From the NCBI RefSeq assembly GCF_921293095.1, contig NC_060251.1, forward strand, positions 65,179,585-65,243,584: 64,000 bases of DNA. The letters are read 5' to 3'. Positions 1 to 64,000 of the stretch are shown in pieces (the stretch's first letter is position 1; every line of letters begins with the position of its first letter). Below the pieces are notes generated by a model. That model searched no databases, was not told the origin of the DNA, and saw only the letters and a program-made list of their open reading frames with translations. Source of the stretch: Ischnura elegans (Eukaryota; Arthropoda; Insecta; Odonata; Coenagrionidae). Made by a program: the position numbers and the translations under genes.

Positions 1-816
1 TTTATGTTGCCTGGCAAAGTTAAAACCAACTGCCTTGAAGAGCGATTTGGTCTCTACAAGCAGCTTGCTGGCTCTATCACATTTCTATCAGGCAGTTGTA
101 CGAGTCAGAGACCAAATTAAGGCTTCAAAACTACTTACCTCTGAAGCTTAAGTCTCAATCATTCAAAAATATATTAGTGGACAGTGTAAATGATGATGAT
201 ATTGATGATGTACTTGAGCCAAAACAATCAGTTGATTCGTTTTTACACTACAATACATCTGTGGAGTCTGACGATATAAAAAATATAAGCAATGCTGTAC
301 CTGTGTTAAAATACTAAGCTGGGTATTATGTGAGATCATATTTAAAATTGATTAATTGCCCATTTTGTAAAAAAAATGTTAGTGAAGGAAAGAATGTTAG
401 AAGAGGTAGACAGTGATAATTTGGTGGAGTGCCTTAGTCGAAGTGGTATTTTTGTGCCTCAGGAAGTTGCTGTGAATGCTGTTGTTCATGTATATGTTGT
501 GATGAATAAAATCATCAGCAGTGATTTAGAAGAAGAATTTCTAAAAGAAGTCAGTCAGAGGAATGTATTATACAGTGTTAGCATGAATGCGTTGATTCTA
601 AATGACTACTTAAATGACAATATCTGTGACAATGGGCACCAAATGAATAATGCAATCAAAAAACTTGTATATGTTTGTGCCAGCATCTTTTTAAAAAATT
701 ACTGTTTTAGAAAGAATGATGAATGCTGTCGTGTTAGTAATGCAAGAAAGATAATGAAATTTTTGAAGTGGTTCAGCCTCAATAAATATAGCGATATGAT
801 GAATTTTTATTCTTGA
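1..816 (+). pseudogene. P-element (THAP9-like) transposase, C-terminal fragment
   Basis: The first 95 bases read TNCLEERFGLYKQLAGS, and the next frame (from 96) reads YESETKLRLQNYL. Together these match the conserved C-terminal part of P-element/THAP9-type transposases, where the LE-RFG-YRQL-G block is followed by YESE-KLRL. The two blocks lie in different frames, so there is a frameshift near position 90. A stop at 315-317 separates this from a further 146-residue open frame (376-816) that looks like the transposase tail. The N-terminal THAP domain and catalytic core would lie left of the window. The copy is decayed. Family assignment is from recalled motif similarity; the 376-816 part is assigned mainly by position. 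Confidence 0.7.
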
Positions 817-837
817 TTATTTATTACAGTTTTTTAT

Positions 838-2907
838 TAGTAGTAGTAGTATTTGTGTTTAGGGTGCCTCGACAACTAAGGTCATTTGCACCACAGACAA
901 TCTATAAAAAACAAAAATTTTAAAAGATGTATTAAAAATAAACCTTTAAACATTCATAAAAGTTTTGAAATAAAAGGGGTTGTCAAATTATAAGAAGGTT
1001 GGAATTTAAACACTGTTAATTAGCCCGGTCTCTATTAAAAACTTTATCACTCGGGTGACACTATCAGGGTCGTCTCTTAGGATGTGCCCTAGGTCTCCTC
1101 CAATGTTCAGCCGATGGCGCACAGAGCGGTATTTCTCACATTCTGTCAGGAGATGTCTCACAGTAATGGGAGAGTCGCAAACATCACATATGGGTGGAAT
1201 TCTCTCTTCGGAGAAGAGGTACGAGTGGGTCAGAGCGCAGTGCCCAATTCTCAATCGTGCGATTGCGACCTCCTCCCTGCGATTCCTCCTGACAGACGTG
1301 GGCCACGCTGAGATTACCGGCTTGATTGCGCGCAGTTTATTTCCGGTAAGAGAGCGCTAAGTCTCTTTCCACTTTTCTAAGGCTATCTTTTTTGTGGTCG
1401 CCTTCAAATCTTCATATGGTACCAGCACAGAATCAGCAACGTCGTCCTCGCTGGCTGCCTTCGCGGCCGAGTCGGCCTTCTCATTTCCAGCAATACCCAC
1501 ATGTCCAGGAACCCACAGAAAACGGATTTTCACTTTTTTCCGAGCAAGGGAAAGTAGTCTATTTTGAATTTCCTGGACGATTGGGTGACTGGGAGAAAAA
1601 CTGGAAATGGACTGCAGGGCGCTCATGGAGTCGCTGCAGACCATAAAGGACGCGTTGCTACACTTAATACCATCCAGAGCCATCTTTATGGCGAACAGTT
1701 CTGCCGTATAGCCGCTACACAGCGGACTGAGCTTGGCCTTGAGGGTTCCATGGTGAGACGAGATCACTGCACACCCGCACGCACGCTCCGACTTCGATCC
1801 GTCCGTGTAAACAGGAATGAAGTCGGGGTGGCGGTGCATTACTTCCTTGAAGCTATGCTGGTATTCCGCGGCAGTTGTCAAAGATTTTTGATTTTTGTGG
1901 AGGACAAAGCTGACTTGTGGAAAAGGTACCTGCCAAGGTGCATTTTCCGAATTCCCAATGGGGTACACTTCTGGGAGTATAAACTCACTGTCCAGGATAA
2001 AATTATTAAAGTAATACTTAGGGGTCTAGTTGCCCTAGGCCGCCTGTTAAAAATATTTATAAAGCGGGGGGTAAAAATAATATTAAAACTAGGGTGCCCT
2101 CTCATTGTTAGAATTTTAGCAACATAGTTGCACATAAGGATGTTTCGGCGTGCAGTCAACGGGGGCTCCCCAGAATCTGAGTAAACACTCAAGACCGGAG
2201 AAGTCCTGAAAGCTCCAGTTGCTAATCGAAGCCCCGCATTGTGAACCGTGTTCAAAGGCCTCAAATAGCTTTCACGGGCAGAGGAGTAGACAAAACATCC
2301 ATAGTCTAATTTAGAGCGCACCAATGCTCTATACAATAAAAGCATCGTGGAGCGATCGGCACCCCACGAGTAATTACATAGATATCGCAGGATATTTAAA
2401 ACTTTCAAACATTTGTTTTTTAAAAACTCAATGTGCTCACGCCAATTAAGGCGGCGGTCAAAAATCAAACCCAGAAAGCGGGCTGAATCCGTATAAGGTA
2501 GAATTCCGCCGCTCAGGCGAAGTTCTGGTGGAGGAACATGTGCCCGCTTACGATGGAAGTGGACACATTTCGTTTTTTAAACGGAAAAATGAAATCCACT
2601 TCGATTCGACCATTCCCCAAGTCTGTTAAGGGTCAGCTGGGTGACCCGTGCGGCACTGGCAATTGTGGACAATCGACAGAAAATGGCCAAGTCGTCCACG
2701 AATAAGGAGCCCATCACTGGTGTTCTGACGCATTCTGTAACGCCATTTATCGCAATGGCGAAGAGTGTGACGCTGAGTACAGAGCCTTGTGGTACCCCAT
2801 TATGTTGTGTAAAAGGTCCGGATAAATGATTACCTAGTCTTACTTTAAAAACACGGTCTGCTAAAAAATTTTTGATAAAAATTGGAAGATTTCCTCTTAG
2901 GCCCCAC
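838..2907 (-). mobile_element. I-like non-LTR retrotransposon (LINE), 3' half: RT end, RNase H, zinc knuckle
   Basis: Read on the minus strand. RT motif FVDDLA lies near 2700, preceded by GVPQGSVLS. The RT thumb region follows (2468-1878; SKLDYGC, LRLATGAFRTSP). A full RNase H domain follows at about 1840-1400 with all four acidic positions: YTDGS, TAELFAI, CSDSMSAL and GNEKAD. The end is a Cys-His knuckle (CDVC...HLLTEC) with the final stop at 1006. The 3' UTR ends near 838 in a TAC/TAA-type tail abutting the P-element fragment. RNase H plus this knuckle fits the I/Nimb group. The reading frame is broken at least twice between 2470 and 1250. The RT continues at 3923-4797, beyond an inserted TIR element. 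Confidence 0.85.
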
Positions 2908-3922
2908 CCCAGCTAGCACATTATAAGTCATTGAGATAAGGTGAAAGGAAGAAATAAGGAAGTCGCTTCTCAAGTAAGCTTGTTATGGGTTTCTTACGGC
3001 CAGGGCGACAAACATCCAGAGTAATGGCAAAATGGATGCCAAACTTTCAGCACTTCCGTAGATGCTGTTATTATCCCATCGTTACAGAGTGTTAATTAAG
3101 GCCTTTATGCATTAAAACAATGTTTTTATTATTGGCGCTTCTATATTATGAGGAGAAACAACATCATACCGCCATAATTTGAAAATCATTCACATTTATG
3201 AACTGATAGCTTAACGAAGGTCGTAAGAAAAACACAATTTCACAAGAATACCAACGTAGAATAATATAAAAATGCCGGAAGGAACATCTAATATACGTAT
3301 TGTAGTCATCGGGTTATCAAACCATAATTTAAAATTCATAAATGTTAAAATGTATGGACCTTGAATAAATTCAGTTTTTCATGCACATGCCAAACAAGTT
3401 TTTTTACATAATTGGATATTTAATTAGTAACTACGCCTCATGTTCTCAACAAATGCCGTGGTGTAGTGGTTAGAGTGTAATACTTCGGTTCCGAAGGTCG
3501 CACGTTCGGATCCACCCTGGTGTTATTTTTTTTCTTTCCGCTGCATGGATAGAGTACTTGTACTATGCTTTATATCTTCACTAGCCGGTTGCTTGCAGCT
3601 ATTAATTTTTTTCTATTTACGGGAAAATCTGTTATCAGTTGTTCAGCCCTTACAAAAACTCGCCAAATTTCCCCAATAGCCTTTAAATTCATGTCAAGAT
3701 GAGCCGCCAAGCATGTGTAGTATGCTGTTCAGCCGCCTTTGGCGCTCCAACAGAAGTGACTTACATTGCCTGAGATTATTTGACGGCATTCCTTACCTGA
3801 ACGTCCCTAACGTCTTACCCTTGCCTTATATAAGTCCCTTAGCTTACGATAAGCTGCTTATCAATTTTTTCCGTAAGAAAACCATAAGAAACGGTTAACT
3901 CACTTACTTTGTGCTATCTGGG
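2908..3922. mobile_element. Non-autonomous TIR element, CCCAG...AGCACA type, inserted in the LINE
   Basis: The left end reads CCCAGCTAGCACA and the right end, reverse-complemented, reads CCCAGATAGCACA (12 of 13 identical). The element is flanked on both sides by AC (2906-2907 and 3923-3924). Removing the element and one AC restores a continuous LINE codon run (LHE followed by WGLRGNLPIF), which proves the boundaries and a 2-bp target duplication. Inside each end are scattered CTTAC/CTTAT words and their complements. No coding capacity is seen. A tRNA-like stretch sits at 3455-3523. The superfamily is not clear to me. Confidence 0.85.
3455..3523 (+). repeat. tRNA-derived sequence (SINE head)
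   Basis: An A-box-like GTGTAGTGGTTAGAG and a B-box-like GTTCGGATCCA lie at tRNA-like spacing, with a perfect CTTCGG-TT-CCGAAG hairpin where the anticodon arm would be. The 5' GCCGTGG does not pair with the 3' end, so this is not a functional tRNA gene. It lies inside the TIR element. Confidence 0.5.
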
Positions 3923-4797
3923 ACTCGTGTAACGTATTCAGAATCTTCTGGCGCCAGACTCGGTCATACGCCTTCTCCAGATCGAAGAACACGGCTATGA
4001 CATGCTGGCCCAGAAGGAAAGCCTCCTGGATAAAATTTTCGGTTCTCACGAGGTGGTCTGTGGTGGATCTACCTCGCCTGAAACCGCACTGGATATTGGA
4101 AAGAAGGTTCCGACGCTCCAACCACCAAACGAGCCGACGGTTCACCATTCTTTCCATGGTCTTGCATAGACAACTGGTTAAGGATATTGGCCTATAATCA
4201 TTTGGGTCTGTTTTATCCTTTCCTTGTTTGGGGATAGGGACAACTACGGATTCCCGCCACGCTGTAGGGAAGCTTCCCTCAACCCAAATTTGATTGAGGG
4301 TATGGAGAATATCCATCAACGCGTTCTCCGGAATATTCCGAAGAAATATGTTTCGGACACCGTCCACTCCTTTCGCGGTGTCTTTGGAATCCGTTATGGC
4401 GGACTTCAGTTCCCATAAGGAAAAAAGATCATTGTATCCGGCTGCTGCGTGCGATTCCGTGAAGTTCAAGTGTGGGGAGCGTTCCCTAATAGATAGGAAG
4501 GCTGCTGAGTAGTTCTCGTCGCTGCTGGTCTTGGCAAACGCTTCCCCGAAAACGTCGCATATCTCATCCGGTGTGTGAAATGTCACACCTTGAAATACAA
4601 GGCACGAAACTCCGTGAACATGCCGTGCTCCCGAGATAGCCCTCACCTTGTTCCAGACCTGAGTTAGTGGAGTCCTGTTGTTGATGGAGGATACATAATT
4701 TATCCAGGAGGCCTTCTTTGACTCCTTTATAATTAGTCGAGCTTTTGCTCTGAGTCGTCGAAATGAGGCAAGATTAGAGGCCTTCTCAGCCTTTGAC
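3923..4797 (-). mobile_element. I-like LINE, RT N-terminal half (same copy as 838-2907)
   Basis: Minus-strand frame with classical RT blocks: VVPIPKQGKDKTDPNDYRPISL, CGFRRGRSTTDHL and the catalytic FFDLEKAYDRVW. Upstream residues (KASWINYVSSINNRTPLTQVW) are the usual linker after the endonuclease domain. The endonuclease is absent: the copy is cut at about 4797, where piggyBac sequence of opposite orientation begins. The minus-strand frame happens to stay open into the piggyBac antisense strand up to 4928, so the first 40 or so residues of that frame are not LINE. The element is split by the insertion at 2908-3922. Confidence 0.85.
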
Positions 4798-5445
4798 CGA
4801 AAAAACCAAATATTTGTGGTTCGTTGGTTTGATAACGCTGTGGTTACAGTCGCTTCTAACTGTGGATTTTTGGTTCCATTGAACCAAGCCAAACGATGGG
4901 ATCGTACGGCAAGGAAGGCCGTTTTCATCCCTCAACCAAATTTAATTCGCGAGTATAACCAGGGTATGAGAGGAGTTGATCTCCATGACAATGGTGTAGC
5001 GAACTACAGAATAAGAACGAGGGGAAAGAAATGGTGGTGGCCATTATTTATAAATTCTCTAGATATGGCGGCTGTCAATGCCTGGAAGTTTTTCCAATTG
5101 GTCACCGGTGATAGAGCTTCGCAACTGGACTTCAAGAGTTGCATAGTTTTATCGTTGCTTCAATCGGGAGTTATGGAAGTAACCATACCAAACCAAGTGG
5201 GCAACAAAAATCAAGAAGAAGTGCAAGATCCTGACGTGACGAATAATCAAGGACTGGGTCGCCCACCTAAAGGGGGCCTTCCAGACTGTGTTAGAAAGGA
5301 CAAAGTGGGACATTTAATCAAACGCTTGGAAAAAAGGAGCAGAAGAAGATGTAGGCATTGCAAATCGCAAACTGTATTCATGTGTGTGAAATGTAATGTC
5401 CCTTTGCACTCAACGTGTTTCAGAATATTCCATGACAAAATGTGA
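4798..5445 (+). pseudogene. piggyBac transposase, C-terminal part
   Basis: The frame reads VRWFDNAVVTVASN, then IPQPNLIREYN, then GVDLHD, YRI and KKWWWPLF, the standard C-terminal half of piggyBac transposases (the GVDLHD aspartate is the last catalytic one). The domain ends in a Cys-rich finger (CRHC...CVKCNVPLHSTCF) with the stop at 5443-5445. The usual GGVD is RGVD here. The N-terminal half, including the first catalytic aspartates, is missing, because the copy joins LINE sequence at about 4797. About 190 bp of AT-rich sequence follows before the Penelope-like piece. Inactive fragment. Confidence 0.85.
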
Positions 5446-5639
5446 TGTGATTGTAATTTATAAACAAATGAGTATTATATGTATATTTATTTTATTTTCA
5501 ACATCATTCATTCATTTGTGATCTTAATATATTATATAATCGTTTTGTTCTTGACCCTTGGGTTTGATTTCAATGTTGGCCTAGGCAACCCCACTAACGC
5601 CCAACGTTGCGAAAACGCAACATTTTTTTCTACTAAATT

Positions 5640-6570
5640 ACTTGACTTATGAACAAAAAAACATCATATTCGTATAGATTACAACTAAATGACAACATTT
5701 GCGTGAAAAAAGTTTTAAAAAAACAATTAATTCTGTGCTTGGGCAGAAATGGGATAATTGAACGTTCGATCCGGCTGAGTGACCCGAAGAATCTATCTTC
5801 AGAAATTATTAAGCTGAAATCCATCCTACGTCTTAATGGCTACGACAACGGAGCTATATCCCGCAATTTTAAAAAGATTATCAACAAGGACAACAGGAAC
5901 GATTCCCAAGACGCAGAAGACATCATTAACCAAAAGAAAGCCTTCCTCCCCTACGTGAAAGGAACGACGGATAAGATCGGTAACATCCTCCGGAAATTTG
6001 ACATTAAAGCCATTTTTAAACCACACGCCCAAGTACGACACTTCCTAGGAAATGCCAAGGGTAGGACGCCACTTCAAATGGAAGAAGTATACGAAATCCC
6101 CTGCCGATCGTGCGAGAAGAAATACATCGGAGAAACGGGACGAACAGTCAAAACTCGGATAGAAGAACACAAGCGAGCCATTCGACTGGGTTACCCTTCA
6201 AAGTCAGCCGTAGCGGAGCACGAAGCCACCGGACATGCAATCGACTTCGAAAAATCAAGAGTCATCGCGAGGACAAAACATTTTAAAACCCGACTCATCC
6301 GCGAGGCCATAGAAATAAAGAAAAACAAGAACAACTACAATAGAGATACCGGATTAAGAATCAGCTAGCAGTCGCCCAGCCGGCACAACGTTTTAAATAG
6401 AACCAAAATATACGTATAATTTCCGTATAAAACGGAGAAATCATATACGTTAAGAGAAATCATATACGTATATCTTGGAGAAAAGTTAGAGAAAAACTAG
6501 AGAAATCCAAGAGAAAGATTTCCTAAATACAAGAGAAATCATTTCTCTAACGGCGAGTAGGGCGCCGCGT
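5640..6570 (+). mobile_element. Penelope-like element, 3' part with GIY-YIG endonuclease
   Basis: The open frame 5649-6368 (239 residues) ends in a GIY-YIG type endonuclease: YEIPCRSCEKKYIGETGR, then RIEEHKRAIR and an AEHEATGHAIDF block. This arrangement, CxxC followed by YIGETGR, is typical of Penelope-like retroelement C-termini. Residues 1-150 correspond to the RT-endonuclease linker (ILRLNGYDNGAISR). The RT is absent. After the stop, 6390-6570 holds imperfect repeats of AGAGAAATC and ATACGTA words. The sequence just after the stop (CGCCCAGCCGGCACA) recurs on the minus strand near 8060. Confidence 0.8.
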
Positions 6571-7900
6571 AGAGGCCATGCTACGAACTAACGGCGACTA
6601 ATACTCGATGCTCGCTTATTACTACCTTTATTGCTAACTCTAAGCGGGATGAGGTTTCCACACATTTTTACACACAAAAAATCATAAGTCTCTAAAAAAT
6701 TATCTTTATTTAGGCACATCTACACCGTAATTTAGAAATAATTTTTAGACATCTGCCCGTTCATTCGCCCAAGGCTTTTCCCACAGAAAGCTCCATTTAG
6801 GGCCTACAATTCCTCTGTTTTCAGCATCTCTGCAAAGAAGTATGGTATAGCTGTTAAACGTAATGACGAGAAAATAATGAAACTCACCTCCAATGTCGAG
6901 GAATAGGTATACTCTTATCAAAACGATGATTTTCGTCATATCCTCACAACACTTGGGACGTACGACTTATTTCACATTAAAAACACACCCAAGTGACTAC
7001 AATTAAAATATGACTGATACGGTACTTATCTTGACGTTAGATGGGAAAATTTAGCGCTGCAATAACATCATAGACGACAAAGGACGATAGAAATTCCGTC
7101 ACTATTAGGATATAACAACACCAACGAGTTCCACTCAAGTTATTCCACTAGAAAATAATTTGAAAATGCATGATTCAAATATTAATAACGAACATGGAAA
7201 GAAATGCTGATATATTATACGTTATTCCAGTAACATTGCACTAGTAAATGCTCAACATGGAGAACAAAAGAGAAATTAATGGTACTTACTTCAAACAACT
7301 TCTTCCATGCTTCAAATACAGATCCAATTGTTTACATACTCGTCTACGTAAATTTCAGGGCGTGAGACAGGGCAGAGGCTACTGCGTTACTCCGTTGGTA
7401 AAAGATATTTCATTTTCAACCGCTTTTACTCATACAGCACGAGGAATAATAGAGACAACTTTCAAAACATTCGTGATTGCAACCGTTTCAAACCGTTGAT
7501 GTTGTTACTCGAGCAGCATGGCAGAATTTCGATTTCAATCATATCGATTGTATAAATCGATAGTCTTCTTGTATGGCTTTCGGTTAGCAGACGAGAAACA
7601 CCTCAAAGTTGGGTATTGAGGACATCTCGTCCCCTAAAACGTGCCAATTACGTGCAGATGAATTATTATAAAGTTGCACCAATGTCAACATGAAATGAAA
7701 TTTATCGTTAGGGCTTAGGGAATAAAGTTATTCTTGAAATCGAAGCATTTGCACTCATCACAATAACAACCTTTCGCGCACAATGGTCCACTTCGAGAAT
7801 TTAAAATGCTAAATAGTATGTTATAATTGTTTATTTAATGTTGGAACAAAAATATTAATTAGCTCTCCAACCGTGTGAGTCCTCCGAATATAATTCAAAA
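6571..7900. other. No gene recognised
   Basis: AT-rich sequence. The open frames here (for example 83 residues at 7248-7499) match nothing I recognise and have no domain-like composition. I see no terminal repeats. Confidence 0.5.
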
Positions 7901-7929
7901 ATAATTTCACTGCATTATTAGCGCTAGAG

Positions 7930-8140
7930 CCGTAAATACTCTTGTGGGCTCTCTGCGAACAGAAAAGATAGGGAAATTCCTACCCTGTGATTTCTCTACA
8001 GATATATTTTCTCCATTTTTTCTCTTCCATTTATGTAAAGAATTTCTGCTGTGCCGGCTGGGCGGTCGCGAAACGTCGGGGCAATCTCCACTGCGACACG
8101 CGGCGTACACCCGAATGTGAGTTATTTTTAAACTAATTAT
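7930..8140 (-). mobile_element. Penelope-like element 3'-end remnant
   Basis: On the minus strand, CGACGTTTCGCGACCGCCCAGCCGGCACA resembles the sequence just after the stop of the Penelope-like copy at 6370-6390 (shared CGCCCAGCCGGCACA). An AGAGAAATC-type word follows on the same strand, as it does there. Only the non-coding tail is present; the assignment rests on these shared words. Confidence 0.45.
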
Positions 8141-9059
8141 GTGGTCAAAACGGGAAATAAATCTCAGGAGATACAATGCATAATTTAAAAATCAATAAAC
8201 ATTTTTAAATAGAAAATAATAATAACAGTCCCTTTTATTATACTCAAGTGTGTAAGAATTTTCCCTCATTATTTGAGGATTCAACCAATTAATGGTTAAT
8301 TAAGAGGTAATTGCATATTACCATTTCACTGTCACCCCGAGTATTCCCTTTGCGCCAAAAGTCACTCAGTAATTTTGTTCATATTGTATTGCCTTGATAT
8401 GTTTTTGTCTATCACTGTCCACTGTATGTCAAATCATTCATCCCTCACTAGCCAGTAAGTTATTGTCTTCATGCTTGTTATCAGTGCTTGATCGTATCAT
8501 ACAGTTTCGTAAATTGAATACAAGTTTAAATTAGGAATGCATGCCTACTTAAAATTCTAATTGTGGTTTTAAATGGTTTCATGTGTGCCCAGGAGCCTAC
8601 CAAACTAACCCCACTTTGTAAGACTATTTATATTTTTATTTGTGTACGTTTGTTTCGACACGAGGGACACGGTAAGCAGGCACTGGTCAGGACTGTCACA
8701 ATACTGTCGTTGGAGAAGCTATGAAAGCCTCCAAAATATAGCATTGAGCACACCGCAACTGACTGTGCAGTACATCATGTTCACTGTATAATTGCCTTAA
8801 CTTGAGTCAAAATAGATGATTTTTCTATTTTTTGTTCATCAGGATGGAAATGGATGAGGATTCAGAAGAGAGTGAATATGAATGATCCATCCTATGGTAT
8901 ATCTGAGTAAGTTTCTTCTACAGAATACAGCATAGGATCAGAAGGATATGAGTGAGATAAAGAAGAGTTTGTAGATCCAAGAATCTGGTGTGAGGTGAAC
9001 AGTTCATTTCCTGCCCCTCCAAGGTTTTCATTGTTTTCTGCTTTCCGAGCCAAAGTCTT

Positions 9060-9215
9060 ATGACGGAACCTAGCCAGTAAGGCTAGCTGGATGGCACTTC
9101 CCTGAATATATCAGGCCTACAGGAATGATACAGAATCCAGCAAAACAATGTCCCATATGCTATTCAAAACGAGACGATAAAAATGAAAAATCTGCAAGGA
9201 GACTGGATTTTTCCG
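9060..9215 (+). pseudogene. piggyBac transposase C-terminal finger, internally deleted copy
   Basis: The frame GWHFPEYIRPTGMIQNPAKQ followed by CPICYSKR matches the GRHFP...I...R-C-VC block that opens the Cys-rich C-terminus of many piggyBac transposases. About 60-200 bp upstream, stretches reading DPRIWCEVNSSFPAPPRF resemble the piggyBac domain N-terminus. N- and C-terminal parts lie almost side by side, as expected of an internally deleted, non-autonomous derivative. The rest of the finger is lost. Recalled similarity only. Confidence 0.5.
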
Positions 9216-9219
9216 CCAA

Positions 9220-10172
9220 GATTGTGACACTAATCGGGTCTTTAAGGGAAGGCATTCAAGTAAGTGAGCAAACACTGTTACTCATATTATTTTTACTCAA
9301 AATATTTGAAATTGAAACCAAAACAATATATGGAACACTTTTGGAATTCTAAGGGTAGTTTTACAGGTGAGTTGAATAAATATTTTTTGAAAATTCAATA
9401 AAAATATAATAAACAAAAATTGATATTTTATACCTTGTAACGAGTACTTTCACTGTCTGAAATTAAAAAAAAACCTGATTTACTTTCAAATAATACCTTC
9501 ATGAAAACTCATCAGTTAAAGGGCTAAGTCACTCCACCTACTGCCCCTCAATCCTCAAGTGCCTTAATCAATCTATAATTGTCCCTAGATCCTTAAGCCC
9601 TCTGTGAAGGACCAGGTCCTTCCCCTCATTACTGGCTTTTCTAGAAGCTCTTCCATTACGCAACTATACCTTGATTTACTATGATTTAGCCTTTAATTAA
9701 AATCAATACTTCATCAACATTTTGAGCATGTTCATTCAAATTCACATAAACAGATACCTGTCTGGTGTCATTTCAGGCTGTACTGCACTTCATGCTCCAT
9801 TTCTTCAGCATAGGCAAGCTACTCAGTTCTTGAAACCACCCTTTTAGTCGCCTCTTACGACAAGCAGGGATACTGTGGGAGAATTCTATATCCCCAACCC
9901 ACAGGGATCACATCTCTCTACACTTGCATGATTTGGATGCAATTACTCAAAAATGTAGTGAATTTCCACAGCAGTCGACATACCGAATTTGGTGAGCACA
10001 TTACAGAGTCATAATTAAAATCATAAAAAAAGAGTCATGGTGAGGTTGAAACTGTACGAGATGTTTTCTATCAGAGTTGGAAAACTTTAACAAGGCATTT
10101 TATTTTTATGCCGAGATTCCACCTCATCTTGATTGCAGACCATCAACTTATTCACATTTACTTACTCTAATC
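9220..10172. other. No gene recognised
   Basis: AT-rich sequence. A phrase at about 9845-9910 (GTCGCCTCTTACGACAAGC) has the look of a dispersed repeat, but I cannot assign it. Confidence 0.4.
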
Positions 10173-10522
10173 CAGTGGAAGATCCAGGATACGGACATGG
10201 GGGAGGGGATTAAGCGGGAGGTAAGCTCCCAGCAGTAGCGGGGTTCCGAACAAAATCACCATTCTATCTAGTTGTATACCTCTCTGGATCTGCCACTGGA
10301 TTGTAACATACCAAAAGCATGTATTAGTCCCTAAGTTTAGTGCTATTTGTATTTCAATTCGTTAAAGTAGGTAAATATATCAGAATATATAACTTAATAC
10401 TTTTGTACTAAGTGGCAACCTCCAAAAATTTCGATTTTATCAAGCATGTTTAAACCCAATGCGGGGGGGGGAATGCTACAGTCACCCTTAACGCCCCCTC
10501 CCCCCCTGTAGACTTGCCACTG
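10173..10522. mobile_element. Small hAT-type MITE (composite)
   Basis: It starts CAGTGGAAGATCCAG and ends in GCCACTG, with near-identical 8-bp flanks (ctctaatc before, ccctaatc after). A second, better-matching right end (CTGGATCTGCCACTG) lies inside at 10284-10298, so a shorter copy or nested end is embedded. C- and G-runs fill the interior. hAT elements make 8-bp duplications and often begin CAGTGG. Confidence 0.6.
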
Positions 10523-13192
10523 CCCTAATCCATGGTCATTTCACATTTAAAGGTAGTAAATCAACAAGCGTGGTAGCCTGAAGCATAGATGGTAGCACTT
10601 TTCTTAAATTCAGCAGACAGAATGGAGACTAACTGAAGTTTGGTACAGGTTTTGTGCTTCATGTAGCATGTATCAGATGGTCACCTACTTTTATGTGGAC
10701 CAAATTTGTTAATAATAAATTGTATTTTCTAAAACAGCCATACTAAACTAGGTGAAACCCACTCCTGCTTCACCCCACCTTCCGTAGATAATGAGTTCAG
10801 GAAAAGAGAAGAGCACATTTACTAAGCGACCATATATTTCATTTTTTAGCACAAAAAACACTGTTGAAATTATTTTGGAATTATCTGCAGTCATTTTCAC
10901 AGTGGGAATAAAATACAAATAAAATACAATAATTATAGAAATACACCACTTAATGCGATGCCAGCTTACTAGAAAAACCAAACACTAAAGCACAAGAATT
11001 ATAAAACCAACATTCTAAAATAAATGACCAGCTACAAAGAACCAAGACATCATCATTATCAAATATTTTTAAAATTAACAAATAAAAATAATAAATATTA
11101 TGCAAAACAAGTATTGCATGAAAAATATACAAAAATATCACATTCTTAAAGACTTTGAACACACAATGAGAATTTATTACAACAAATAACATAAAGTCAT
11201 CAGATTCAACAAGATATGCTTTGAAATTGATTGAACAGATGTCCAATAACCCAATTAATTTGAAAAAGGAGGTCCCATCCACCATATGAATGGTCCTTGA
11301 CTTTTCTACACAAGCAATTCAGTTCATTGCTTATCCAGGGTATTCACAGAGAGAAAAATATATATTTATGCATACAGCTTGTTACGCGGTTATGCCCTTC
11401 TTACACAACAGTCCAACATTAATACAACCATTGGCCCAAAATGCTACATAAATGCATGTCTGTACAGGTGTATCAATATACAGTATAAACTTAAAAAAGA
11501 ACTTAATTGTGACTTGAGTTAAAACCATGACACTCAAATTCTAATTATTCCAAGTTAAAGTTAACATTTCATGTATAATATCCACCAAAGCAGTAACACA
11601 CAATAGAGAAGAATGACAGTTTCTAATATTTGTCCTCTAGGTTACTTCCATGAAAATGTTGAGATGTGTCAGTTAGGAATGCTAGTAAGAACAAATCGTA
11701 TACAATTTGAAAGCCAAGCCCTCCTGTGCACTCCAAAAAATTACAAAGATCAGAAATTGATACAAACTTCAAGGTTTGATTCGAGCGACTATTAATGGCC
11801 TAACCATTTTTTTCACAAAAATAACATAAAAAAATTACCATCAATCACAAACCTTGATTATAAATTTAAAGAATATGAATGAAATGATACTATATTCAGC
11901 CTATGTAGCCAATTATTTAGCAAAATTCACATGAAAATGCCAATCCTAAGGTTGGCTGACATCATTGGAAGCTCTCAATGCAAACTCTTCATCAAAGATT
12001 ATATTTTCTGCACACTAATGATTAACATAAGCTACTTACCTTTGAGAAAATTTTAATTACTACTGTACACATAATTTCTTATCATAAAGTCATAACTTTA
12101 TCTGAATCCTCAATCTCAAATACATGACAAACAGGTGCTTCATTATACTCAATAATACTGAGGTGCTCAGTTTACTGGGACTGGTTTACCGAATACTCGT
12201 TTTACCTGGAAACACTTTTTATGGCAGCAATAGAAAACTCCATAATAAAAGATTAATCTCATTCTTTGCTGAAATTATAAAATCAATTGAATAAAAAACT
12301 GTTTTAGAAAAAAAGAGTTAGTTTTAGTAAATGATAATACAGATTTTTCACAAGTAGTGTCATAAAAAAGTGCTTTGGTACCTATGTTAGTAGGTATGAT
12401 CAAATTTCAATGGTTTGGGTGAAAAAAAGATGTCATTTAAAAGGCATCCACTATATTTCAGTTAAGTATCACAAATATGATATGTGCATTAATGGCTTTA
12501 AATTAACATCCAAATATGGTCGCAATGTCATCCTTGGAGATTAATACAAGACTCTAGGATGTATGCTAGAGGATGAAGATCTCCAGTTGTAATATATAGT
12601 GGCATATGCAAGGCTGGGTGAATACCAGCTGCATTTCATTGCACCCATGAGTAGCACTTCTGAAAAGGCCTCAAAAAAGTATTCTCAGCCGATGTAGATT
12701 TTCCATCAATCCATTTCCCTCAGTGCTTCAAAATATCCTTCTCTCAGAATAAGGAGTTGCACAACTACAATGCCATAACCACAAAGTGCTTTCAAAATTG
12801 GATGTGTAACAACTGGCCCATAAAAATCAAAAACTGTTTATAACAATGAAATTTGTCAACCTCTTCAACATTGTAATAAATAGGCTCTACTGTATAAATA
12901 CCACACTTCTATCAAATTAATAAACCTTGTATAAAACAGCCCAATCCAGTTGAATATAACTGATATGGAATGTAGTTATAACCATTCATACTCTAGGAAT
13001 CAATGCCATAATCATGTCAATAACATGAATAAAATAAGCTCTTCTCCATGTTCAAGACAATTAATAGCATTATGCAATAGGAATAGCCAATTATGCATTA
13101 GGTATTTAAAGATTTGAGTTGATTTTTTACCATAGCCAATAATTCAAAGAACCATATTAATTACACATTTGAATCAGGTCATAAGCATATTA
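10523..13192. other. Long AT-rich stretch without a recognised gene
   Basis: Several AATAAA-like words occur on both strands. The longest open frame (111 residues, minus, 10950-11285) is hydrophobic and Phe/Tyr-rich, as random AT-rich frames are, and is not supported. The stretch is downstream of the transporter gene on the minus strand and could include a distal 3' UTR. Confidence 0.4.
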
Positions 13193-13760
13193 CAGTAGAC
13201 TCCTGATCATCCGGCTGCGGTATATCCGTGTATGATTTTTACTCTCACTCAATATTTTCCGTGATCTTTATAAAAAATAAAATTGGACATAAAATCACTG
13301 GAATTTAATTCATTTTAATGCTAGGACACACTGGACTTAGAATCCCCATTGTAAAACGGGAGCGATCACATCTGCATTCACGGGAGCTCCCTGTTCCTGT
13401 TTTCCAAGCCTCGCAGTGTGCGACCACACTCCGTGTTCATCGATATAAGCCCATGCAGTGATCATGCAGCCACGGATGTGTGGTTTTCGAAACCAGGTCT
13501 TTTATGGAGCCGTAATAATACGAGTACAACTTGTTATGAGTATGTTATCGCCGCTAAAAAGATCGCGGACTGGCGAAGAAAGCTCTCAATAAGTCCAGGA
13601 AGCACTCTAAAATAACAGACTAACTGCATAAATAATATTTTTTTTTCAAGTACATCATGAACATAACAAGACATGAAAGTGAAAGTTCGGGTTATCCATA
13701 TTTTCCGATTATTCGTGCCGTCTCTCCCCATCATTAGCCGAGATAATAGCGAGTGTGCTG
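13193..13760. mobile_element. pogo/Tigger-like MITE
   Basis: The left end CAGTAGACTCCTGATCATC and the right end (reverse complement CAGCACACTCGCTATTATC) are degenerate inverted repeats, both flanked by TA (13191-13192 and 13761-13762). CAGTAGACTC termini with TA duplication are typical of pogo/Tigger-related elements. No transposase is seen. Confidence 0.6.
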
Positions 13761-13762
13761 TA

Positions 13763-14700
13763 TATAGGTTCTCATGAAACTACATTTTACCATGTAGATA
13801 AGTAAATAAATAATTTAACAAGGGTGATCAGAATGCTAGATGTTATAAACATTTTGCACCTATCACTTTCATTTGTTTTTACAGATGATTACCAAATTAG
13901 TAGAAATTTCCAAAAGTGCGACAAAATAACCTACAAGGTTAAATCTATCATCAGTATCTATGCTATTTCTTTAGACAAAATAGAGATTTTAATCACGATA
14001 GTAATCAATAAAATTATATGATTACTATTCAGATTATCTTCACACAATATTTATGAATAAATTTCTCTGCAATCTATAATATTTAACACCATCAAATATA
14101 TATAATGTATTAAAATATTATCACACTGAAAAATATAAACAAAATAAATAATACTTAACAGTTGATGAGATTACTTATTAAAAATATTTACAGTAGCATT
14201 CAGACAGACAAATACACCTATGCATCATTAAAAATATTTTATCTTGATCCTCAATGGGGACTTAATACACGACGACCATGTGAAAGACCCAAAAAAATGA
14301 CTAGACGTTAAACATACTTATATCACAAAGTATTTATCAAATGATGGCAGCTTTAAATAAGCAGACAAGAAAAACATTAAAAGTTTAGACACCTATAAAG
14401 AAGAAGGCTGGTCAATGGTAGTGCATATAACATTAGGGTGATTAAAATATCATGAAGTTTCAAAATGATTTCAGTTTTTTTGTGATCATATATGCAATCA
14501 CGCCCCTGTCAAGTGAGGAAACTAAGAAAATATTTTGTTTCATTAAACGTTCCTCTGACATACTTCCTCATCAGAAGAAACATACATTATTGGTGTGCTA
14601 ACATAGCTGGAATATAATAGAATCAACCCACAAGTAAAAATTCCATAAAATTTTGTGCCATTTCCCATTAATTTAGGCAAAGTCATGATTATCACCAGTA
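13763..14700. other. AT-rich sequence, no feature recognised
   Basis: No ORF with domain character and no terminal repeats. It lies downstream of the transporter stop on the minus strand. Confidence 0.4.
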
Positions 14701-14710
14701 AAATTGCTTC

Positions 14711-14716
14711 TTTATT
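14711..14716 (-). promoter_or_regulatory. Candidate polyadenylation signal of the SLC17 gene
   Basis: AATAAA on the minus strand, about 400 bp after the stop codon at 15114. Other AATAAA words occur further away, so this is only the first good candidate. Confidence 0.35.
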
Positions 14717-15113
14717 TTTCAATATTTGAGGCCATTGCGATACCTCTAAATATCGTCCAATTGACCATAATATTTTCGCACTTTATTCTGGACCATATTG
14801 GATATAAAATCACAAAAAGCCGTATAGCATTTTGAAACCTTGAGATTTAGTACATAGTAACATATGTAACAAGAATCGTCCCTCAATTCCAAAAGGAATC
14901 AGATGACCACAAATCGGTGCAAGCATGAAATACACTACACAGTTACATGTATTCACAGTACATGCATACCTACCATTGAATGAGGGAAGTACTTTGTGTT
15001 TTGATTAGATGGAGACTTACATGAACATTCCAACTTCAGTACCATTGAAAAAAAAAGGAATGACTTGTGACTTTGAAAATCCCTAACATTAGAAAATTCA
15101 ATCATCCCTTTAT

Positions 15114-15356
15114 CTAATCACAGGACCCAGATCCAAAAGGAAGATCCTCCGTGGAAGTCTTGGACTGATTGTCACCTCCGTCGTCATCTTCAGCACAACC
15201 ATCTTCCATTCCATTGCCATCATAAAACAGAGATTGCTGGTCTGAAGACTGAGCCCAGTGCTGTCGCTCTGCTGTGGCAAAGAGGCCATACAGCAAAGCA
15301 CCCGTGAGATATATGCCAGCAGCAATGTAGAACACCACCTCCCATTCTAATGCACT
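15114..15356 (-). CDS. SLC17 transporter exon 10 (helix 12, C-terminal tail)
   Basis: Encodes [35 protein letters not shown], then a polar acidic tail ([19 protein letters not shown]) and stop TAG at 15114. The tail is longer and more acidic than in human sialin. Confidence 0.93.
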   Translation of the reverse strand, partial: SALEWEVVFYIAAGIYLTGALLYGLFATAERQHWAQSSDQQSLFYDGNGMEDGCAEDDDGGDNQSKTSTEDLPFGSGSCD

Positions 15357-18300
15357 CTAGAATGAAAGGAGACAAATATGCCAGAAGAAGTAGAATAACT
15401 ACACTGCAAAATTAAAATATATCAGTTTCTTCACCTACTATAATTGTCTAAAAATAAAATTAAGCTAAAAAATCTCAATACATTCCATTCCCAGTTCACA
15501 AACAATTTTGCTAATCCAGCTCATAGTGAAATACCACAATATCGGTAACACCATCTTTTCATTTTGACATAGATGACTTACACAGAATCATAAACTGCAT
15601 AGAAAAACTAGACTTAAAAATTATATGGTTCATGCATAACTTAATGGAATCTATAGCTCATGTTTAACCAGCACCAGAAACCAGAGAAAACTTGGTAAAC
15701 TTGCACAGAATGGTTTATTACTCTACCATGGTTTCATCGAACAGTCAAAATCATTAGGTGAGCAATTTGATGCCTGAATTGGCACTGGGATAAAGCTCCA
15801 CTCAGTGTCTGGCATTCCCGTGTGGTCACACCAGTCACTAAGTGGAGTTTTTGTTAGCAAACTTAGCAGAAAACACAGCAAACTCACAGTCATTTGCAAA
15901 AGATGCCAAGGAGATGATAAAGAAACTGAAGACAGATGTGAGAATGCACATTGAAATATATTCTATACAATCATGCCCCTGAGTTTTGTGATATGCAAAA
16001 ATATGTAAGTGACAAGCTAGAGTTAAATAACTTAAGAATTCAGTGAAAAAATTTTCTCGAGTTACCTCAGTATTATTTTCGAGTGCCTCAATTCTTGTTT
16101 TTCTTTTAATTTTTAATTAGTGATTTTTCAATTCTTATTTACATTTCCTGAGATTCACATTTTGCCTAGGATAATATTCTTATAAGAAGAAATACATTTT
16201 TGGATGTGCATACTAATGTTCCTAAAGCTATATGCATTTCTTATGTGTTCAGAGTGCAAGTCAATGTATTATTCTTGTGTTCAATATAAAGTATTTATCC
16301 GAATATAGTCCCCTCTTTTTTTCCAAAAATGCCCTTGGTAAAAGTAAAGGGGAGACTATATTCAAATGCATTTTTCTGGAAAATGAAGCCTCAAAATTAG
16401 GGGGGGGGGGACTTTTTTTGGAGGCGGACTATATTCAGAGAAATACGGTAATATGTATTTGGTAAAGAGTTCTCGGGATCGCCACCGGGTCAGGAACTCC
16501 ATATCTGCCAACGTTTCGATGACCGAGTCGGACATCGAAACGTTGGCAGATATGGAGTTCCTGACCCGGTGGCGATCCCGAGAACTCTTTACCAAGTCCA
16601 TTCGCCGGGAAAGCACGAAATCTTTCTTCAATATGTATTTGTTTTACACGAGCGTGATTTTCAAATGCTGTTGTAGCTTTATACCACAGAACAGTTACAA
16701 AATACTGCATTATGAACAGAAAAAAAACTAGTTTTTTTCAAGCTGCATATAAGCCTTTACACAAGTTCTACTGTAACTTCAATTTATGAAAGTTCCATAG
16801 GGTTGATTGAAAAATGCCTAAATATGTTTTTCACCACTGGAGTACTGAAATTTGCGACTTTTGCACCACTAAGGCTTTAATTTCATAATACCTTCCCTCA
16901 AGTTTATTTACCCTTATTCAGGGTCATTATACATACCTTATGCTGAACGAGGTAACCTGTCAATGATGGGCTGATCATTCCTGGGAGAGTGGCCATTGTA
17001 TTAGATATCCCCATCAGGATGCTTGCATACTGAGGAGCCAGGTCCAAATGGTTTACACTATAAATCATACACACACAATAAAAATTATGTAGCATAAAAT
17101 CTTAAGAATCTCAGATTGATTAAAAAATTCCCACATTTCTCCTAACATAGAACATGATTTCAATTTTTGATAATTCAACTTTCGAAAAAAATTCACTCGA
17201 GCTGCAAAATATTCCACCAGGTCATTTCTTCGGGAGATATTTTGCAAAAAGGGAGAGACAACATTCAAATAAATACAGCATTAAGACCAATTATAAAAAT
17301 GCCATCCACGCTTATCATATTGAAAATAAAAAAAGTCAAGACTAATGCAAAAAGAATACGACAAAAAGTTACTAAAATAGATTGAATATAGCAAAATATT
17401 TTCACATCAATATGTATGGGATCTAGATTTAGGTCATGTTAATAATTGGAAGTTCCTCTGGAGAAGTCATGAGAAGAATTTGATATCGATCCTTAGAATT
17501 AAATGGGACTTCAGAATGACTAAATCCAATTACTATCAGTTTTCTTGGCTCTTTTGCATCTAATTTAACCCTTTCGCTGCTACAAGCGGGAATACCCGCA
17601 AAAAACATTATGGTTATTGCCTGCGACATGCGGGGATATTCCACAACTTTCAAAAAACTTTTCCTTTCAACACGACATGCGGGTAAATATCTACGTTTTC
17701 GAAAAACCCTCCCTTCGGTCGTAGGTGCTGTCATCTGCTCGAAATTCTAGCGGAACTACGTCCATTCGTGCGGCGACATTCTGCGACGTCAAATGAATGA
17801 TTCAATTCATTTTTTTCTGGATAATAGGCAAAATAATGGAACCGATGAAAAATCTATTGAAGCAGCAAAAGGGTTAATATTCTATTGGTTCCATGAGTAT
17901 GAGCAGTAAAAAAAAAACAATCATGAAAAGTCCACCTTCCTCACTGAACATATTTCTTCGTTTAGTTAAATAAAATGACCTGTTATATTTTCCCTTTTCT
18001 CTCAAAAAGCCAAGAGGCACTCTTATGTAGTCAAGCAACTGTGCCTTTATTTCTACCAGTCCCATCATTGCCATAAGCTGTTAGTTGTCCAGAGTTACAA
18101 ACAAGAATTCTGAGAACATATGTACTTGAGTTTAAGTGTGATGTTTGCCTGAACTAATTGAGATAAACATTTGATAAATCTTTACAAACATTTAGGCATT
18201 ATGAATTGGTAGACAATTATTTATCATACATACCTGAAGCCTGCCCAGGCAAATCCACCAATGCCAACAGCGAATGTCAGTAATGTTATTACCAGGGGGG

Positions 18301-21300
18301 GACTTCGTGCCTTGGATGCCAGGAGAAGAAAAACAGCCTGGAAAACGAATGCTCCACAAGTGCATATCTTCCTTATCTGCAACAACCGAAATGGATAGTC
18401 AATATTACTCAAAATTAGACATACAGCATCATCAAGAATATTTATACCTTAAAGAAATTGATACCAATAGCATTGAAATATCCTTAACAATAAAAAATAC
18501 TTTTCTTTAGACATGTCTTTAGGGCTGAGTGAGTGTTGACTTTTAGAGATTTCAGCGAGATTTAAATACTGCTTGAGAACCGCTCAATTTCAAGATTACT
18601 ATGCCAAAAAAAAAAAACCGCGTCTCGAGATGGTTCCACTACTACTCCATAGTGGACGTAACTTTTCTAGGCCTTACTATATTATGCCAGATAGTAAAGT
18701 AACATCAATAGCCAACCAGTCCGGCTATTGATGGAGGTCTAGGCAAGCTCTCGACACTGCTGCTGATTAACAATAGGCAGCACAGACTGAGTCTTCTTCC
18801 CACACACAGATACTTCAGCCTTAACTCGGAAATGCCTGAATTAAAAATTTTCTCCCAATCTTGTCGTAAACTTATACTTTCAAATAAATTAAATTCTGAG
18901 TAATTAGGTGCAAATTCTATAATTTTAGCACAAACACTTTTGGAGATACAGCCTGGTACCATATGGTACCGCTAGGCATTTCATGGGTCAAAAAATCAAA
19001 ATTTGATGAACATTTTGAAATTCACATTTCAATGAACACCTTCACCAATACCAACATTTTTTGCAAAAATAAACACTGTTTCATTCAAAATTACGCTAAA
19101 ATATCAAATCTCGCTTAAAAAAGCAAACTTTTTGTAAAAATGTACTTACAAATATGCTTATCAATTTAAAGCTCTCAAAAACCTTAAAAAATCACGATAA
19201 ATAGTATCACAATACCAGCTGATACCATATGGTACCCCTAGGCGTTAACAGGTTAAACTCGCAGATCTTTTGTAGACTCGGTGCCAGAATGCTGGGTAGT
19301 CATTCAGTTGAGTTGTGCTCAATGATTCAATCTGTGCAATTATGCATATTGATTTCAGAATGGTTAGTCGTTTGGAGGCTGTCAGAATAAACATCATACA
19401 CCTCATTTTGTAGTTATCACTTCTGCTATCACTGGCCAAGTGAGTGACCTCATTTACTTTCACGTTAAAAAGTCATAAACTATTCTGAAGAGATGTCCCT
19501 CAAGCACAGAGAGTAGCAGGGTCACCTTGGTCTCTCTATATGCATATTTTTTTGCATGCAAATCATAGGCCTTTAGACGGTGCATGGCCAAGCACTACTT
19601 ACAATGCAATTTGCACAATAGATATGCAATGATAATATGTGTGAAAAAGGCACTTAAAACACAAAAAAAACCCTTCCCTGAGAATGCCTAAAAATCATTT
19701 GAACTAATCATGCTAGAATGTTAGCACGAATAAAAATAAATATTCACCCAAGAATGTCACAAACCTGAGTTTTAGAAAACCTCTTCTTAAAAATTAGATA
19801 GTCTGCTATCAATCCTCCAAACTGAACAACAAAACCCATTAGTAAATATGGCATTGCTGATAGAAATCCAACGCTTTTTAGGTCTAGGCCAAGTACATCT
19901 GAAAAAGAGGAAAAAAATCTTCAAGTAAAAATACTACTACTGGATAATCATAACCTCAGTACCATTTTGAAAAAAAGTACAACTTTTCCAGGATAAACTT
20001 ATTATTCTTCACATCACAATTTGGAGGGAGCTTAGTAGCAATTTTTGGAAAAGTGCTTGACTGCCACTGAGAGGTCCATGGTTCAAGTCCTGGAAGAAGC
20101 TTTGAGGCATCCCAGTTAAAATTCCTTTAATTTCAAGGAGGCGTATTGAATGGAAATGTCACCCCTAACCTGATTGTGTGCAATTCATATGCCCGTAGGG
20201 GATTCCAGAGTGAGCTCTATCGTCATCCTAACAACCTTCAGGTTGAATCACTGGGCGAGTGATTCCATATCAATGAAAAAGTACCAGTTCAAAATGAAAT
20301 GCAGAAGTATTTTAAAATCCTGAGAAATTTAAAGTACAGCGAGTCCTCTACTTACTCATTAGGCTTAAGAACTTTCAGAGATATGAACATTAACAAAACT
20401 GAAGAGTGCCCTAAATTTCAAATTTGGCACCATAGAGGTTGGCCAACGCAAAGCAGTGTGGGATGGAGGAACTTGCTTTTTGGGCACAATCTAAACGAAG
20501 TATCAATTACACCGTTGTGAAGTCAGGAATTGTTCAGTGTTTTGCACGTTTATCCTTCCCTTTGCATTTGAATTTTGTTTTTTACTCCAACCGCATCGCA
20601 TGTGCAGCTAGACTAGTTTGTCGTGACTTAACGCAACATTGTAATGCAGTGTTGCATTCTGCAGGATTACCACACTTTCCATTGCCTTGCTTAGGGTTAA
20701 CTCACAAACAAGGTCTCCGAACGCATCTTGTTCGTAAGTCAAGGACTTAATGTACAGTAGAAAGTTGCTCTGGTCATTTTGTGATACGTTCCATGCCATA
20801 ATGAATTCATTGTGATCTGCTTTGGCCTCGCAATGGGCTTAAACTAAAGATGTGCGAATAGTATCCGCAAATACTCGAATACTAGAAAGTATTCGATATT
20901 CGAGGTCTCGAATAGTTATGCGAAAAGTACCACCTCGAATACTTTGAATTTTGCGTCGTACACTGTCGCACGCACGTCGTTGGTAGTTGACTCGGAAAAA
21001 TGTAGAGAACTCTAGTCTTTTAGTGCATGCAGCGCCGTTTTAGGCAAGTTGACGAACTACATCAAATTCACGGCTTAGAGCAGTGAAAAGAGTTCGACGT
21101 GGGGAACCTAAATTGATCCGGGTGAAAAACTCTGAAAATCCCCGGTTTCCCGACGAAACGCGACGCATTTCTGACCTTTTTTAAGCATTTTACACGAGGA
21201 AATAAATGTCAAAATAGAAGGAGACTTGGCATTCTGGCGAGACTCGATATGAGCAGCAGAGCTTCTCGGGAAGTTGATGCGGTATTTTTTTCCGAAAACC

Positions 21301-24300
21301 TATATCAAGTTACAATTTATGAGTGGTGCTATAAATCTTTATTGTTACAGTCCCAGACGAAGGGATATTTTCTCAGGATATTTGGTTTCTCCCTGATAGC
21401 AATTCCAATTCATCTTCTTATCTCACGAGAACTCCCAAAGATGGACTGAAAATAATTGAAGAAAATCCGGTGGAGAAGAGCTTGTATTTTACAAAATGCC
21501 TCAGATTGTCAGCTAGCACTTGGCAGCAGGAGTGGGGGTAAAGCGATGTTAGTTGAATTAATTATATGCCCAATTGTTTCCATAAAATTAAAATATTCCA
21601 TTAATCAGCTAAATTCCTGTTTGAATCCTTTAAAGGGAATCAAAATTACTCCCCAAAATCTTGTGTTGCCTGCTGCATAGGCAACCGAGTCAAACATTCC
21701 AGCATTCATCGTTTAGTATTTGAGGTATTCGAAATTCGAGGTATTCGAATATTCGAGCAATGATTTAATAATATTCGAATTCGATATTCGAGTTCGAGAA
21801 ATCTGCTATTCGACCCATCTCTAGTTTAAACTTCAATCCTTGCATCTGTTTGGGAGTATAAGTCACTCTGCATTCTCAAGGCTAAAGGTTGATAAATATG
21901 ATTCTGTCATGTGCCCTCCAAACTCACAGTTTATGTGATTAGCCCCAGGAATGGAAAACAACTTGTGCAAAAAAACATGGTAAATGATGGAAGTTTTAAA
22001 CCGGATGGAGAGCAATGAATTTTTCAACACTACAAAGTAGCATGAAAGCATCATCTGCATCTTCATAAATCAAGCATTAAAAAAATTATTACTGTACAGA
22101 TTGTGGATGGATGGATAGATTATAGATGTCCATTACCAAGAACTCATTCACACCTGTGCCAACACGATATTTAACCTGCCAGCCACAAGCACAATGACCT
22201 GTTACTACTAATTGACCTTTGAAATTTAACACCTTTAAACTCTCACTTGAATATACTAAACAGTTCCTCAACAATAGATTTATGTATACCCTTTTCAATT
22301 ATTCTATATTTTCTGACATACTTTGGTCTTTTAACAATTCCCACAGAACAGTTAAAATAAAACGTGCCCTTACAAAAGATGTGAAATATGTATTATCCTT
22401 TAAATTATAAGTTAACACCACAATTTTCTCATTGGATCACACTCAATTTCTACACATTCCCTCTAAATTAGAATAACCATGCAGACACCAATTTGGGCTG
22501 TTTGAACTAAACCCCATTTCCCAATGATAAGTAAAAATATATTTTTTAGCAAGAATGATATTGCCTAGTAAAACTTACCAGTCAAATAGGTAGGAAGCTC
22601 TGTAAGAAGTGTGTAAAATCCCCAGTTCTCACAAAAGTGAGCAATTGCAATTGCCCAAACAGGTAATGATGTGACAAAATGCCTCCATGGCACATGTACA
22701 TCCTGCAGAGAAGATTAAACAATACATGTCATTGAATAAAATTGAAGTAGGGAAATAATTCTTTGAAAGGAATAAAATATAACTTGTTTGACAGTACTCT
22801 TCATGCAATCATTTCCAAAGATATTAAAGCATTGTGTGTCACTCACTCATTCAGTAGTGAGTGACACGCAATGTCAAAAATCCTTATCTCGAGATCACTC
22901 AAGATCTCTGTCGTAATGGCTGTGGCCCTTACAATTATGTGACAGATTCATGATTTCATGCCACAAATTATCGAGAAATCTCTTAATTTTAGACCTAAAA
23001 TCAAGAAGATAGTATGTAGATTGTTGGCCTCGGCATAGGGCCCAATAACAATGAAAGCACAAAATGGCCATATATCAACATAGGACACTTCTAGGGCTGG
23101 CACATGCTCAATAAGTTAAAACAAGATATTTACAAGTAAATTTAGGTCAGTATAAATGTCACAATTGCATAAAACAATTTCTATTACTGAAATTTTGATC
23201 TAGCTCTCACCAATTTTGATGCCAATGCAAATATAAAGATTTTTGAGCATTCAGTAAACACGCTAGCATTAAAACTCTCCACCACACAGCGTGTCTTCAA
23301 CTTCCCTCCCTTACTTTGCTTTCTTTCGGCATGGATTTTCAAGCCCTCACTTGTTAGGACTGCCCCATTTAGCTACATTTAAGCATATATTTAAAACCAT
23401 GGTGATTCTAAGCATCCTGCTAGCAGAGGCATAACTAGTTGAGCATCCAATGTGTAATGGGAAGATTTTGGGTTTGAATCCCAATCATTCTGCATTTTCA
23501 CCCTCTGATGTCTGACATTTTCAATCTAATACAGCATCAAAGCAAGTATCAAATTCAGGTTAATTGGATGATTTAACATATGATCACAATATGTGAATGC
23601 TTAAAAAAATTTAAAAAAATAGGAACAAAGTAAGACCAATAGCCAACCAAAATAAGCCAACCGCACATGCACAAAGAAATGTTAAAGGAAGTGAAATGGA
23701 AAGATTTTTCTCACAGTATACGACATAAAATCTTCATGAAAGAGAGAAAGTCCAACACCTTCCCCAAGATAAGATACATTACCACCTTTCCATGATTGGA
23801 AGCAGGGCCAACAGAGGAGCGGATGAGATCCAGTTCAAAGTCAGTGATGCGACGGTCTTCTTGAGGAGTTTCCTTCACAAAGGTCATCCAAATAAAAAAC
23901 CAAAGCAACCCAACCACACCTATGTAATCAAAAGGAATCACGTTTTTTAATTCAACAATAACACATACACCACAATACCATCCACCACCGCTCGTAAGTC
24001 CAACTTATGAGCGGTAATGAGTGGGTCACCATGATTCCATAGGAATTAAGCTTATCATATAATGTTGCATGCATACTGAAGTATATCCTACTGAAGAAAG
24101 AACCATATTGACGCTCTTGGGCACAGTGCACCAGAAGAACTTATAGGGTGTGCAATGTTTATAACAGAGCGTAGAGTATATCCATCCAAATGCCGTCGCT
24201 TATTCATGGAACTTTGTAATAAAGTTCTTTTTGTAACCGGCGGGACCGGGACTGAGGTTTGTAATGTCGTAATAACGAAAATTTCTTAATAACGTTTCTT

Positions 24301-27300
24301 TTACCATAGATTGGATAGGCCGTTTTGTCGGGACCAACAATTTGCTTCGTAATAACGAGAACTTCATAATAAGGTAGTTCGTAATAGCAAGAGTCTACTG
24401 TAACAGCTATGCATTGACTTCTAAAGCAGCAATAGGGTAGTTTCCTTCATCAAAGAAAACAAAAGGCATTGATGGCGATTCGTTACCCACCATTAGTGTA
24501 GTCATAATACACAAATTATTTGGTTTTTGAAATACCGGTTTAGACGAATGGCAAGGGTCAAATTTTATCCTCATTTGAAAAAGGCCAGATTGGCGCCCAT
24601 GCGATTCCACTCCACGTGACGTCACAGGGACCTAGTTTCTACACGAGAGGATAGGAGTTATGCATCGTCAGAGGCTACCAATGCACGCATGAGTCACAGA
24701 GCTCAGGGAAATATGTCTTAATAATCACCTATTAAAACTGGCTAAGGTCGGAAAGTTTTCTTCGATTGATAAGGTATTAATAAACCTTTTTTAAGCCATG
24801 CGCTACCAGACAGGAAGGTACTCAGCTACCCGTTAGCATCCTGCGTCCTATCAGCGCTCAGAGCCTCGATCAAGGTCACCTACCAGGCGGGAGGGGGAAC
24901 CAGAAATGCGTCGTACGGACTTTTTCCCTTCATTCCTACTTACGCGTCGCGTTTTCGCGCGCTTGAAATTTTTCACTTTTCATTTGATCGCGAAAAATAG
25001 ATATGGTCATTTAAAAATCTAAAAGCGTGAAATACGTACTCCAGGAGTAATAATCTTTCGATTTAGGCAATAAAAAAATAATAGGAAACCACCCTATTGG
25101 CCACTAAAACCAATTTAAACAATGGACGGTGCTGGATTTAACAACTTATGTTTTCAAGGATTCAAATCTGAAAATTAAACACTTCAAGGGGGCAATAAAT
25201 GATGGATATTAATTAGCATTAATAAATTAACCAACTCACCAAATGCATAAAAGATTGAGGGCCACCCAAGCGATTCTGCAAGTAGTGATGCAATGGACAG
25301 AGACGCAACTGTTCCAAAATAACTTCCTGAGAATGCAAAAGTTGCAAGGTGGGTACGTTCACCTGGGGGAGCCCATCTCGCCCACACTGCATGGATTGCT
25401 GGATAAGTGACACCCTGGACGATAAAATACATTTCAATGCTTAGTATTTCTTTTTGCAAAAAACATTAAATTTACTTCAGCACTACAATTCATCGTGGGT
25501 ATTTGAAGTGAAATTTTCCAAATAATTAAATACACACACTAAAATTTTGCCACATAATTCAGAATTATAATTACATCGATTCAGGAATAAAATGAAAGTT
25601 GAACGTTATAATTAACAATACCATCATATCAATTGACAATCCAAAGTAAGAGATCAATTTCCACATGACCTGGTCAATAACTATGCCAATAATAGCCCCA
25701 AAGCCTCTAAAGTAATGTCTTTTGAAATGAAGTACATGAATACATGCCTCAAACAGCCCTTCAAAGACACGTAGAGCTATGATGAAAGGAAGTCCTGCTC
25801 GGGCAAGCAAGGGAGTGAATAACGTGAGGAGAGCGGTCGCACCCACTCCAAAACCAAACAGGGCTCGTCCACCCAACATTCGTCCAGCCATCCAACCTCC
25901 AGGAATCTGTGACAGTGCATATCCATAAAAGAATGACCCCAGAGCCAGGCCTTGCTCCTGAGGACCCCAGCTGAATTCTGGCTCAACCTGAAGCACATCA
26001 AAGGAATTTGCTGTTTTTTTTAACTCTCATAGAAAGGGAAGTATACACAACAGTGAAGCAACAATCATCATAGACCACAAAGAAATCTACAGGGTGTTTC
26101 AGGAGGCATCTGCAATACTTCAGGCGATGGTCGGGGAGCCAATTTTAAACATTTTCGGTCAATGAACATGAGGTCACAACTCCATAAGTTACTGAGCTAT
26201 GGCAATGCAAACATTTTTTTGGATGTACTTTGAAGCTACCATGAAAACGGTTTTTCTTGGGTATCCAGCCTATTTGAAATTTTACTTAATATTCTGAATT
26301 TTTAAGGACATCAAGAAATTAAGGTTGGATGAAAATGGGTCATAATTGTATGTACTAAACAGATTGCGCAATCGAAGTTCTTGATACTTGCTCAAATCTC
26401 TCGATTAATTATTATTTCAGACAATTATAATTAAATGTTATTGTCAAACATTAATTATTTAACGTCCTTAAAAATTTACTGTTATAAATAAATAAACATC
26501 ACTATCCACAAACAAACAAAAAATAAATAAACATTCACTATTGTGAATGAGGGTCATTCTACCAATCGGTACCCTATGTCTCATTTGCTCAGGACAAGCT
26601 CACAAAATTGAAAGAGCTACATGAAAAATAGGGATTCTTAGGTTCAGTCTTTCAGTTAAGAATTAGATTCACCCATAATTACATGAAGAGATATCCCAGT
26701 CCTGTTCCACAAGAATTGGAACCAAAAACAAAAAGAATCAGAGCCAAAATGATTTGTGCAAAACTCTGCTTGAAATTTTTTCTTGAGCCTAGTTTAAATT
26801 AAGGTACATAGATTCAATCCCCAGTGAGATAACATGTTGTATAGTTAGTTTACATAAAACATTAATTAAAAAAACAGGGACAGCTTCTGCAAAATAAGCG
26901 ACAACAATGAAACACTGGATTGAGTACTGAAACTGACAACTGATACCAGGAACAAATGTATGATAAGAGCCCAAATAACAGTACAATTGATAATAAGGAG
27001 AACAACTGTCTTCAATTTTATTTACGAAATTTATGGAAGAGTAATGAATAAGAAATTGAAACTGCATTAAAATATATGTACTTCCACTACAGTATATAAA
27101 ATATCAACAAATGTATCACGCCACATATTTATGATAGTGAAGTCACAAGTGGTCTGACACATAATAAAACATTATTGACCACCGCAACCACCTGATACCC
27201 ATCTCATCCCTCTCCTTCAGCCATCCAGTCAGTCAGTCCAGAGCATTCAGCACCACTCTCAACAAGTCACGCCAATCAGTGCAGCTGTGACTCAAATGCA

Positions 27301-30300
27301 AATATGAATGTAGTTATAATTAACCTACCACAAAAAAAAACCTTCTCCCAAGTTCATGGATGTTCCACACACATACTTTCTTCCGCTGTCTTTTAGTAAA
27401 GATTGCAACATTTTTCACAACCAAAACTTCTCCTCAGAAGTTCAGGCAGCTGTTGCCTAGTGTACTGCCAAACCAAAAAAATTTTACCACCCATCAGCCA
27501 AAATATTTTTAAGTACCAAATTAATGTGAAATCGGCAATACTGCTGAACTACCCCCCCCCCCAACTGTATAGAACAACAAAGTGCTCTCCCTAGTGCCCA
27601 CTGAGGTATGCCAGAAATAGTAAAACTGCCTTTAACAGCAGAAACATTACACTGGACGGCAAAAAATAATTTTTTCTCGAGCCCTGATACCATTCCTGCT
27701 GATTCTTATGTAAAATGACCTCCTTAATCCGAATATGACATCCGTTTTCTTCCATCACCCACCATTTTCGGGGGAAGCCCCCCCACTAATTTTCATCACT
27801 TTTCCAGTAATTTGGAAGAATGAAAAGGATTTTATTAACATTTATATTTCTTATTAGGTTTTTGAGAGGTGAAAAGTTCTAAAACATGATAATTAATGGT
27901 AAGGATGTAGATTTGGGGGGATTAGTGTCCGTTACTGATTAAAAAACACATTAAAAATTATCAACCTTTTTTTTTTTTCGCTATTTTTTCATTTATTTTC
28001 TTCATATTTCAGCTCCCATTTCATCTTTCCCTACCCGAAATATCCCAGAATAATGGAATAATATATCAAAACTTATATAGGCAATAATAAAATAATTTAA
28101 GAACACGGTATATATCAACAAAGAGAAAAATAACAATTGTGAAGAGCGATGAATAACACAAGTAATTTGGTATTTGATTTCCCTTTATACACTGAGATAG
28201 AAGTTTCTCATGCAAAAACCAGCAGCAGGCCTATACACACCAAATTGCCCGCATTCAACTTATCTGAAAATCTCCTCTCAAATTTGGTGTTATCTTCATG
28301 GAACTGTCCCCAATGTTAATCTGAAACTGCTTCAAAATATTTTATGAAAAGATCTTGGTGTGATTGAAAGAAATGCATTTTAGTGATATGTTACACCCCA
28401 TGGCCTAATACGCTGACAGAAATTCCTCGACATGGGCGAAATAATCATCACTTCTTTGTCACCCTAAAAGTTCTAACACACGTTTCAGAATCCAAGCCAA
28501 GCTAGATTTTCTTTATGTTTCAGGTGATTCATAAACGTCGAATCTTGGAAAAGTTTCCTAACTTGGGGGACCACGAATTTCTTCCTTTGTTTTAGACTCA
28601 CTAAGATGAGGACTTTAAGTTAAAAATTGAAATTCAGCTCCTGTCTTGCCGATTGCTTTTACAAAATATTTCATCTGTCGTAGTTTGATGTGCAATGGTG
28701 GCAAGTGAATATTTTCTGTGGGAACCAGGGAAACATGAGAGAAATTTTTATGACCATGAGTGAAGCTTTCGCGCAGAGGCCAGTTCCGTAAGATGTAATG
28801 TTTTTGTCGGGTGCGGCTGCTGTATTAACAGAGGAAGCAGCAGTATTTCGTGAAGCCTGATTGCAGTCCCATGAGTAGAGCGACAACGTTCAGATAAGCG
28901 CAAACTTACCAACTATAATCACCATAATTAATATTTTCAAGGATTCGGCTGATATTTCCATACGGATCCTTCATATCAGCGGAGTATGTAGATAGGGCAG
29001 AAGGTAACTCATTCCCATTGGCCAACAGGACACCGAAAGAGTTTACTCTGGGATCGCTAGGGGTATACCGAGGGAAGAAGACAACAGCTTCAATATACAT
29101 AATTGATTTGAGAGGCTGATACATTAAGGAACTCCATGATTAAGGAGAAAGAATACTTTTTTAATCCAATCACAATATAAAAACCTCAATCTTATATTTT
29201 TCGTGGAATTAGAAAGTATTACTTTTCCTTTTTTAGCTGCGAAAGCAAGAGAATTGCCGTCCATGCCGGAGCGGGAGAGGCACTGCGAGGGCCAGCGTGG
29301 TAAAGTGAATCTTCCGAGCTGTTGCGAAATATTTTAATTATTGCTGCTATGCTATGCAACAAAATATTTTTATTGTTACTGCTGTTTCTTGTTGTCGTAT
29401 ATATTTATCTTTCGGGGGAGGATGATGTGAAATGGAAGCTGGAAGATTTTAAAGATCCATGAAAATTCGCGAAAAAATGACAAAATTGATCATTTTTAAT
29501 GCGTTTTTTTACTATTCACAGAGAGTAATTCCTCCAAAAACTACCTCTTTACCATAAATATTAATTTTTTAGAATTTTGCACCCCTCAAAACCCCTAGAA
29601 AAATTTATAATGATAAAATAATCCTTCTAATTCCTCCAAATGACCGAAAATTCATAAAAATTGGAGGGGGGGGAGCTCCCCCGAAAATGGTGGGTGATGG
29701 GGAAAGACGGAGTTCATATTCGGATTTAGGAGGTCATTTGCATAAGAATCAGCAGGAATGGTGTCAGGGCCGATTTTCATGCTGTCCAGTGTTATTTGCG
29801 ACTATTTTTGTTTCCCTATTCAGGGCTCCTTTATTACCCAAAGCCACTGGTAAACATTGATTTTTGTTATATATGATTAATTTTTGTTGTTTTTTTACAC
29901 GTGCCCATATGGGAACACTAGATGAGACCACCAGTCTGATAGGTGGATAAATTCTTTTGATAGTTGTGTCATATCAATTTTTAACATCCTTAAGAAGCTA
30001 ATTCTGTAGTACATAATTAATCGTAAAATTTGTGGAAATTTTGCATAAGGATTTTCACAAAAAGGTGTAATGGTATTCATGGGAACTCACAGCCTGATCC
30101 ACCTCCTCATCGTAATTTTTGCTCCAACTTCCTACGCAGTCCAACGTTCTCCGTTGAGGCTCCAATACTGCTCATGCACATGAGTCCACCCATCCTTTCC
30201 CTTCATCTGCACACTCCTCACCTCCTCATCCCAAGTTTTGCTCAAGATTTCTGTTTCTGCCACTGTCATTGTTTTTCACGGAAGTACCATAGGATTTTTC

Positions 30301-31549
30301 TTCTTCATAGAAAAATCTTCTCATTCTGTACGTACATCATATTATGATTTCACTAATGGTATCCCTTGTCACCCTAATGACAGAGAGGGATTCTCCCATC
30401 CCTATTCTGGGGACGTCATTCGGCTCACTTTGCAGTGGCACCTCTTTTCATTTTTTACTTCCTCTCCACCCCCCTCCCGAGCATGATTGGTCAAATAAGT
30501 TGAGTTATTTGGTAACCAGCCCTCGTCATTGTATCCTCTATGGGCCCACCCTGGGCCTCCATCCACTATCATTACACTCTCTTCCAGGGTTTTTGAACAA
30601 TTATCACCATGTGTAGTTCTAGTATGTGTTCTTAAATTTCTCATCAACAGACAAATATTTTGGGAATATTCATATTTAACATTTAGTCCAAACATATTCC
30701 AGTCTTTGAATGACATGATGAAAAAATATGACAGAAGAATGCAACAGTGGACCATAAGTGTGAAAAATCCAGGTGACAATTGTAATGTATGAGTCAACTT
30801 GGATTGTGGCAGCTTGTTTAATTGCATGGCAGTACTAACTACATGACAAACTACATAACTACATGATGAACACGGAAATGATACCATTTCCTATGTGTAA
30901 CATGTTCTAATGAGAACATAGTTGTCACACTGTCCATCATGCAATCGAATCAAAAATGTAGCCTGTATACATACTGTAGTAATAGACCTGACCACATAGT
31001 TCACCACACAGCTGTCAAATATTTCACGATGAATTATATAGTCACATCGTAAATAGGGCGTGCCTACATCGTAACAATAAGCAAGTCACAGTAGTTATCA
31101 CATTTCTACTAGGCCTTAGGTCGCGGACTTCTGTACACGGGGAAGAATAATGACCAGCTGAGGCCAAGATGAAAAAGGGGATGATTGGAAACGAAATATG
31201 GGGTAAATTGACGGGGACAATACTTACTACCGTATCGTTTCCATTGGAAGTGCGATTTCTGGTCATTGCGACGATGGCAACACTCAGATTGACACGGAGT
31301 CCATAGATGTTCCAGAACCCCAAAAAGGCCAGGAAAGCGACGAGATACCGACGGGGAATTGAAAATCTCCATCCTTGGCTGAACATGAAAAGCAGTTACA
31401 TAAGAGGAAAATGAGAGGAGGAACTTCACAGATGTTATTTGTTGACATAACCATATGGTCACTGACTTGCGCCCTGAGGAGGGAAATAGATCTGGTGTTT
31501 CGTTGATGGCAGTTTTCTCATTAGGAACGCCCTTCTGAGAACGAGTCAT
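15114..31549 (-). CDS. SLC17-family anion transporter (sialin / phosphate-cotransporter-like), 10 exons
   Basis: Coding exons on the minus strand: 31549-31467, 31378-31228, 25987-25748, 25414-25240, 23919-23786, 22702-22579, 19898-19765, 18376-18234, 17057-16937 and 15356-15114. Every junction keeps frame; the sum is 1548 bp, 515 residues plus stop, the usual SLC17 length. The product should be a 12-helix membrane carrier of the major facilitator superfamily. Hallmarks in order: [12 protein letters not shown] in helix 1; NRTS and NDT glycosylation sites in a short lumenal loop; [32 protein letters not shown] in helix 4; [60 protein letters not shown]. Helix 4 keeps the two Glu and one His (E154, E158, H166 here) matching human sialin E171, E175 and H183. 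Substrate is not deducible: sialic acid, phosphate and glutamate carriers share this fold. The third donor is GC rather than GT; the other nine introns are GT-AG. Introns hold SINEs, MITEs and larger transposons. Confidence 0.93.
16288..16450. mobile_element. Short MITE in intron 9
   Basis: Imperfect inverted repeats GTATTTATCCGAATATAGTC (left) and GTATTTCTCTGAATATAGTC (right, reverse-complemented), 17 of 20 identical. The middle contains a run of G. Superfamily not determined. Confidence 0.55.
16460..16594. repeat. 135-bp near-perfect palindrome
   Basis: The left arm starts TGGTAAAGAGTTCTCGGG and runs to CGTTTCGATG at 16521. The right arm repeats it in reverse, starting CATCGAAACG at 16533. 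Only the 11-bp centre and an A/A mismatch interrupt it. The right arm runs on past the symmetry to about 16625. The GAAACG...palindrome style resembles termini of Penelope-like elements, but no coding part is nearby. Confidence 0.85.
16937..17057 (-). CDS. SLC17 transporter exon 9 (helix 11)
   Basis: Encodes [20 protein letters not shown] and [17 protein letters not shown], near-invariant in the family. Acceptor TTATAG, donor CATAAG|GTATGT. Confidence 0.93.
17569..17873. mobile_element. piggyBac-type MITE
   Basis: Ends CCCTTTCGCTGCT and, reverse-complemented, CCCTTTTGCTGCT, flanked by TTAA on both sides (17565-17568 and 17874-17877). CCCT termini plus TTAA are diagnostic of piggyBac elements. 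305 bp, no coding. The interior holds a GCGGGTATTCCCGC-type palindrome word near each end. In intron 8 of the transporter. Confidence 0.85.
18234..18376 (-). CDS. SLC17 transporter exon 8 (helices 9-10)
   Basis: Encodes [20 protein letters not shown] and [16 protein letters not shown]; ends in phase 2 within a Ser codon. Acceptor TTGCAG, donor CTTCAG|GTATGT. Confidence 0.92.
19765..19898 (-). CDS. SLC17 transporter exon 7 (helix 8)
   Basis: Encodes [20 protein letters not shown] and [18 protein letters not shown]. The phase-1 codon split with exon 6 gives Asp. Donor ACTCAG|GTTTGT. Confidence 0.92.
20026..20258 (+). repeat. tRNA-derived SINE
   Basis: Starts GGGAGCTTAGTAGC (A-box region), B box GGTTCAAGTCC at 20080-20090, then a unique body and the tail ACCTTCAGGTTGAATCACTG. 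The same tail and head recur in reverse at 44030-44255, which defines a shared SINE family. In intron 6. Confidence 0.7.
20845..21823. mobile_element. Non-autonomous hAT element with ATTCGAATA word arrays
   Basis: The left end TAAAGATGTGCGAATAG and right end (reverse complement TAGAGATGGGTCGAATAG) are flanked by gcttaaac and gtttaaac (7 of 8). Inside both ends are repeats of TATTCGAATA-like words. 979 bp. The interior ORFs are not recognisable. Same terminal type as 31745-32661 and 46562-52235. Confidence 0.8.
22579..22702 (-). CDS. SLC17 transporter exon 6 (helix 7)
   Basis: Encodes [20 protein letters not shown] then [19 protein letters not shown], the most conserved block of the second half of SLC17 proteins. 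Acceptor CTGCAG, donor ACTG|GTAAGT. Confidence 0.93.
22829..22873. repeat. Short hairpin
   Basis: GCATTGTGTGTCACTCACT pairs with AGTGAGTGACACGCAATGT across a ~9-base loop, one mismatch. Intronic; origin unknown. Confidence 0.7.
23418..23565 (+). repeat. Possible tRNA-derived SINE
   Basis: A GAGGCATAACTAGTTGAGCA A-box-like stretch and B box GGTTTGAATCCC at 23471. The downstream TTCAGGTTAATTGG faintly resembles the tail of the SINE at 20026. Diverged copy. Confidence 0.4.
23786..23919 (-). CDS. SLC17 transporter exon 5 (helix 6 and central loop)
   Basis: Encodes [14 protein letters not shown] and the cytosolic central loop [18 protein letters not shown], the usual ETP-x-RI--E pattern. Donor AAAG|GTGGTA, phase 0. 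Confidence 0.92.
24255..24400. mobile_element. pogo/Tigger-like element end (truncated)
   Basis: Ends ...GCAAGAGTCTACTG followed by TA; reverse complement CAGTAGACTCTTGC is a pogo-type terminus. The inside carries repeated CGTAATAACGAGAA words. The left terminus is not found. Confidence 0.5.
24431..25098. mobile_element. TIR element of unassigned superfamily
   Basis: Left AATAGGGTAGTTTCCT and right (reverse complement AATAGGGTGGTTTCCT) form 15-of-16 inverted ends. The interior (668 bp overall) includes GTGACGTCAC and CG-rich stretches but no recognisable protein. Target duplication not clear. In intron 4. Confidence 0.6.
25240..25414 (-). CDS. SLC17 transporter exon 4 (rest of helix 4, helix 5)
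   Basis: Begins [17 protein letters not shown], carrying the His conserved in sialin and the MFS loop GERTHL, and ends in FYAFG (phase 1). Acceptor GTCCAG, donor TTTG|GTGAGT. Confidence 0.93.
25748..25987 (-). CDS. SLC17 transporter exon 3 (helices 2-4)
   Basis: Eighty codons from [13 protein letters not shown] to FEGLFE. The exon must end after GAG for the next exon ([11 protein letters not shown]) to follow in frame, and the intron then begins GCATGT. The nearest GT (GCAT|GTATTC) would put the reading out of phase with exon 4. So this looks like a GC-AG intron. Confidence 0.9.
26000..27649. other. Part of SLC17 intron 2, no element fully resolved
   Basis: TACAGGGTGTTTCAGGAGG at 26088-26106 looks like a transposon terminus, but no matching opposite end was found within 600 bp. 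C-rich stretches and AT-rich filler make up the rest. Confidence 0.4.
27650..29791 (-). mobile_element. TIR element (CACTGGACRGC ends) carrying a decayed transposase-like gene
   Basis: The inverted ends start CACTGGACGGC and CACTGGACAGC and stay similar for about 180 bp (shared ACCATTCCTGCTGATTCTTA). TTA flanks both sides (27647-27649 and 29792-29794). On the minus strand between about 29130 and 28150 lie relics of one protein (next entry). 2142 bp, inserted in intron 2 of the transporter. Confidence 0.8.
28150..29124 (-). pseudogene. Decayed transposase-like protein, same family as 36480-38070
   Basis: Minus-strand blocks in order: [17 protein letters not shown] and [12 protein letters not shown]; then [70 protein letters not shown]; and diverged blocks like GCNISLK and HSHLD. 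I recognise this order from a large family of uncharacterised proteins of arthropods, cnidarians and other animals, with a VLLHNGN, a CFLC-WDSR, a [12 protein letters not shown] and a GERFHQDI block. The frame is broken many times, with in-frame stops and shifts. The gene would be the element's own. Function unproven; a transposase is the simplest reading, given the flanking TIRs. Confidence 0.65.
29795..31227. other. Rest of SLC17 intron 2, nothing recognised
   Basis: Pyrimidine-rich and AT-rich sequence. A 161-residue minus frame at 30402-30887 has no recognisable motif and overlaps an equally long plus frame, so it is not called. Confidence 0.4.
31228..31378 (-). CDS. SLC17 transporter exon 2 (helix 1)
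   Basis: Encodes the first membrane helix with GLRVNLSV, the family signature, and the glycosylated first lumenal loop (NRTSNGNDT). Acceptor TTCAG, donor GTA|GTAAGT, ends in phase 0. The loop is short compared with vesicular glutamate transporters. Confidence 0.93.
31467..31549 (-). CDS. SLC17 transporter exon 1 (start)
   Basis: Encodes the start Met and about 27 cytosolic residues ([20 protein letters not shown]...). Donor AA|GTCAGT, phase 2. This ATG is chosen because it is the first in frame before the helix 1 exon and its donor phase fits. A hAT element ends (31745) about 195 bp upstream, so the 5' UTR or promoter is short or overlaps it. Confidence 0.75.
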
Positions 31550-31744
31550 GACACTTAAGACCTCTTGACTATTAAGAGATCACCTGTTGACAGTGTATAC
31601 CTCCTGTCAAAAATTATTGGAATGTAGCAAAACGCACACTCACGTCACTTGTTTCGCATTCTTCAAAAGAGGGATGTGGTCGCGCGCACCCATCGAGGTT
31701 CGCGCACCGGTCGGTCAGCACTTAAAACCACTAAACGTGCAAAA

Positions 31745-32661
31745 TAGTGATGGGCAAAGTCGATCATTTTAGTGATTCAATCATTTTGACTCGAGTCACA
31801 TAAGTGATTCAATCAATTGATTCAATCACTATGATCGAAAAGACTCAAATCAAGATTCAATCACTATGATCGAAAAGACTCAAATCAAGATTCAATCACT
31901 ATGATCGAAAAGACTCAAAGGAGTCATGATTGAAAAGACTCAAAAGGAATCAAGATCGAAAAGACTCAATCAATGGATGTAATAAATCACTTTGAATAAT
32001 CGAATAAATACTGCCTCATCTGCGAAGAGCATTGGTAACGCTGATTGCTATCCATATTATCATTTCATATACTATTTTAATTGTGAATTCCTAGATGAGT
32101 AAATTAGATTGCAAAAATGAAGGAAGCAGTGTCATGAAAATATTTGGGAAGGCGAAACTGCCACAGTTTCTGAACACTAATAAAATAATTTCCAACTATA
32201 GTTGATCAAAATATAACACAAAATACACCACACACTATGCATGAATCTGATCTGCAGGATAATTTTATGAACGGCACAATAAAATATAACCAGCTTTAAC
32301 TTCTACTTCTTAACGTTCTCCTACAGGAGTCATCTTAATATTTTCCTTTTACGTGTATTGGTGTTATTAATACTGATAACTGCTGGAAAACATTTAAGAA
32401 AAAGATTACACAAGTATTCAGTTCTTCATAACATAGTATTTAATTTTATCACAACTATTTCTGCCCTGACGAAAAGAGATTAAGCATCGGTCGTTCCAAA
32501 TTTTGAATCAAACCGGAAACCGAGATGATTGATATGAAACCGGAAGTCGGAGTGATTGATGATTGATGATCGACTTGTTTAACGAAATGAATCATGAGTC
32601 ATTTGATTCACCTAGTGATTCAATCTTTTTGATCGAATCGTTCATGATCGACCCATCACTA
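31745..32661. mobile_element. Non-autonomous hAT element upstream of the SLC17 start
   Basis: Ends TAGTGATGGGCAAAGTCGAT and (reverse complement) TAGTGATGGGTCGATCAT, with a perfect 8-bp duplication gtgcaaaa (31737-31744 and 32662-32669). Both ends are followed by arrays of GATTCAATCA/TGATTGAATC words. 917 bp, no coding. It lies about 195 bp upstream of the transporter start codon. Confidence 0.9.
31820..31935. repeat. 35-bp tandem repeat inside the hAT element
   Basis: About three copies, starting TCACTATGATCGAAAAGACT at 31826, 31861 and 31896 (period 35). The third copy diverges at its end. The unit is built from the element's GATTCAATC word. Confidence 0.85.
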
Positions 32662-32879
32662 GTGCAAAACCTGAGGCACTATAATCAGTGAAGCACAGAG
32701 GCAACAAGCTCATTAACCCGGTTAACGATGCGAACACTAAAAAAAAGCGTCACAAGAACAACATGAATTTGGAGAAAAAAGCGTCCCTAGGCCCGTTCAT
32801 AAAGGGGTATTCTATAGCCCCAACATGTTCCTGGAAAATGTTCAATTTAGCCCTTCAAAACATTTTAAGTACTGTCTAA

Positions 32880-33042
32880 AGGCCAGTATACACGATACAG
32901 ATAACACGTACGAGTTAATCTCTGTTTGCGTGAATGATTTTTACGGACCGAGTTAGGTAGCTATACGGTTCATTTTAGTGTTCATGCATATATAGTGTCA
33001 ATAACTCGTACGGGTTAATGTGCTTACCGTGTGAACAGGCCT
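32880..33042. mobile_element. Harbinger-like MITE
   Basis: Inverted ends AGGCCAGTATACACG and AGGCCTGTTCACACG, flanked by TAA on both sides (32877-32879 and 33043-33045), the TWA duplication of PIF/Harbinger. The interior has inverted ACTCGTACGGGTTAAT and ACACGTACGAGTTAAT words. 163 bp. Confidence 0.7.
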
Positions 33043-33045
33043 TAA

Positions 33046-34620
33046 GACTAAAATTTCAACTTTAGATGTTTTTGTTTCCATTGGTACTCCAATGTACAGG
33101 TTTAGTACTCCTTTCAGACTTTCAGGACCATTATCTAAATAGAAAGACTACTCATCCGTAGGCATGGGAGACCGAAAATTTATGTGTTTCGTACTACATT
33201 TACATTACCAATGAAGAAACTGCGATCAAATAAGAGAATCACATAAGTTAAAAATTATCACACTTATCCTTCAAGCTTCAGGAGAAAATTTTACATCGCT
33301 CGTGTAGCGCAATAAGGGCCTGGAGGAGAGAGAACAGGAATGAGCAAAATTCATGAGAATAAAATGTAAGCTGACCGACACTTCAGTCGATCTTCACTAT
33401 CCTGAACAATACAACCATGTGTACATATATTGATTATATATGTCCAGGAATAAACAGTATGGATGCTCACGAATTCGAATTTCCGTGATTCATTCCTTCA
33501 CAGGAGTCTTCAACCGCAGTTAAATAACTTGAATGATTAGAAGAATTGGCACAGAGTTGCATTTAAACCACATGTACCAAATGCTGACTTCACCGCAGTA
33601 GCAATATTGATCATGACTAACCACGTAATTAACACTGATTTTCAAAGGGGCTACATGTAACATTCGTGATGATTCTTCAGGATTTCGTTGCCGCCATTGC
33701 GCAGGAAAACAGTCTCTTGTCCTGTCTGTTCCTGAGCATGTGGCGCGTGACTTGTAATTCAGAAATCTGGTACGCGTCGGATGAAACTGTGTATAAGCGT
33801 CTTAATTACTTCTCATTAACAATTCTTATTTTATTCACCATAATATACCCTCAAATAAAATAAAAATCGGAAAAAGAGTCCATGGTTTACCAATAAGGTC
33901 GCAACAGTGTCCATATTGCAGACTGCGGAACGGAACGCGAGTACATTACGGCTAATAGGAATTTGCTCGATCTTGGATGCGGTTATGATTATAACTTTTA
34001 ACGCAAATGGACGAGGGATTAAGCTATGTATTTTCGTTATCATAATTTATTTGAAAAATAGCTACAGTAGTTTTAATTATCTTTTAACATCACAACCCTT
34101 CCACCAGTACTTTGCTTTTGGCAAGTAAGGGTAGAGGTCACACTGGATTAACCACTCAAGCGCGGCGGGGATTTAATGAAATCCCATCCCAGCCGCCGGA
34201 TGAGATTTAAATTACTTCGCCCTCTTGGCATGTTACGATTCAATATTTTATAACTTTCATAATGTACCAACAGTATCGTTGAAAATTTTTGTAAACATGT
34301 GTAATATAATGCAATACTCAATACTCGGTGATAACTTTTCAAGCAATTTGAATAAATATTTATAGTTTTATGTATCTCGTTCTTTAAACCAATAAATAAA
34401 ATTTAAGTTTTCAAAGATTTAAATTTTGCTGTTCCATTAAGCTGTGAGATCTCTAACATTTCCATGCATTTTTTTATTAGATTATGTATCTTAGTATTTG
34501 GGGTTGAAAATTTTGTAACCGATTGGATATTTTTGTTAAGATTACCCATTCCGTCTACTTGAAAACTTAACATCCTCCATTTATTTGACTTAGTTCCATT
34601 AGTACCAAGTCATTTCATAT
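33046..34620. other. Intergenic, no feature recognised
   Basis: No domain-like ORF. Candidate promoter elements of the transporter could extend here, but none is identifiable. Confidence 0.4.
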
Positions 34621-35254
34621 AGGTACTATCGTTTTCAAAAGTATGTAGACACCCACGAGCCCCACTTAACTGATGTGGTAGGGTCGGTAAAAACTTGGAA
34701 GGTTGGCACATGAGGTAGCCTGCATTCCTCACCAGTACGCCAGCAATAGCCGACGAGGACGGACGCGGGGGCGACCGGGCTAGCGAGACAGGAGTCAAAA
34801 TACAGGCTCAAATGCCCTAGCGGATAGAATGCACTAAGGAAACTCACTTCCACGCACAGGTTGGGCCGTCGGAGTTTTCTTGTGAGCTCTGTGGCGAGGA
34901 TTCCCTCTCTTCATATTCATATTTGGACTCACCGTGAACACGGAATGTGTATGTGGCTCCGTAGATGAGTAGGATTACTTCACGTGCATTTAATGCACAG
35001 AAGTTATTGGGGGGGATTCGAATCCGAGCAATTTATTTTGTGAAAGGTCAATTGATAACATCCACACAATAGATATAGTTGACTCAAGAAAAAAATTAAC
35101 ACCGAATTTTTTTAGCGACTAATTTTTTAAAATTAATGACTCAGTCTGCGTCAACACATTTATTTCTAAGCAAGTTTATTGAAAGAGTGGAAATAAGCAG
35201 GGGAAGTGGCACAGGTTGTATTTTATCCTTGCATTGTCAAATCTCCGTTGAAGA
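34621..35254. repeat. Left long TIR
   Basis: Contains a 73-codon open frame on its outward strand (34635-34853) that is mirrored in the right arm (38794-39012), simply because the arms are copies. I do not read it as a gene. Confidence 0.85.
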
Positions 35255-36479
35255 AATGGATGATTCGGTCATATTTTTATAATTATTTATTGTTGTCCTC
35301 AGACCTCAGTCCCTCAGTCTTCTCAGATTATTTTTAACAATTATAAAATTCTAAGCTCTTATTATTTGCCTTATTTGCAGCATAATTAGCATACAAACTT
35401 TATAAATATTAATTAAATAAAGGTTGTAGAAGATACAAGAGAACCTTATGCTTTCTGAAAGGGTTATTCGAAAGTTATTTAGGAGGATTTTTAGATTTCA
35501 GTGCGGTTTTTAGGTATAAATAGCAATTTAATAGATAATGGAACCATCATACCTATTTAATTTTTAACCTATGTAATTCTCATTTTGCTTAGTATTTTTA
35601 TTTACGAAATTGCTACCTTTTATTTACGTTAATCTAAATTTTAAGAGACAGGATAGCGTCAAAATCCACTTCTGGGCATGCGATTTCCCAAAATCTTCCG
35701 GTGGAGGACCCCCGAATCCCCCAGCCCCCATGGGCCCCAACCGAGGTCACACAATCACTCCAGGCCGCCCCTTCGTCCATTTTTTAGGGTGAAAGATTTC
35801 ATGTTTTAATTTACTTCTACTTAATCCTTGGAGGTATTTGTAGTTCGCACTCTTATTGGAAGCAAAGCGTTGGTGCTTTTAATTTCATAACTTCCCACAC
35901 TGGTGAACAAAGATTTTGTCCTGGAGACGTCGTTGGATGATCTTAGACGTATTTTTTGCTGATTCGGAATCTGGGCTTAGCTTATTTCCATCACATCTAG
36001 TTTCATTAGTACAGCTGAATGTTTGTTTTTTTATTTTCACAAAAGTAGTAATTTATTTCATTTACATATATCATGATAGCATGAACTGGTAAAAATAATA
36101 ATTTCCTGTCATAACATATTGTCCTACGATGGCATGGCATGCCCTCCTATCCCAACAAAATATATAATTAACTTGCAGTAACCTATCGTTTTTTCGATGT
36201 AATGCATAATCAGCTTCCACTCCAAATACGTATATGACTGTAGGCGCGTAAAGACGTGTGATATTCATCAGCAGACGGTTTGAGAATTTGCTCGCAGGAA
36301 ATATCAGCTTATTACATTGTAATCGTTGTGAAGTGTCTTAGCTTTCATCGTGGGGTCACTCCATTTCAAATCACCGAGGCAATGTTGCTCAGCATTTTTA
36401 ATTATCCTGAATTTTTTTATGATTGGTTCCCTACAAGTGGAGAATCACAAAACACCATTTGACAAAAATATACAAGCCA

Positions 36480-38070
36480 TACTTTTTTTGGCCGACATTT
36501 TTAAAAGGGCGAATGGGCCTAAAAAGAGCGTGAACTACTACGATGACTTTTGTTACGTGTGCGGTGAAATTACTTTCAAGGCTAAAAGGAGGAATATTGC
36601 CTTTTTGAGACAGTTTCAGACTTTATTTTAACTGTCTGTTGGAAGACGTGGATACAGGATCGGAGCCTTCTGCGATATGTAGCAGGAGTGAAAGGCTTCT
36701 CACTGGTTGGACTGATGGAAAACGTCATATGAATTTTTCCGTCCTCATAATTCGGCGGGAAGTTAAGAATCATATTTCTGACTACTATTTTTGTGAAACA
36801 TTAATTAAAGGAAAATACCGAAGTTAAAACAAACAGTAAAAGATCCAAACAACCTAGAATCAGTCCCACACTTGAAAAATTTACTATTGCTGGAACCACA
36901 CAAAATTTTAATCATAGGGAATATTCAGAAAGTATGTGAGAATGATGGATTCGAAATCTCGAAAGACCCAATTTTTGGACTAAACATATCTGATAGACCT
37001 CATTCTATGACGCAATAGGATGTAAGTGATCTATTGCGCAAATTATAAATTTGTTTAAAAAGCAGAATGAGATTTTAAGATCACAATTGAAGGGTTGGAG
37101 TTTGCTGGATCCAAATACAAACATTTCTATGCATAGATTTCTCAATGACGAATTTAAATCATTTTTCCCATGAAAACAATCTTCATTTTTGCAATGATGC
37201 TCTCTTTGTTGTGGCTACTCTTAGTTTTGAATACAACGCAGATGATTAGGTTGATTGATTTCTTTAACTTCAGCTTAAAGGCTGTTTTCTAACATAATGG
37301 AATTGAACTCCCTTCGAAAGCATTAGCTCATGGAACTGACATGAAAGAATCTTACCCGAATATGCAGTAAATTTTTCACTACGCAAAATTTGTGGAAAAT
37401 TAAAAGTAGCTGCATTTTTACTTGGCATACGGTTTGACTACTCGAAATATTATTGCTTCTTCTGCGATTGGGATAGCAGAGACAGAAAAAATCATTGCTT
37501 GAAAAAAGATTGGCTATAACCTAAGCACTCGTTCCTGGTTTCCAAAATGTCCTTTTCAACTATTTTACGATCCTAAAAGTATTACTTTGTCACCCCTAAG
37601 TATTAAATTAGGGCTTTTTCAAAATTGTGTAAAAGATACATGCAAAAATGGTGCAGGTTTTACTTACTTGAAACAAATGTTCTCAAAATCAGTGAAAAAC
37701 AGATAATAGAAGGATTTTTATTGGGCCATAGATTTTTTTAAGAAGCGCTGAAGGATTCGTAATTTTGACTGCTAGAGTTCAACAAAAAAGCGCGTGGAAG
37801 GCATTCAAAAATGCAGCTGTAGGTTTTCTAGGAAATAGAATGTCTAAATATCATCGCGATCTGGTGGTCAATGTAATAAAATTGCTCAAAAAATGGGCTG
37901 CTCTACGTATTTAAAAATCATCGGCTCACACCTGGACTTATTTCCTACAAACCTTGGCGCCGTTTCCACCAGAATATTTTACTGATGCACAAACGGCACC
38001 AATAAAAGTTCAGAAGCATGTTATCAGATTAGTGGTGGACACTGAAAAGGAATTCGTCAGAAGCTTAATA
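36480..38070 (+). pseudogene. Decayed transposase-like protein in the long-TIR element
   Basis: Plus-strand blocks: DFCYVCGEITFKAKRRNI; LLTGWTDGKRHMNFSVLIIR; NHISDYYFCETLIKG; EISKDPIFGLNISDRPHS; a HENNLHFCNDA block; LKVAAFLLGIRFDYSKYYCF followed by FCDWDSRDRKNH-LKKDW; QQKSAWKAFKNAAVGFLGNR. This is the same family as 28150-29124 but with its Cys-rich N-terminal part preserved (CxxC early, then YYFC). Many stops and shifts interrupt it. Zinc binding by the Cys pairs is an inference. Activity is impossible in this copy. Confidence 0.7.
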
Positions 38071-38390
38071 TGCCAGAAAATTCCGAGTAAGTACCCATTT
38101 TTCAAATTACCTTAATTCTCAATTTTTTTACTTAAACCCCCTTGAATCCCCGTTGAATCCGATCCTTAAAAACTTAACATGATAGAAAACATCTGGAACC
38201 AGAATCGGAATCAGCCCGAAAAATACAAGGGGATCACCCAAAAACATGGCTAGAACAGAAAAAAATATTTTTTGGTTGATCAGTGTTATCGCTTGAGTTC
38301 CAAACATCATGATCTATGGCTATCATTCTGACTTCATCAACGAGTGTATCTGGCTATTTATTGAGTATTTTCCATAATATGAGTAGAGAT

Positions 38391-39026
38391 TTTTATCAAC
38401 GGAAATTTGACAATAGCAAGGATAAAATACAACCTGTGCCACTTCCCCTGCTTATTTCCACTCTTTCAATAAACTTGCTTAGAAATAAATGTGTTGACGC
38501 AGACTGAGTCATTAATTTTAAAAAATTAGTCGCTAAAAAATTCGGTGTTAATTTTTTTCCTGAGACAACTATATCTATTATGTTGATGTCATCAATTGAC
38601 CTTTCACAAAATAAATTGCTCAGATTCGAATCCCCCCCAATAACTTCTGTGCATTAAATGCGCGTGAAGTAATCCTACTCATCTACGGAGTCACATACAC
38701 ATTCCGTGTTCACGGTGAGTCCAAATATGAATATGAAGAGAGGGAATCCTCGCCACGGAGCTCACAAGAAAACTCCGACGGCCCAACCTGTGCGTGGACG
38801 TGAGTTTCCTCAGTGCATTCTATCCGCTAGGGCATTTGAGCCTGTATTTTGACTCCTGTCTCGCTAGCCCGGTCGCCTCCGCGTCCATCCTCGTCGGCTA
38901 TTGCTGGCGTACTGGTGAGGAATGCAGGCTACCTCATGTGCCAACCTTCCAAGTTTTTACCGACCCTACCACATCAGTTAAGTGGGGCTCGTGGGTGTCT
39001 ACATACTTTTGAAAACGATAGTACTT
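38391..39026. repeat. Right long TIR
   Basis: Inverted copy of 34621-35254, including the CGAATCCCCCCCAATAACTT stretch. The inner edge is where the two arms stop matching, near TTATCAACGG versus CCGTTGAAGA. Confidence 0.85.
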
Positions 39027-39479
39027 ACATATAGCTATACTTACGTTCTGTTGTTTCAAACGTCAATATGGAAATATTCAAATGTCTTTACCATAGTAAT
39101 TCTGCTTTGTGTGGCATTATTTGAAGCAATCCAAGCTAAGTCTAAGTTATAGCTAAGAATCGCATCTAAGCCTATCATAAGTCCACGGTACATTTTTCAC
39201 ACCAGTACACGCTGTCTCTTCTTTTCTCATGCTTGGCATAAACTGTATACCTCTTTTGGGGCTTTGATTTCTTCCAAACTGCAGGAATTCTCCTTAGAAA
39301 ATTTCTTTCAGTGAATCTTGGTACTAAATAGTCTAAAGAGTGATGGCCATATCCAAATTATCGCATGGAGTTGCATATTTCAAAAATATTAACTCCACCA
39401 ACAGCAAGCGAAATGATAATGGGGCCAAATTATATACGTGTTTTCCCCATGAAAAACATATTAGTTTAAGACTGTGGCA

Positions 39480-39665
39480 TCCAATTATGTACTTCATACA
39501 CCACTTATTCGAAGGACAAGTGGAGGGCAAGAATGGAAAAGGAAGACCTCGAACAAAATATATGGAACAAGTAAAGAGAGATGTGAAAGAGAAGTAATAC
39601 GTAGGTGTGAAAAGATTAGCTGATAGGAGAACTGAGTGGAGAGCTGCGTCAAACCAATCCTAGGA
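39480..39665 (+). mobile_element. LINE ORF C-terminal fragment
   Basis: Frame LFEGQVEGKNGKGRPRTKYM then EQVKRDVKEK, a stop, then VKRLADRRTEWRAASNQS. The EGK-G-GRPR--YM--V--D pattern followed by LA-DR--WR is the usual C-terminus of many arthropod LINE polyproteins. A single in-frame TAA sits between the two halves. Short 5'-truncated copy. Confidence 0.7.
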
Positions 39666-39669
39666 TTGT

Positions 39670-41577
39670 TGACCAGTGATGATGACACCACTTGTTATGG
39701 CATTTTCTTTCGTTTAGGTACAAATTCAATAACAGGTCCTAACACACAAACAGACTTCTGAGCCTCTTTTTTGCCTTTCAATACTAATCCTACTTTGTAC
39801 GATTCCCAATCATAAAAATAACCACACACAGGAAGTACACCTGGCAAGAATTACAACACACTGCCTAAAAGAACACCACACAGCATGAATAGTTCTAGTG
39901 GACTGAAAGGCAAGGTTTCGAGACTCCATCAAGAGACGAAAAAATATCTCAGGGTTCTGGTATATGCTGACTGTTTAGAGGGAATCTTATCTTAGTTGAT
40001 TACTGTCCCCAAAAAAAATAAATTCGGAGTGAAGCACATGACCCCTTCGCTTAGAACTAACAAGGTGCACTAAACACACTTGAGACTCGAGGTGATGACA
40101 CACAAGGAGAAGACAGAGAAGGCAGTAAGCTTATAAGGAAGATATCGTATCTGAAGCTAAAGTAGCTGACCCTTCTTGACGTCTCACAAACAGAATAGGC
40201 AACAGTTTTCAAGATAGAATAATTGAAGAAAGGTATTGATTTTTAAGACCAAATTTGTCATCTCCCTGGTTTAAAACAAATTTTATCGAAACATTAGAAA
40301 AACTGAAGGCATAAAATAGATATGAATATTGTATTGGAAAGAAAAAAAATCTTCAAAAAGCAGAGTTATTACTTTTAATTTAAAATACAATATCCGAAAG
40401 AGAAGACATATTAGATACAAGCTTACTGGGTATGTATCCATGATGGCGTTGAGGGACTAAGTGAGGTGCAGGTGAGCTAATTTCACTTATCATGGGCAGG
40501 GGGACCAGTGCCATTCCCTGGGACCCCAAGAGGAGGGGAGTATCCAAAGGTTTCACACCAGATTGAACACACACTAAACACACGAATACACTACCCACTC
40601 ACCATGCTCTTTGTGGAAGTCATTCATTGTATTTTAAATTATCATAATGTTTATCCACAAAAGTCCAATGCCAAAAACTTAAATGTTTAAGTAAACATTC
40701 AAGTTTTAGTACTAGCTTTCCTAACTATCTCTTACTTGTAGTTTAGTTATCTTTTTTGTAACTCACATTCAATGCCAAGGGGAAGATATTCTGCTATTTC
40801 TGATTCCACATATTTACTCCCAGGATTAGCTTCACTAAGGGTATGAGGTTTACCACTGGCTGTAGATTCCTTAATTGAAGCCTAAATATGTCTATAGTCC
40901 CTAGATTCACATACCATCTGTTGTGATATGCAAGGTGTAATATTTACTACAATACAAACCTTAGTAAAATTGCCAAGGCAATTGAGAAACTTTTATTAAG
41001 TCTTCACAGATGCCCAGAAAGTTGGTACAGAAGATTTCCCCCCATGCAATTATAATTTAAATTTCACTGCGGTGTAATAGGCAGGTTTGAAATATGGCAC
41101 ACTTTTGTTGTCTCTCGTCAAAGACAAAGTTTCACATAAATATAGCGCATGATAATTAAAGAGGAAATCATGGAGAATAATTGTTTCAAAAGTAGGCTGT
41201 CAAATAAAATGAGTTGACGGCAATTTTTGAAGGCAAAGTATAAGGAAAAAATAGGATATAGCTATTATGTTTATTAATAAAAATACTCAATTATAAATTC
41301 TCTTTTAGACGATCAATCAACATGTATATAATTGAAAAAATAAGAAGTGTACCAAAAACAGTAACTTGAATTCAGGATACATTGAGGACTGATACTAATA
41401 CCCAATTATATGTATAGAATATCCACTCTTTCATGCAATAAATAAATACTAAAGCACAAGTCTAAATTCATAGGTGACAACTACTTAAACAACTAGACTG
41501 ACATTTTTACAAAAAATCCATAATTAAACATTTATGCATATAGCATTAAAAATCAATAAAATTCCTTCGTAGAACAA
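39670..41577. other. Intergenic between SLC17 upstream region and MUS81 3' end
   Basis: AT-rich, no recognised gene. It should contain the MUS81 3' UTR at its right side. Confidence 0.4.
41270..41275 (-). promoter_or_regulatory. Candidate MUS81 polyadenylation signal
   Basis: AATAAA on the minus strand about 300 bp after the MUS81 stop codon. Confidence 0.35.
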
Positions 41578-41823
41578 TTATTTTATAGTTTCATTGCTAT
41601 ATAAGTCACTTAAAACCTTGCTGAGTGTGGGTCCGATCATCCTTCTATTGGGACCAAAAGGAATGTTGGCTAAACGTATTTGCTTTTCCGCTGGTTCATC
41701 ACTATATGCTCGACATAAGTCAGAGGGAGTTGGATATTTATCAACAATAGCCTGAGCTTTCTCCACTGATAATCCTCTAATCTGGAGCAGTTGACGTACG
41801 AACATTTGGCTCACTGTCAGATC
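41578..41823 (-). CDS. MUS81: MUS81 exon 7 (C-terminal HhH, stop)
   Basis: DLTVSQMFVRQLLQIRGLSV, EKAQAIVDKYPTPSDLCRAY, then RRMIGPTLSKVLSDLY and stop TAA at 41578. This is the tandem HhH that binds EME and DNA. Confidence 0.95.
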   Translation of the reverse strand, partial: DLTVSQMFVRQLLQIRGLSVEKAQAIVDKYPTPSDLCRAYSDEPAEKQIRLANIPFGPNRRMIGPTLSKVLSDLYSNETIK

Positions 41824-44800
41824 CTGCAAGAAGAATGAAATTATAGTACTTACTGGTACTGAAATACATTTCAACTCTAACGGTGTTTCTATGAAGATGG
41901 CACAAAATTCATTCCCGTTCTTTTGTTACTTAGGGTTACAGCTAACGCTTATAGCTGACAGAAGCTAATCTTAAAATGATACAAGGAATATCCAGAAAAT
42001 AAGTTATGTTCTAGCATCACCTTACCTCAGGTGTCATTGCTCAGAGCATCTGCTCTAGTACACTTGGTTCGTCAACTATGATTGGCTACCATTGAAGACA
42101 CTTTGGTTGCCTTCTCTGATGTGTTTTCTAATCTGATTGAATTTATAATGTCTTAAACAATTCCTGTACCCACCAGATTATTTTTATAAACTTGTGGAAG
42201 AAACAATTAAGTGTCTTTCATTATTAACAGTGACAGATTCATCCACTAACATGAGTTGGAAACTACTTAAAATAACCACCATGAATGCCAAGTAGGAAGG
42301 AGACAAATCATGTATGGACCTGGTAAAGAACAACTGGTACATTTGCAGCTGGCATAGGGCCATTTCCTATTGCACTTTTCAGCACATAATATTCATTTAT
42401 TTTGTATTACATATATCTTTTTACGCCATAAACATGAAAATTATACATAAATTTTAAAAACAATAACTTAGAGGAATAAAAGCCCCAATTTGCCATTGCA
42501 CTTATGAGTTTCAGATATGGAACTAATTGTTCCACATCTCATCCCAATTTGACCTGAACAATTACAGGTCAGACTTCAGTTGGAAATTGACAGTCCAGTT
42601 CTGATATGTAGGTAGGTGCCAAACATAACTTGAGGAAAACATAGAGACATCAAAAGGATATATTGGGTAATCGTTAATAGACTGTCTACAGATGGTGGGA
42701 ATGACTTAAGTTATCTGCAGTGAATAGGGAAGGCGAGCCTAATTTTTCTTTGGAGAATACTCTCTTACCCCACGTCAGCACCAAACACTACAAAGTATTT
42801 TCCTGAGATTTTTCCAACCCAAATCTAACTACAAATGGCCACTTCTCACTAGAGTTGATGCATTATAGTAGATAATCAAATACAGATATAAAAGAAGAGA
42901 GTCACAGATTATAAGTAAAAAGATTTGTAGGCAAATTCAGAGAGGAAAAGAAATACAGTGAAACCTCGATTTTACATTCCCCCATTATACATTTTCCCTG
43001 ATTTTGCACAGTTTTTATCAGGTCCCAAACAATACCGCCTTTAGAAAATGATACTCTATTTTACAATATCCTCAATTTTGCACTTTTTGTAAGTGGTCCA
43101 TTCAAAAGTGTAAAATAGAGGTTTCACTGTACATAAAAATTGAGAAATTAGACCACAGCAGAGTTGAGTGGAGTTGAGACTGACTAATCTCAATTTTTCT
43201 GACTGATGATAATGAGCAAATTAATGATGTTTTAGATTCCTCAACCAATACCACTTTAAAATACATAACTCTAAACTCACCCATCTGGGTGTAAAAATAA
43301 ATTGGAATATTCACTGCAAAGGAAGCTTATTTCCTTCACTGAAGGGAAAGGCACCTTTTTAATCAAATTCTGAGAGTGAATTGACCAAGGGCACAGTCAG
43401 ATCATTTGGCTGGGAGTGAGGGGTGGTAGGGGGACATGGGACTTCCCCCTCTGCAGTGTATGAGGGGTACACCCACTTCTAGAGGAAGTGTTCCTACCCC
43501 GGGATTGCCTTCTAATTTAACCTTCTTAGAGCTTACACCAAGCCCAATTTCTGATGACATTTTTGAATAATGCCAAAAGAGTTTGCTAGTGTTGCATGAT
43601 GTGCTGCTGCCTCTATTGGTGTACATCCAATTTTCTAGGAGGGCCATCAGTCTCCTGGTGGAGGAGCAGACCCATCACTTGCACCTCCCTAGCTATACCC
43701 GTGGGAATGACCCTAATCTGCATCATTGTACTGCAGGGACGCCGACTTGCAAAAAATATTGGGGGGGCCCAAACCGGGGATCTTGCCCCAGGAAATTTTA
43801 TAAGTAGTGAGTTTTAAGTTTTTTAAGCATTTTAGAAGAGTCTTATGATCAACATTAGAACCCTGATAACTCAAATCTCGATATCTGGACACTACGGGGA
43901 AAATCGGAAAGCCTGACACATTTTTTCTTCACACCCATAACGAATATTCGAGGGGGCTCGGGCCCCCTCAGGCCCCATGGAGTCGGCGCCACTGTTGTAC
44001 TATTTTCCTTACCACTGTTAACACACTATCACACACAGTGATTCAACCAAAAGGTTCATTTGGATAGGTGAAGGTAGAGCCTGCCACAGACAGTGAATTT
44101 CAGACATTAAGAGTAGGAGGGCCCTTTGAGAGAGTAAGAGTGTCTCGCACTTTGAGGATTTTGATTTAAGGTGGCTGAAGGTTTCACAAATGATTTGAAC
44201 CCTGGAACCCCCTATCGGCAGCAATGAGCTCTACCCACTAGGCTAGCATGCTCCCCTACCACCACAAAATGTGGTTCAGTTTTTGACTAAGACTACAAGA
44301 TGTTGTGAAGGAGGTAAAACGCTGGAGGAGTTGCAAGAAATGATCAAAGAAATACATAACTATGAAACCTGCCCAGACAAACACCTCTCTCACCTCAATT
44401 CAATGAGCGCCTCTGATATTAGGGACCTTTCATCAACCAGTTCAGTGTCCAATAAAGACAGGTTTTGCTGTACCCATAACAAAAAATATGTACATACTTA
44501 ATAAAACATTATAAAGCTAATAATTTATAAATACCTTGCATTTTATTGATGATTTGTTAAATTCAGAAAGGGACATGAGTTCCAGCTCATCATCATGTAC
44601 AGAAAACTGAGGGAGATCTTCCTTTTTGCACAGCATTAATTTCTTCCCCTAGAAGCAAAAATAGAGAGAGAGTGTGTGAACAAAAAATCTTGTGAACTTG
44701 AGGCAAGTTTTATAATTCCTTGCTACTGTACCTGAAAGAGCATTGTCAGCGAATTGGTCATCATGGCCAAGTATTGGGCTGTTTCTTTCAATCCCTTAGT

Positions 44801-47800
44801 GTCTTTGACAATAAATCTGTCGACAACTTCAGTGTTTGCAGAAGCCTGCTGCAAAGTTGATATGGGTAGATGGAGGCCACGGGAACTATCCTTGTCTGCT
44901 ACTCCCAGCTTCTCAGAGATCCCCTCTATCAAATATATCTTCTGCCACATTCCACTCTTTTTCAACCGAAACTGTATTGAATCCAGAAACACATTTAATT
45001 AGCTTTGAGAAATCAATGGTCCTCTCGTATGATTAACAAAGTTAAGCAAGTCCATTGTTATAGGCTATGATGAAACTGGGAAGTTCTGATGGAATAGACA
45101 ACCTATCCCGTAAAAAACATTTATGAGCAAAAAATACTGTAGAATTTCAATATTACATAGAACTTCATTAAATCAATGGTTAAATTTTCAATAGATGTAT
45201 CAGCAGTGGCGGCTTGCCCATAAGGACTCTCGGACGTCGCCCCTCCCAAAGATTTGAAAAAGGTAAAAAAAATTAAATACCCATTCAATTATAATTATAC
45301 ATATAATTAACCAAAGTGTTTTTTCAATCGCGTGCATCGAAAATGTAGGAAGAATATGCAAAAATAGTGCGAGAAGTTCGCATATGTAGCCGCGGGTCAC
45401 TGGCCAGAAAGTTCCAATCCATCACCATGCAGTTATATGGAGAGTGGTAGTGGTGGGGGCTGTTGGTACCATGACGCGTCTAAGCTTGTGCCTTATGGAA
45501 GTCTAGGGATGCCGCCCAAGCATGCGCAGAGTGACGTATCTACTGTGTTGACATCGATGTGCCGGCCGGCAGCCCTATAGTTTTGGTGTTGCAGAATACC
45601 ATGTTTAGGTGATTAGTCGACTTATTATGTGTAAATTTTTTAAATCTAAATAGGGCTAGTTGTAGTTGAGTTAATAGAGTAAGCAATTGTTCGTGTTTTA
45701 ATGTTAGTGATTGTTTTGTGTATTAGTGAGTCATAATGGTCTCTAGATAGCTATAAAAACTCAATAAATACACAAAATATTAAAAAATTTAAACCCCCCG
45801 GTGGAGTGTGCCCCTCCCAGCATTTGACTCACGAGCCGCCACTGTGTATCAGTTGGGATTTCATTTAAATAGTAATATGTATGTAGTTATTTTAATAATT
45901 ATTATACGTGAAGGAATTCCTCATGGGTTCTCCACCAGTTGAGATTCTCCAGGGCCGACATTTCAATGCTCAACTCGGGCATTGTCCTCAGGACAGGGTC
46001 TGAGTGTCGAGCTGATGATTTATGCTCATTGTTGAGCATTGAAACATTGGACATGGAGAATTTCAAATGATGGAGAATCTAAGAAGAATTCCTTCAACTT
46101 GTTTACTAGGAAACTTATGATCTTATTTCAATAATTATAGTTCTATTAGATTAGAAAAAAGGTGGCTGGGGCTTTTCATCCTGTAAGACCAAGATTTAAT
46201 CCCAGCAGTGGCAATGATTTTTCAGAGACTGACCAATCTCTTCTTGATTTTTACTTTGAATTTTTGAAAGCCAGGCTAGGGGGTAGGTATTTAGAGGATG
46301 TGACCGACAGCTTACGTTATTTGCACACAGAGGGAAGGAAGGGTAGAGAAAAACCCACCACTGGCATTAGCTTGCTCTAAACCAAATGTGCCAAGGGGAC
46401 CACGACTTAACTGCCAATTCAACAGATGGAGTGCTACACTTGAAGTGCCCACAAAAAAGCATACTTTCATAAGATAAACCTAACTTTTGCTTTCAGGTTA
46501 GTATGGGCAGGTCTTCTGAAATGAATAAAACTTTTCCTGTCACATTTCCGCGACTATTTTTTAGTGATGGGTCGATTCCAAAATTTTATCGATTCCGATC
46601 CCGATTCCGATTCTGACATTTCGATTCCGGTTCTACCGATACCGATTCCATCGATTCTGATGCCATAGGCTCCAAGAAAAATATCACTTAATTCCAGGCA
46701 ACAAGAAAACCACTTCTAAAGCCCGTATGACACTTCCCAATTTATTGGCCAATCCATTGGATATTGGATTGTGGACCCACTGACACACACCAATTTCTAG
46801 CCCAATCTCCGTTTCACAATATTGGGCACAATTTCTTGGCCAATCTAGATTTTAGAACGGGTTCTATTTTCTCGAGGCCAATCTCCAATCAGAACTCAGT
46901 CTTGTCGACTCCTAGTGGCCAAATCTAGAAGCTCTTTGCAAAACATTTCACCTCGGAACTTTAATATCATATATAAAAACTTTAGAAGCATAGCAATCCA
47001 TGGAATAGCTCAAATAATTAATATGTACTTTGAGAGAACATAAATTCACAAACATCAACTGTCTAAAGTGGGTAATTCGGAAATAACATTTCGGATATTT
47101 AATGAATAAAAACGTCGTGATTCTCCTCGATTGCGTCTATATTTTGTTTAAATTACAATTATTAAACTATTTTTCATGATTTGAGCGCTAAAGTTTCGGG
47201 TGAAAGTCCCAATTGATGACACAATCTCTGTTTATTCGATGAACATATTCCAGCCAAAACGAGCCGCTACGTTATCTTAGCTCACCTATGAGATCACAAT
47301 ATTTCCTATCTCTCATCATTCAAGGAACTCACCCGAATGAAATTTCGAGCAATTCGAAAATATCCTTGCAGCCCCTCGAAATAGTTATTAAATTTACAAT
47401 TATTATGCCATCTCCCATTCTGTAGCTCATTGGCAATCAATCTGCGTCTTGAGATGCTCTTTCGTCATTTTGTGTTATGTGGCGTTCTCTAGTGGGGTAT
47501 TAGAACACTATAACGGCCAATATTGGTGTGAATATTGGTACGTGTCATACGATGCCTAAAGCCCAATATTTTAACCAATATTGCGCGCCGATATATTGGC
47601 CAATAAATTGGCAAGTGTCATACGGGCATAAAAATATTACTCTGTGAAAGAGTCAGTTGACAAAAGCATCTTTCAAATAATCACTATGTAATTAAAATTT
47701 AATAGCTTAATTTCAAAACAGAACATACCTGAGTACAGAAATTTTCATAGCTGTAATAAAGATTACATACTACCCAGTCAACACAACAATTATGGCCACA

Positions 47801-50800
47801 GTATGGCCGAACTGTGGTTTACCTGTGGCAACTATGGCTATGGCTAGCCACAGCTTGCCATACTATGGCCAGACTGTGGTTGTCATGCGGCAAGCCATAG
47901 TGTGGCTTGCCATACACATATGCAACTATGGCCACACTTTGGAAAGCCACAACTGCCACAGATGATAAAGTTTGTTTACGGTTGCTATAGATGCAGACTT
48001 GTTGATGAGTTATCAAAATGAGAGTTGGCTGATTTCATTGATATGAAGAAAGTGTGTTAAAGAAATAATAATATGTATTTATTTCAAGAGAAAAGGCTTC
48101 CACATTATTTATTGATTTAATCTATTTCAGCGTCTTTCCGTGAGTACTGTGATGTTGAAATGTGGAGAGGATTAGATAGACTACCGTAAATGTTGTAATG
48201 ACTAAATATGTGATTTTACCTGTTACAGATTGGTCCATAAGCCTAGCTAAAATAACTTGAGGTGGATGTGTAACATGTTATTGTCTCAAATCCAAGGCAA
48301 TATTGTAATACTAGCTTATCTGTTCTATTGTAATACTATTTATGTTATCCTACTCCACGTACTAATATCTACCAGAAATCATTTCTGATAACGGGATCAA
48401 AATTCTGGAATTCTCTCCCTGAGGATCTTAGACAGAGGGGCTCCATCCATGCTTTTAAAATTAAATTGTACATGGATTTACTCAGTGGAGAGCTAAAATA
48501 AACTCCCACGAAAATACAGCCTATTATGTATCATTATTATGTATTATGTACTATTGCCCAATATTCCGTCTGCCTATGATGTCAAATTTCAATCCTTGTT
48601 ACGTGTTATTTCTTTTTTTTATAGATGCGTATCAAACAACTTTACTTGTCATTTTTCATGAACTTTTGCTTTGATGAGCCATTTTTTGTAAATTGTGTTT
48701 TTTGCTCCAAGGGTTTTTTCCCAGAGCATAATAAATATCTATTCTATTCTATCTGCAATGTTGTTATGTTTTTTTAGTGGCTAACCTAGGCGATCATTAA
48801 TGGTTATATTATGTTATTCATGGTTAATTTACTGCAATAATAAAGTACTTACAAACATCATTTACTGAGTAGGAACTTTTATTTGCATTTACCTTTCTGA
48901 TACTCTATATCGCAAAGTGCTACTTGGGGTATGGGGTGCCAACCAGAGGGCATTTTATCGTATTTATTATTTAAATTGATGGCAAATTAAAATTTTTGGT
49001 TCGCATCTAATTTTCCAAAAAATCATTATTTTTACATTGATGGGCATAGCTAGGATTGAAGGAGGCATAATAATACTATTAAAAAGGAATTATTATATGT
49101 ATAAATATTAATATATTAGTGGTGGAGCATTGTGGCTAGCCAAAATGTGGCCATAGTGTGGCTATCCACACTAAAGCCACATTATGGCTAGCCACACTGT
49201 GGCCACAGTGTGGCCGGGGGTCAAAACCATTATGGCGCCATAATGGCAACCCACTATGGCCACAATGCCTTGCCACAGTGTGGCCACAGTATGGCCACAC
49301 TGTGGCCATAATTGTTGTGTTGACTGGGTACGTATATGAATCATGTAATATTTGGCCCTTTCAAATTCTCAAGCAGAAAAACCAATTATTCTACATGCTC
49401 AGCCAGCAGGTTTTGACGTCTCCATGTTACAGTATTACTGCCTGCCTGAAAATTGCCTTTTGCTACACATGTGTGTTATTGGGCAAGTACTTTCCCACCA
49501 AAATTGCAAGATTTCGGAGACTTTGGAATTTTTATTAAAAATTATATCAACGATTTTTTGGATCTTGAATCTTCATGGAATTCAAGTGGTCGAAGCGAAC
49601 AACTATAGAACTAAACTTTAGTTTTGTAGAGCCAAAAAAAATGCTATACTTCTCACGTCATTTAATCAACCTTAAAATCTCTTGCTTTTTTTAAGTTCAA
49701 TAAAGAAACTAAACGCTACAAATGAATATCACATCGGACGGTCGCAGTAATAAAAAAGGCTAAAAGAGCCTTGTGGTGTGAAAACTCCCCCTACCGCGCG
49801 GCTCACCTCGGCGAAGGTGGAAAAGGAAAAAGGGTATCGGTTGTTGCCTTTCACGGAAATAGTTCTTTTTTCTCTCTCTTAAGCATGCTGACTTAATCTC
49901 TTCACTTTACTTCAATACCCGAGGCATATTTCTTATGCGTGGGATGGTTCCAAAAAATACCCAATCCTTAGTATTTTCACTCGAGTAATGCGCTAAATGG
50001 TCAAGTCGATCTATATATAATCCTTTTTAACATCCTCAGTTTAGTGTTTTAAGTCTATAAAGACGATTATCTATGCTTTAAATGACGATTTTCAAGACTA
50101 ATGTTTTAAAAAACTTGAAAAATCGGCCTCAGTTACCGAGCCTTAAAGTTCCGCAACGTGTAGCTCAGCCTTGACGCGCGATTGAAAAATCGCTCTTATT
50201 TCCTTCGTCGCAAACTTTTTTTTCAAGATTTCTTATTAGTACTCTTTATAAATCTCTACTTTATATTGTGGTACAAATTTTCCGAGTTATATTTTTCGTA
50301 AACGAAAGATAATGTCTACTTTATGTCAAATTTCACGTGAAAAACGGGTCGGCCATTTTGCGTTGTAAAACCCGACAGATGAGAGCCAAAATCTTCGAAA
50401 GTCATTGAAAGTATAGGCAAAGCACCAGATCAAAGGAATATTGCGTTTTATATTCCATAAAACTCACACCAACGCAAAACCACTTGGATAAATTCAAAGA
50501 TTTTTTGAGGAAAAACGATATCTCGCGTGGCATTGAAAAATTGGTCATGCTTGGGCCTCTGTATCTCACTAAAGGTTCGTATTTATATGAAATGGCATAT
50601 AAAGCAATATTTGGTAATGATGTATGAGTATTTATGCTGAGTTTCAAGTCTCTATCCCCAAAAAGGTCATTTTGGACTTTATTCCAGCTTTTTCCGATTT
50701 CAGACCAGTGTGCTCCGGGTAGGAAGACGATCGGCCGCCGCGGCTGGCGTAAAGGTATTCGGCGCCCACGTCGACAACTATAGTGTATTCGGCAAGCTGA

Positions 50801-53800
50801 AACTACCAGGCCAAGGCATTAGAATGACTTATCGGCTTTAAAAACTGCATTATTACATGAGTTTCATGATAGCGCTTCCTGTCGGCAGATTGCTGGACTT
50901 ACTAGCCTCGAAAGCACTGTAATGCCTTGTTTCCACTACGCCCTTCTTACGCGGGTTAGCGCTGACCCGGGTTACATATCGTTGTGGAAACGGCAGTTAG
51001 CGCCAACCCCGGTCAGAATTGTAACCCGGGTTGGCTGACGCGGGTTAGCAGGTAACGCGGGTTAGAAATCGTAGTGGGAACGCTAGTTTCCTGATCTAGT
51101 GAGCAATTGACGAACGTATTTCGTCTAACAACCACGAGATCAGGCAATTATTGAAGGCAGGAAAAACGTTGCGAGTACACATTTTTTTTAATAAGAGCGG
51201 GGATGGCCAATCCTGAGAGAAAGAATTTTTTAGACGACGAGACGGAGATCTTGCTCTCGATTTATGAAGAGGAAAATATCCAACGGAGGTTTCGGGGTAC
51301 ATTTAAAGGCCACAAACAGGTGTGGGCAGACTTAGCTGCTCGGGTATAAAAGCGGCCTATGTTGACATCGCAGAATACCTCCACCACTGCAAGATCTGAC
51401 CCAAACTTGAGGTAGTACAGTGCAATCGCTATCCTTTAGGGACGAGAATAGCTTCTCGCGTGCGCGTACTTATTTTAACGATGCTAGTCCTTATTCTATT
51501 GCACAGCATTTGAAATGTATCCCGCTGAATACGATATGTTTTTTGAAAAGCATCGGGTCATTTGGGAACATCTCCATCCCAAAACCCCTGACTGCTAACA
51601 AACCGTCAACTTCTTCTAATGTAATGCCGGGGTTTTCTTCGTAACCTATTTATAATATAGGCCCTCAGGTTCCTCCTCCGTCGCATTTCTTCTTCCATTT
51701 GTTCCGGAGGCGGATCCAATTTCGCCACAGCATTAAATAAATGTTGATCAAATGCAACAATCTAGCTACTTGAACCTACATTTTCATCACACGCTATTTC
51801 GTTACTCAACTATTTACCTCCCCCAAACTTCTGTTCCCGGCAGGGTATTCGGACAAACTTCCCGTTGGAACGCTGGTCAGGTTACCCATCATCCCCTAAC
51901 CGCTGTAGACCCTTCGTAGTGGAAACAAGGCATCCTTAACTACTCGACTCGACATTCGTAATGCGACTCGAAACGCTCGAGTCGAGTACTAACTACTCGA
52001 TCGACCTGAATTTTTGAGTACTCGCACATCCCAAGAAGATATGTGTTTTGTTATTACGATTACGTGGCGCGAAAATTCAAATGACTGTTGGAAACGCGGT
52101 CGTTTATTTTGTTGTTTGAAGTACTACTGGAATCGGAATCGATTTTTCGCCTTGGCAAGTACTCGTTTTCGATTCCGGTTCTTGGCTGAGAATCGAGGAA
52201 TCGAAGAATCGAGGAATCGAACCGACCCATCACTACTATTTTTATTAGAATACCCTAGTTATACTAAAGTTTTTTAACTAAATGGTGTTTCTGACTCAAC
52301 ATAGAACTAAGGGTGCGATTCATAGACGACACTGAAATTGCTCACTTTACAAAGTCTCTCTTTACGGTAAAGTGAGACTTTAGCTAAAGTTCGTTTCAGA
52401 GTCGTTCCAAGGATCTCACTTTATAAAGTGGAACTTTAGCTCCTAAAGTCTCGATCATGCATTGAAATTTTTGAGTGTTGGCAATGAACGCTGCGAAAAA
52501 GTGAATAAAAAGATGACACACGATATTAAATGCGTACTTGTTTACATGTTTCTGGCGACTGGGTTTTCGTGTTGTATTTTGCTAAGACTTATTAAGCTGT
52601 ATTTTCTCATATTATGTGCAAATGTAAATGAATACTGCGTCATTGAAAGCTTTTCCCCACTAGTTTTTTTGTACGTTAATGACTGAGTTGGCTGAATAAA
52701 AGATCACTTTTAATTAGCTTCGTGCATTGGTAATGTCCTGCGATGTTCTCAGCGAAGTAAATATTCAAATGCTGATATTTTCACGTCGTTTTATGATCAT
52801 TTTCTATGATTAACTGCATACGGTTGTTTGGACTACATGTTAGTCGAAGTTTGATGGTGTACGTTCATTGAAGGTGGGTGAAATAGTGAAATTCTCTCGC
52901 GTTAAATTGAAACTGCCAATTAATTTGAAGATTTACCGATCAGTGGTTGTCTCAGTTGGACGCATATTTTGAATGAGGTATGGGTGTTTGTTGAATTCTT
53001 TTGTGCTTACCAATATTTTAATTCTTGGAATGTTGACCTAAGGGGTTATATATTCTAGAGAAATGGACGAGAATGTACAGTCAAGAATATCTATATCATC
53101 AAAACCAATGAATGAATGGCCACGCAATGAAACATGTTGAATGTGAGAATGGACTTATATCAATAAATATCTCTTTGTCTACTTTGATGCCTCGACATAT
53201 GTGAATACCTAACCCGAGTATCCATTCACGAATTTTGCAGTAAAAAATGTCTGTGATGCTGCGTAAATAACATTTCATAACAATCCTACATCCTCGAGAA
53301 AACATTGCTTTGCTGCTGATAATATGGCTATGAAGGAAAGTACGTTTTACTTTTTATTGCTGCCTTTCATGACGAGATCTTATATCATCATTGTAAACAT
53401 GCAAATGTATAGTCGAAAAACGAAACAGAAACTCGACTCTAGTTTCACAATCACAGAAACATGTTAAGCGTGATATGAAGGCATACGGAAAGAGTACATT
53501 AAGCAAATATTGAATGAAAACGCTTAAAATGCAAGGTGTAGAAACTAGTATTTGGCTGGCCAAACGATATGAAAATCAAGTCTTTGTTTACGAAGGCTAT
53601 TGACGCCAATGTAAACAGAATTTTGCTATCATATTCAAGTATCTTTAAGGAAAATTCTAGAATATGAACGTATAAATAACCTAAGAAAATAACAATTAAC
53701 TTGTATATAAAATCAACATAAATTATGCCAACCTGTTCAACCAATTACTGTGTTGTAATTATCACACGACCGATAGAGTTAAACTTCAAAATATAAGAAT

Positions 53801-56800
53801 GGGGTCATCTCCATCAATACCGACTCGATATATATTCAGGGAAAAGACATATATTACTTGTATGGTTATTTCTAGAAACGCGCCAGTTTGCTGCTGTGTT
53901 CTCACCAAAAAATTAGTGCATATTCATTTCCGTAACCCAAATATCTTCATATTTCAACTTCAATAACAGCCGGTGCAGCCATATTTATTCATCCGTAAAG
54001 GACACTTTAGCCCTAAAGTGAGCTACGGTTGGGCACTTTACGGTAAAGTGACGATTCAGCCATTTTCCCTCTAAAGTGGCGTTTATGAAACGGAAAAAGC
54101 AGACTTTAGCCCGGCTAAAGTATACTTTAGCCTAAAGTGCCGTCTATGAATCGCACCCTAAGATGAGATTCAATCAAAATTTCAAAGGAAGAGATTTGAT
54201 TGTTTTCATTCATTGGAGAATGTTACTTTTTCTTTTCACGTTACATACATATATGTAATTATAAAATTTTTGGGTGAATGACAGTACACTTATAAAACAG
54301 TGTTACTTTTCATAAATATGTTACCTAATGGATTACTTTACATCAGAGAATGAATACTGATATAAGTTACCATAATTATAGCCATATATTCATCAAAATA
54401 TAAATGATATAAGCAAAAAAGTATCAGTTTTCCTTGTTAATAGTCAAAATAATTTTTACTCTGAAAGAAAATGCAATGCATAATAGGGAACTTGCATATA
54501 TTTCAGATATAATCAATAGCCCTAAAATTATATAAAAATATATGTTTGCATACCTCGGTGAAAGTTTTTTTATTTTTTTTAATTATTTTTATTATTTTAT
54601 TCAAATTCAAGTGAGAAGCGAAAACGCCCGATGATTGGCTGGTAGAAAAGTGACGTCATAGTTCAGTACGAGGCACGGCGGCACGGCCATAGTATAGGTT
54701 GCATAATTGAATACATGCGACGGCGTGGTTATGATTCATTTATTGAAGTGCAGACTTATCGGAGTTGTTCATTGTGACTTCAGGGCTATTATTTGATCTA
54801 TTTCTCCTCCATCGAAAGCGATAGATTGCGTAAAGATGAAGGCATATGGTTATTCTTACGCTGATCCTAGCAAGCTTCCTGTTACTGATTCCATCATGAT
54901 AACAGGGTATTTTAGTGAAACTGTAGACTTCGTCGGCTCGGAAAGTCGATGCCGAGAAATGGAAAGGTAGCTGATGTGCATCTGTAATGTTTTATAGTTC
55001 ATAACAAAGTGAGACTTGCGTATAATATTGGCGAAAGCGTATACTCATGTGAAATGTGTATTCTTTTGGCAGTCCGGTAGAGTCTTATGGTGAACTTATT
55101 TCCACCTCGACGCTGTCGATGATACTTTCAACTTAAAAATACCTTGCCTGGAGGGCGACAGGAAGCTCTGAGGAAGCCAGACTATCAATGTTTCAATTAA
55201 GTAGCGATAATATAGACGAACTTCCAACACAATCTACCATCTTGTGACTAAAACCCCCAAAGCCACTTCCTATTCTGCAGAAAGAATCGGTCAATCGCAC
55301 TTCGATCAATATAATAAACACAACGTCTTCAGGTGTTAATAAGTTACTTTTGAAATGAAATACTTCCTAAATTAGCATTAAAATGTGCATGTTTTCCAAA
55401 CAGAGTCTTTAATACATTTTGGGAGCTTTTCTCACGATATATCTGAAACCTACTCTAAAGGCGAGCTCATCGTCATTGCGATCGGTTGTCACTTAAAAAT
55501 TCCGTATCGGAAATCCTAGAGGGATGACTTTCGACGATGACCGTGATCACCTGCACTCTCACTATCACTGGAACCCGTGGTGAAAATATCATCCCAATCC
55601 AATTTCTATTTGGTTTTAACTGGGGAAAGAGCAGCATAAAACTGCGCATTCTTTGGGCAACTTTGGGTTTGACTTTCCCTCAAACACACCATTTCCCCTG
55701 TGGTGCACATCAGTCCTATCTTTATACGATGGCCTGACAACCTTTAAATGGATCCTTGGTTTATCCTGACAACCAACTAAATGGAAATTGCTGATCCACA
55801 CATGTCCATTCTTATCTCCATAGTTTCCAAATCAAAGGTTCCGGAACATTCCTCTTGTGACTCAACTTTTTTTTTGAAAAGCAAGCAACGGCGTAGAATA
55901 AAATCAAAGAATGCTGCGATTCATTTTTTGTGACCTCCTCTGGATTCCATTCTTTTTCCATCTACAACTTCCTTTATCTTTCGGGGTAAACCGTGGGACA
56001 AGATAATGTTTAAATATTTTCATTAATTTATAACAAAATATAAGTTCGAAAAATACCCAAAAGCCATTTTATTAATCCGCACTGATGAGTGTAAATTAAT
56101 GTGGAAGATGAATGCTGTAAACGTAGTAGTTTTCCTTAGGTTGAGTTGCAAAGTTCATGAAGTTGACAAAACGGCTAATTTTTCGGTGCGCGGAGTCATT
56201 TATTGCACTGACCGTGTCTACATTTTTCAATTTTTTTGTAAAAAAATAAATCAGAATTTAGGATAAAATTTCCTTTAAAATGACGTATAGTTCATTATTA
56301 TAGCATGTAGTGAAGCCAGGATATAAATTTGCCAAGTACAGCGGCACATCATTTTGACGCCGACAGTAGAAGAAAACGCTGTCTTCTTGGCTGGCACTCG
56401 AATGCATAAGGATCAACGTTGCTCTATATTTTCATATTTCCTCCCTTGATTTTAAACATCATGGAATTTTCTATGTCCTTCCGTAACTGAAATTGAACAA
56501 GTGCCATAAATAATTTGAGTCCATCTTAACCATCGAGAAACACCTATCTCGATTTTTGTTGTGAAGTTGAGTTTTTATTCTACGGCGGCCGAATTATCGA
56601 AAAATCTCAGTTTCAAGTTATTCAGTCAATGAAATATGGAAATATTATTTATATTAAAGTTATCTTCGCTCACATAGCGCACGGGTTTATCATTCCGATT
56701 ATTATACTCTTATTTTTCCGTAACGCTTATCCCGACAGACGGCATGCATCGAGGCTTTTCTTCTAATTTCCTCCGTGGGAATGCAGACGAAAATTTTTTC

Positions 56801-59800
56801 TAGGGTGTTATTGCACAGAGGAACAATGCACCACTTGTAATTTTTCCTTATTTCAGCCATGTTCTCCTTTAAACGCAACGTGGCTCTTCCAAACCTGCAG
56901 TTACTGCCCAGACAGCACATTTGTGGTAATACATTTGTATTACAATTGTAATACAGTGTCAAATGTCCTCTATTACAATCGTATTACAATTGTAATACAG
57001 TGTCAAATGTCCTCTATTACAATCGTATTACAAATTCCCTTGTATTTTGCCTTTGTATTACAACTGTATTACAAATCATCTGTATACAAAACGTTTGAAT
57101 ACAACTGTAATACAGTTGTATTACAAAAATCGGTACAATTTGTAAGGTTACAGAAGATTTACCATTTGTATACAAATGGTTGTGCTATCTGGGTGGGCTT
57201 GGATCTTGGACTCGTACTGAACTATGACGTCACGGCCAAAGATTAGTGGGGGCGGTATTTTTTAGCCCGCGAAACTCGGGAGACTTTTGGGAGTCATTTT
57301 CTAGGGTAAAAACTGAATTTTAAGCGGAAAAAAGTATATTGCGGTACTAAGTGTTTACTGTAGTATATCAGCATACTGTTTATAAAAAGTATGCAATTTC
57401 CCTATTACTTTCAGGGTAAAATTTACTTTCATCATACTCATTACTTTCATCATACTCATTACTTTCATCTTTCATCAGTTGTTACAAGTTCAATGTTCCT
57501 GAGCCATCTGTAGCCCACATATATATGATTTTTTGGTACAATGATAATTCTCCAATTGGGGTGAAGAAGTTATTGAGACATTACATAAGTATGACTGAAT
57601 CCTTTGAAGTGAGCTCCAACTATGCCAGTGTGTTTCTTATAGCACCCAATAAATACATACTGTTCAAAAACTGATAACTTTGAACTTTTTAACCAGGAGA
57701 ATATCATGCACTGATGGTAGCCAAGGTCATAATATAATAGGATTTGTTTACAATTGAACATTGTTTGGTGAACACTTTAACAGAGGGCCATATAACTACT
57801 TAAGAATCTATGGGATTACATAATTCCTACCAATCCAAAGCACAAAACACCCAAATGTGCCCTCAACCCTTCCCATATTCCCTTACCCATCCAACCCCCG
57901 CAATGCCCGGTCTGAAACTTCAAGAAAGAAGCCAACTATAGTATAAGAAACCGCAACTGAAACTCCAAGAAGACAGCTGATTGGCTGGGAGCTCGGATCA
58001 ACGCTATAAAAGAAAATTCTGCTTGGCTTGGCTCGGCAGAGGGCCATAACAATAAGGCCATAAGGTCAACAACATCCACCCATGTCTTGGAATAGAGGTA
58101 GTACTATATGTAATTAGTTTTATTTGACCCAGTAACACCTGTATGCATGGCACACTCACCTTTTGATATAATATCAAAATTAAAATTGCCATCATCACTA
58201 GAGATAACAAGGCATCAACTTCTTCCCTTGGTAGCTCCAGAGGGCAAGGTGGTTTATGCTGCCAAAAATAGATGGCAACAAGACAGCATGTTTGAGCGCA
58301 ATGCACCACAGTCCACCAAATAAAAGTCAAACTCCAAACCATAAGGTTTTCATTATAGACATATTGCAGAAAATAACTGTGGTCTAACTATTACCTATTC
58401 ACTTTGTTTCCAGGTGAGCATTCGTGAGAGCCCAAACACTCTTGGCAGACTTCACTGATGGGGGAGGGGTTGTACTAAGAGAGGAAGGAGGAGCAAATGC
58501 TGACTATTATACATAACCACCCGAGTTTGTAACAGAAAACACGTGTGGCATGGGCAGCCACAGGTATTTTGGGTTCGGCATCGAGACAATATACCTACTC
58601 ATTTGGTAGGTATTGAGGATAATCCCTTCAAAATAGGCCATGACATTGTCAGCTACCATGCTGAATAAGGCACCATTGGTGGAAGGTGTGCTTAAAGACA
58701 TAGGACGTAGATATAAACAAGGAGAACAAGTGAGGTTTGGCAACACTGCTCTGTGAGCAGATTTACGATGTTAACTCGACGGAGGTCTGAGAGCGACTGA
58801 CTGAGGCCACGCCTGCTGTTTGGCGATTGGCAAAGGGAAAGTCACGTGTTGAGAAACTTTCCCTCCCCTCACCCCCACTTGCTTCAGTCACACCAGCTCT
58901 ACCGCAAAGATACAATGAACAGAGAGTAGCCAAATACCTTAACACAAAAAATCACATTACACTAGTGGTGCAAAAATTCCACAGGAGAAAAATCAGCCAA
59001 GACCAAAATATATTTCATTGTCATAATTTGTAATAAACTGGAGTAGCTAAAACACAAATAATATAAAGAACATAATATTAAACGCATTTGCTCTTGGGTT
59101 ACTTTTTACGCTATATGTGGATGCAAACCTTACCATTATGGTAAAATTGGCATCTTAGATAACATAATAGATTTTGAGATACCCAAAAACATACCTTTTG
59201 CTCATGAAACCTTCCATCCCGAATGCTGCTACCGAGGTCATCAACCCTCTTTCTTTCAACAATGTATGGAAGCATAAGTATTTTCTCATCCATTTTTGCA
59301 GAAGCAGTACTCCCAAGGACTAAAGAATCAGGAATACATCCCCACGCAAAATCTCCAACACTGAGTTTTCGAACTTCAAATGGCACTCCAGCAGTCGTTA
59401 GTTGGTTTAGTAAAACATCCTTATGAGATCCTTTCAATGGCCCACCCCTTAGCTTAAACCTGAAAATAAACATTAGTACTTACTATTCAAATAAGCAAAA
59501 ACAAACCTTCAGATGTGTCTTTCTTAATGTCCATCACCACAGGACGTAAAGTATTTTGGAGGTAGCCTCCCCTATGACCAGATGTCACCTGCGCAACTTC
59601 CCATCTGCCGGCATATACTAAATCTGACTCAATGTGATTCTTGAGTGCTGAGAGGGTATTCTCTTACATGTTTCTGAGTCTTTATGAAAGACCCAAAGAG
59701 GGTAAGGGAAGGTTGAGAAATAAATAGTTTGATTCAAGATTGATGAAAATTTCGCTGACGGCCAACTGATTTAAAGTAGCTAGCATAACATAGTAGTTAT

Positions 59801-62021
59801 AGCGTAATTATTTTATGCATATCCTTACAAGGGTAATTTTAATAAAGCCAATAGGCTTCACTTCAGCTTACCACTGGTGTCAATAAAAGCACAAGAGGGC
59901 CACAGAGAAAAATAATCCAAATCCAAACATTCCAAACGTCATTGAAGTGCACTCTAGGAATAAACCTGCTCATGATTATATTTTTCAAGGGGATAAAAGT
60001 AACAAGGAAAGAGAAACACTACAATCACTGACTCACACGAGAAGAAATCAAGATGGAAAAGCCTTGTAAAAATATGAATCAAGAAGTGAGGTAGAGAAAA
60101 TAGAGTACATACATAGAAGTGGCTGAAACAACACCTTTGACCTGAAGATGACAATAGGAACACTGGAGGCAGTAAAGCCATTGTTAAAGTCAATATATTG
60201 AGGAGAGCAATCAGAATGTGGAGAGAAATCCCCTCCTGTGTGTTGATTTTCATCACTTCTGCTAAAAATTACCCTATAGTGAACACTGCTCAGTCTTCAA
60301 TACCTTTCCATCAGGCCTATCCCAACCCAATCACGTCTACAGGGTCTGTCCAAGAAGTAAGTTGAATAAGCTCAGGAGAAAATATTTATTGATGATATTG
60401 ATAAAAGAGACTAAAATTCTTCAAAATAGGCCCCTTCCGAGTCGGAACACCAGCGCCAGTATTTTTCCCAGTCGTGGAACACACCCTGGAAGGTGTCGAC
60501 TTTCACACACCTCGCCCTCGCATCCTTGACGGCTTCTAAAGACCCAAAATGGTGGCCTTTGAGTACTCTCTTGATCTTTGGAAACAATAACAAGTCTGGA
60601 GGTGCCAATTCGGGACTTTACGGGTGGCTGGGGTGTTGTTTCCACACCACGTTTCACTAGAAACTCCATAACAGTGGAGGCCATATGCGATGGCATGTAG
60701 ACGTGGTGAAGATGCCAAGTGTCAACGATCTCCTTCCTGACACGCTTCACTCTGATTTGGCGTAATTTAAGGACTCTTAAGTAAAACTGACTGTTCACAG
60801 TTTGACCTTGTGGAACAAACTGTAAGTGGACAATGCCTCTTTGGTTGAAAAAAATTATGGGCATGGCTTTAACAGCATGGAATTATTTAACTTACTACTT
60901 GGACAGACCATGCACTTTCCCTTACTCTATTTCCAGGTCCAGATTTCCGCAACCTAACTATTGTTCTAACATTCCATTTCCCTGCCTTCTTCCTCTTCTG
61001 CAACTTGAGCTCCAAGCCAATCATGAATGAATGCTGCACCGTTCCCTCAAGGATTCTTCTGTTTGATAACCACTACTGAGACTCTTCCTCCACTGCTAAG
61101 TACGAAAGCTATCATGAAGAGCCAAGTCCCTACTCTTAAGCCCCATCTATCAAATGTGATCCAATTGATGATGATGAAAAAAAATGGCAATTTTGTAATG
61201 AAACTAATTTAGTCGCAAGTACTAAGAGATGTAATGATTAATGAACGCAAATGATAATTAGTACCTGAGGAACTATTCATGTAAACATTTGCACAATCAC
61301 TCATCATGGGAAGGCGGAGAACATATGCAAATGTAAAATTTATTCACAACAAACCCGTTCGTTTCTCCAGAATCCACAAATAATTGAACACGAAATGATC
61401 CAGCCTCGTAAATCACTGTTTCTTCACGAAGCTCTCTTTCAGGTTGCGTTCTTTTCCTCTGTGCGGGACGGATCACTTTCCTGGAGGTTGGTATAATTGC
61501 TTGGATCGCCTCGAGTCCACTATTTACCGACGTAGTAACTGAAATATGATAAACGAAACGTGAGATACATGCGTAAAAAATAATAACTATACGTAAAATT
61601 CAAATAATAGAGTAATAATACCACTAATTTGAGACTGATTATGTTCAGCAAGTTTCTTATCTAGCATGGAACAAAGCTTAACGCCAAAATGTTGCAATAT
61701 TGCACATTCCCTGCCAGATTTCAGCACCAGTGGATATTTATTCAGCGATGCCAAAGCCTGAAGAGAAATATTGTACATATGAGCAATACTATAAAGCGCA
61801 GGCTTGAAAGCGGCCAAATTACGACAAAATTGATCAAGAAATATGGAGGACATTTTAAACTACAGGCAGCAAATGAAAAATCAAACCTTAGAATACACAT
61901 ATTTCATGTCAGACCCTTTTTCTTTAGCTTCGTTTTTCCATTCAGTCAGCCACTTCCGAAAAAGGGGATTGGGGCACACTTTAGGCTTCACGGAAACTCT
62001 TTTGCACGAGCTTGAATCCAT
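41578..62021 (-). CDS. MUS81: Crossover junction endonuclease MUS81, 7 exons
   Basis: Coding exons on the minus strand: 62021-61887, 61757-61622, 61538-61355, 59459-59195, 44971-44732, 44648-44535 and 41823-41578. All phases fit; 1320 bp, 439 residues plus stop. MUS81 with its EME partner cuts branched DNA (stalled forks, nicked Holliday junctions) in the nucleus. Order of parts: CPNPLFRKWLTEWKNEA and SLNKYPLVLKSGRECAILQHFG (N-terminal helix-hairpin-helix), a short linker, then the XPF-type nuclease with D146 (LFVDSGE), G187-D188 and E220-R-K-R-V-D-D226, matching the GDx(n)ERKx(3)D motif. The C-terminal (HhH)2 domain (FVRQLLQIRGLSVEKAQAIV) ends the protein. All introns are GT-AG. The winged-helix domain of vertebrate MUS81 (about 100 residues between the N-terminal HhH and the nuclease) is missing in this model; only about 50 residues separate them. 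Intron 4 is 14.2 kb and holds most of the transposons. Start ATG has A at -3. Confidence 0.94.
42956..43129. mobile_element. pogo-like MITE
   Basis: Inverted ends CAGTGAAACCTCGATTTTAC and CAGTGAAACCTCTATTTTAC, flanked by TA (42954-42955, 43130-43131). 174 bp, with internal repeats of the CCTCRATTTTGCA/TTTTACA word. In MUS81 intron 6. Confidence 0.85.
43734..43994. mobile_element. hAT MITE
   Basis: Left CAGGGACGCCGACT, right (reverse complement) CAGTGGCGCCGACT; flanks ttgtactg and ttgtacta (7 of 8). Both inner ends are C/G-rich (GGGGGGGCCC and GGGGGGCTCGGGCC). Confidence 0.75.
44030..44255 (-). repeat. tRNA-derived SINE (same family as 20026)
   Basis: Minus strand: GGGAGCATGCTAGCCTAGTG (A box TAGCCTAGTGGGTAGAGC), B box GGTTCAAATC, body with CTTCAGCCACC, tail ACCTTTTGGTTGAATCACTG then TG repeats. 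Head and tail match the SINE at 20026-20258. Confidence 0.75.
44535..44648 (-). CDS. MUS81: MUS81 exon 6
   Basis: Thirty-eight codons, GKKLMLCKKEDLPQFSV to LSEFNKSSIKCK; too short for its own ORF call. The F(N/S)---(I/S)KC/NK element leads into the C-terminal HhH. Acceptor TTCTAG, donor GCAAG|GTATTT. Confidence 0.9.
44732..44971 (-). CDS. MUS81: MUS81 exon 5
   Basis: Eighty codons: FRLKKSGMWQKIYLIEG, LHLPISTLQQASANTEVVDR, FIVKDTKGLKETAQYLAMMT. Matches the rest of the nuclease domain. Confidence 0.94.
45204..45844. mobile_element. Non-autonomous hAT element
   Basis: Ends CAGTGGCGGCTTGCCC and (reverse complement) CAGTGGCGGCTCGTGAG with a perfect 8-bp duplication tgtatcag. 641 bp, no transposase. 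MUS81 intron 4. Confidence 0.92.
45910..46110. repeat. Large imperfect inverted repeat, Penelope-terminus-like
   Basis: GAAGGAATTCCTCATGGGTT...GACATTTCAATGCTCAAC is mirrored by GTTGAGCATTGAAACATTGG...AAGAATTCCTTC. The centre holds CTGATGA, a GCTCA/TGAGC stem and GAAAC in hammerhead-like order. It resembles the palindrome at 16460 in layout. Confidence 0.55.
46720..47628. mobile_element. Harbinger-type element with ATTGGCCAAT arrays
   Basis: Inverted ends GCCCGTATGACACTT on both sides (one terminal base differs), TAA duplication (46717-46719, 47629-47631). Inside each end are runs of CCAAT/ATTGG words forming ATTGGCCAAT palindromes. 909 bp, no ORF recognised. Confidence 0.85.
47773..49328. 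mobile_element. CCCAG-type TIR element with TGTGGCCACA arrays
   Basis: The ends, CCCAGTCAACACA at both sides, continue identical for about 29 bp (into ACAATTATGGCCACAG). TA flanks both sides. Dozens of GGCCACA/TGTGGCC words fill about 200 bp inside each end. The middle contains a LINE 3' end. 1556 bp. Confidence 0.85.
48300..48753 (+). mobile_element. LINE 3' end with (TATTC)n tail
   Basis: GSKFWNSLPEDLRQRGSIHA then FKIKLYMDLLSGELK and stop is the standard C-terminus of arthropod LINE reverse transcriptases (W-SLP--IR---S---FK--L). A ~230-bp 3' UTR ends in ATTCTATTCTAT repeats. It lies inside the CCCAG-type element, either inserted there or captured by it. Confidence 0.75.
49329..50922. other. 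Interior of the nested hAT region, unassigned
   Basis: Holds CG-containing stretches (for example CCGCGCGGCTCACC near 49795) but no recognised ORF or paired termini. May be old element sequence. Confidence 0.35.
50923..51932 (+). mobile_element. Harbinger-like element with Myb/SANT-like ORF
   Basis: Perfect 18-bp inverted ends TGCCTTGTTTCCACTACG. Inside both ends are ACGCGGGTTAGC-type words. It contains a 48-codon Myb/SANT-like frame. TAA precedes the left end, but no clear duplication follows the right end. Confidence 0.7.
51203..51349 (+). pseudogene. Myb/SANT-like DNA-binding domain fragment
   Basis: MANPERKNFLDDETEILLSI followed by YEEENIQRRFRGTFKGHKQV and WADLAARV. The EE/DE--LL-LYEE--I---F-GT-K--K-VW--LA pattern is the Myb/SANT-like domain encoded by the second gene of PIF/Harbinger elements. 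The first conserved Trp is replaced by Phe. It stops after the domain, so the rest of the protein is lost. Recalled pattern. Confidence 0.6.
52311..54158. mobile_element. Harbinger-type element with ACTTTA/TAAAGT arrays
   Basis: Inverted ends GGGTGCGATTCATAGACG on both sides with TAA duplication (52308-52310, 54159-54161). Inside both ends are CACTTTA...TAAAGTG and GCTAAAGT words. 1848 bp; the AT-rich interior shows no recognised transposase. It sits only 68 bp from the edge of the nested hAT. Confidence 0.88.
54836..54970 (+). pseudogene. First-exon remnant of a SWIM/YqaJ-type protein
   Basis: MKAYGYSYADPSKLPVTDSI, MITGYFSETVDFVGSESR, then REMER and a stop. The AYGY-FADP-KLP--D--M----F block followed by DF-S-E-R opens a large family of uncharacterised arthropod proteins that carry a SWIM zinc finger and a YqaJ-like nuclease domain. 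In those, splicing occurs about here, and GAAAG|GTAGCT is a fair donor. No later exon is recognisable downstream, so this is probably a relic. Family recalled, not searched. Confidence 0.5.
56702..56860 (-). pseudogene. THAP-domain-like N-terminus
   Basis: MAEIRKNYKWCIVPLCNNTL then EKIFVCIPTEEIRRKASMHA and VCRDKRYGKIRV, stop. The C-x4-C, the KIFV--P pattern and RRK--A-CRD resemble the first half of THAP zinc-binding DNA domains; the second Cys/His pair would be in a later exon and is not found. It starts 47 bp from the CCCAG-type insertion. Likely transposon-derived. Confidence 0.5.
56907..57193. mobile_element. CCCAG-type TIR element with TTGTATTACAA arrays
   Basis: Ends CCCAGACAGCACA and (reverse complement) CCCAGATAGCACA, flanked by TG on both sides (56905-56906, 57194-57195). 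The whole interior is TGTAATACA/TTGTATTACAA words. 287 bp, non-coding. Confidence 0.85.
57233..59194. other. Left-over of MUS81 intron 4, unassigned
   Basis: No recognised protein or paired termini. Several 60-110 residue frames overlap on both strands and are not supported. Confidence 0.4.
59195..59459 (-). CDS. MUS81: MUS81 exon 4 (nuclease core)
   Basis: FKLRGGPLKGSHKDVLLNQL, FEVRKLSVGDFAW, then YIVERKRVDDLGSSIRDGRF and HEQK. Carries the catalytic GD...ERKx3D. Donor AAAAG|GTATGT; the following intron is 14.2 kb. Confidence 0.95.
60340..60866 (-). mobile_element. mariner element, C-terminal half and 3' end
   Basis: On the minus strand IIFFNQRGIVHLQFVPQGQT, VNSQFYLRVL, ASTVMEFLVKRGVETTPQPP and, in a second frame, APPDLLLFPKIKRVLKGHHF are mariner transposase blocks around the last catalytic aspartate. 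The stop near 60411 is followed by a terminus CAGGGTCTGTCCAAGAAGTA next to TA. The usual HHDNAPSH reads HHVYMPSH, so the second catalytic Asp is lost, and the frame shifts after PQPP. The 5' half is absent. Lies in MUS81 intron 3. Confidence 0.85.
61355..61538 (-). CDS. MUS81: MUS81 exon 3 (linker, first nuclease strand)
   Basis: Runs from VTTSVNSGLEAIQ through a basic stretch (RKVIRPAQRKRTQPEREL) to GSFRVQLFVDSGETN. The VD-GET strand holds the first metal-binding Asp. The basic linker takes the place where vertebrate MUS81 has its winged helix. Confidence 0.88.
61622..61757 (-). CDS. MUS81: MUS81 exon 2 (N-terminal HhH)
   Basis: ALASLNKYPLVLKSGREC then AILQHFGVKLCSMLDKKLAE; the KYPL-L-SG-E--ILQHFG signature is diagnostic. 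The donor could be AGTG|GTATTA or, 3 bp earlier, A|GTGGTA; both keep frame. Confidence 0.93.
61887..62021 (-). CDS. MUS81: MUS81 exon 1
   Basis: Exactly 45 codons, MDSSSCKRVSVKPKVCPNPL to KYVYSK, phase 0, donor TAAG|GTTTGA. CPNPLF-KWLTEW is the conserved MUS81 start. Confidence 0.93.
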
Positions 62022-62490
62022 TATTATAAAAGTTTTTATTAACGAAAACGATTATCAAAAACACTCATATCTCCAAAAAAAATAAGAAATCACTGAATCT
62101 CCCTTCCACCTCAATATACATTGTCTTTGTTGTGTGATTTCCACCCTAAGAATGATTTTCATTCGTGCTGACTCCAGATTTTAGTTCTAACAATTCGAAA
62201 ATGCTAAATAACTTAAAAAAGATTTCCACATACAAATGAAAACAAACATTTCAAATATAACGACTTTCATATGTTGTTTGATAGTGCGTCCTTTTTCCAC
62301 TGGCGCTGTACATCAAGCGTTGAAGCAGCCAATCACAGGAAAGCTTCGTAGTAGCTGATGTTTGTTGTATTTGGAATTTTTGTAAACACAGGCGGTGTTT
62401 TTTAAACATCAGCTCTAATATTGTCTTAGGCGGCATAATTAAAATATATCTCAAAGTTTCGACATTTATGTAAGGCTGTGTTCGCAAGAA
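62022..62490. promoter_or_regulatory. Head-to-head intergenic region of MUS81 and the ZAD gene
   Basis: Only 469 bp separate the two start codons, so it must hold both 5' UTRs and core promoters. It includes AT-rich stretches and a CAGCGCC/GGCGCTG-rich patch near 62300. No TATA assignment is convincing. Confidence 0.6.
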
Positions 62491-62649
62491 ATGGATGACA
62501 CAATGTCTGGTGAAACAGTAAACATTCAAGAAATATGCAGGCTGTGTTTGTCTGTTGACGCTTTTCGGCTTCCGATATTCCATGATAGTCTTGATAAACA
62601 AGTTTCAATCACGCTCAAAGACCGGATTTTTGCCTGTTTAAACATTAAG
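62491..62649 (+). CDS. ZAD-type C2H2 zinc-finger protein, exon 1
   Basis: Fifty-three codons, MDDTMSGETVNIQEICRLCL to IFACLNIK, donor ATTAAG|GTAAGG, phase 0. ICRLCL is the first zinc-binding pair of the ZAD dimerisation domain; ITLKDRIFACLNIK is its first helix. The second Cys pair and the C2H2 fingers must lie in later exons beyond the window. Such proteins are sequence-specific chromatin or transcription factors in arthropods. A second ATG four codons downstream (62503) is also possible. Confidence 0.88.
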
Positions 62650-63339
62650 GTAAGGATTATCAAAAATATAGCTTATAATGTCACCTAGTTTATTCACACT
62701 TATGAAAGCGTAGCTTAATATCCATGAATGGAAGCGTACCTAAATGTCCGTTACTTAAGTTGTGAGGGAAATTGCATTGGACCTCAGCGGCGTGCTTTTA
62801 GGGCTGAAATATAAAGTCTCAGTTGCCCCGTTTTTATTCTCGGAAAGATTGGGCCAAAGAAGTATAAAATTCTATAAAATGTACCGCAGTACTAGGAAAC
62901 ATAATACGTATATGTAGCCTACTAAGTTTTGCTCTCAACTTTCGTGGCTATATGTTATTTTTATCCTCATTCTGTATTTATTTTTAAACGCAGTTTCCCT
63001 TAAAGTTCTGCGTACTATTCTGTTGCTGAATTTAACGCGTTTAAATCGTAGTTGCAGGCTTGATTGTTCGGGCCAGCACATTTTGTTGGTAAATGTTGCA
63101 ACGTTTTGTTTAAAAGGGTTTTGGATGTCATGATATGTGATAGTATTATCTACTTTGGATACTAGAGTTGAAATTTTTGTAAATGTGTTCGTAGAGACTT
63201 TACTTTTATTTTTAAGGTTATGTCATGCATTTATAATACTGGTATGCGTGGGACATTTTGCGAATCGTCATAGCCCAATGCCCCGCATGAATTGAACTTT
63301 CCAGTAAGCATTATTCAATTTAAGATGTATTCTCTTTCA

Positions 63340-63640
63340 TCCTGTCCTTGAACCCTGTTTTTTTGCTCCCATTCTTGATTGTCTAACACCGTTCCCTCCA
63401 ACGGGGTTTTCAGCATTCCATCCCCATAATAAAGAAAACTGCTTCAACTAAATTTTCTGTCTTCTCCATGTCTCTTTGAAAACTTTATCCACACTCGATA
63501 TTTAGAACTTTCTCCATCCTTTTCCTCTATGGTCATCTTGCATTCTCGATTCTCCTCCATACCCACATCTTGAATGTTCTATATCTTTCCTTATCTTCCT
63601 ACCTTAGCATCCATCTTTTTTCACTTTATAGTATCATTTT
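63340..63640 (-). mobile_element. Decayed LINE ORF fragment
   Basis: On the minus strand, in shifting frames: FKMWVWRRIENA, EEKRMEKVLNIE, and GDGMLKTPLEGT, resembling the FEMW-WRRM---W---NEEVL...G--LK--LEG block of arthropod LINEs. Highly decayed. Intron 1 of the ZAD gene. Confidence 0.5.
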
Positions 63641-63944
63641 CTAAATAAAACTCTCATTAGACTTGTCTTTGCTCTGTTATATTAACATGGTCTCATCAGC
63701 TCTCTCCAATTATTAAAGGCTTTGAAAATGCAATTCTGTCTTCTGCATATCTATTTGACTTCCTGAGAGTCTAACCAGTGCACCTGTTTTCCTTTAGTGT
63801 GCTACACAAACTGTTAAATTATTCCACCCACCTTTGACCATCTAATTTTTTTGCCAAGCTTTATATTCGTCGCTCATGATGCTTTAAAAACCACATGAAT
63901 TTTGTCTTCTTTTGAATACCTTTCATGCCATTGTTATTCAAGAA

Positions 63945-64000
63945 TGGCCATGGTAAAAATTCCCCTGGGCTGGGAATCGAACCTCAGACCTTAGGCTTTC
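63945..64000 (-). repeat. SINE head at window edge
   Basis: Minus strand: AAGGTCTGAGGTTCGATTCC contains a clean B box (GGTTCGATTCC). The A box would be beyond the window end. Confidence 0.5.

Follow-up and report, generated by a model that had tools for sequence, protein, structure and literature searches.

The genome of Ischnura elegans holds a group of DNA elements that are set apart by inverted ends beginning with CCCAG. These are very probably non-autonomous cut-and-paste DNA transposons. They include MITEs as well as larger relatives, fall into at least nine families, and are probably moved in trans through a common 13-bp terminal signal. Four elements of this kind (A, I, B, and C; Table 1) are present in the stretch of 64,000 nucleotides that was analysed, referred to here as the window. 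Direct observations, described below, cover the ends and target duplications, the interruption of two host sequences, insertions nested in one another and near-identical copies. As in MITEs and other non-autonomous TIR elements, there are terminal inverted repeats (TIRs), a target duplication and many copies, and the subset of elements that was scanned has no internal transposase gene. A first-pass annotation of the window had proposed a group of TIR elements that are recognizable by their ends and make a short target duplication with no fixed sequence; the present analysis supports this proposal.

Table 1. Coordinates of the CCCAG-ended elements in the window and of the sequences that they interrupt.
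Feature	Position	Strand	Description
Element A	2908..3922	.	1015 bp; ends CCCAGCTAGCACA / CCCAGATAGCACA; flanks AC/AC; sits in LINE-type reverse transcriptase frame
Element A duplication, left AC copy	2906..2907	.	
Element A duplication, right AC copy	3923..3924	.	
Reverse transcriptase frame (PF00078) broken by element A	3903..4931	-	frame goes on left of 2908
Element I	6375..8062	.	1688 bp; CCCAGCCGGCACA on both ends; flanks CG/CG
Element B	47773..49328	.	1556 bp; ends CCCAGTCAACACA; flanks TA/TA
ISL2EU-like relic broken by element C	54926..57254	-	relative of L064, which carries PF13359
Element C	56907..57193	.	287 bp; ends CCCAGACAGCACA / CCCAGATAGCACA; flanks TG/TG

Elements A, B, and C had been named in the first-pass annotation, and re-reading of the window found their coordinates, ends and flanks to be as given there. 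The count was incomplete, however, since element I had been overlooked. The ends of element I have G instead of A at position 8 of the earlier consensus. The TIR is 13 bp long in A, I, and C, and 45 bp long in B, with 42 positions identical. Subterminal words are repeated in element B (GTGGCCATA and relatives). Element C contains repeats of GTATTACAA and folds far better than its shuffled versions (z -10.3).

The 13-bp end is abundant in the genome. A search of the window's own assembly (1,722,721,009 bases, or 1.72 Gb, in 110 contigs) for the consensus, which the first-pass annotation had suggested, gave 3015 exact matches to CCCAGNYARCACA (1524 forward and 1491 reverse), against 632 (305 and 327) for the same pattern read backwards. 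Longer patterns are sharper: a B-type end of 34 bases has 89 matches and a C-type end of 31 bases has 109, the reversed control giving none in either case. In the window, the exact 13 bases occur six times, these being the three pairs of A, B, and C. When up to two mismatches are allowed, there are 18 sites in the window where 10.76 are expected, a number that was equalled in 2 of 100 shuffles. The loose pattern is therefore weakly informative, whereas the exact pattern, with a reversed-control rate of about 0.02 per 64 kb (632 in 1.72 Gb), is strongly so. Two end patterns had no match in viral contigs. Six exact 13-mers did not occur in the papers searched.

Target duplications were tabulated for 25 complete elements. 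These come from the window and from facing pairs among the first 100 listed places, which span the first 67 Mb of contig C1, and they therefore do not sample the genome at random. Altogether 38 end combinations were found, and 13 that join ends of different elements were excluded (one in L001, 11 in the nested locus L034 and one in the window). Partnerless ends were left out of the count; L050 is a repeat of the window. Identical 2-bp flanks are present in 21 of the 25 elements. Two more have a 3-bp duplication (TTA in L031 and ATC in L044, both of family F), and two, L037 and L043, have no duplication. The 2-bp sequences are varied: AT was found six times, TT four times, AA, TC, and TA twice each, and GA, AG, AC, CG, and TG once each. 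As a control, the left dinucleotide was moved outward by 1 to 6 bases, which gave 2, 2, 4, 2, 4 and 5 matches of 25, respectively; moving it inward gave 0-1. The 13 cross-element combinations gave no two-base match and one three-base match. The variable 2-bp duplication proposed earlier is thus borne out in most of these elements but is not universal. The tabulated duplications also rule out, as had been argued, the groups that duplicate TTAA or 8 bp and the TA-only group; Tc1/mariner, which duplicates TA only, was rejected with TA making up two of the 21. Against the accompanying exclusion of groups with 3-bp duplications stands family F. In a search that demanded CCCAG with one mismatch allowed, each of the 25 elements has CCCAG at the start of both ends (50 ends). 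The ends do not read CACTA, in agreement with the first-pass annotation.

Two host sequences in the window are interrupted by elements of the group. When element A was removed together with 0, 1, 2, 3, 4 or 5 bp, the joined frame was open only with 2 and 5. Removal with 2 bp gives HEWGLRGNLP (LNTLHEWGLRGNLPIFIKNFL), and removal with 5 bp gives QWGLRGNLP, which is one residue short. The codons of the LINE had been said to rejoin once element A is taken out with one AC, and the 2-bp removal does reopen the PF00078 frame. In the case of element C, DNA matches to L064 lie at 55098-55939, 56367-56898 and 57194-57254, the last two flanking the element. L064 thus shows the site without an interruption, and the alignment to it scores best when C and one TG are removed (200.5 vs. 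197.5, a small margin); near the junction, the alignment has a gap of 8 bases. Elements of the group are also found within one another. At L034, a B element has another element inserted in it, two more lie within that one, and each of the four has its own matching 2 bp. The pairing of ends at this locus relied on nesting and on end sequence and was made with knowledge of the duplications, so that the four elements are not independent of the result. Other transposon remains lie nearby. A piggyBac-type transposase relic (PF13843, PF13842) at 4699-5445 of the window and the reverse transcriptase frame overlap on opposite strands, and a P-type transposase remnant (PF21788) is located just left of the window (L050 255-779).

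The 13 bases are common to at least nine families, which are designated A to I and of which B includes small variants. Representatives of the nine families and one further element gave no cross-match at E 0.001, except B with its small variant, and at the level of sequence the families appear to have little else in common. Repeated 9-mers (three or more copies) are numerous in the terminal regions of B (82), C (62), I (21) and G (27), where shuffles gave at most 4 (30 shuffles each); by the same count, families A, D, E, F, and H have none. Copy identities and recurring exact lengths make families B and C appear young and family F old. Element B and its counterpart at L038 on contig C1 are 99.68% identical over 1556 bp, and element C is 99.65% identical to copies at L034 (287 bp) and L005 (282 bp). 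The 27 facing B pairs include 19 of 1529-1567 bp, eight of which are exactly 1556 bp; among 38 facing C pairs, from 100 of the 109 ends, 27 span exactly 287 bp. Family F copies are 77-86% like L044 on longer pieces (85 matches; 40 of 1754 candidates were scored). Element A is 96.5% like L042 across its whole length and 98.2% like part of L045; for element I, a relative at L007 is 86% alike over 1555 aligned bases. The near-identical copies of B and C (up to 99.7%) suggest recent movement.

The elements examined are non-autonomous, as the first-pass annotation had supposed, in that no transposase was recognised inside them. The 21 frames of five elements (element I of the window, L031, L032, L033, and L044) had no transposase match (best E 0.13), and searches with transposases of three groups had no match within the elements of the loci compared. 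Nor was a longer copy with a transposase between such ends, which the first-pass annotation had suggested looking for, present in the material examined. Long facing pairs do exist: five B pairs of 2856, 2942, 2987, 5414 and 16894 bp (among the 27) and three C pairs of 3183, 3698 and 2162 bp (among the 38), all three on C12. In the same order, the B pairs are located at C11:63064521-63067376, C15:6771873-6774814, C12:52831617-52834603, C1:94851781-94857194 and C9:8556852-8573745, and the C pairs at C12:25580991-25584173, C12:85408768-85412465 and C12:88764941-88767102. The 5414-bp B-type pair, on C1, is flanked by TA and GA and has no duplication. A stretch of 801 bases in its middle contains spliced-looking coding sequence with no Pfam match above chance. 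This sequence, at C1:94854538-94854996, has one relative, at C1:159167067-159167517, which is 76-77% alike. A DUF4806 protein was considered; PF16064 had no match in the genome at E 0.001, where the controls were likewise silent.

These observations suggest how the elements move. The CCCAG elements are probably moved in trans by a transposase that makes a 2-bp, sometimes a 3-bp, stagger. The trans-supplied enzyme would bind the 13-bp terminal signal CCCAGNYRRCACA, excise the element, and join it into a target with a 2-bp stagger; host repair would then fill the stagger, giving a 2-bp duplication of varied sequence, most commonly AT. In family F the stagger would be 3 bp. We infer a single type of transposase for all families, cut-and-paste chemistry, and recent or current activity; the nine families may instead use different transposases. 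Among the groups named in the passages cited below, CMC (CACTA/EnSpm-Mirage-Chapaev) alone is given both 2- and 3-bp duplications, but its ends read CA..TG; the mechanism is therefore likely, and any assignment to a superfamily tentative.

A CMC transposase acting on ends that have drifted from CAC to CCC is a possible source, though a doubtful one. Repeated subterminal words, which CACTA elements carry, are found in families B, C, I, and G, whereas A, D, E, F, and H are without them. Long open EnSpm frames are present in the genome (at least 26 matches to PF02992 and at least 57 with one EnSpm protein, with frames of up to 882 aa), but three EnSpm loci (16.5, 14 and 6.2 kb) contain no facing CCCAG pair at up to one mismatch; the single one-mismatch sites there, one in the C13 stretch and three in L083, are all on the plus strand. 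Among the B and C ends listed, the one nearest to any of the 62 distinct EnSpm places listed is 26.7 kb away. The matches to the EnSpm protein include two triplets of young copies (C2:13392036/C10:46842380/C12:83119545 and C2:86617908/C3:27232661/C7:64447628). None of the listed EnSpm matches lies on C1 (170.6 Mb), many being on C13, C14, C16, and C17, and the list of C1 ends is therefore no test of the link. An EnSpm fragment is nonetheless found on C1, at L034 7061-7197. In the passages cited here, CMC target duplications are 2-4 bp (PMC4482050) and those of CMCT 2-5 bp (PMC12730594); the former range fits the duplications tabulated above (2 bp in 21/25, 3 bp in 2/25 and none in 2/25). The ends published for CMC in the same passages and in PMC6004678 are CA..TG or CAC..GTG, whereas those here are CCC..GGG. 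CMC MITEs with 2-bp duplications are known from wasps and their viruses, and one of these, CMC-NA_1, is described in the passage cited as short and non-autonomous with short TIRs and 2-bp duplications, much like the present elements, but has CAC..GTG ends and differs from family F with its 3 bp (PMC6004678). No CMC transposase was linked to the CCCAG ends in the loci read.

Less probable as the source is a transposase of PHIS, from ISL2EU or a sister group, making unspecific 2-bp cuts. ISL2EU shares the 2-bp duplication, and DDE_Tnp_4 is very abundant in the genome (2144 first-look candidates), with 309 candidates for YqaJ domains. However, the ISL2EU duplication is AT and the ends usually have GG, according to the passage cited (PMC4482050), whereas here AT accounts for 6 of 21 varied duplications and the ends begin with CCC. 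The best 30 DDE_Tnp_4 loci, of about 3.4 kb each, have no paired ends and a single one-mismatch site, unpaired and at a locus edge. The ISL2EU relic in the window has other inverted stretches near both sides, as seen by eye, the exact ends of the relic not being fixed. When the listed DDE_Tnp_4, YqaJ, and P matches were compared by eye with the B and C ends, none was close. A P-superfamily (THAP9-like) transposase is a highly improbable source. A P-type gene that encodes THAP and TNP-like domains has one CCCAGTCAACACA end at a distance of about 0.7 kb from its 3' end, but the P element in question is bounded by ends of another kind, ACGGCGGGTCGACGG, and its copy on C1 has a duplication of 9 bp. 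A second copy, on C5 and 97-98% identical, matches on both sides of the CCCAG end at C1:8440939, which places that end inside the P element, and P was rejected as the source at this locus. The verdict rests on one locus, the P relatives amounting to 98 matches in all. The element itself spans 6763 bp (C1:8439812-8446574, in L015 and L088) and is flanked by a 9-bp duplication, GCCAGCGTC.

Taken together, something undescribed or outside the groups examined has roughly an even chance of being the source, an EnSpm-like CMC transposase a distinctly smaller one, and the PHIS branch a smaller one still. In its most specific form our reading is tentative: the CCCAG elements could form a non-autonomous cloud around a cut-and-paste transposase group that is as yet undescribed, or around a CCC-ended branch of CMC; the enzyme would recognise only about 13 bp and make an unspecific 2-bp stagger, and the group would still be moving in this genome. 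Some 3000 exact ends with a common 13-bp signal, differing interiors and copies that are 99.7% identical give a means of tracing the transposase through its substrate. A new enzyme would add a superfamily, and an EnSpm enzyme would mean that the CA..TG rule for CMC ends has to be widened. Compared by description only, the group resembles the unassigned families of an insect MITE survey (iMITEdb), 481 of 6012 in the passage cited (PMC5199201), in being TIR elements that are not assignable by their ends and duplication.

A comparison aimed at the ends of EnSpm elements, with L082 as the query, gave a match on C7 that skips 1571-5800, and no inverted ends were found there. The EnSpm locus on C6 has palindromic repeats on either side of the gene, and its exact ends could not be fixed. 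A stretch from L081:5559 to L085:4879 (C6:12738858-12744679) has other inverted ends, CCCCAACGAAAATTTTGTATAC / CCCCAATGAAAATTTTGTATAC, flanked by TA/TA. It contains TTGTATACAA repeats that resemble those of element C, and another right-hand end of this type lies at L085:2573.
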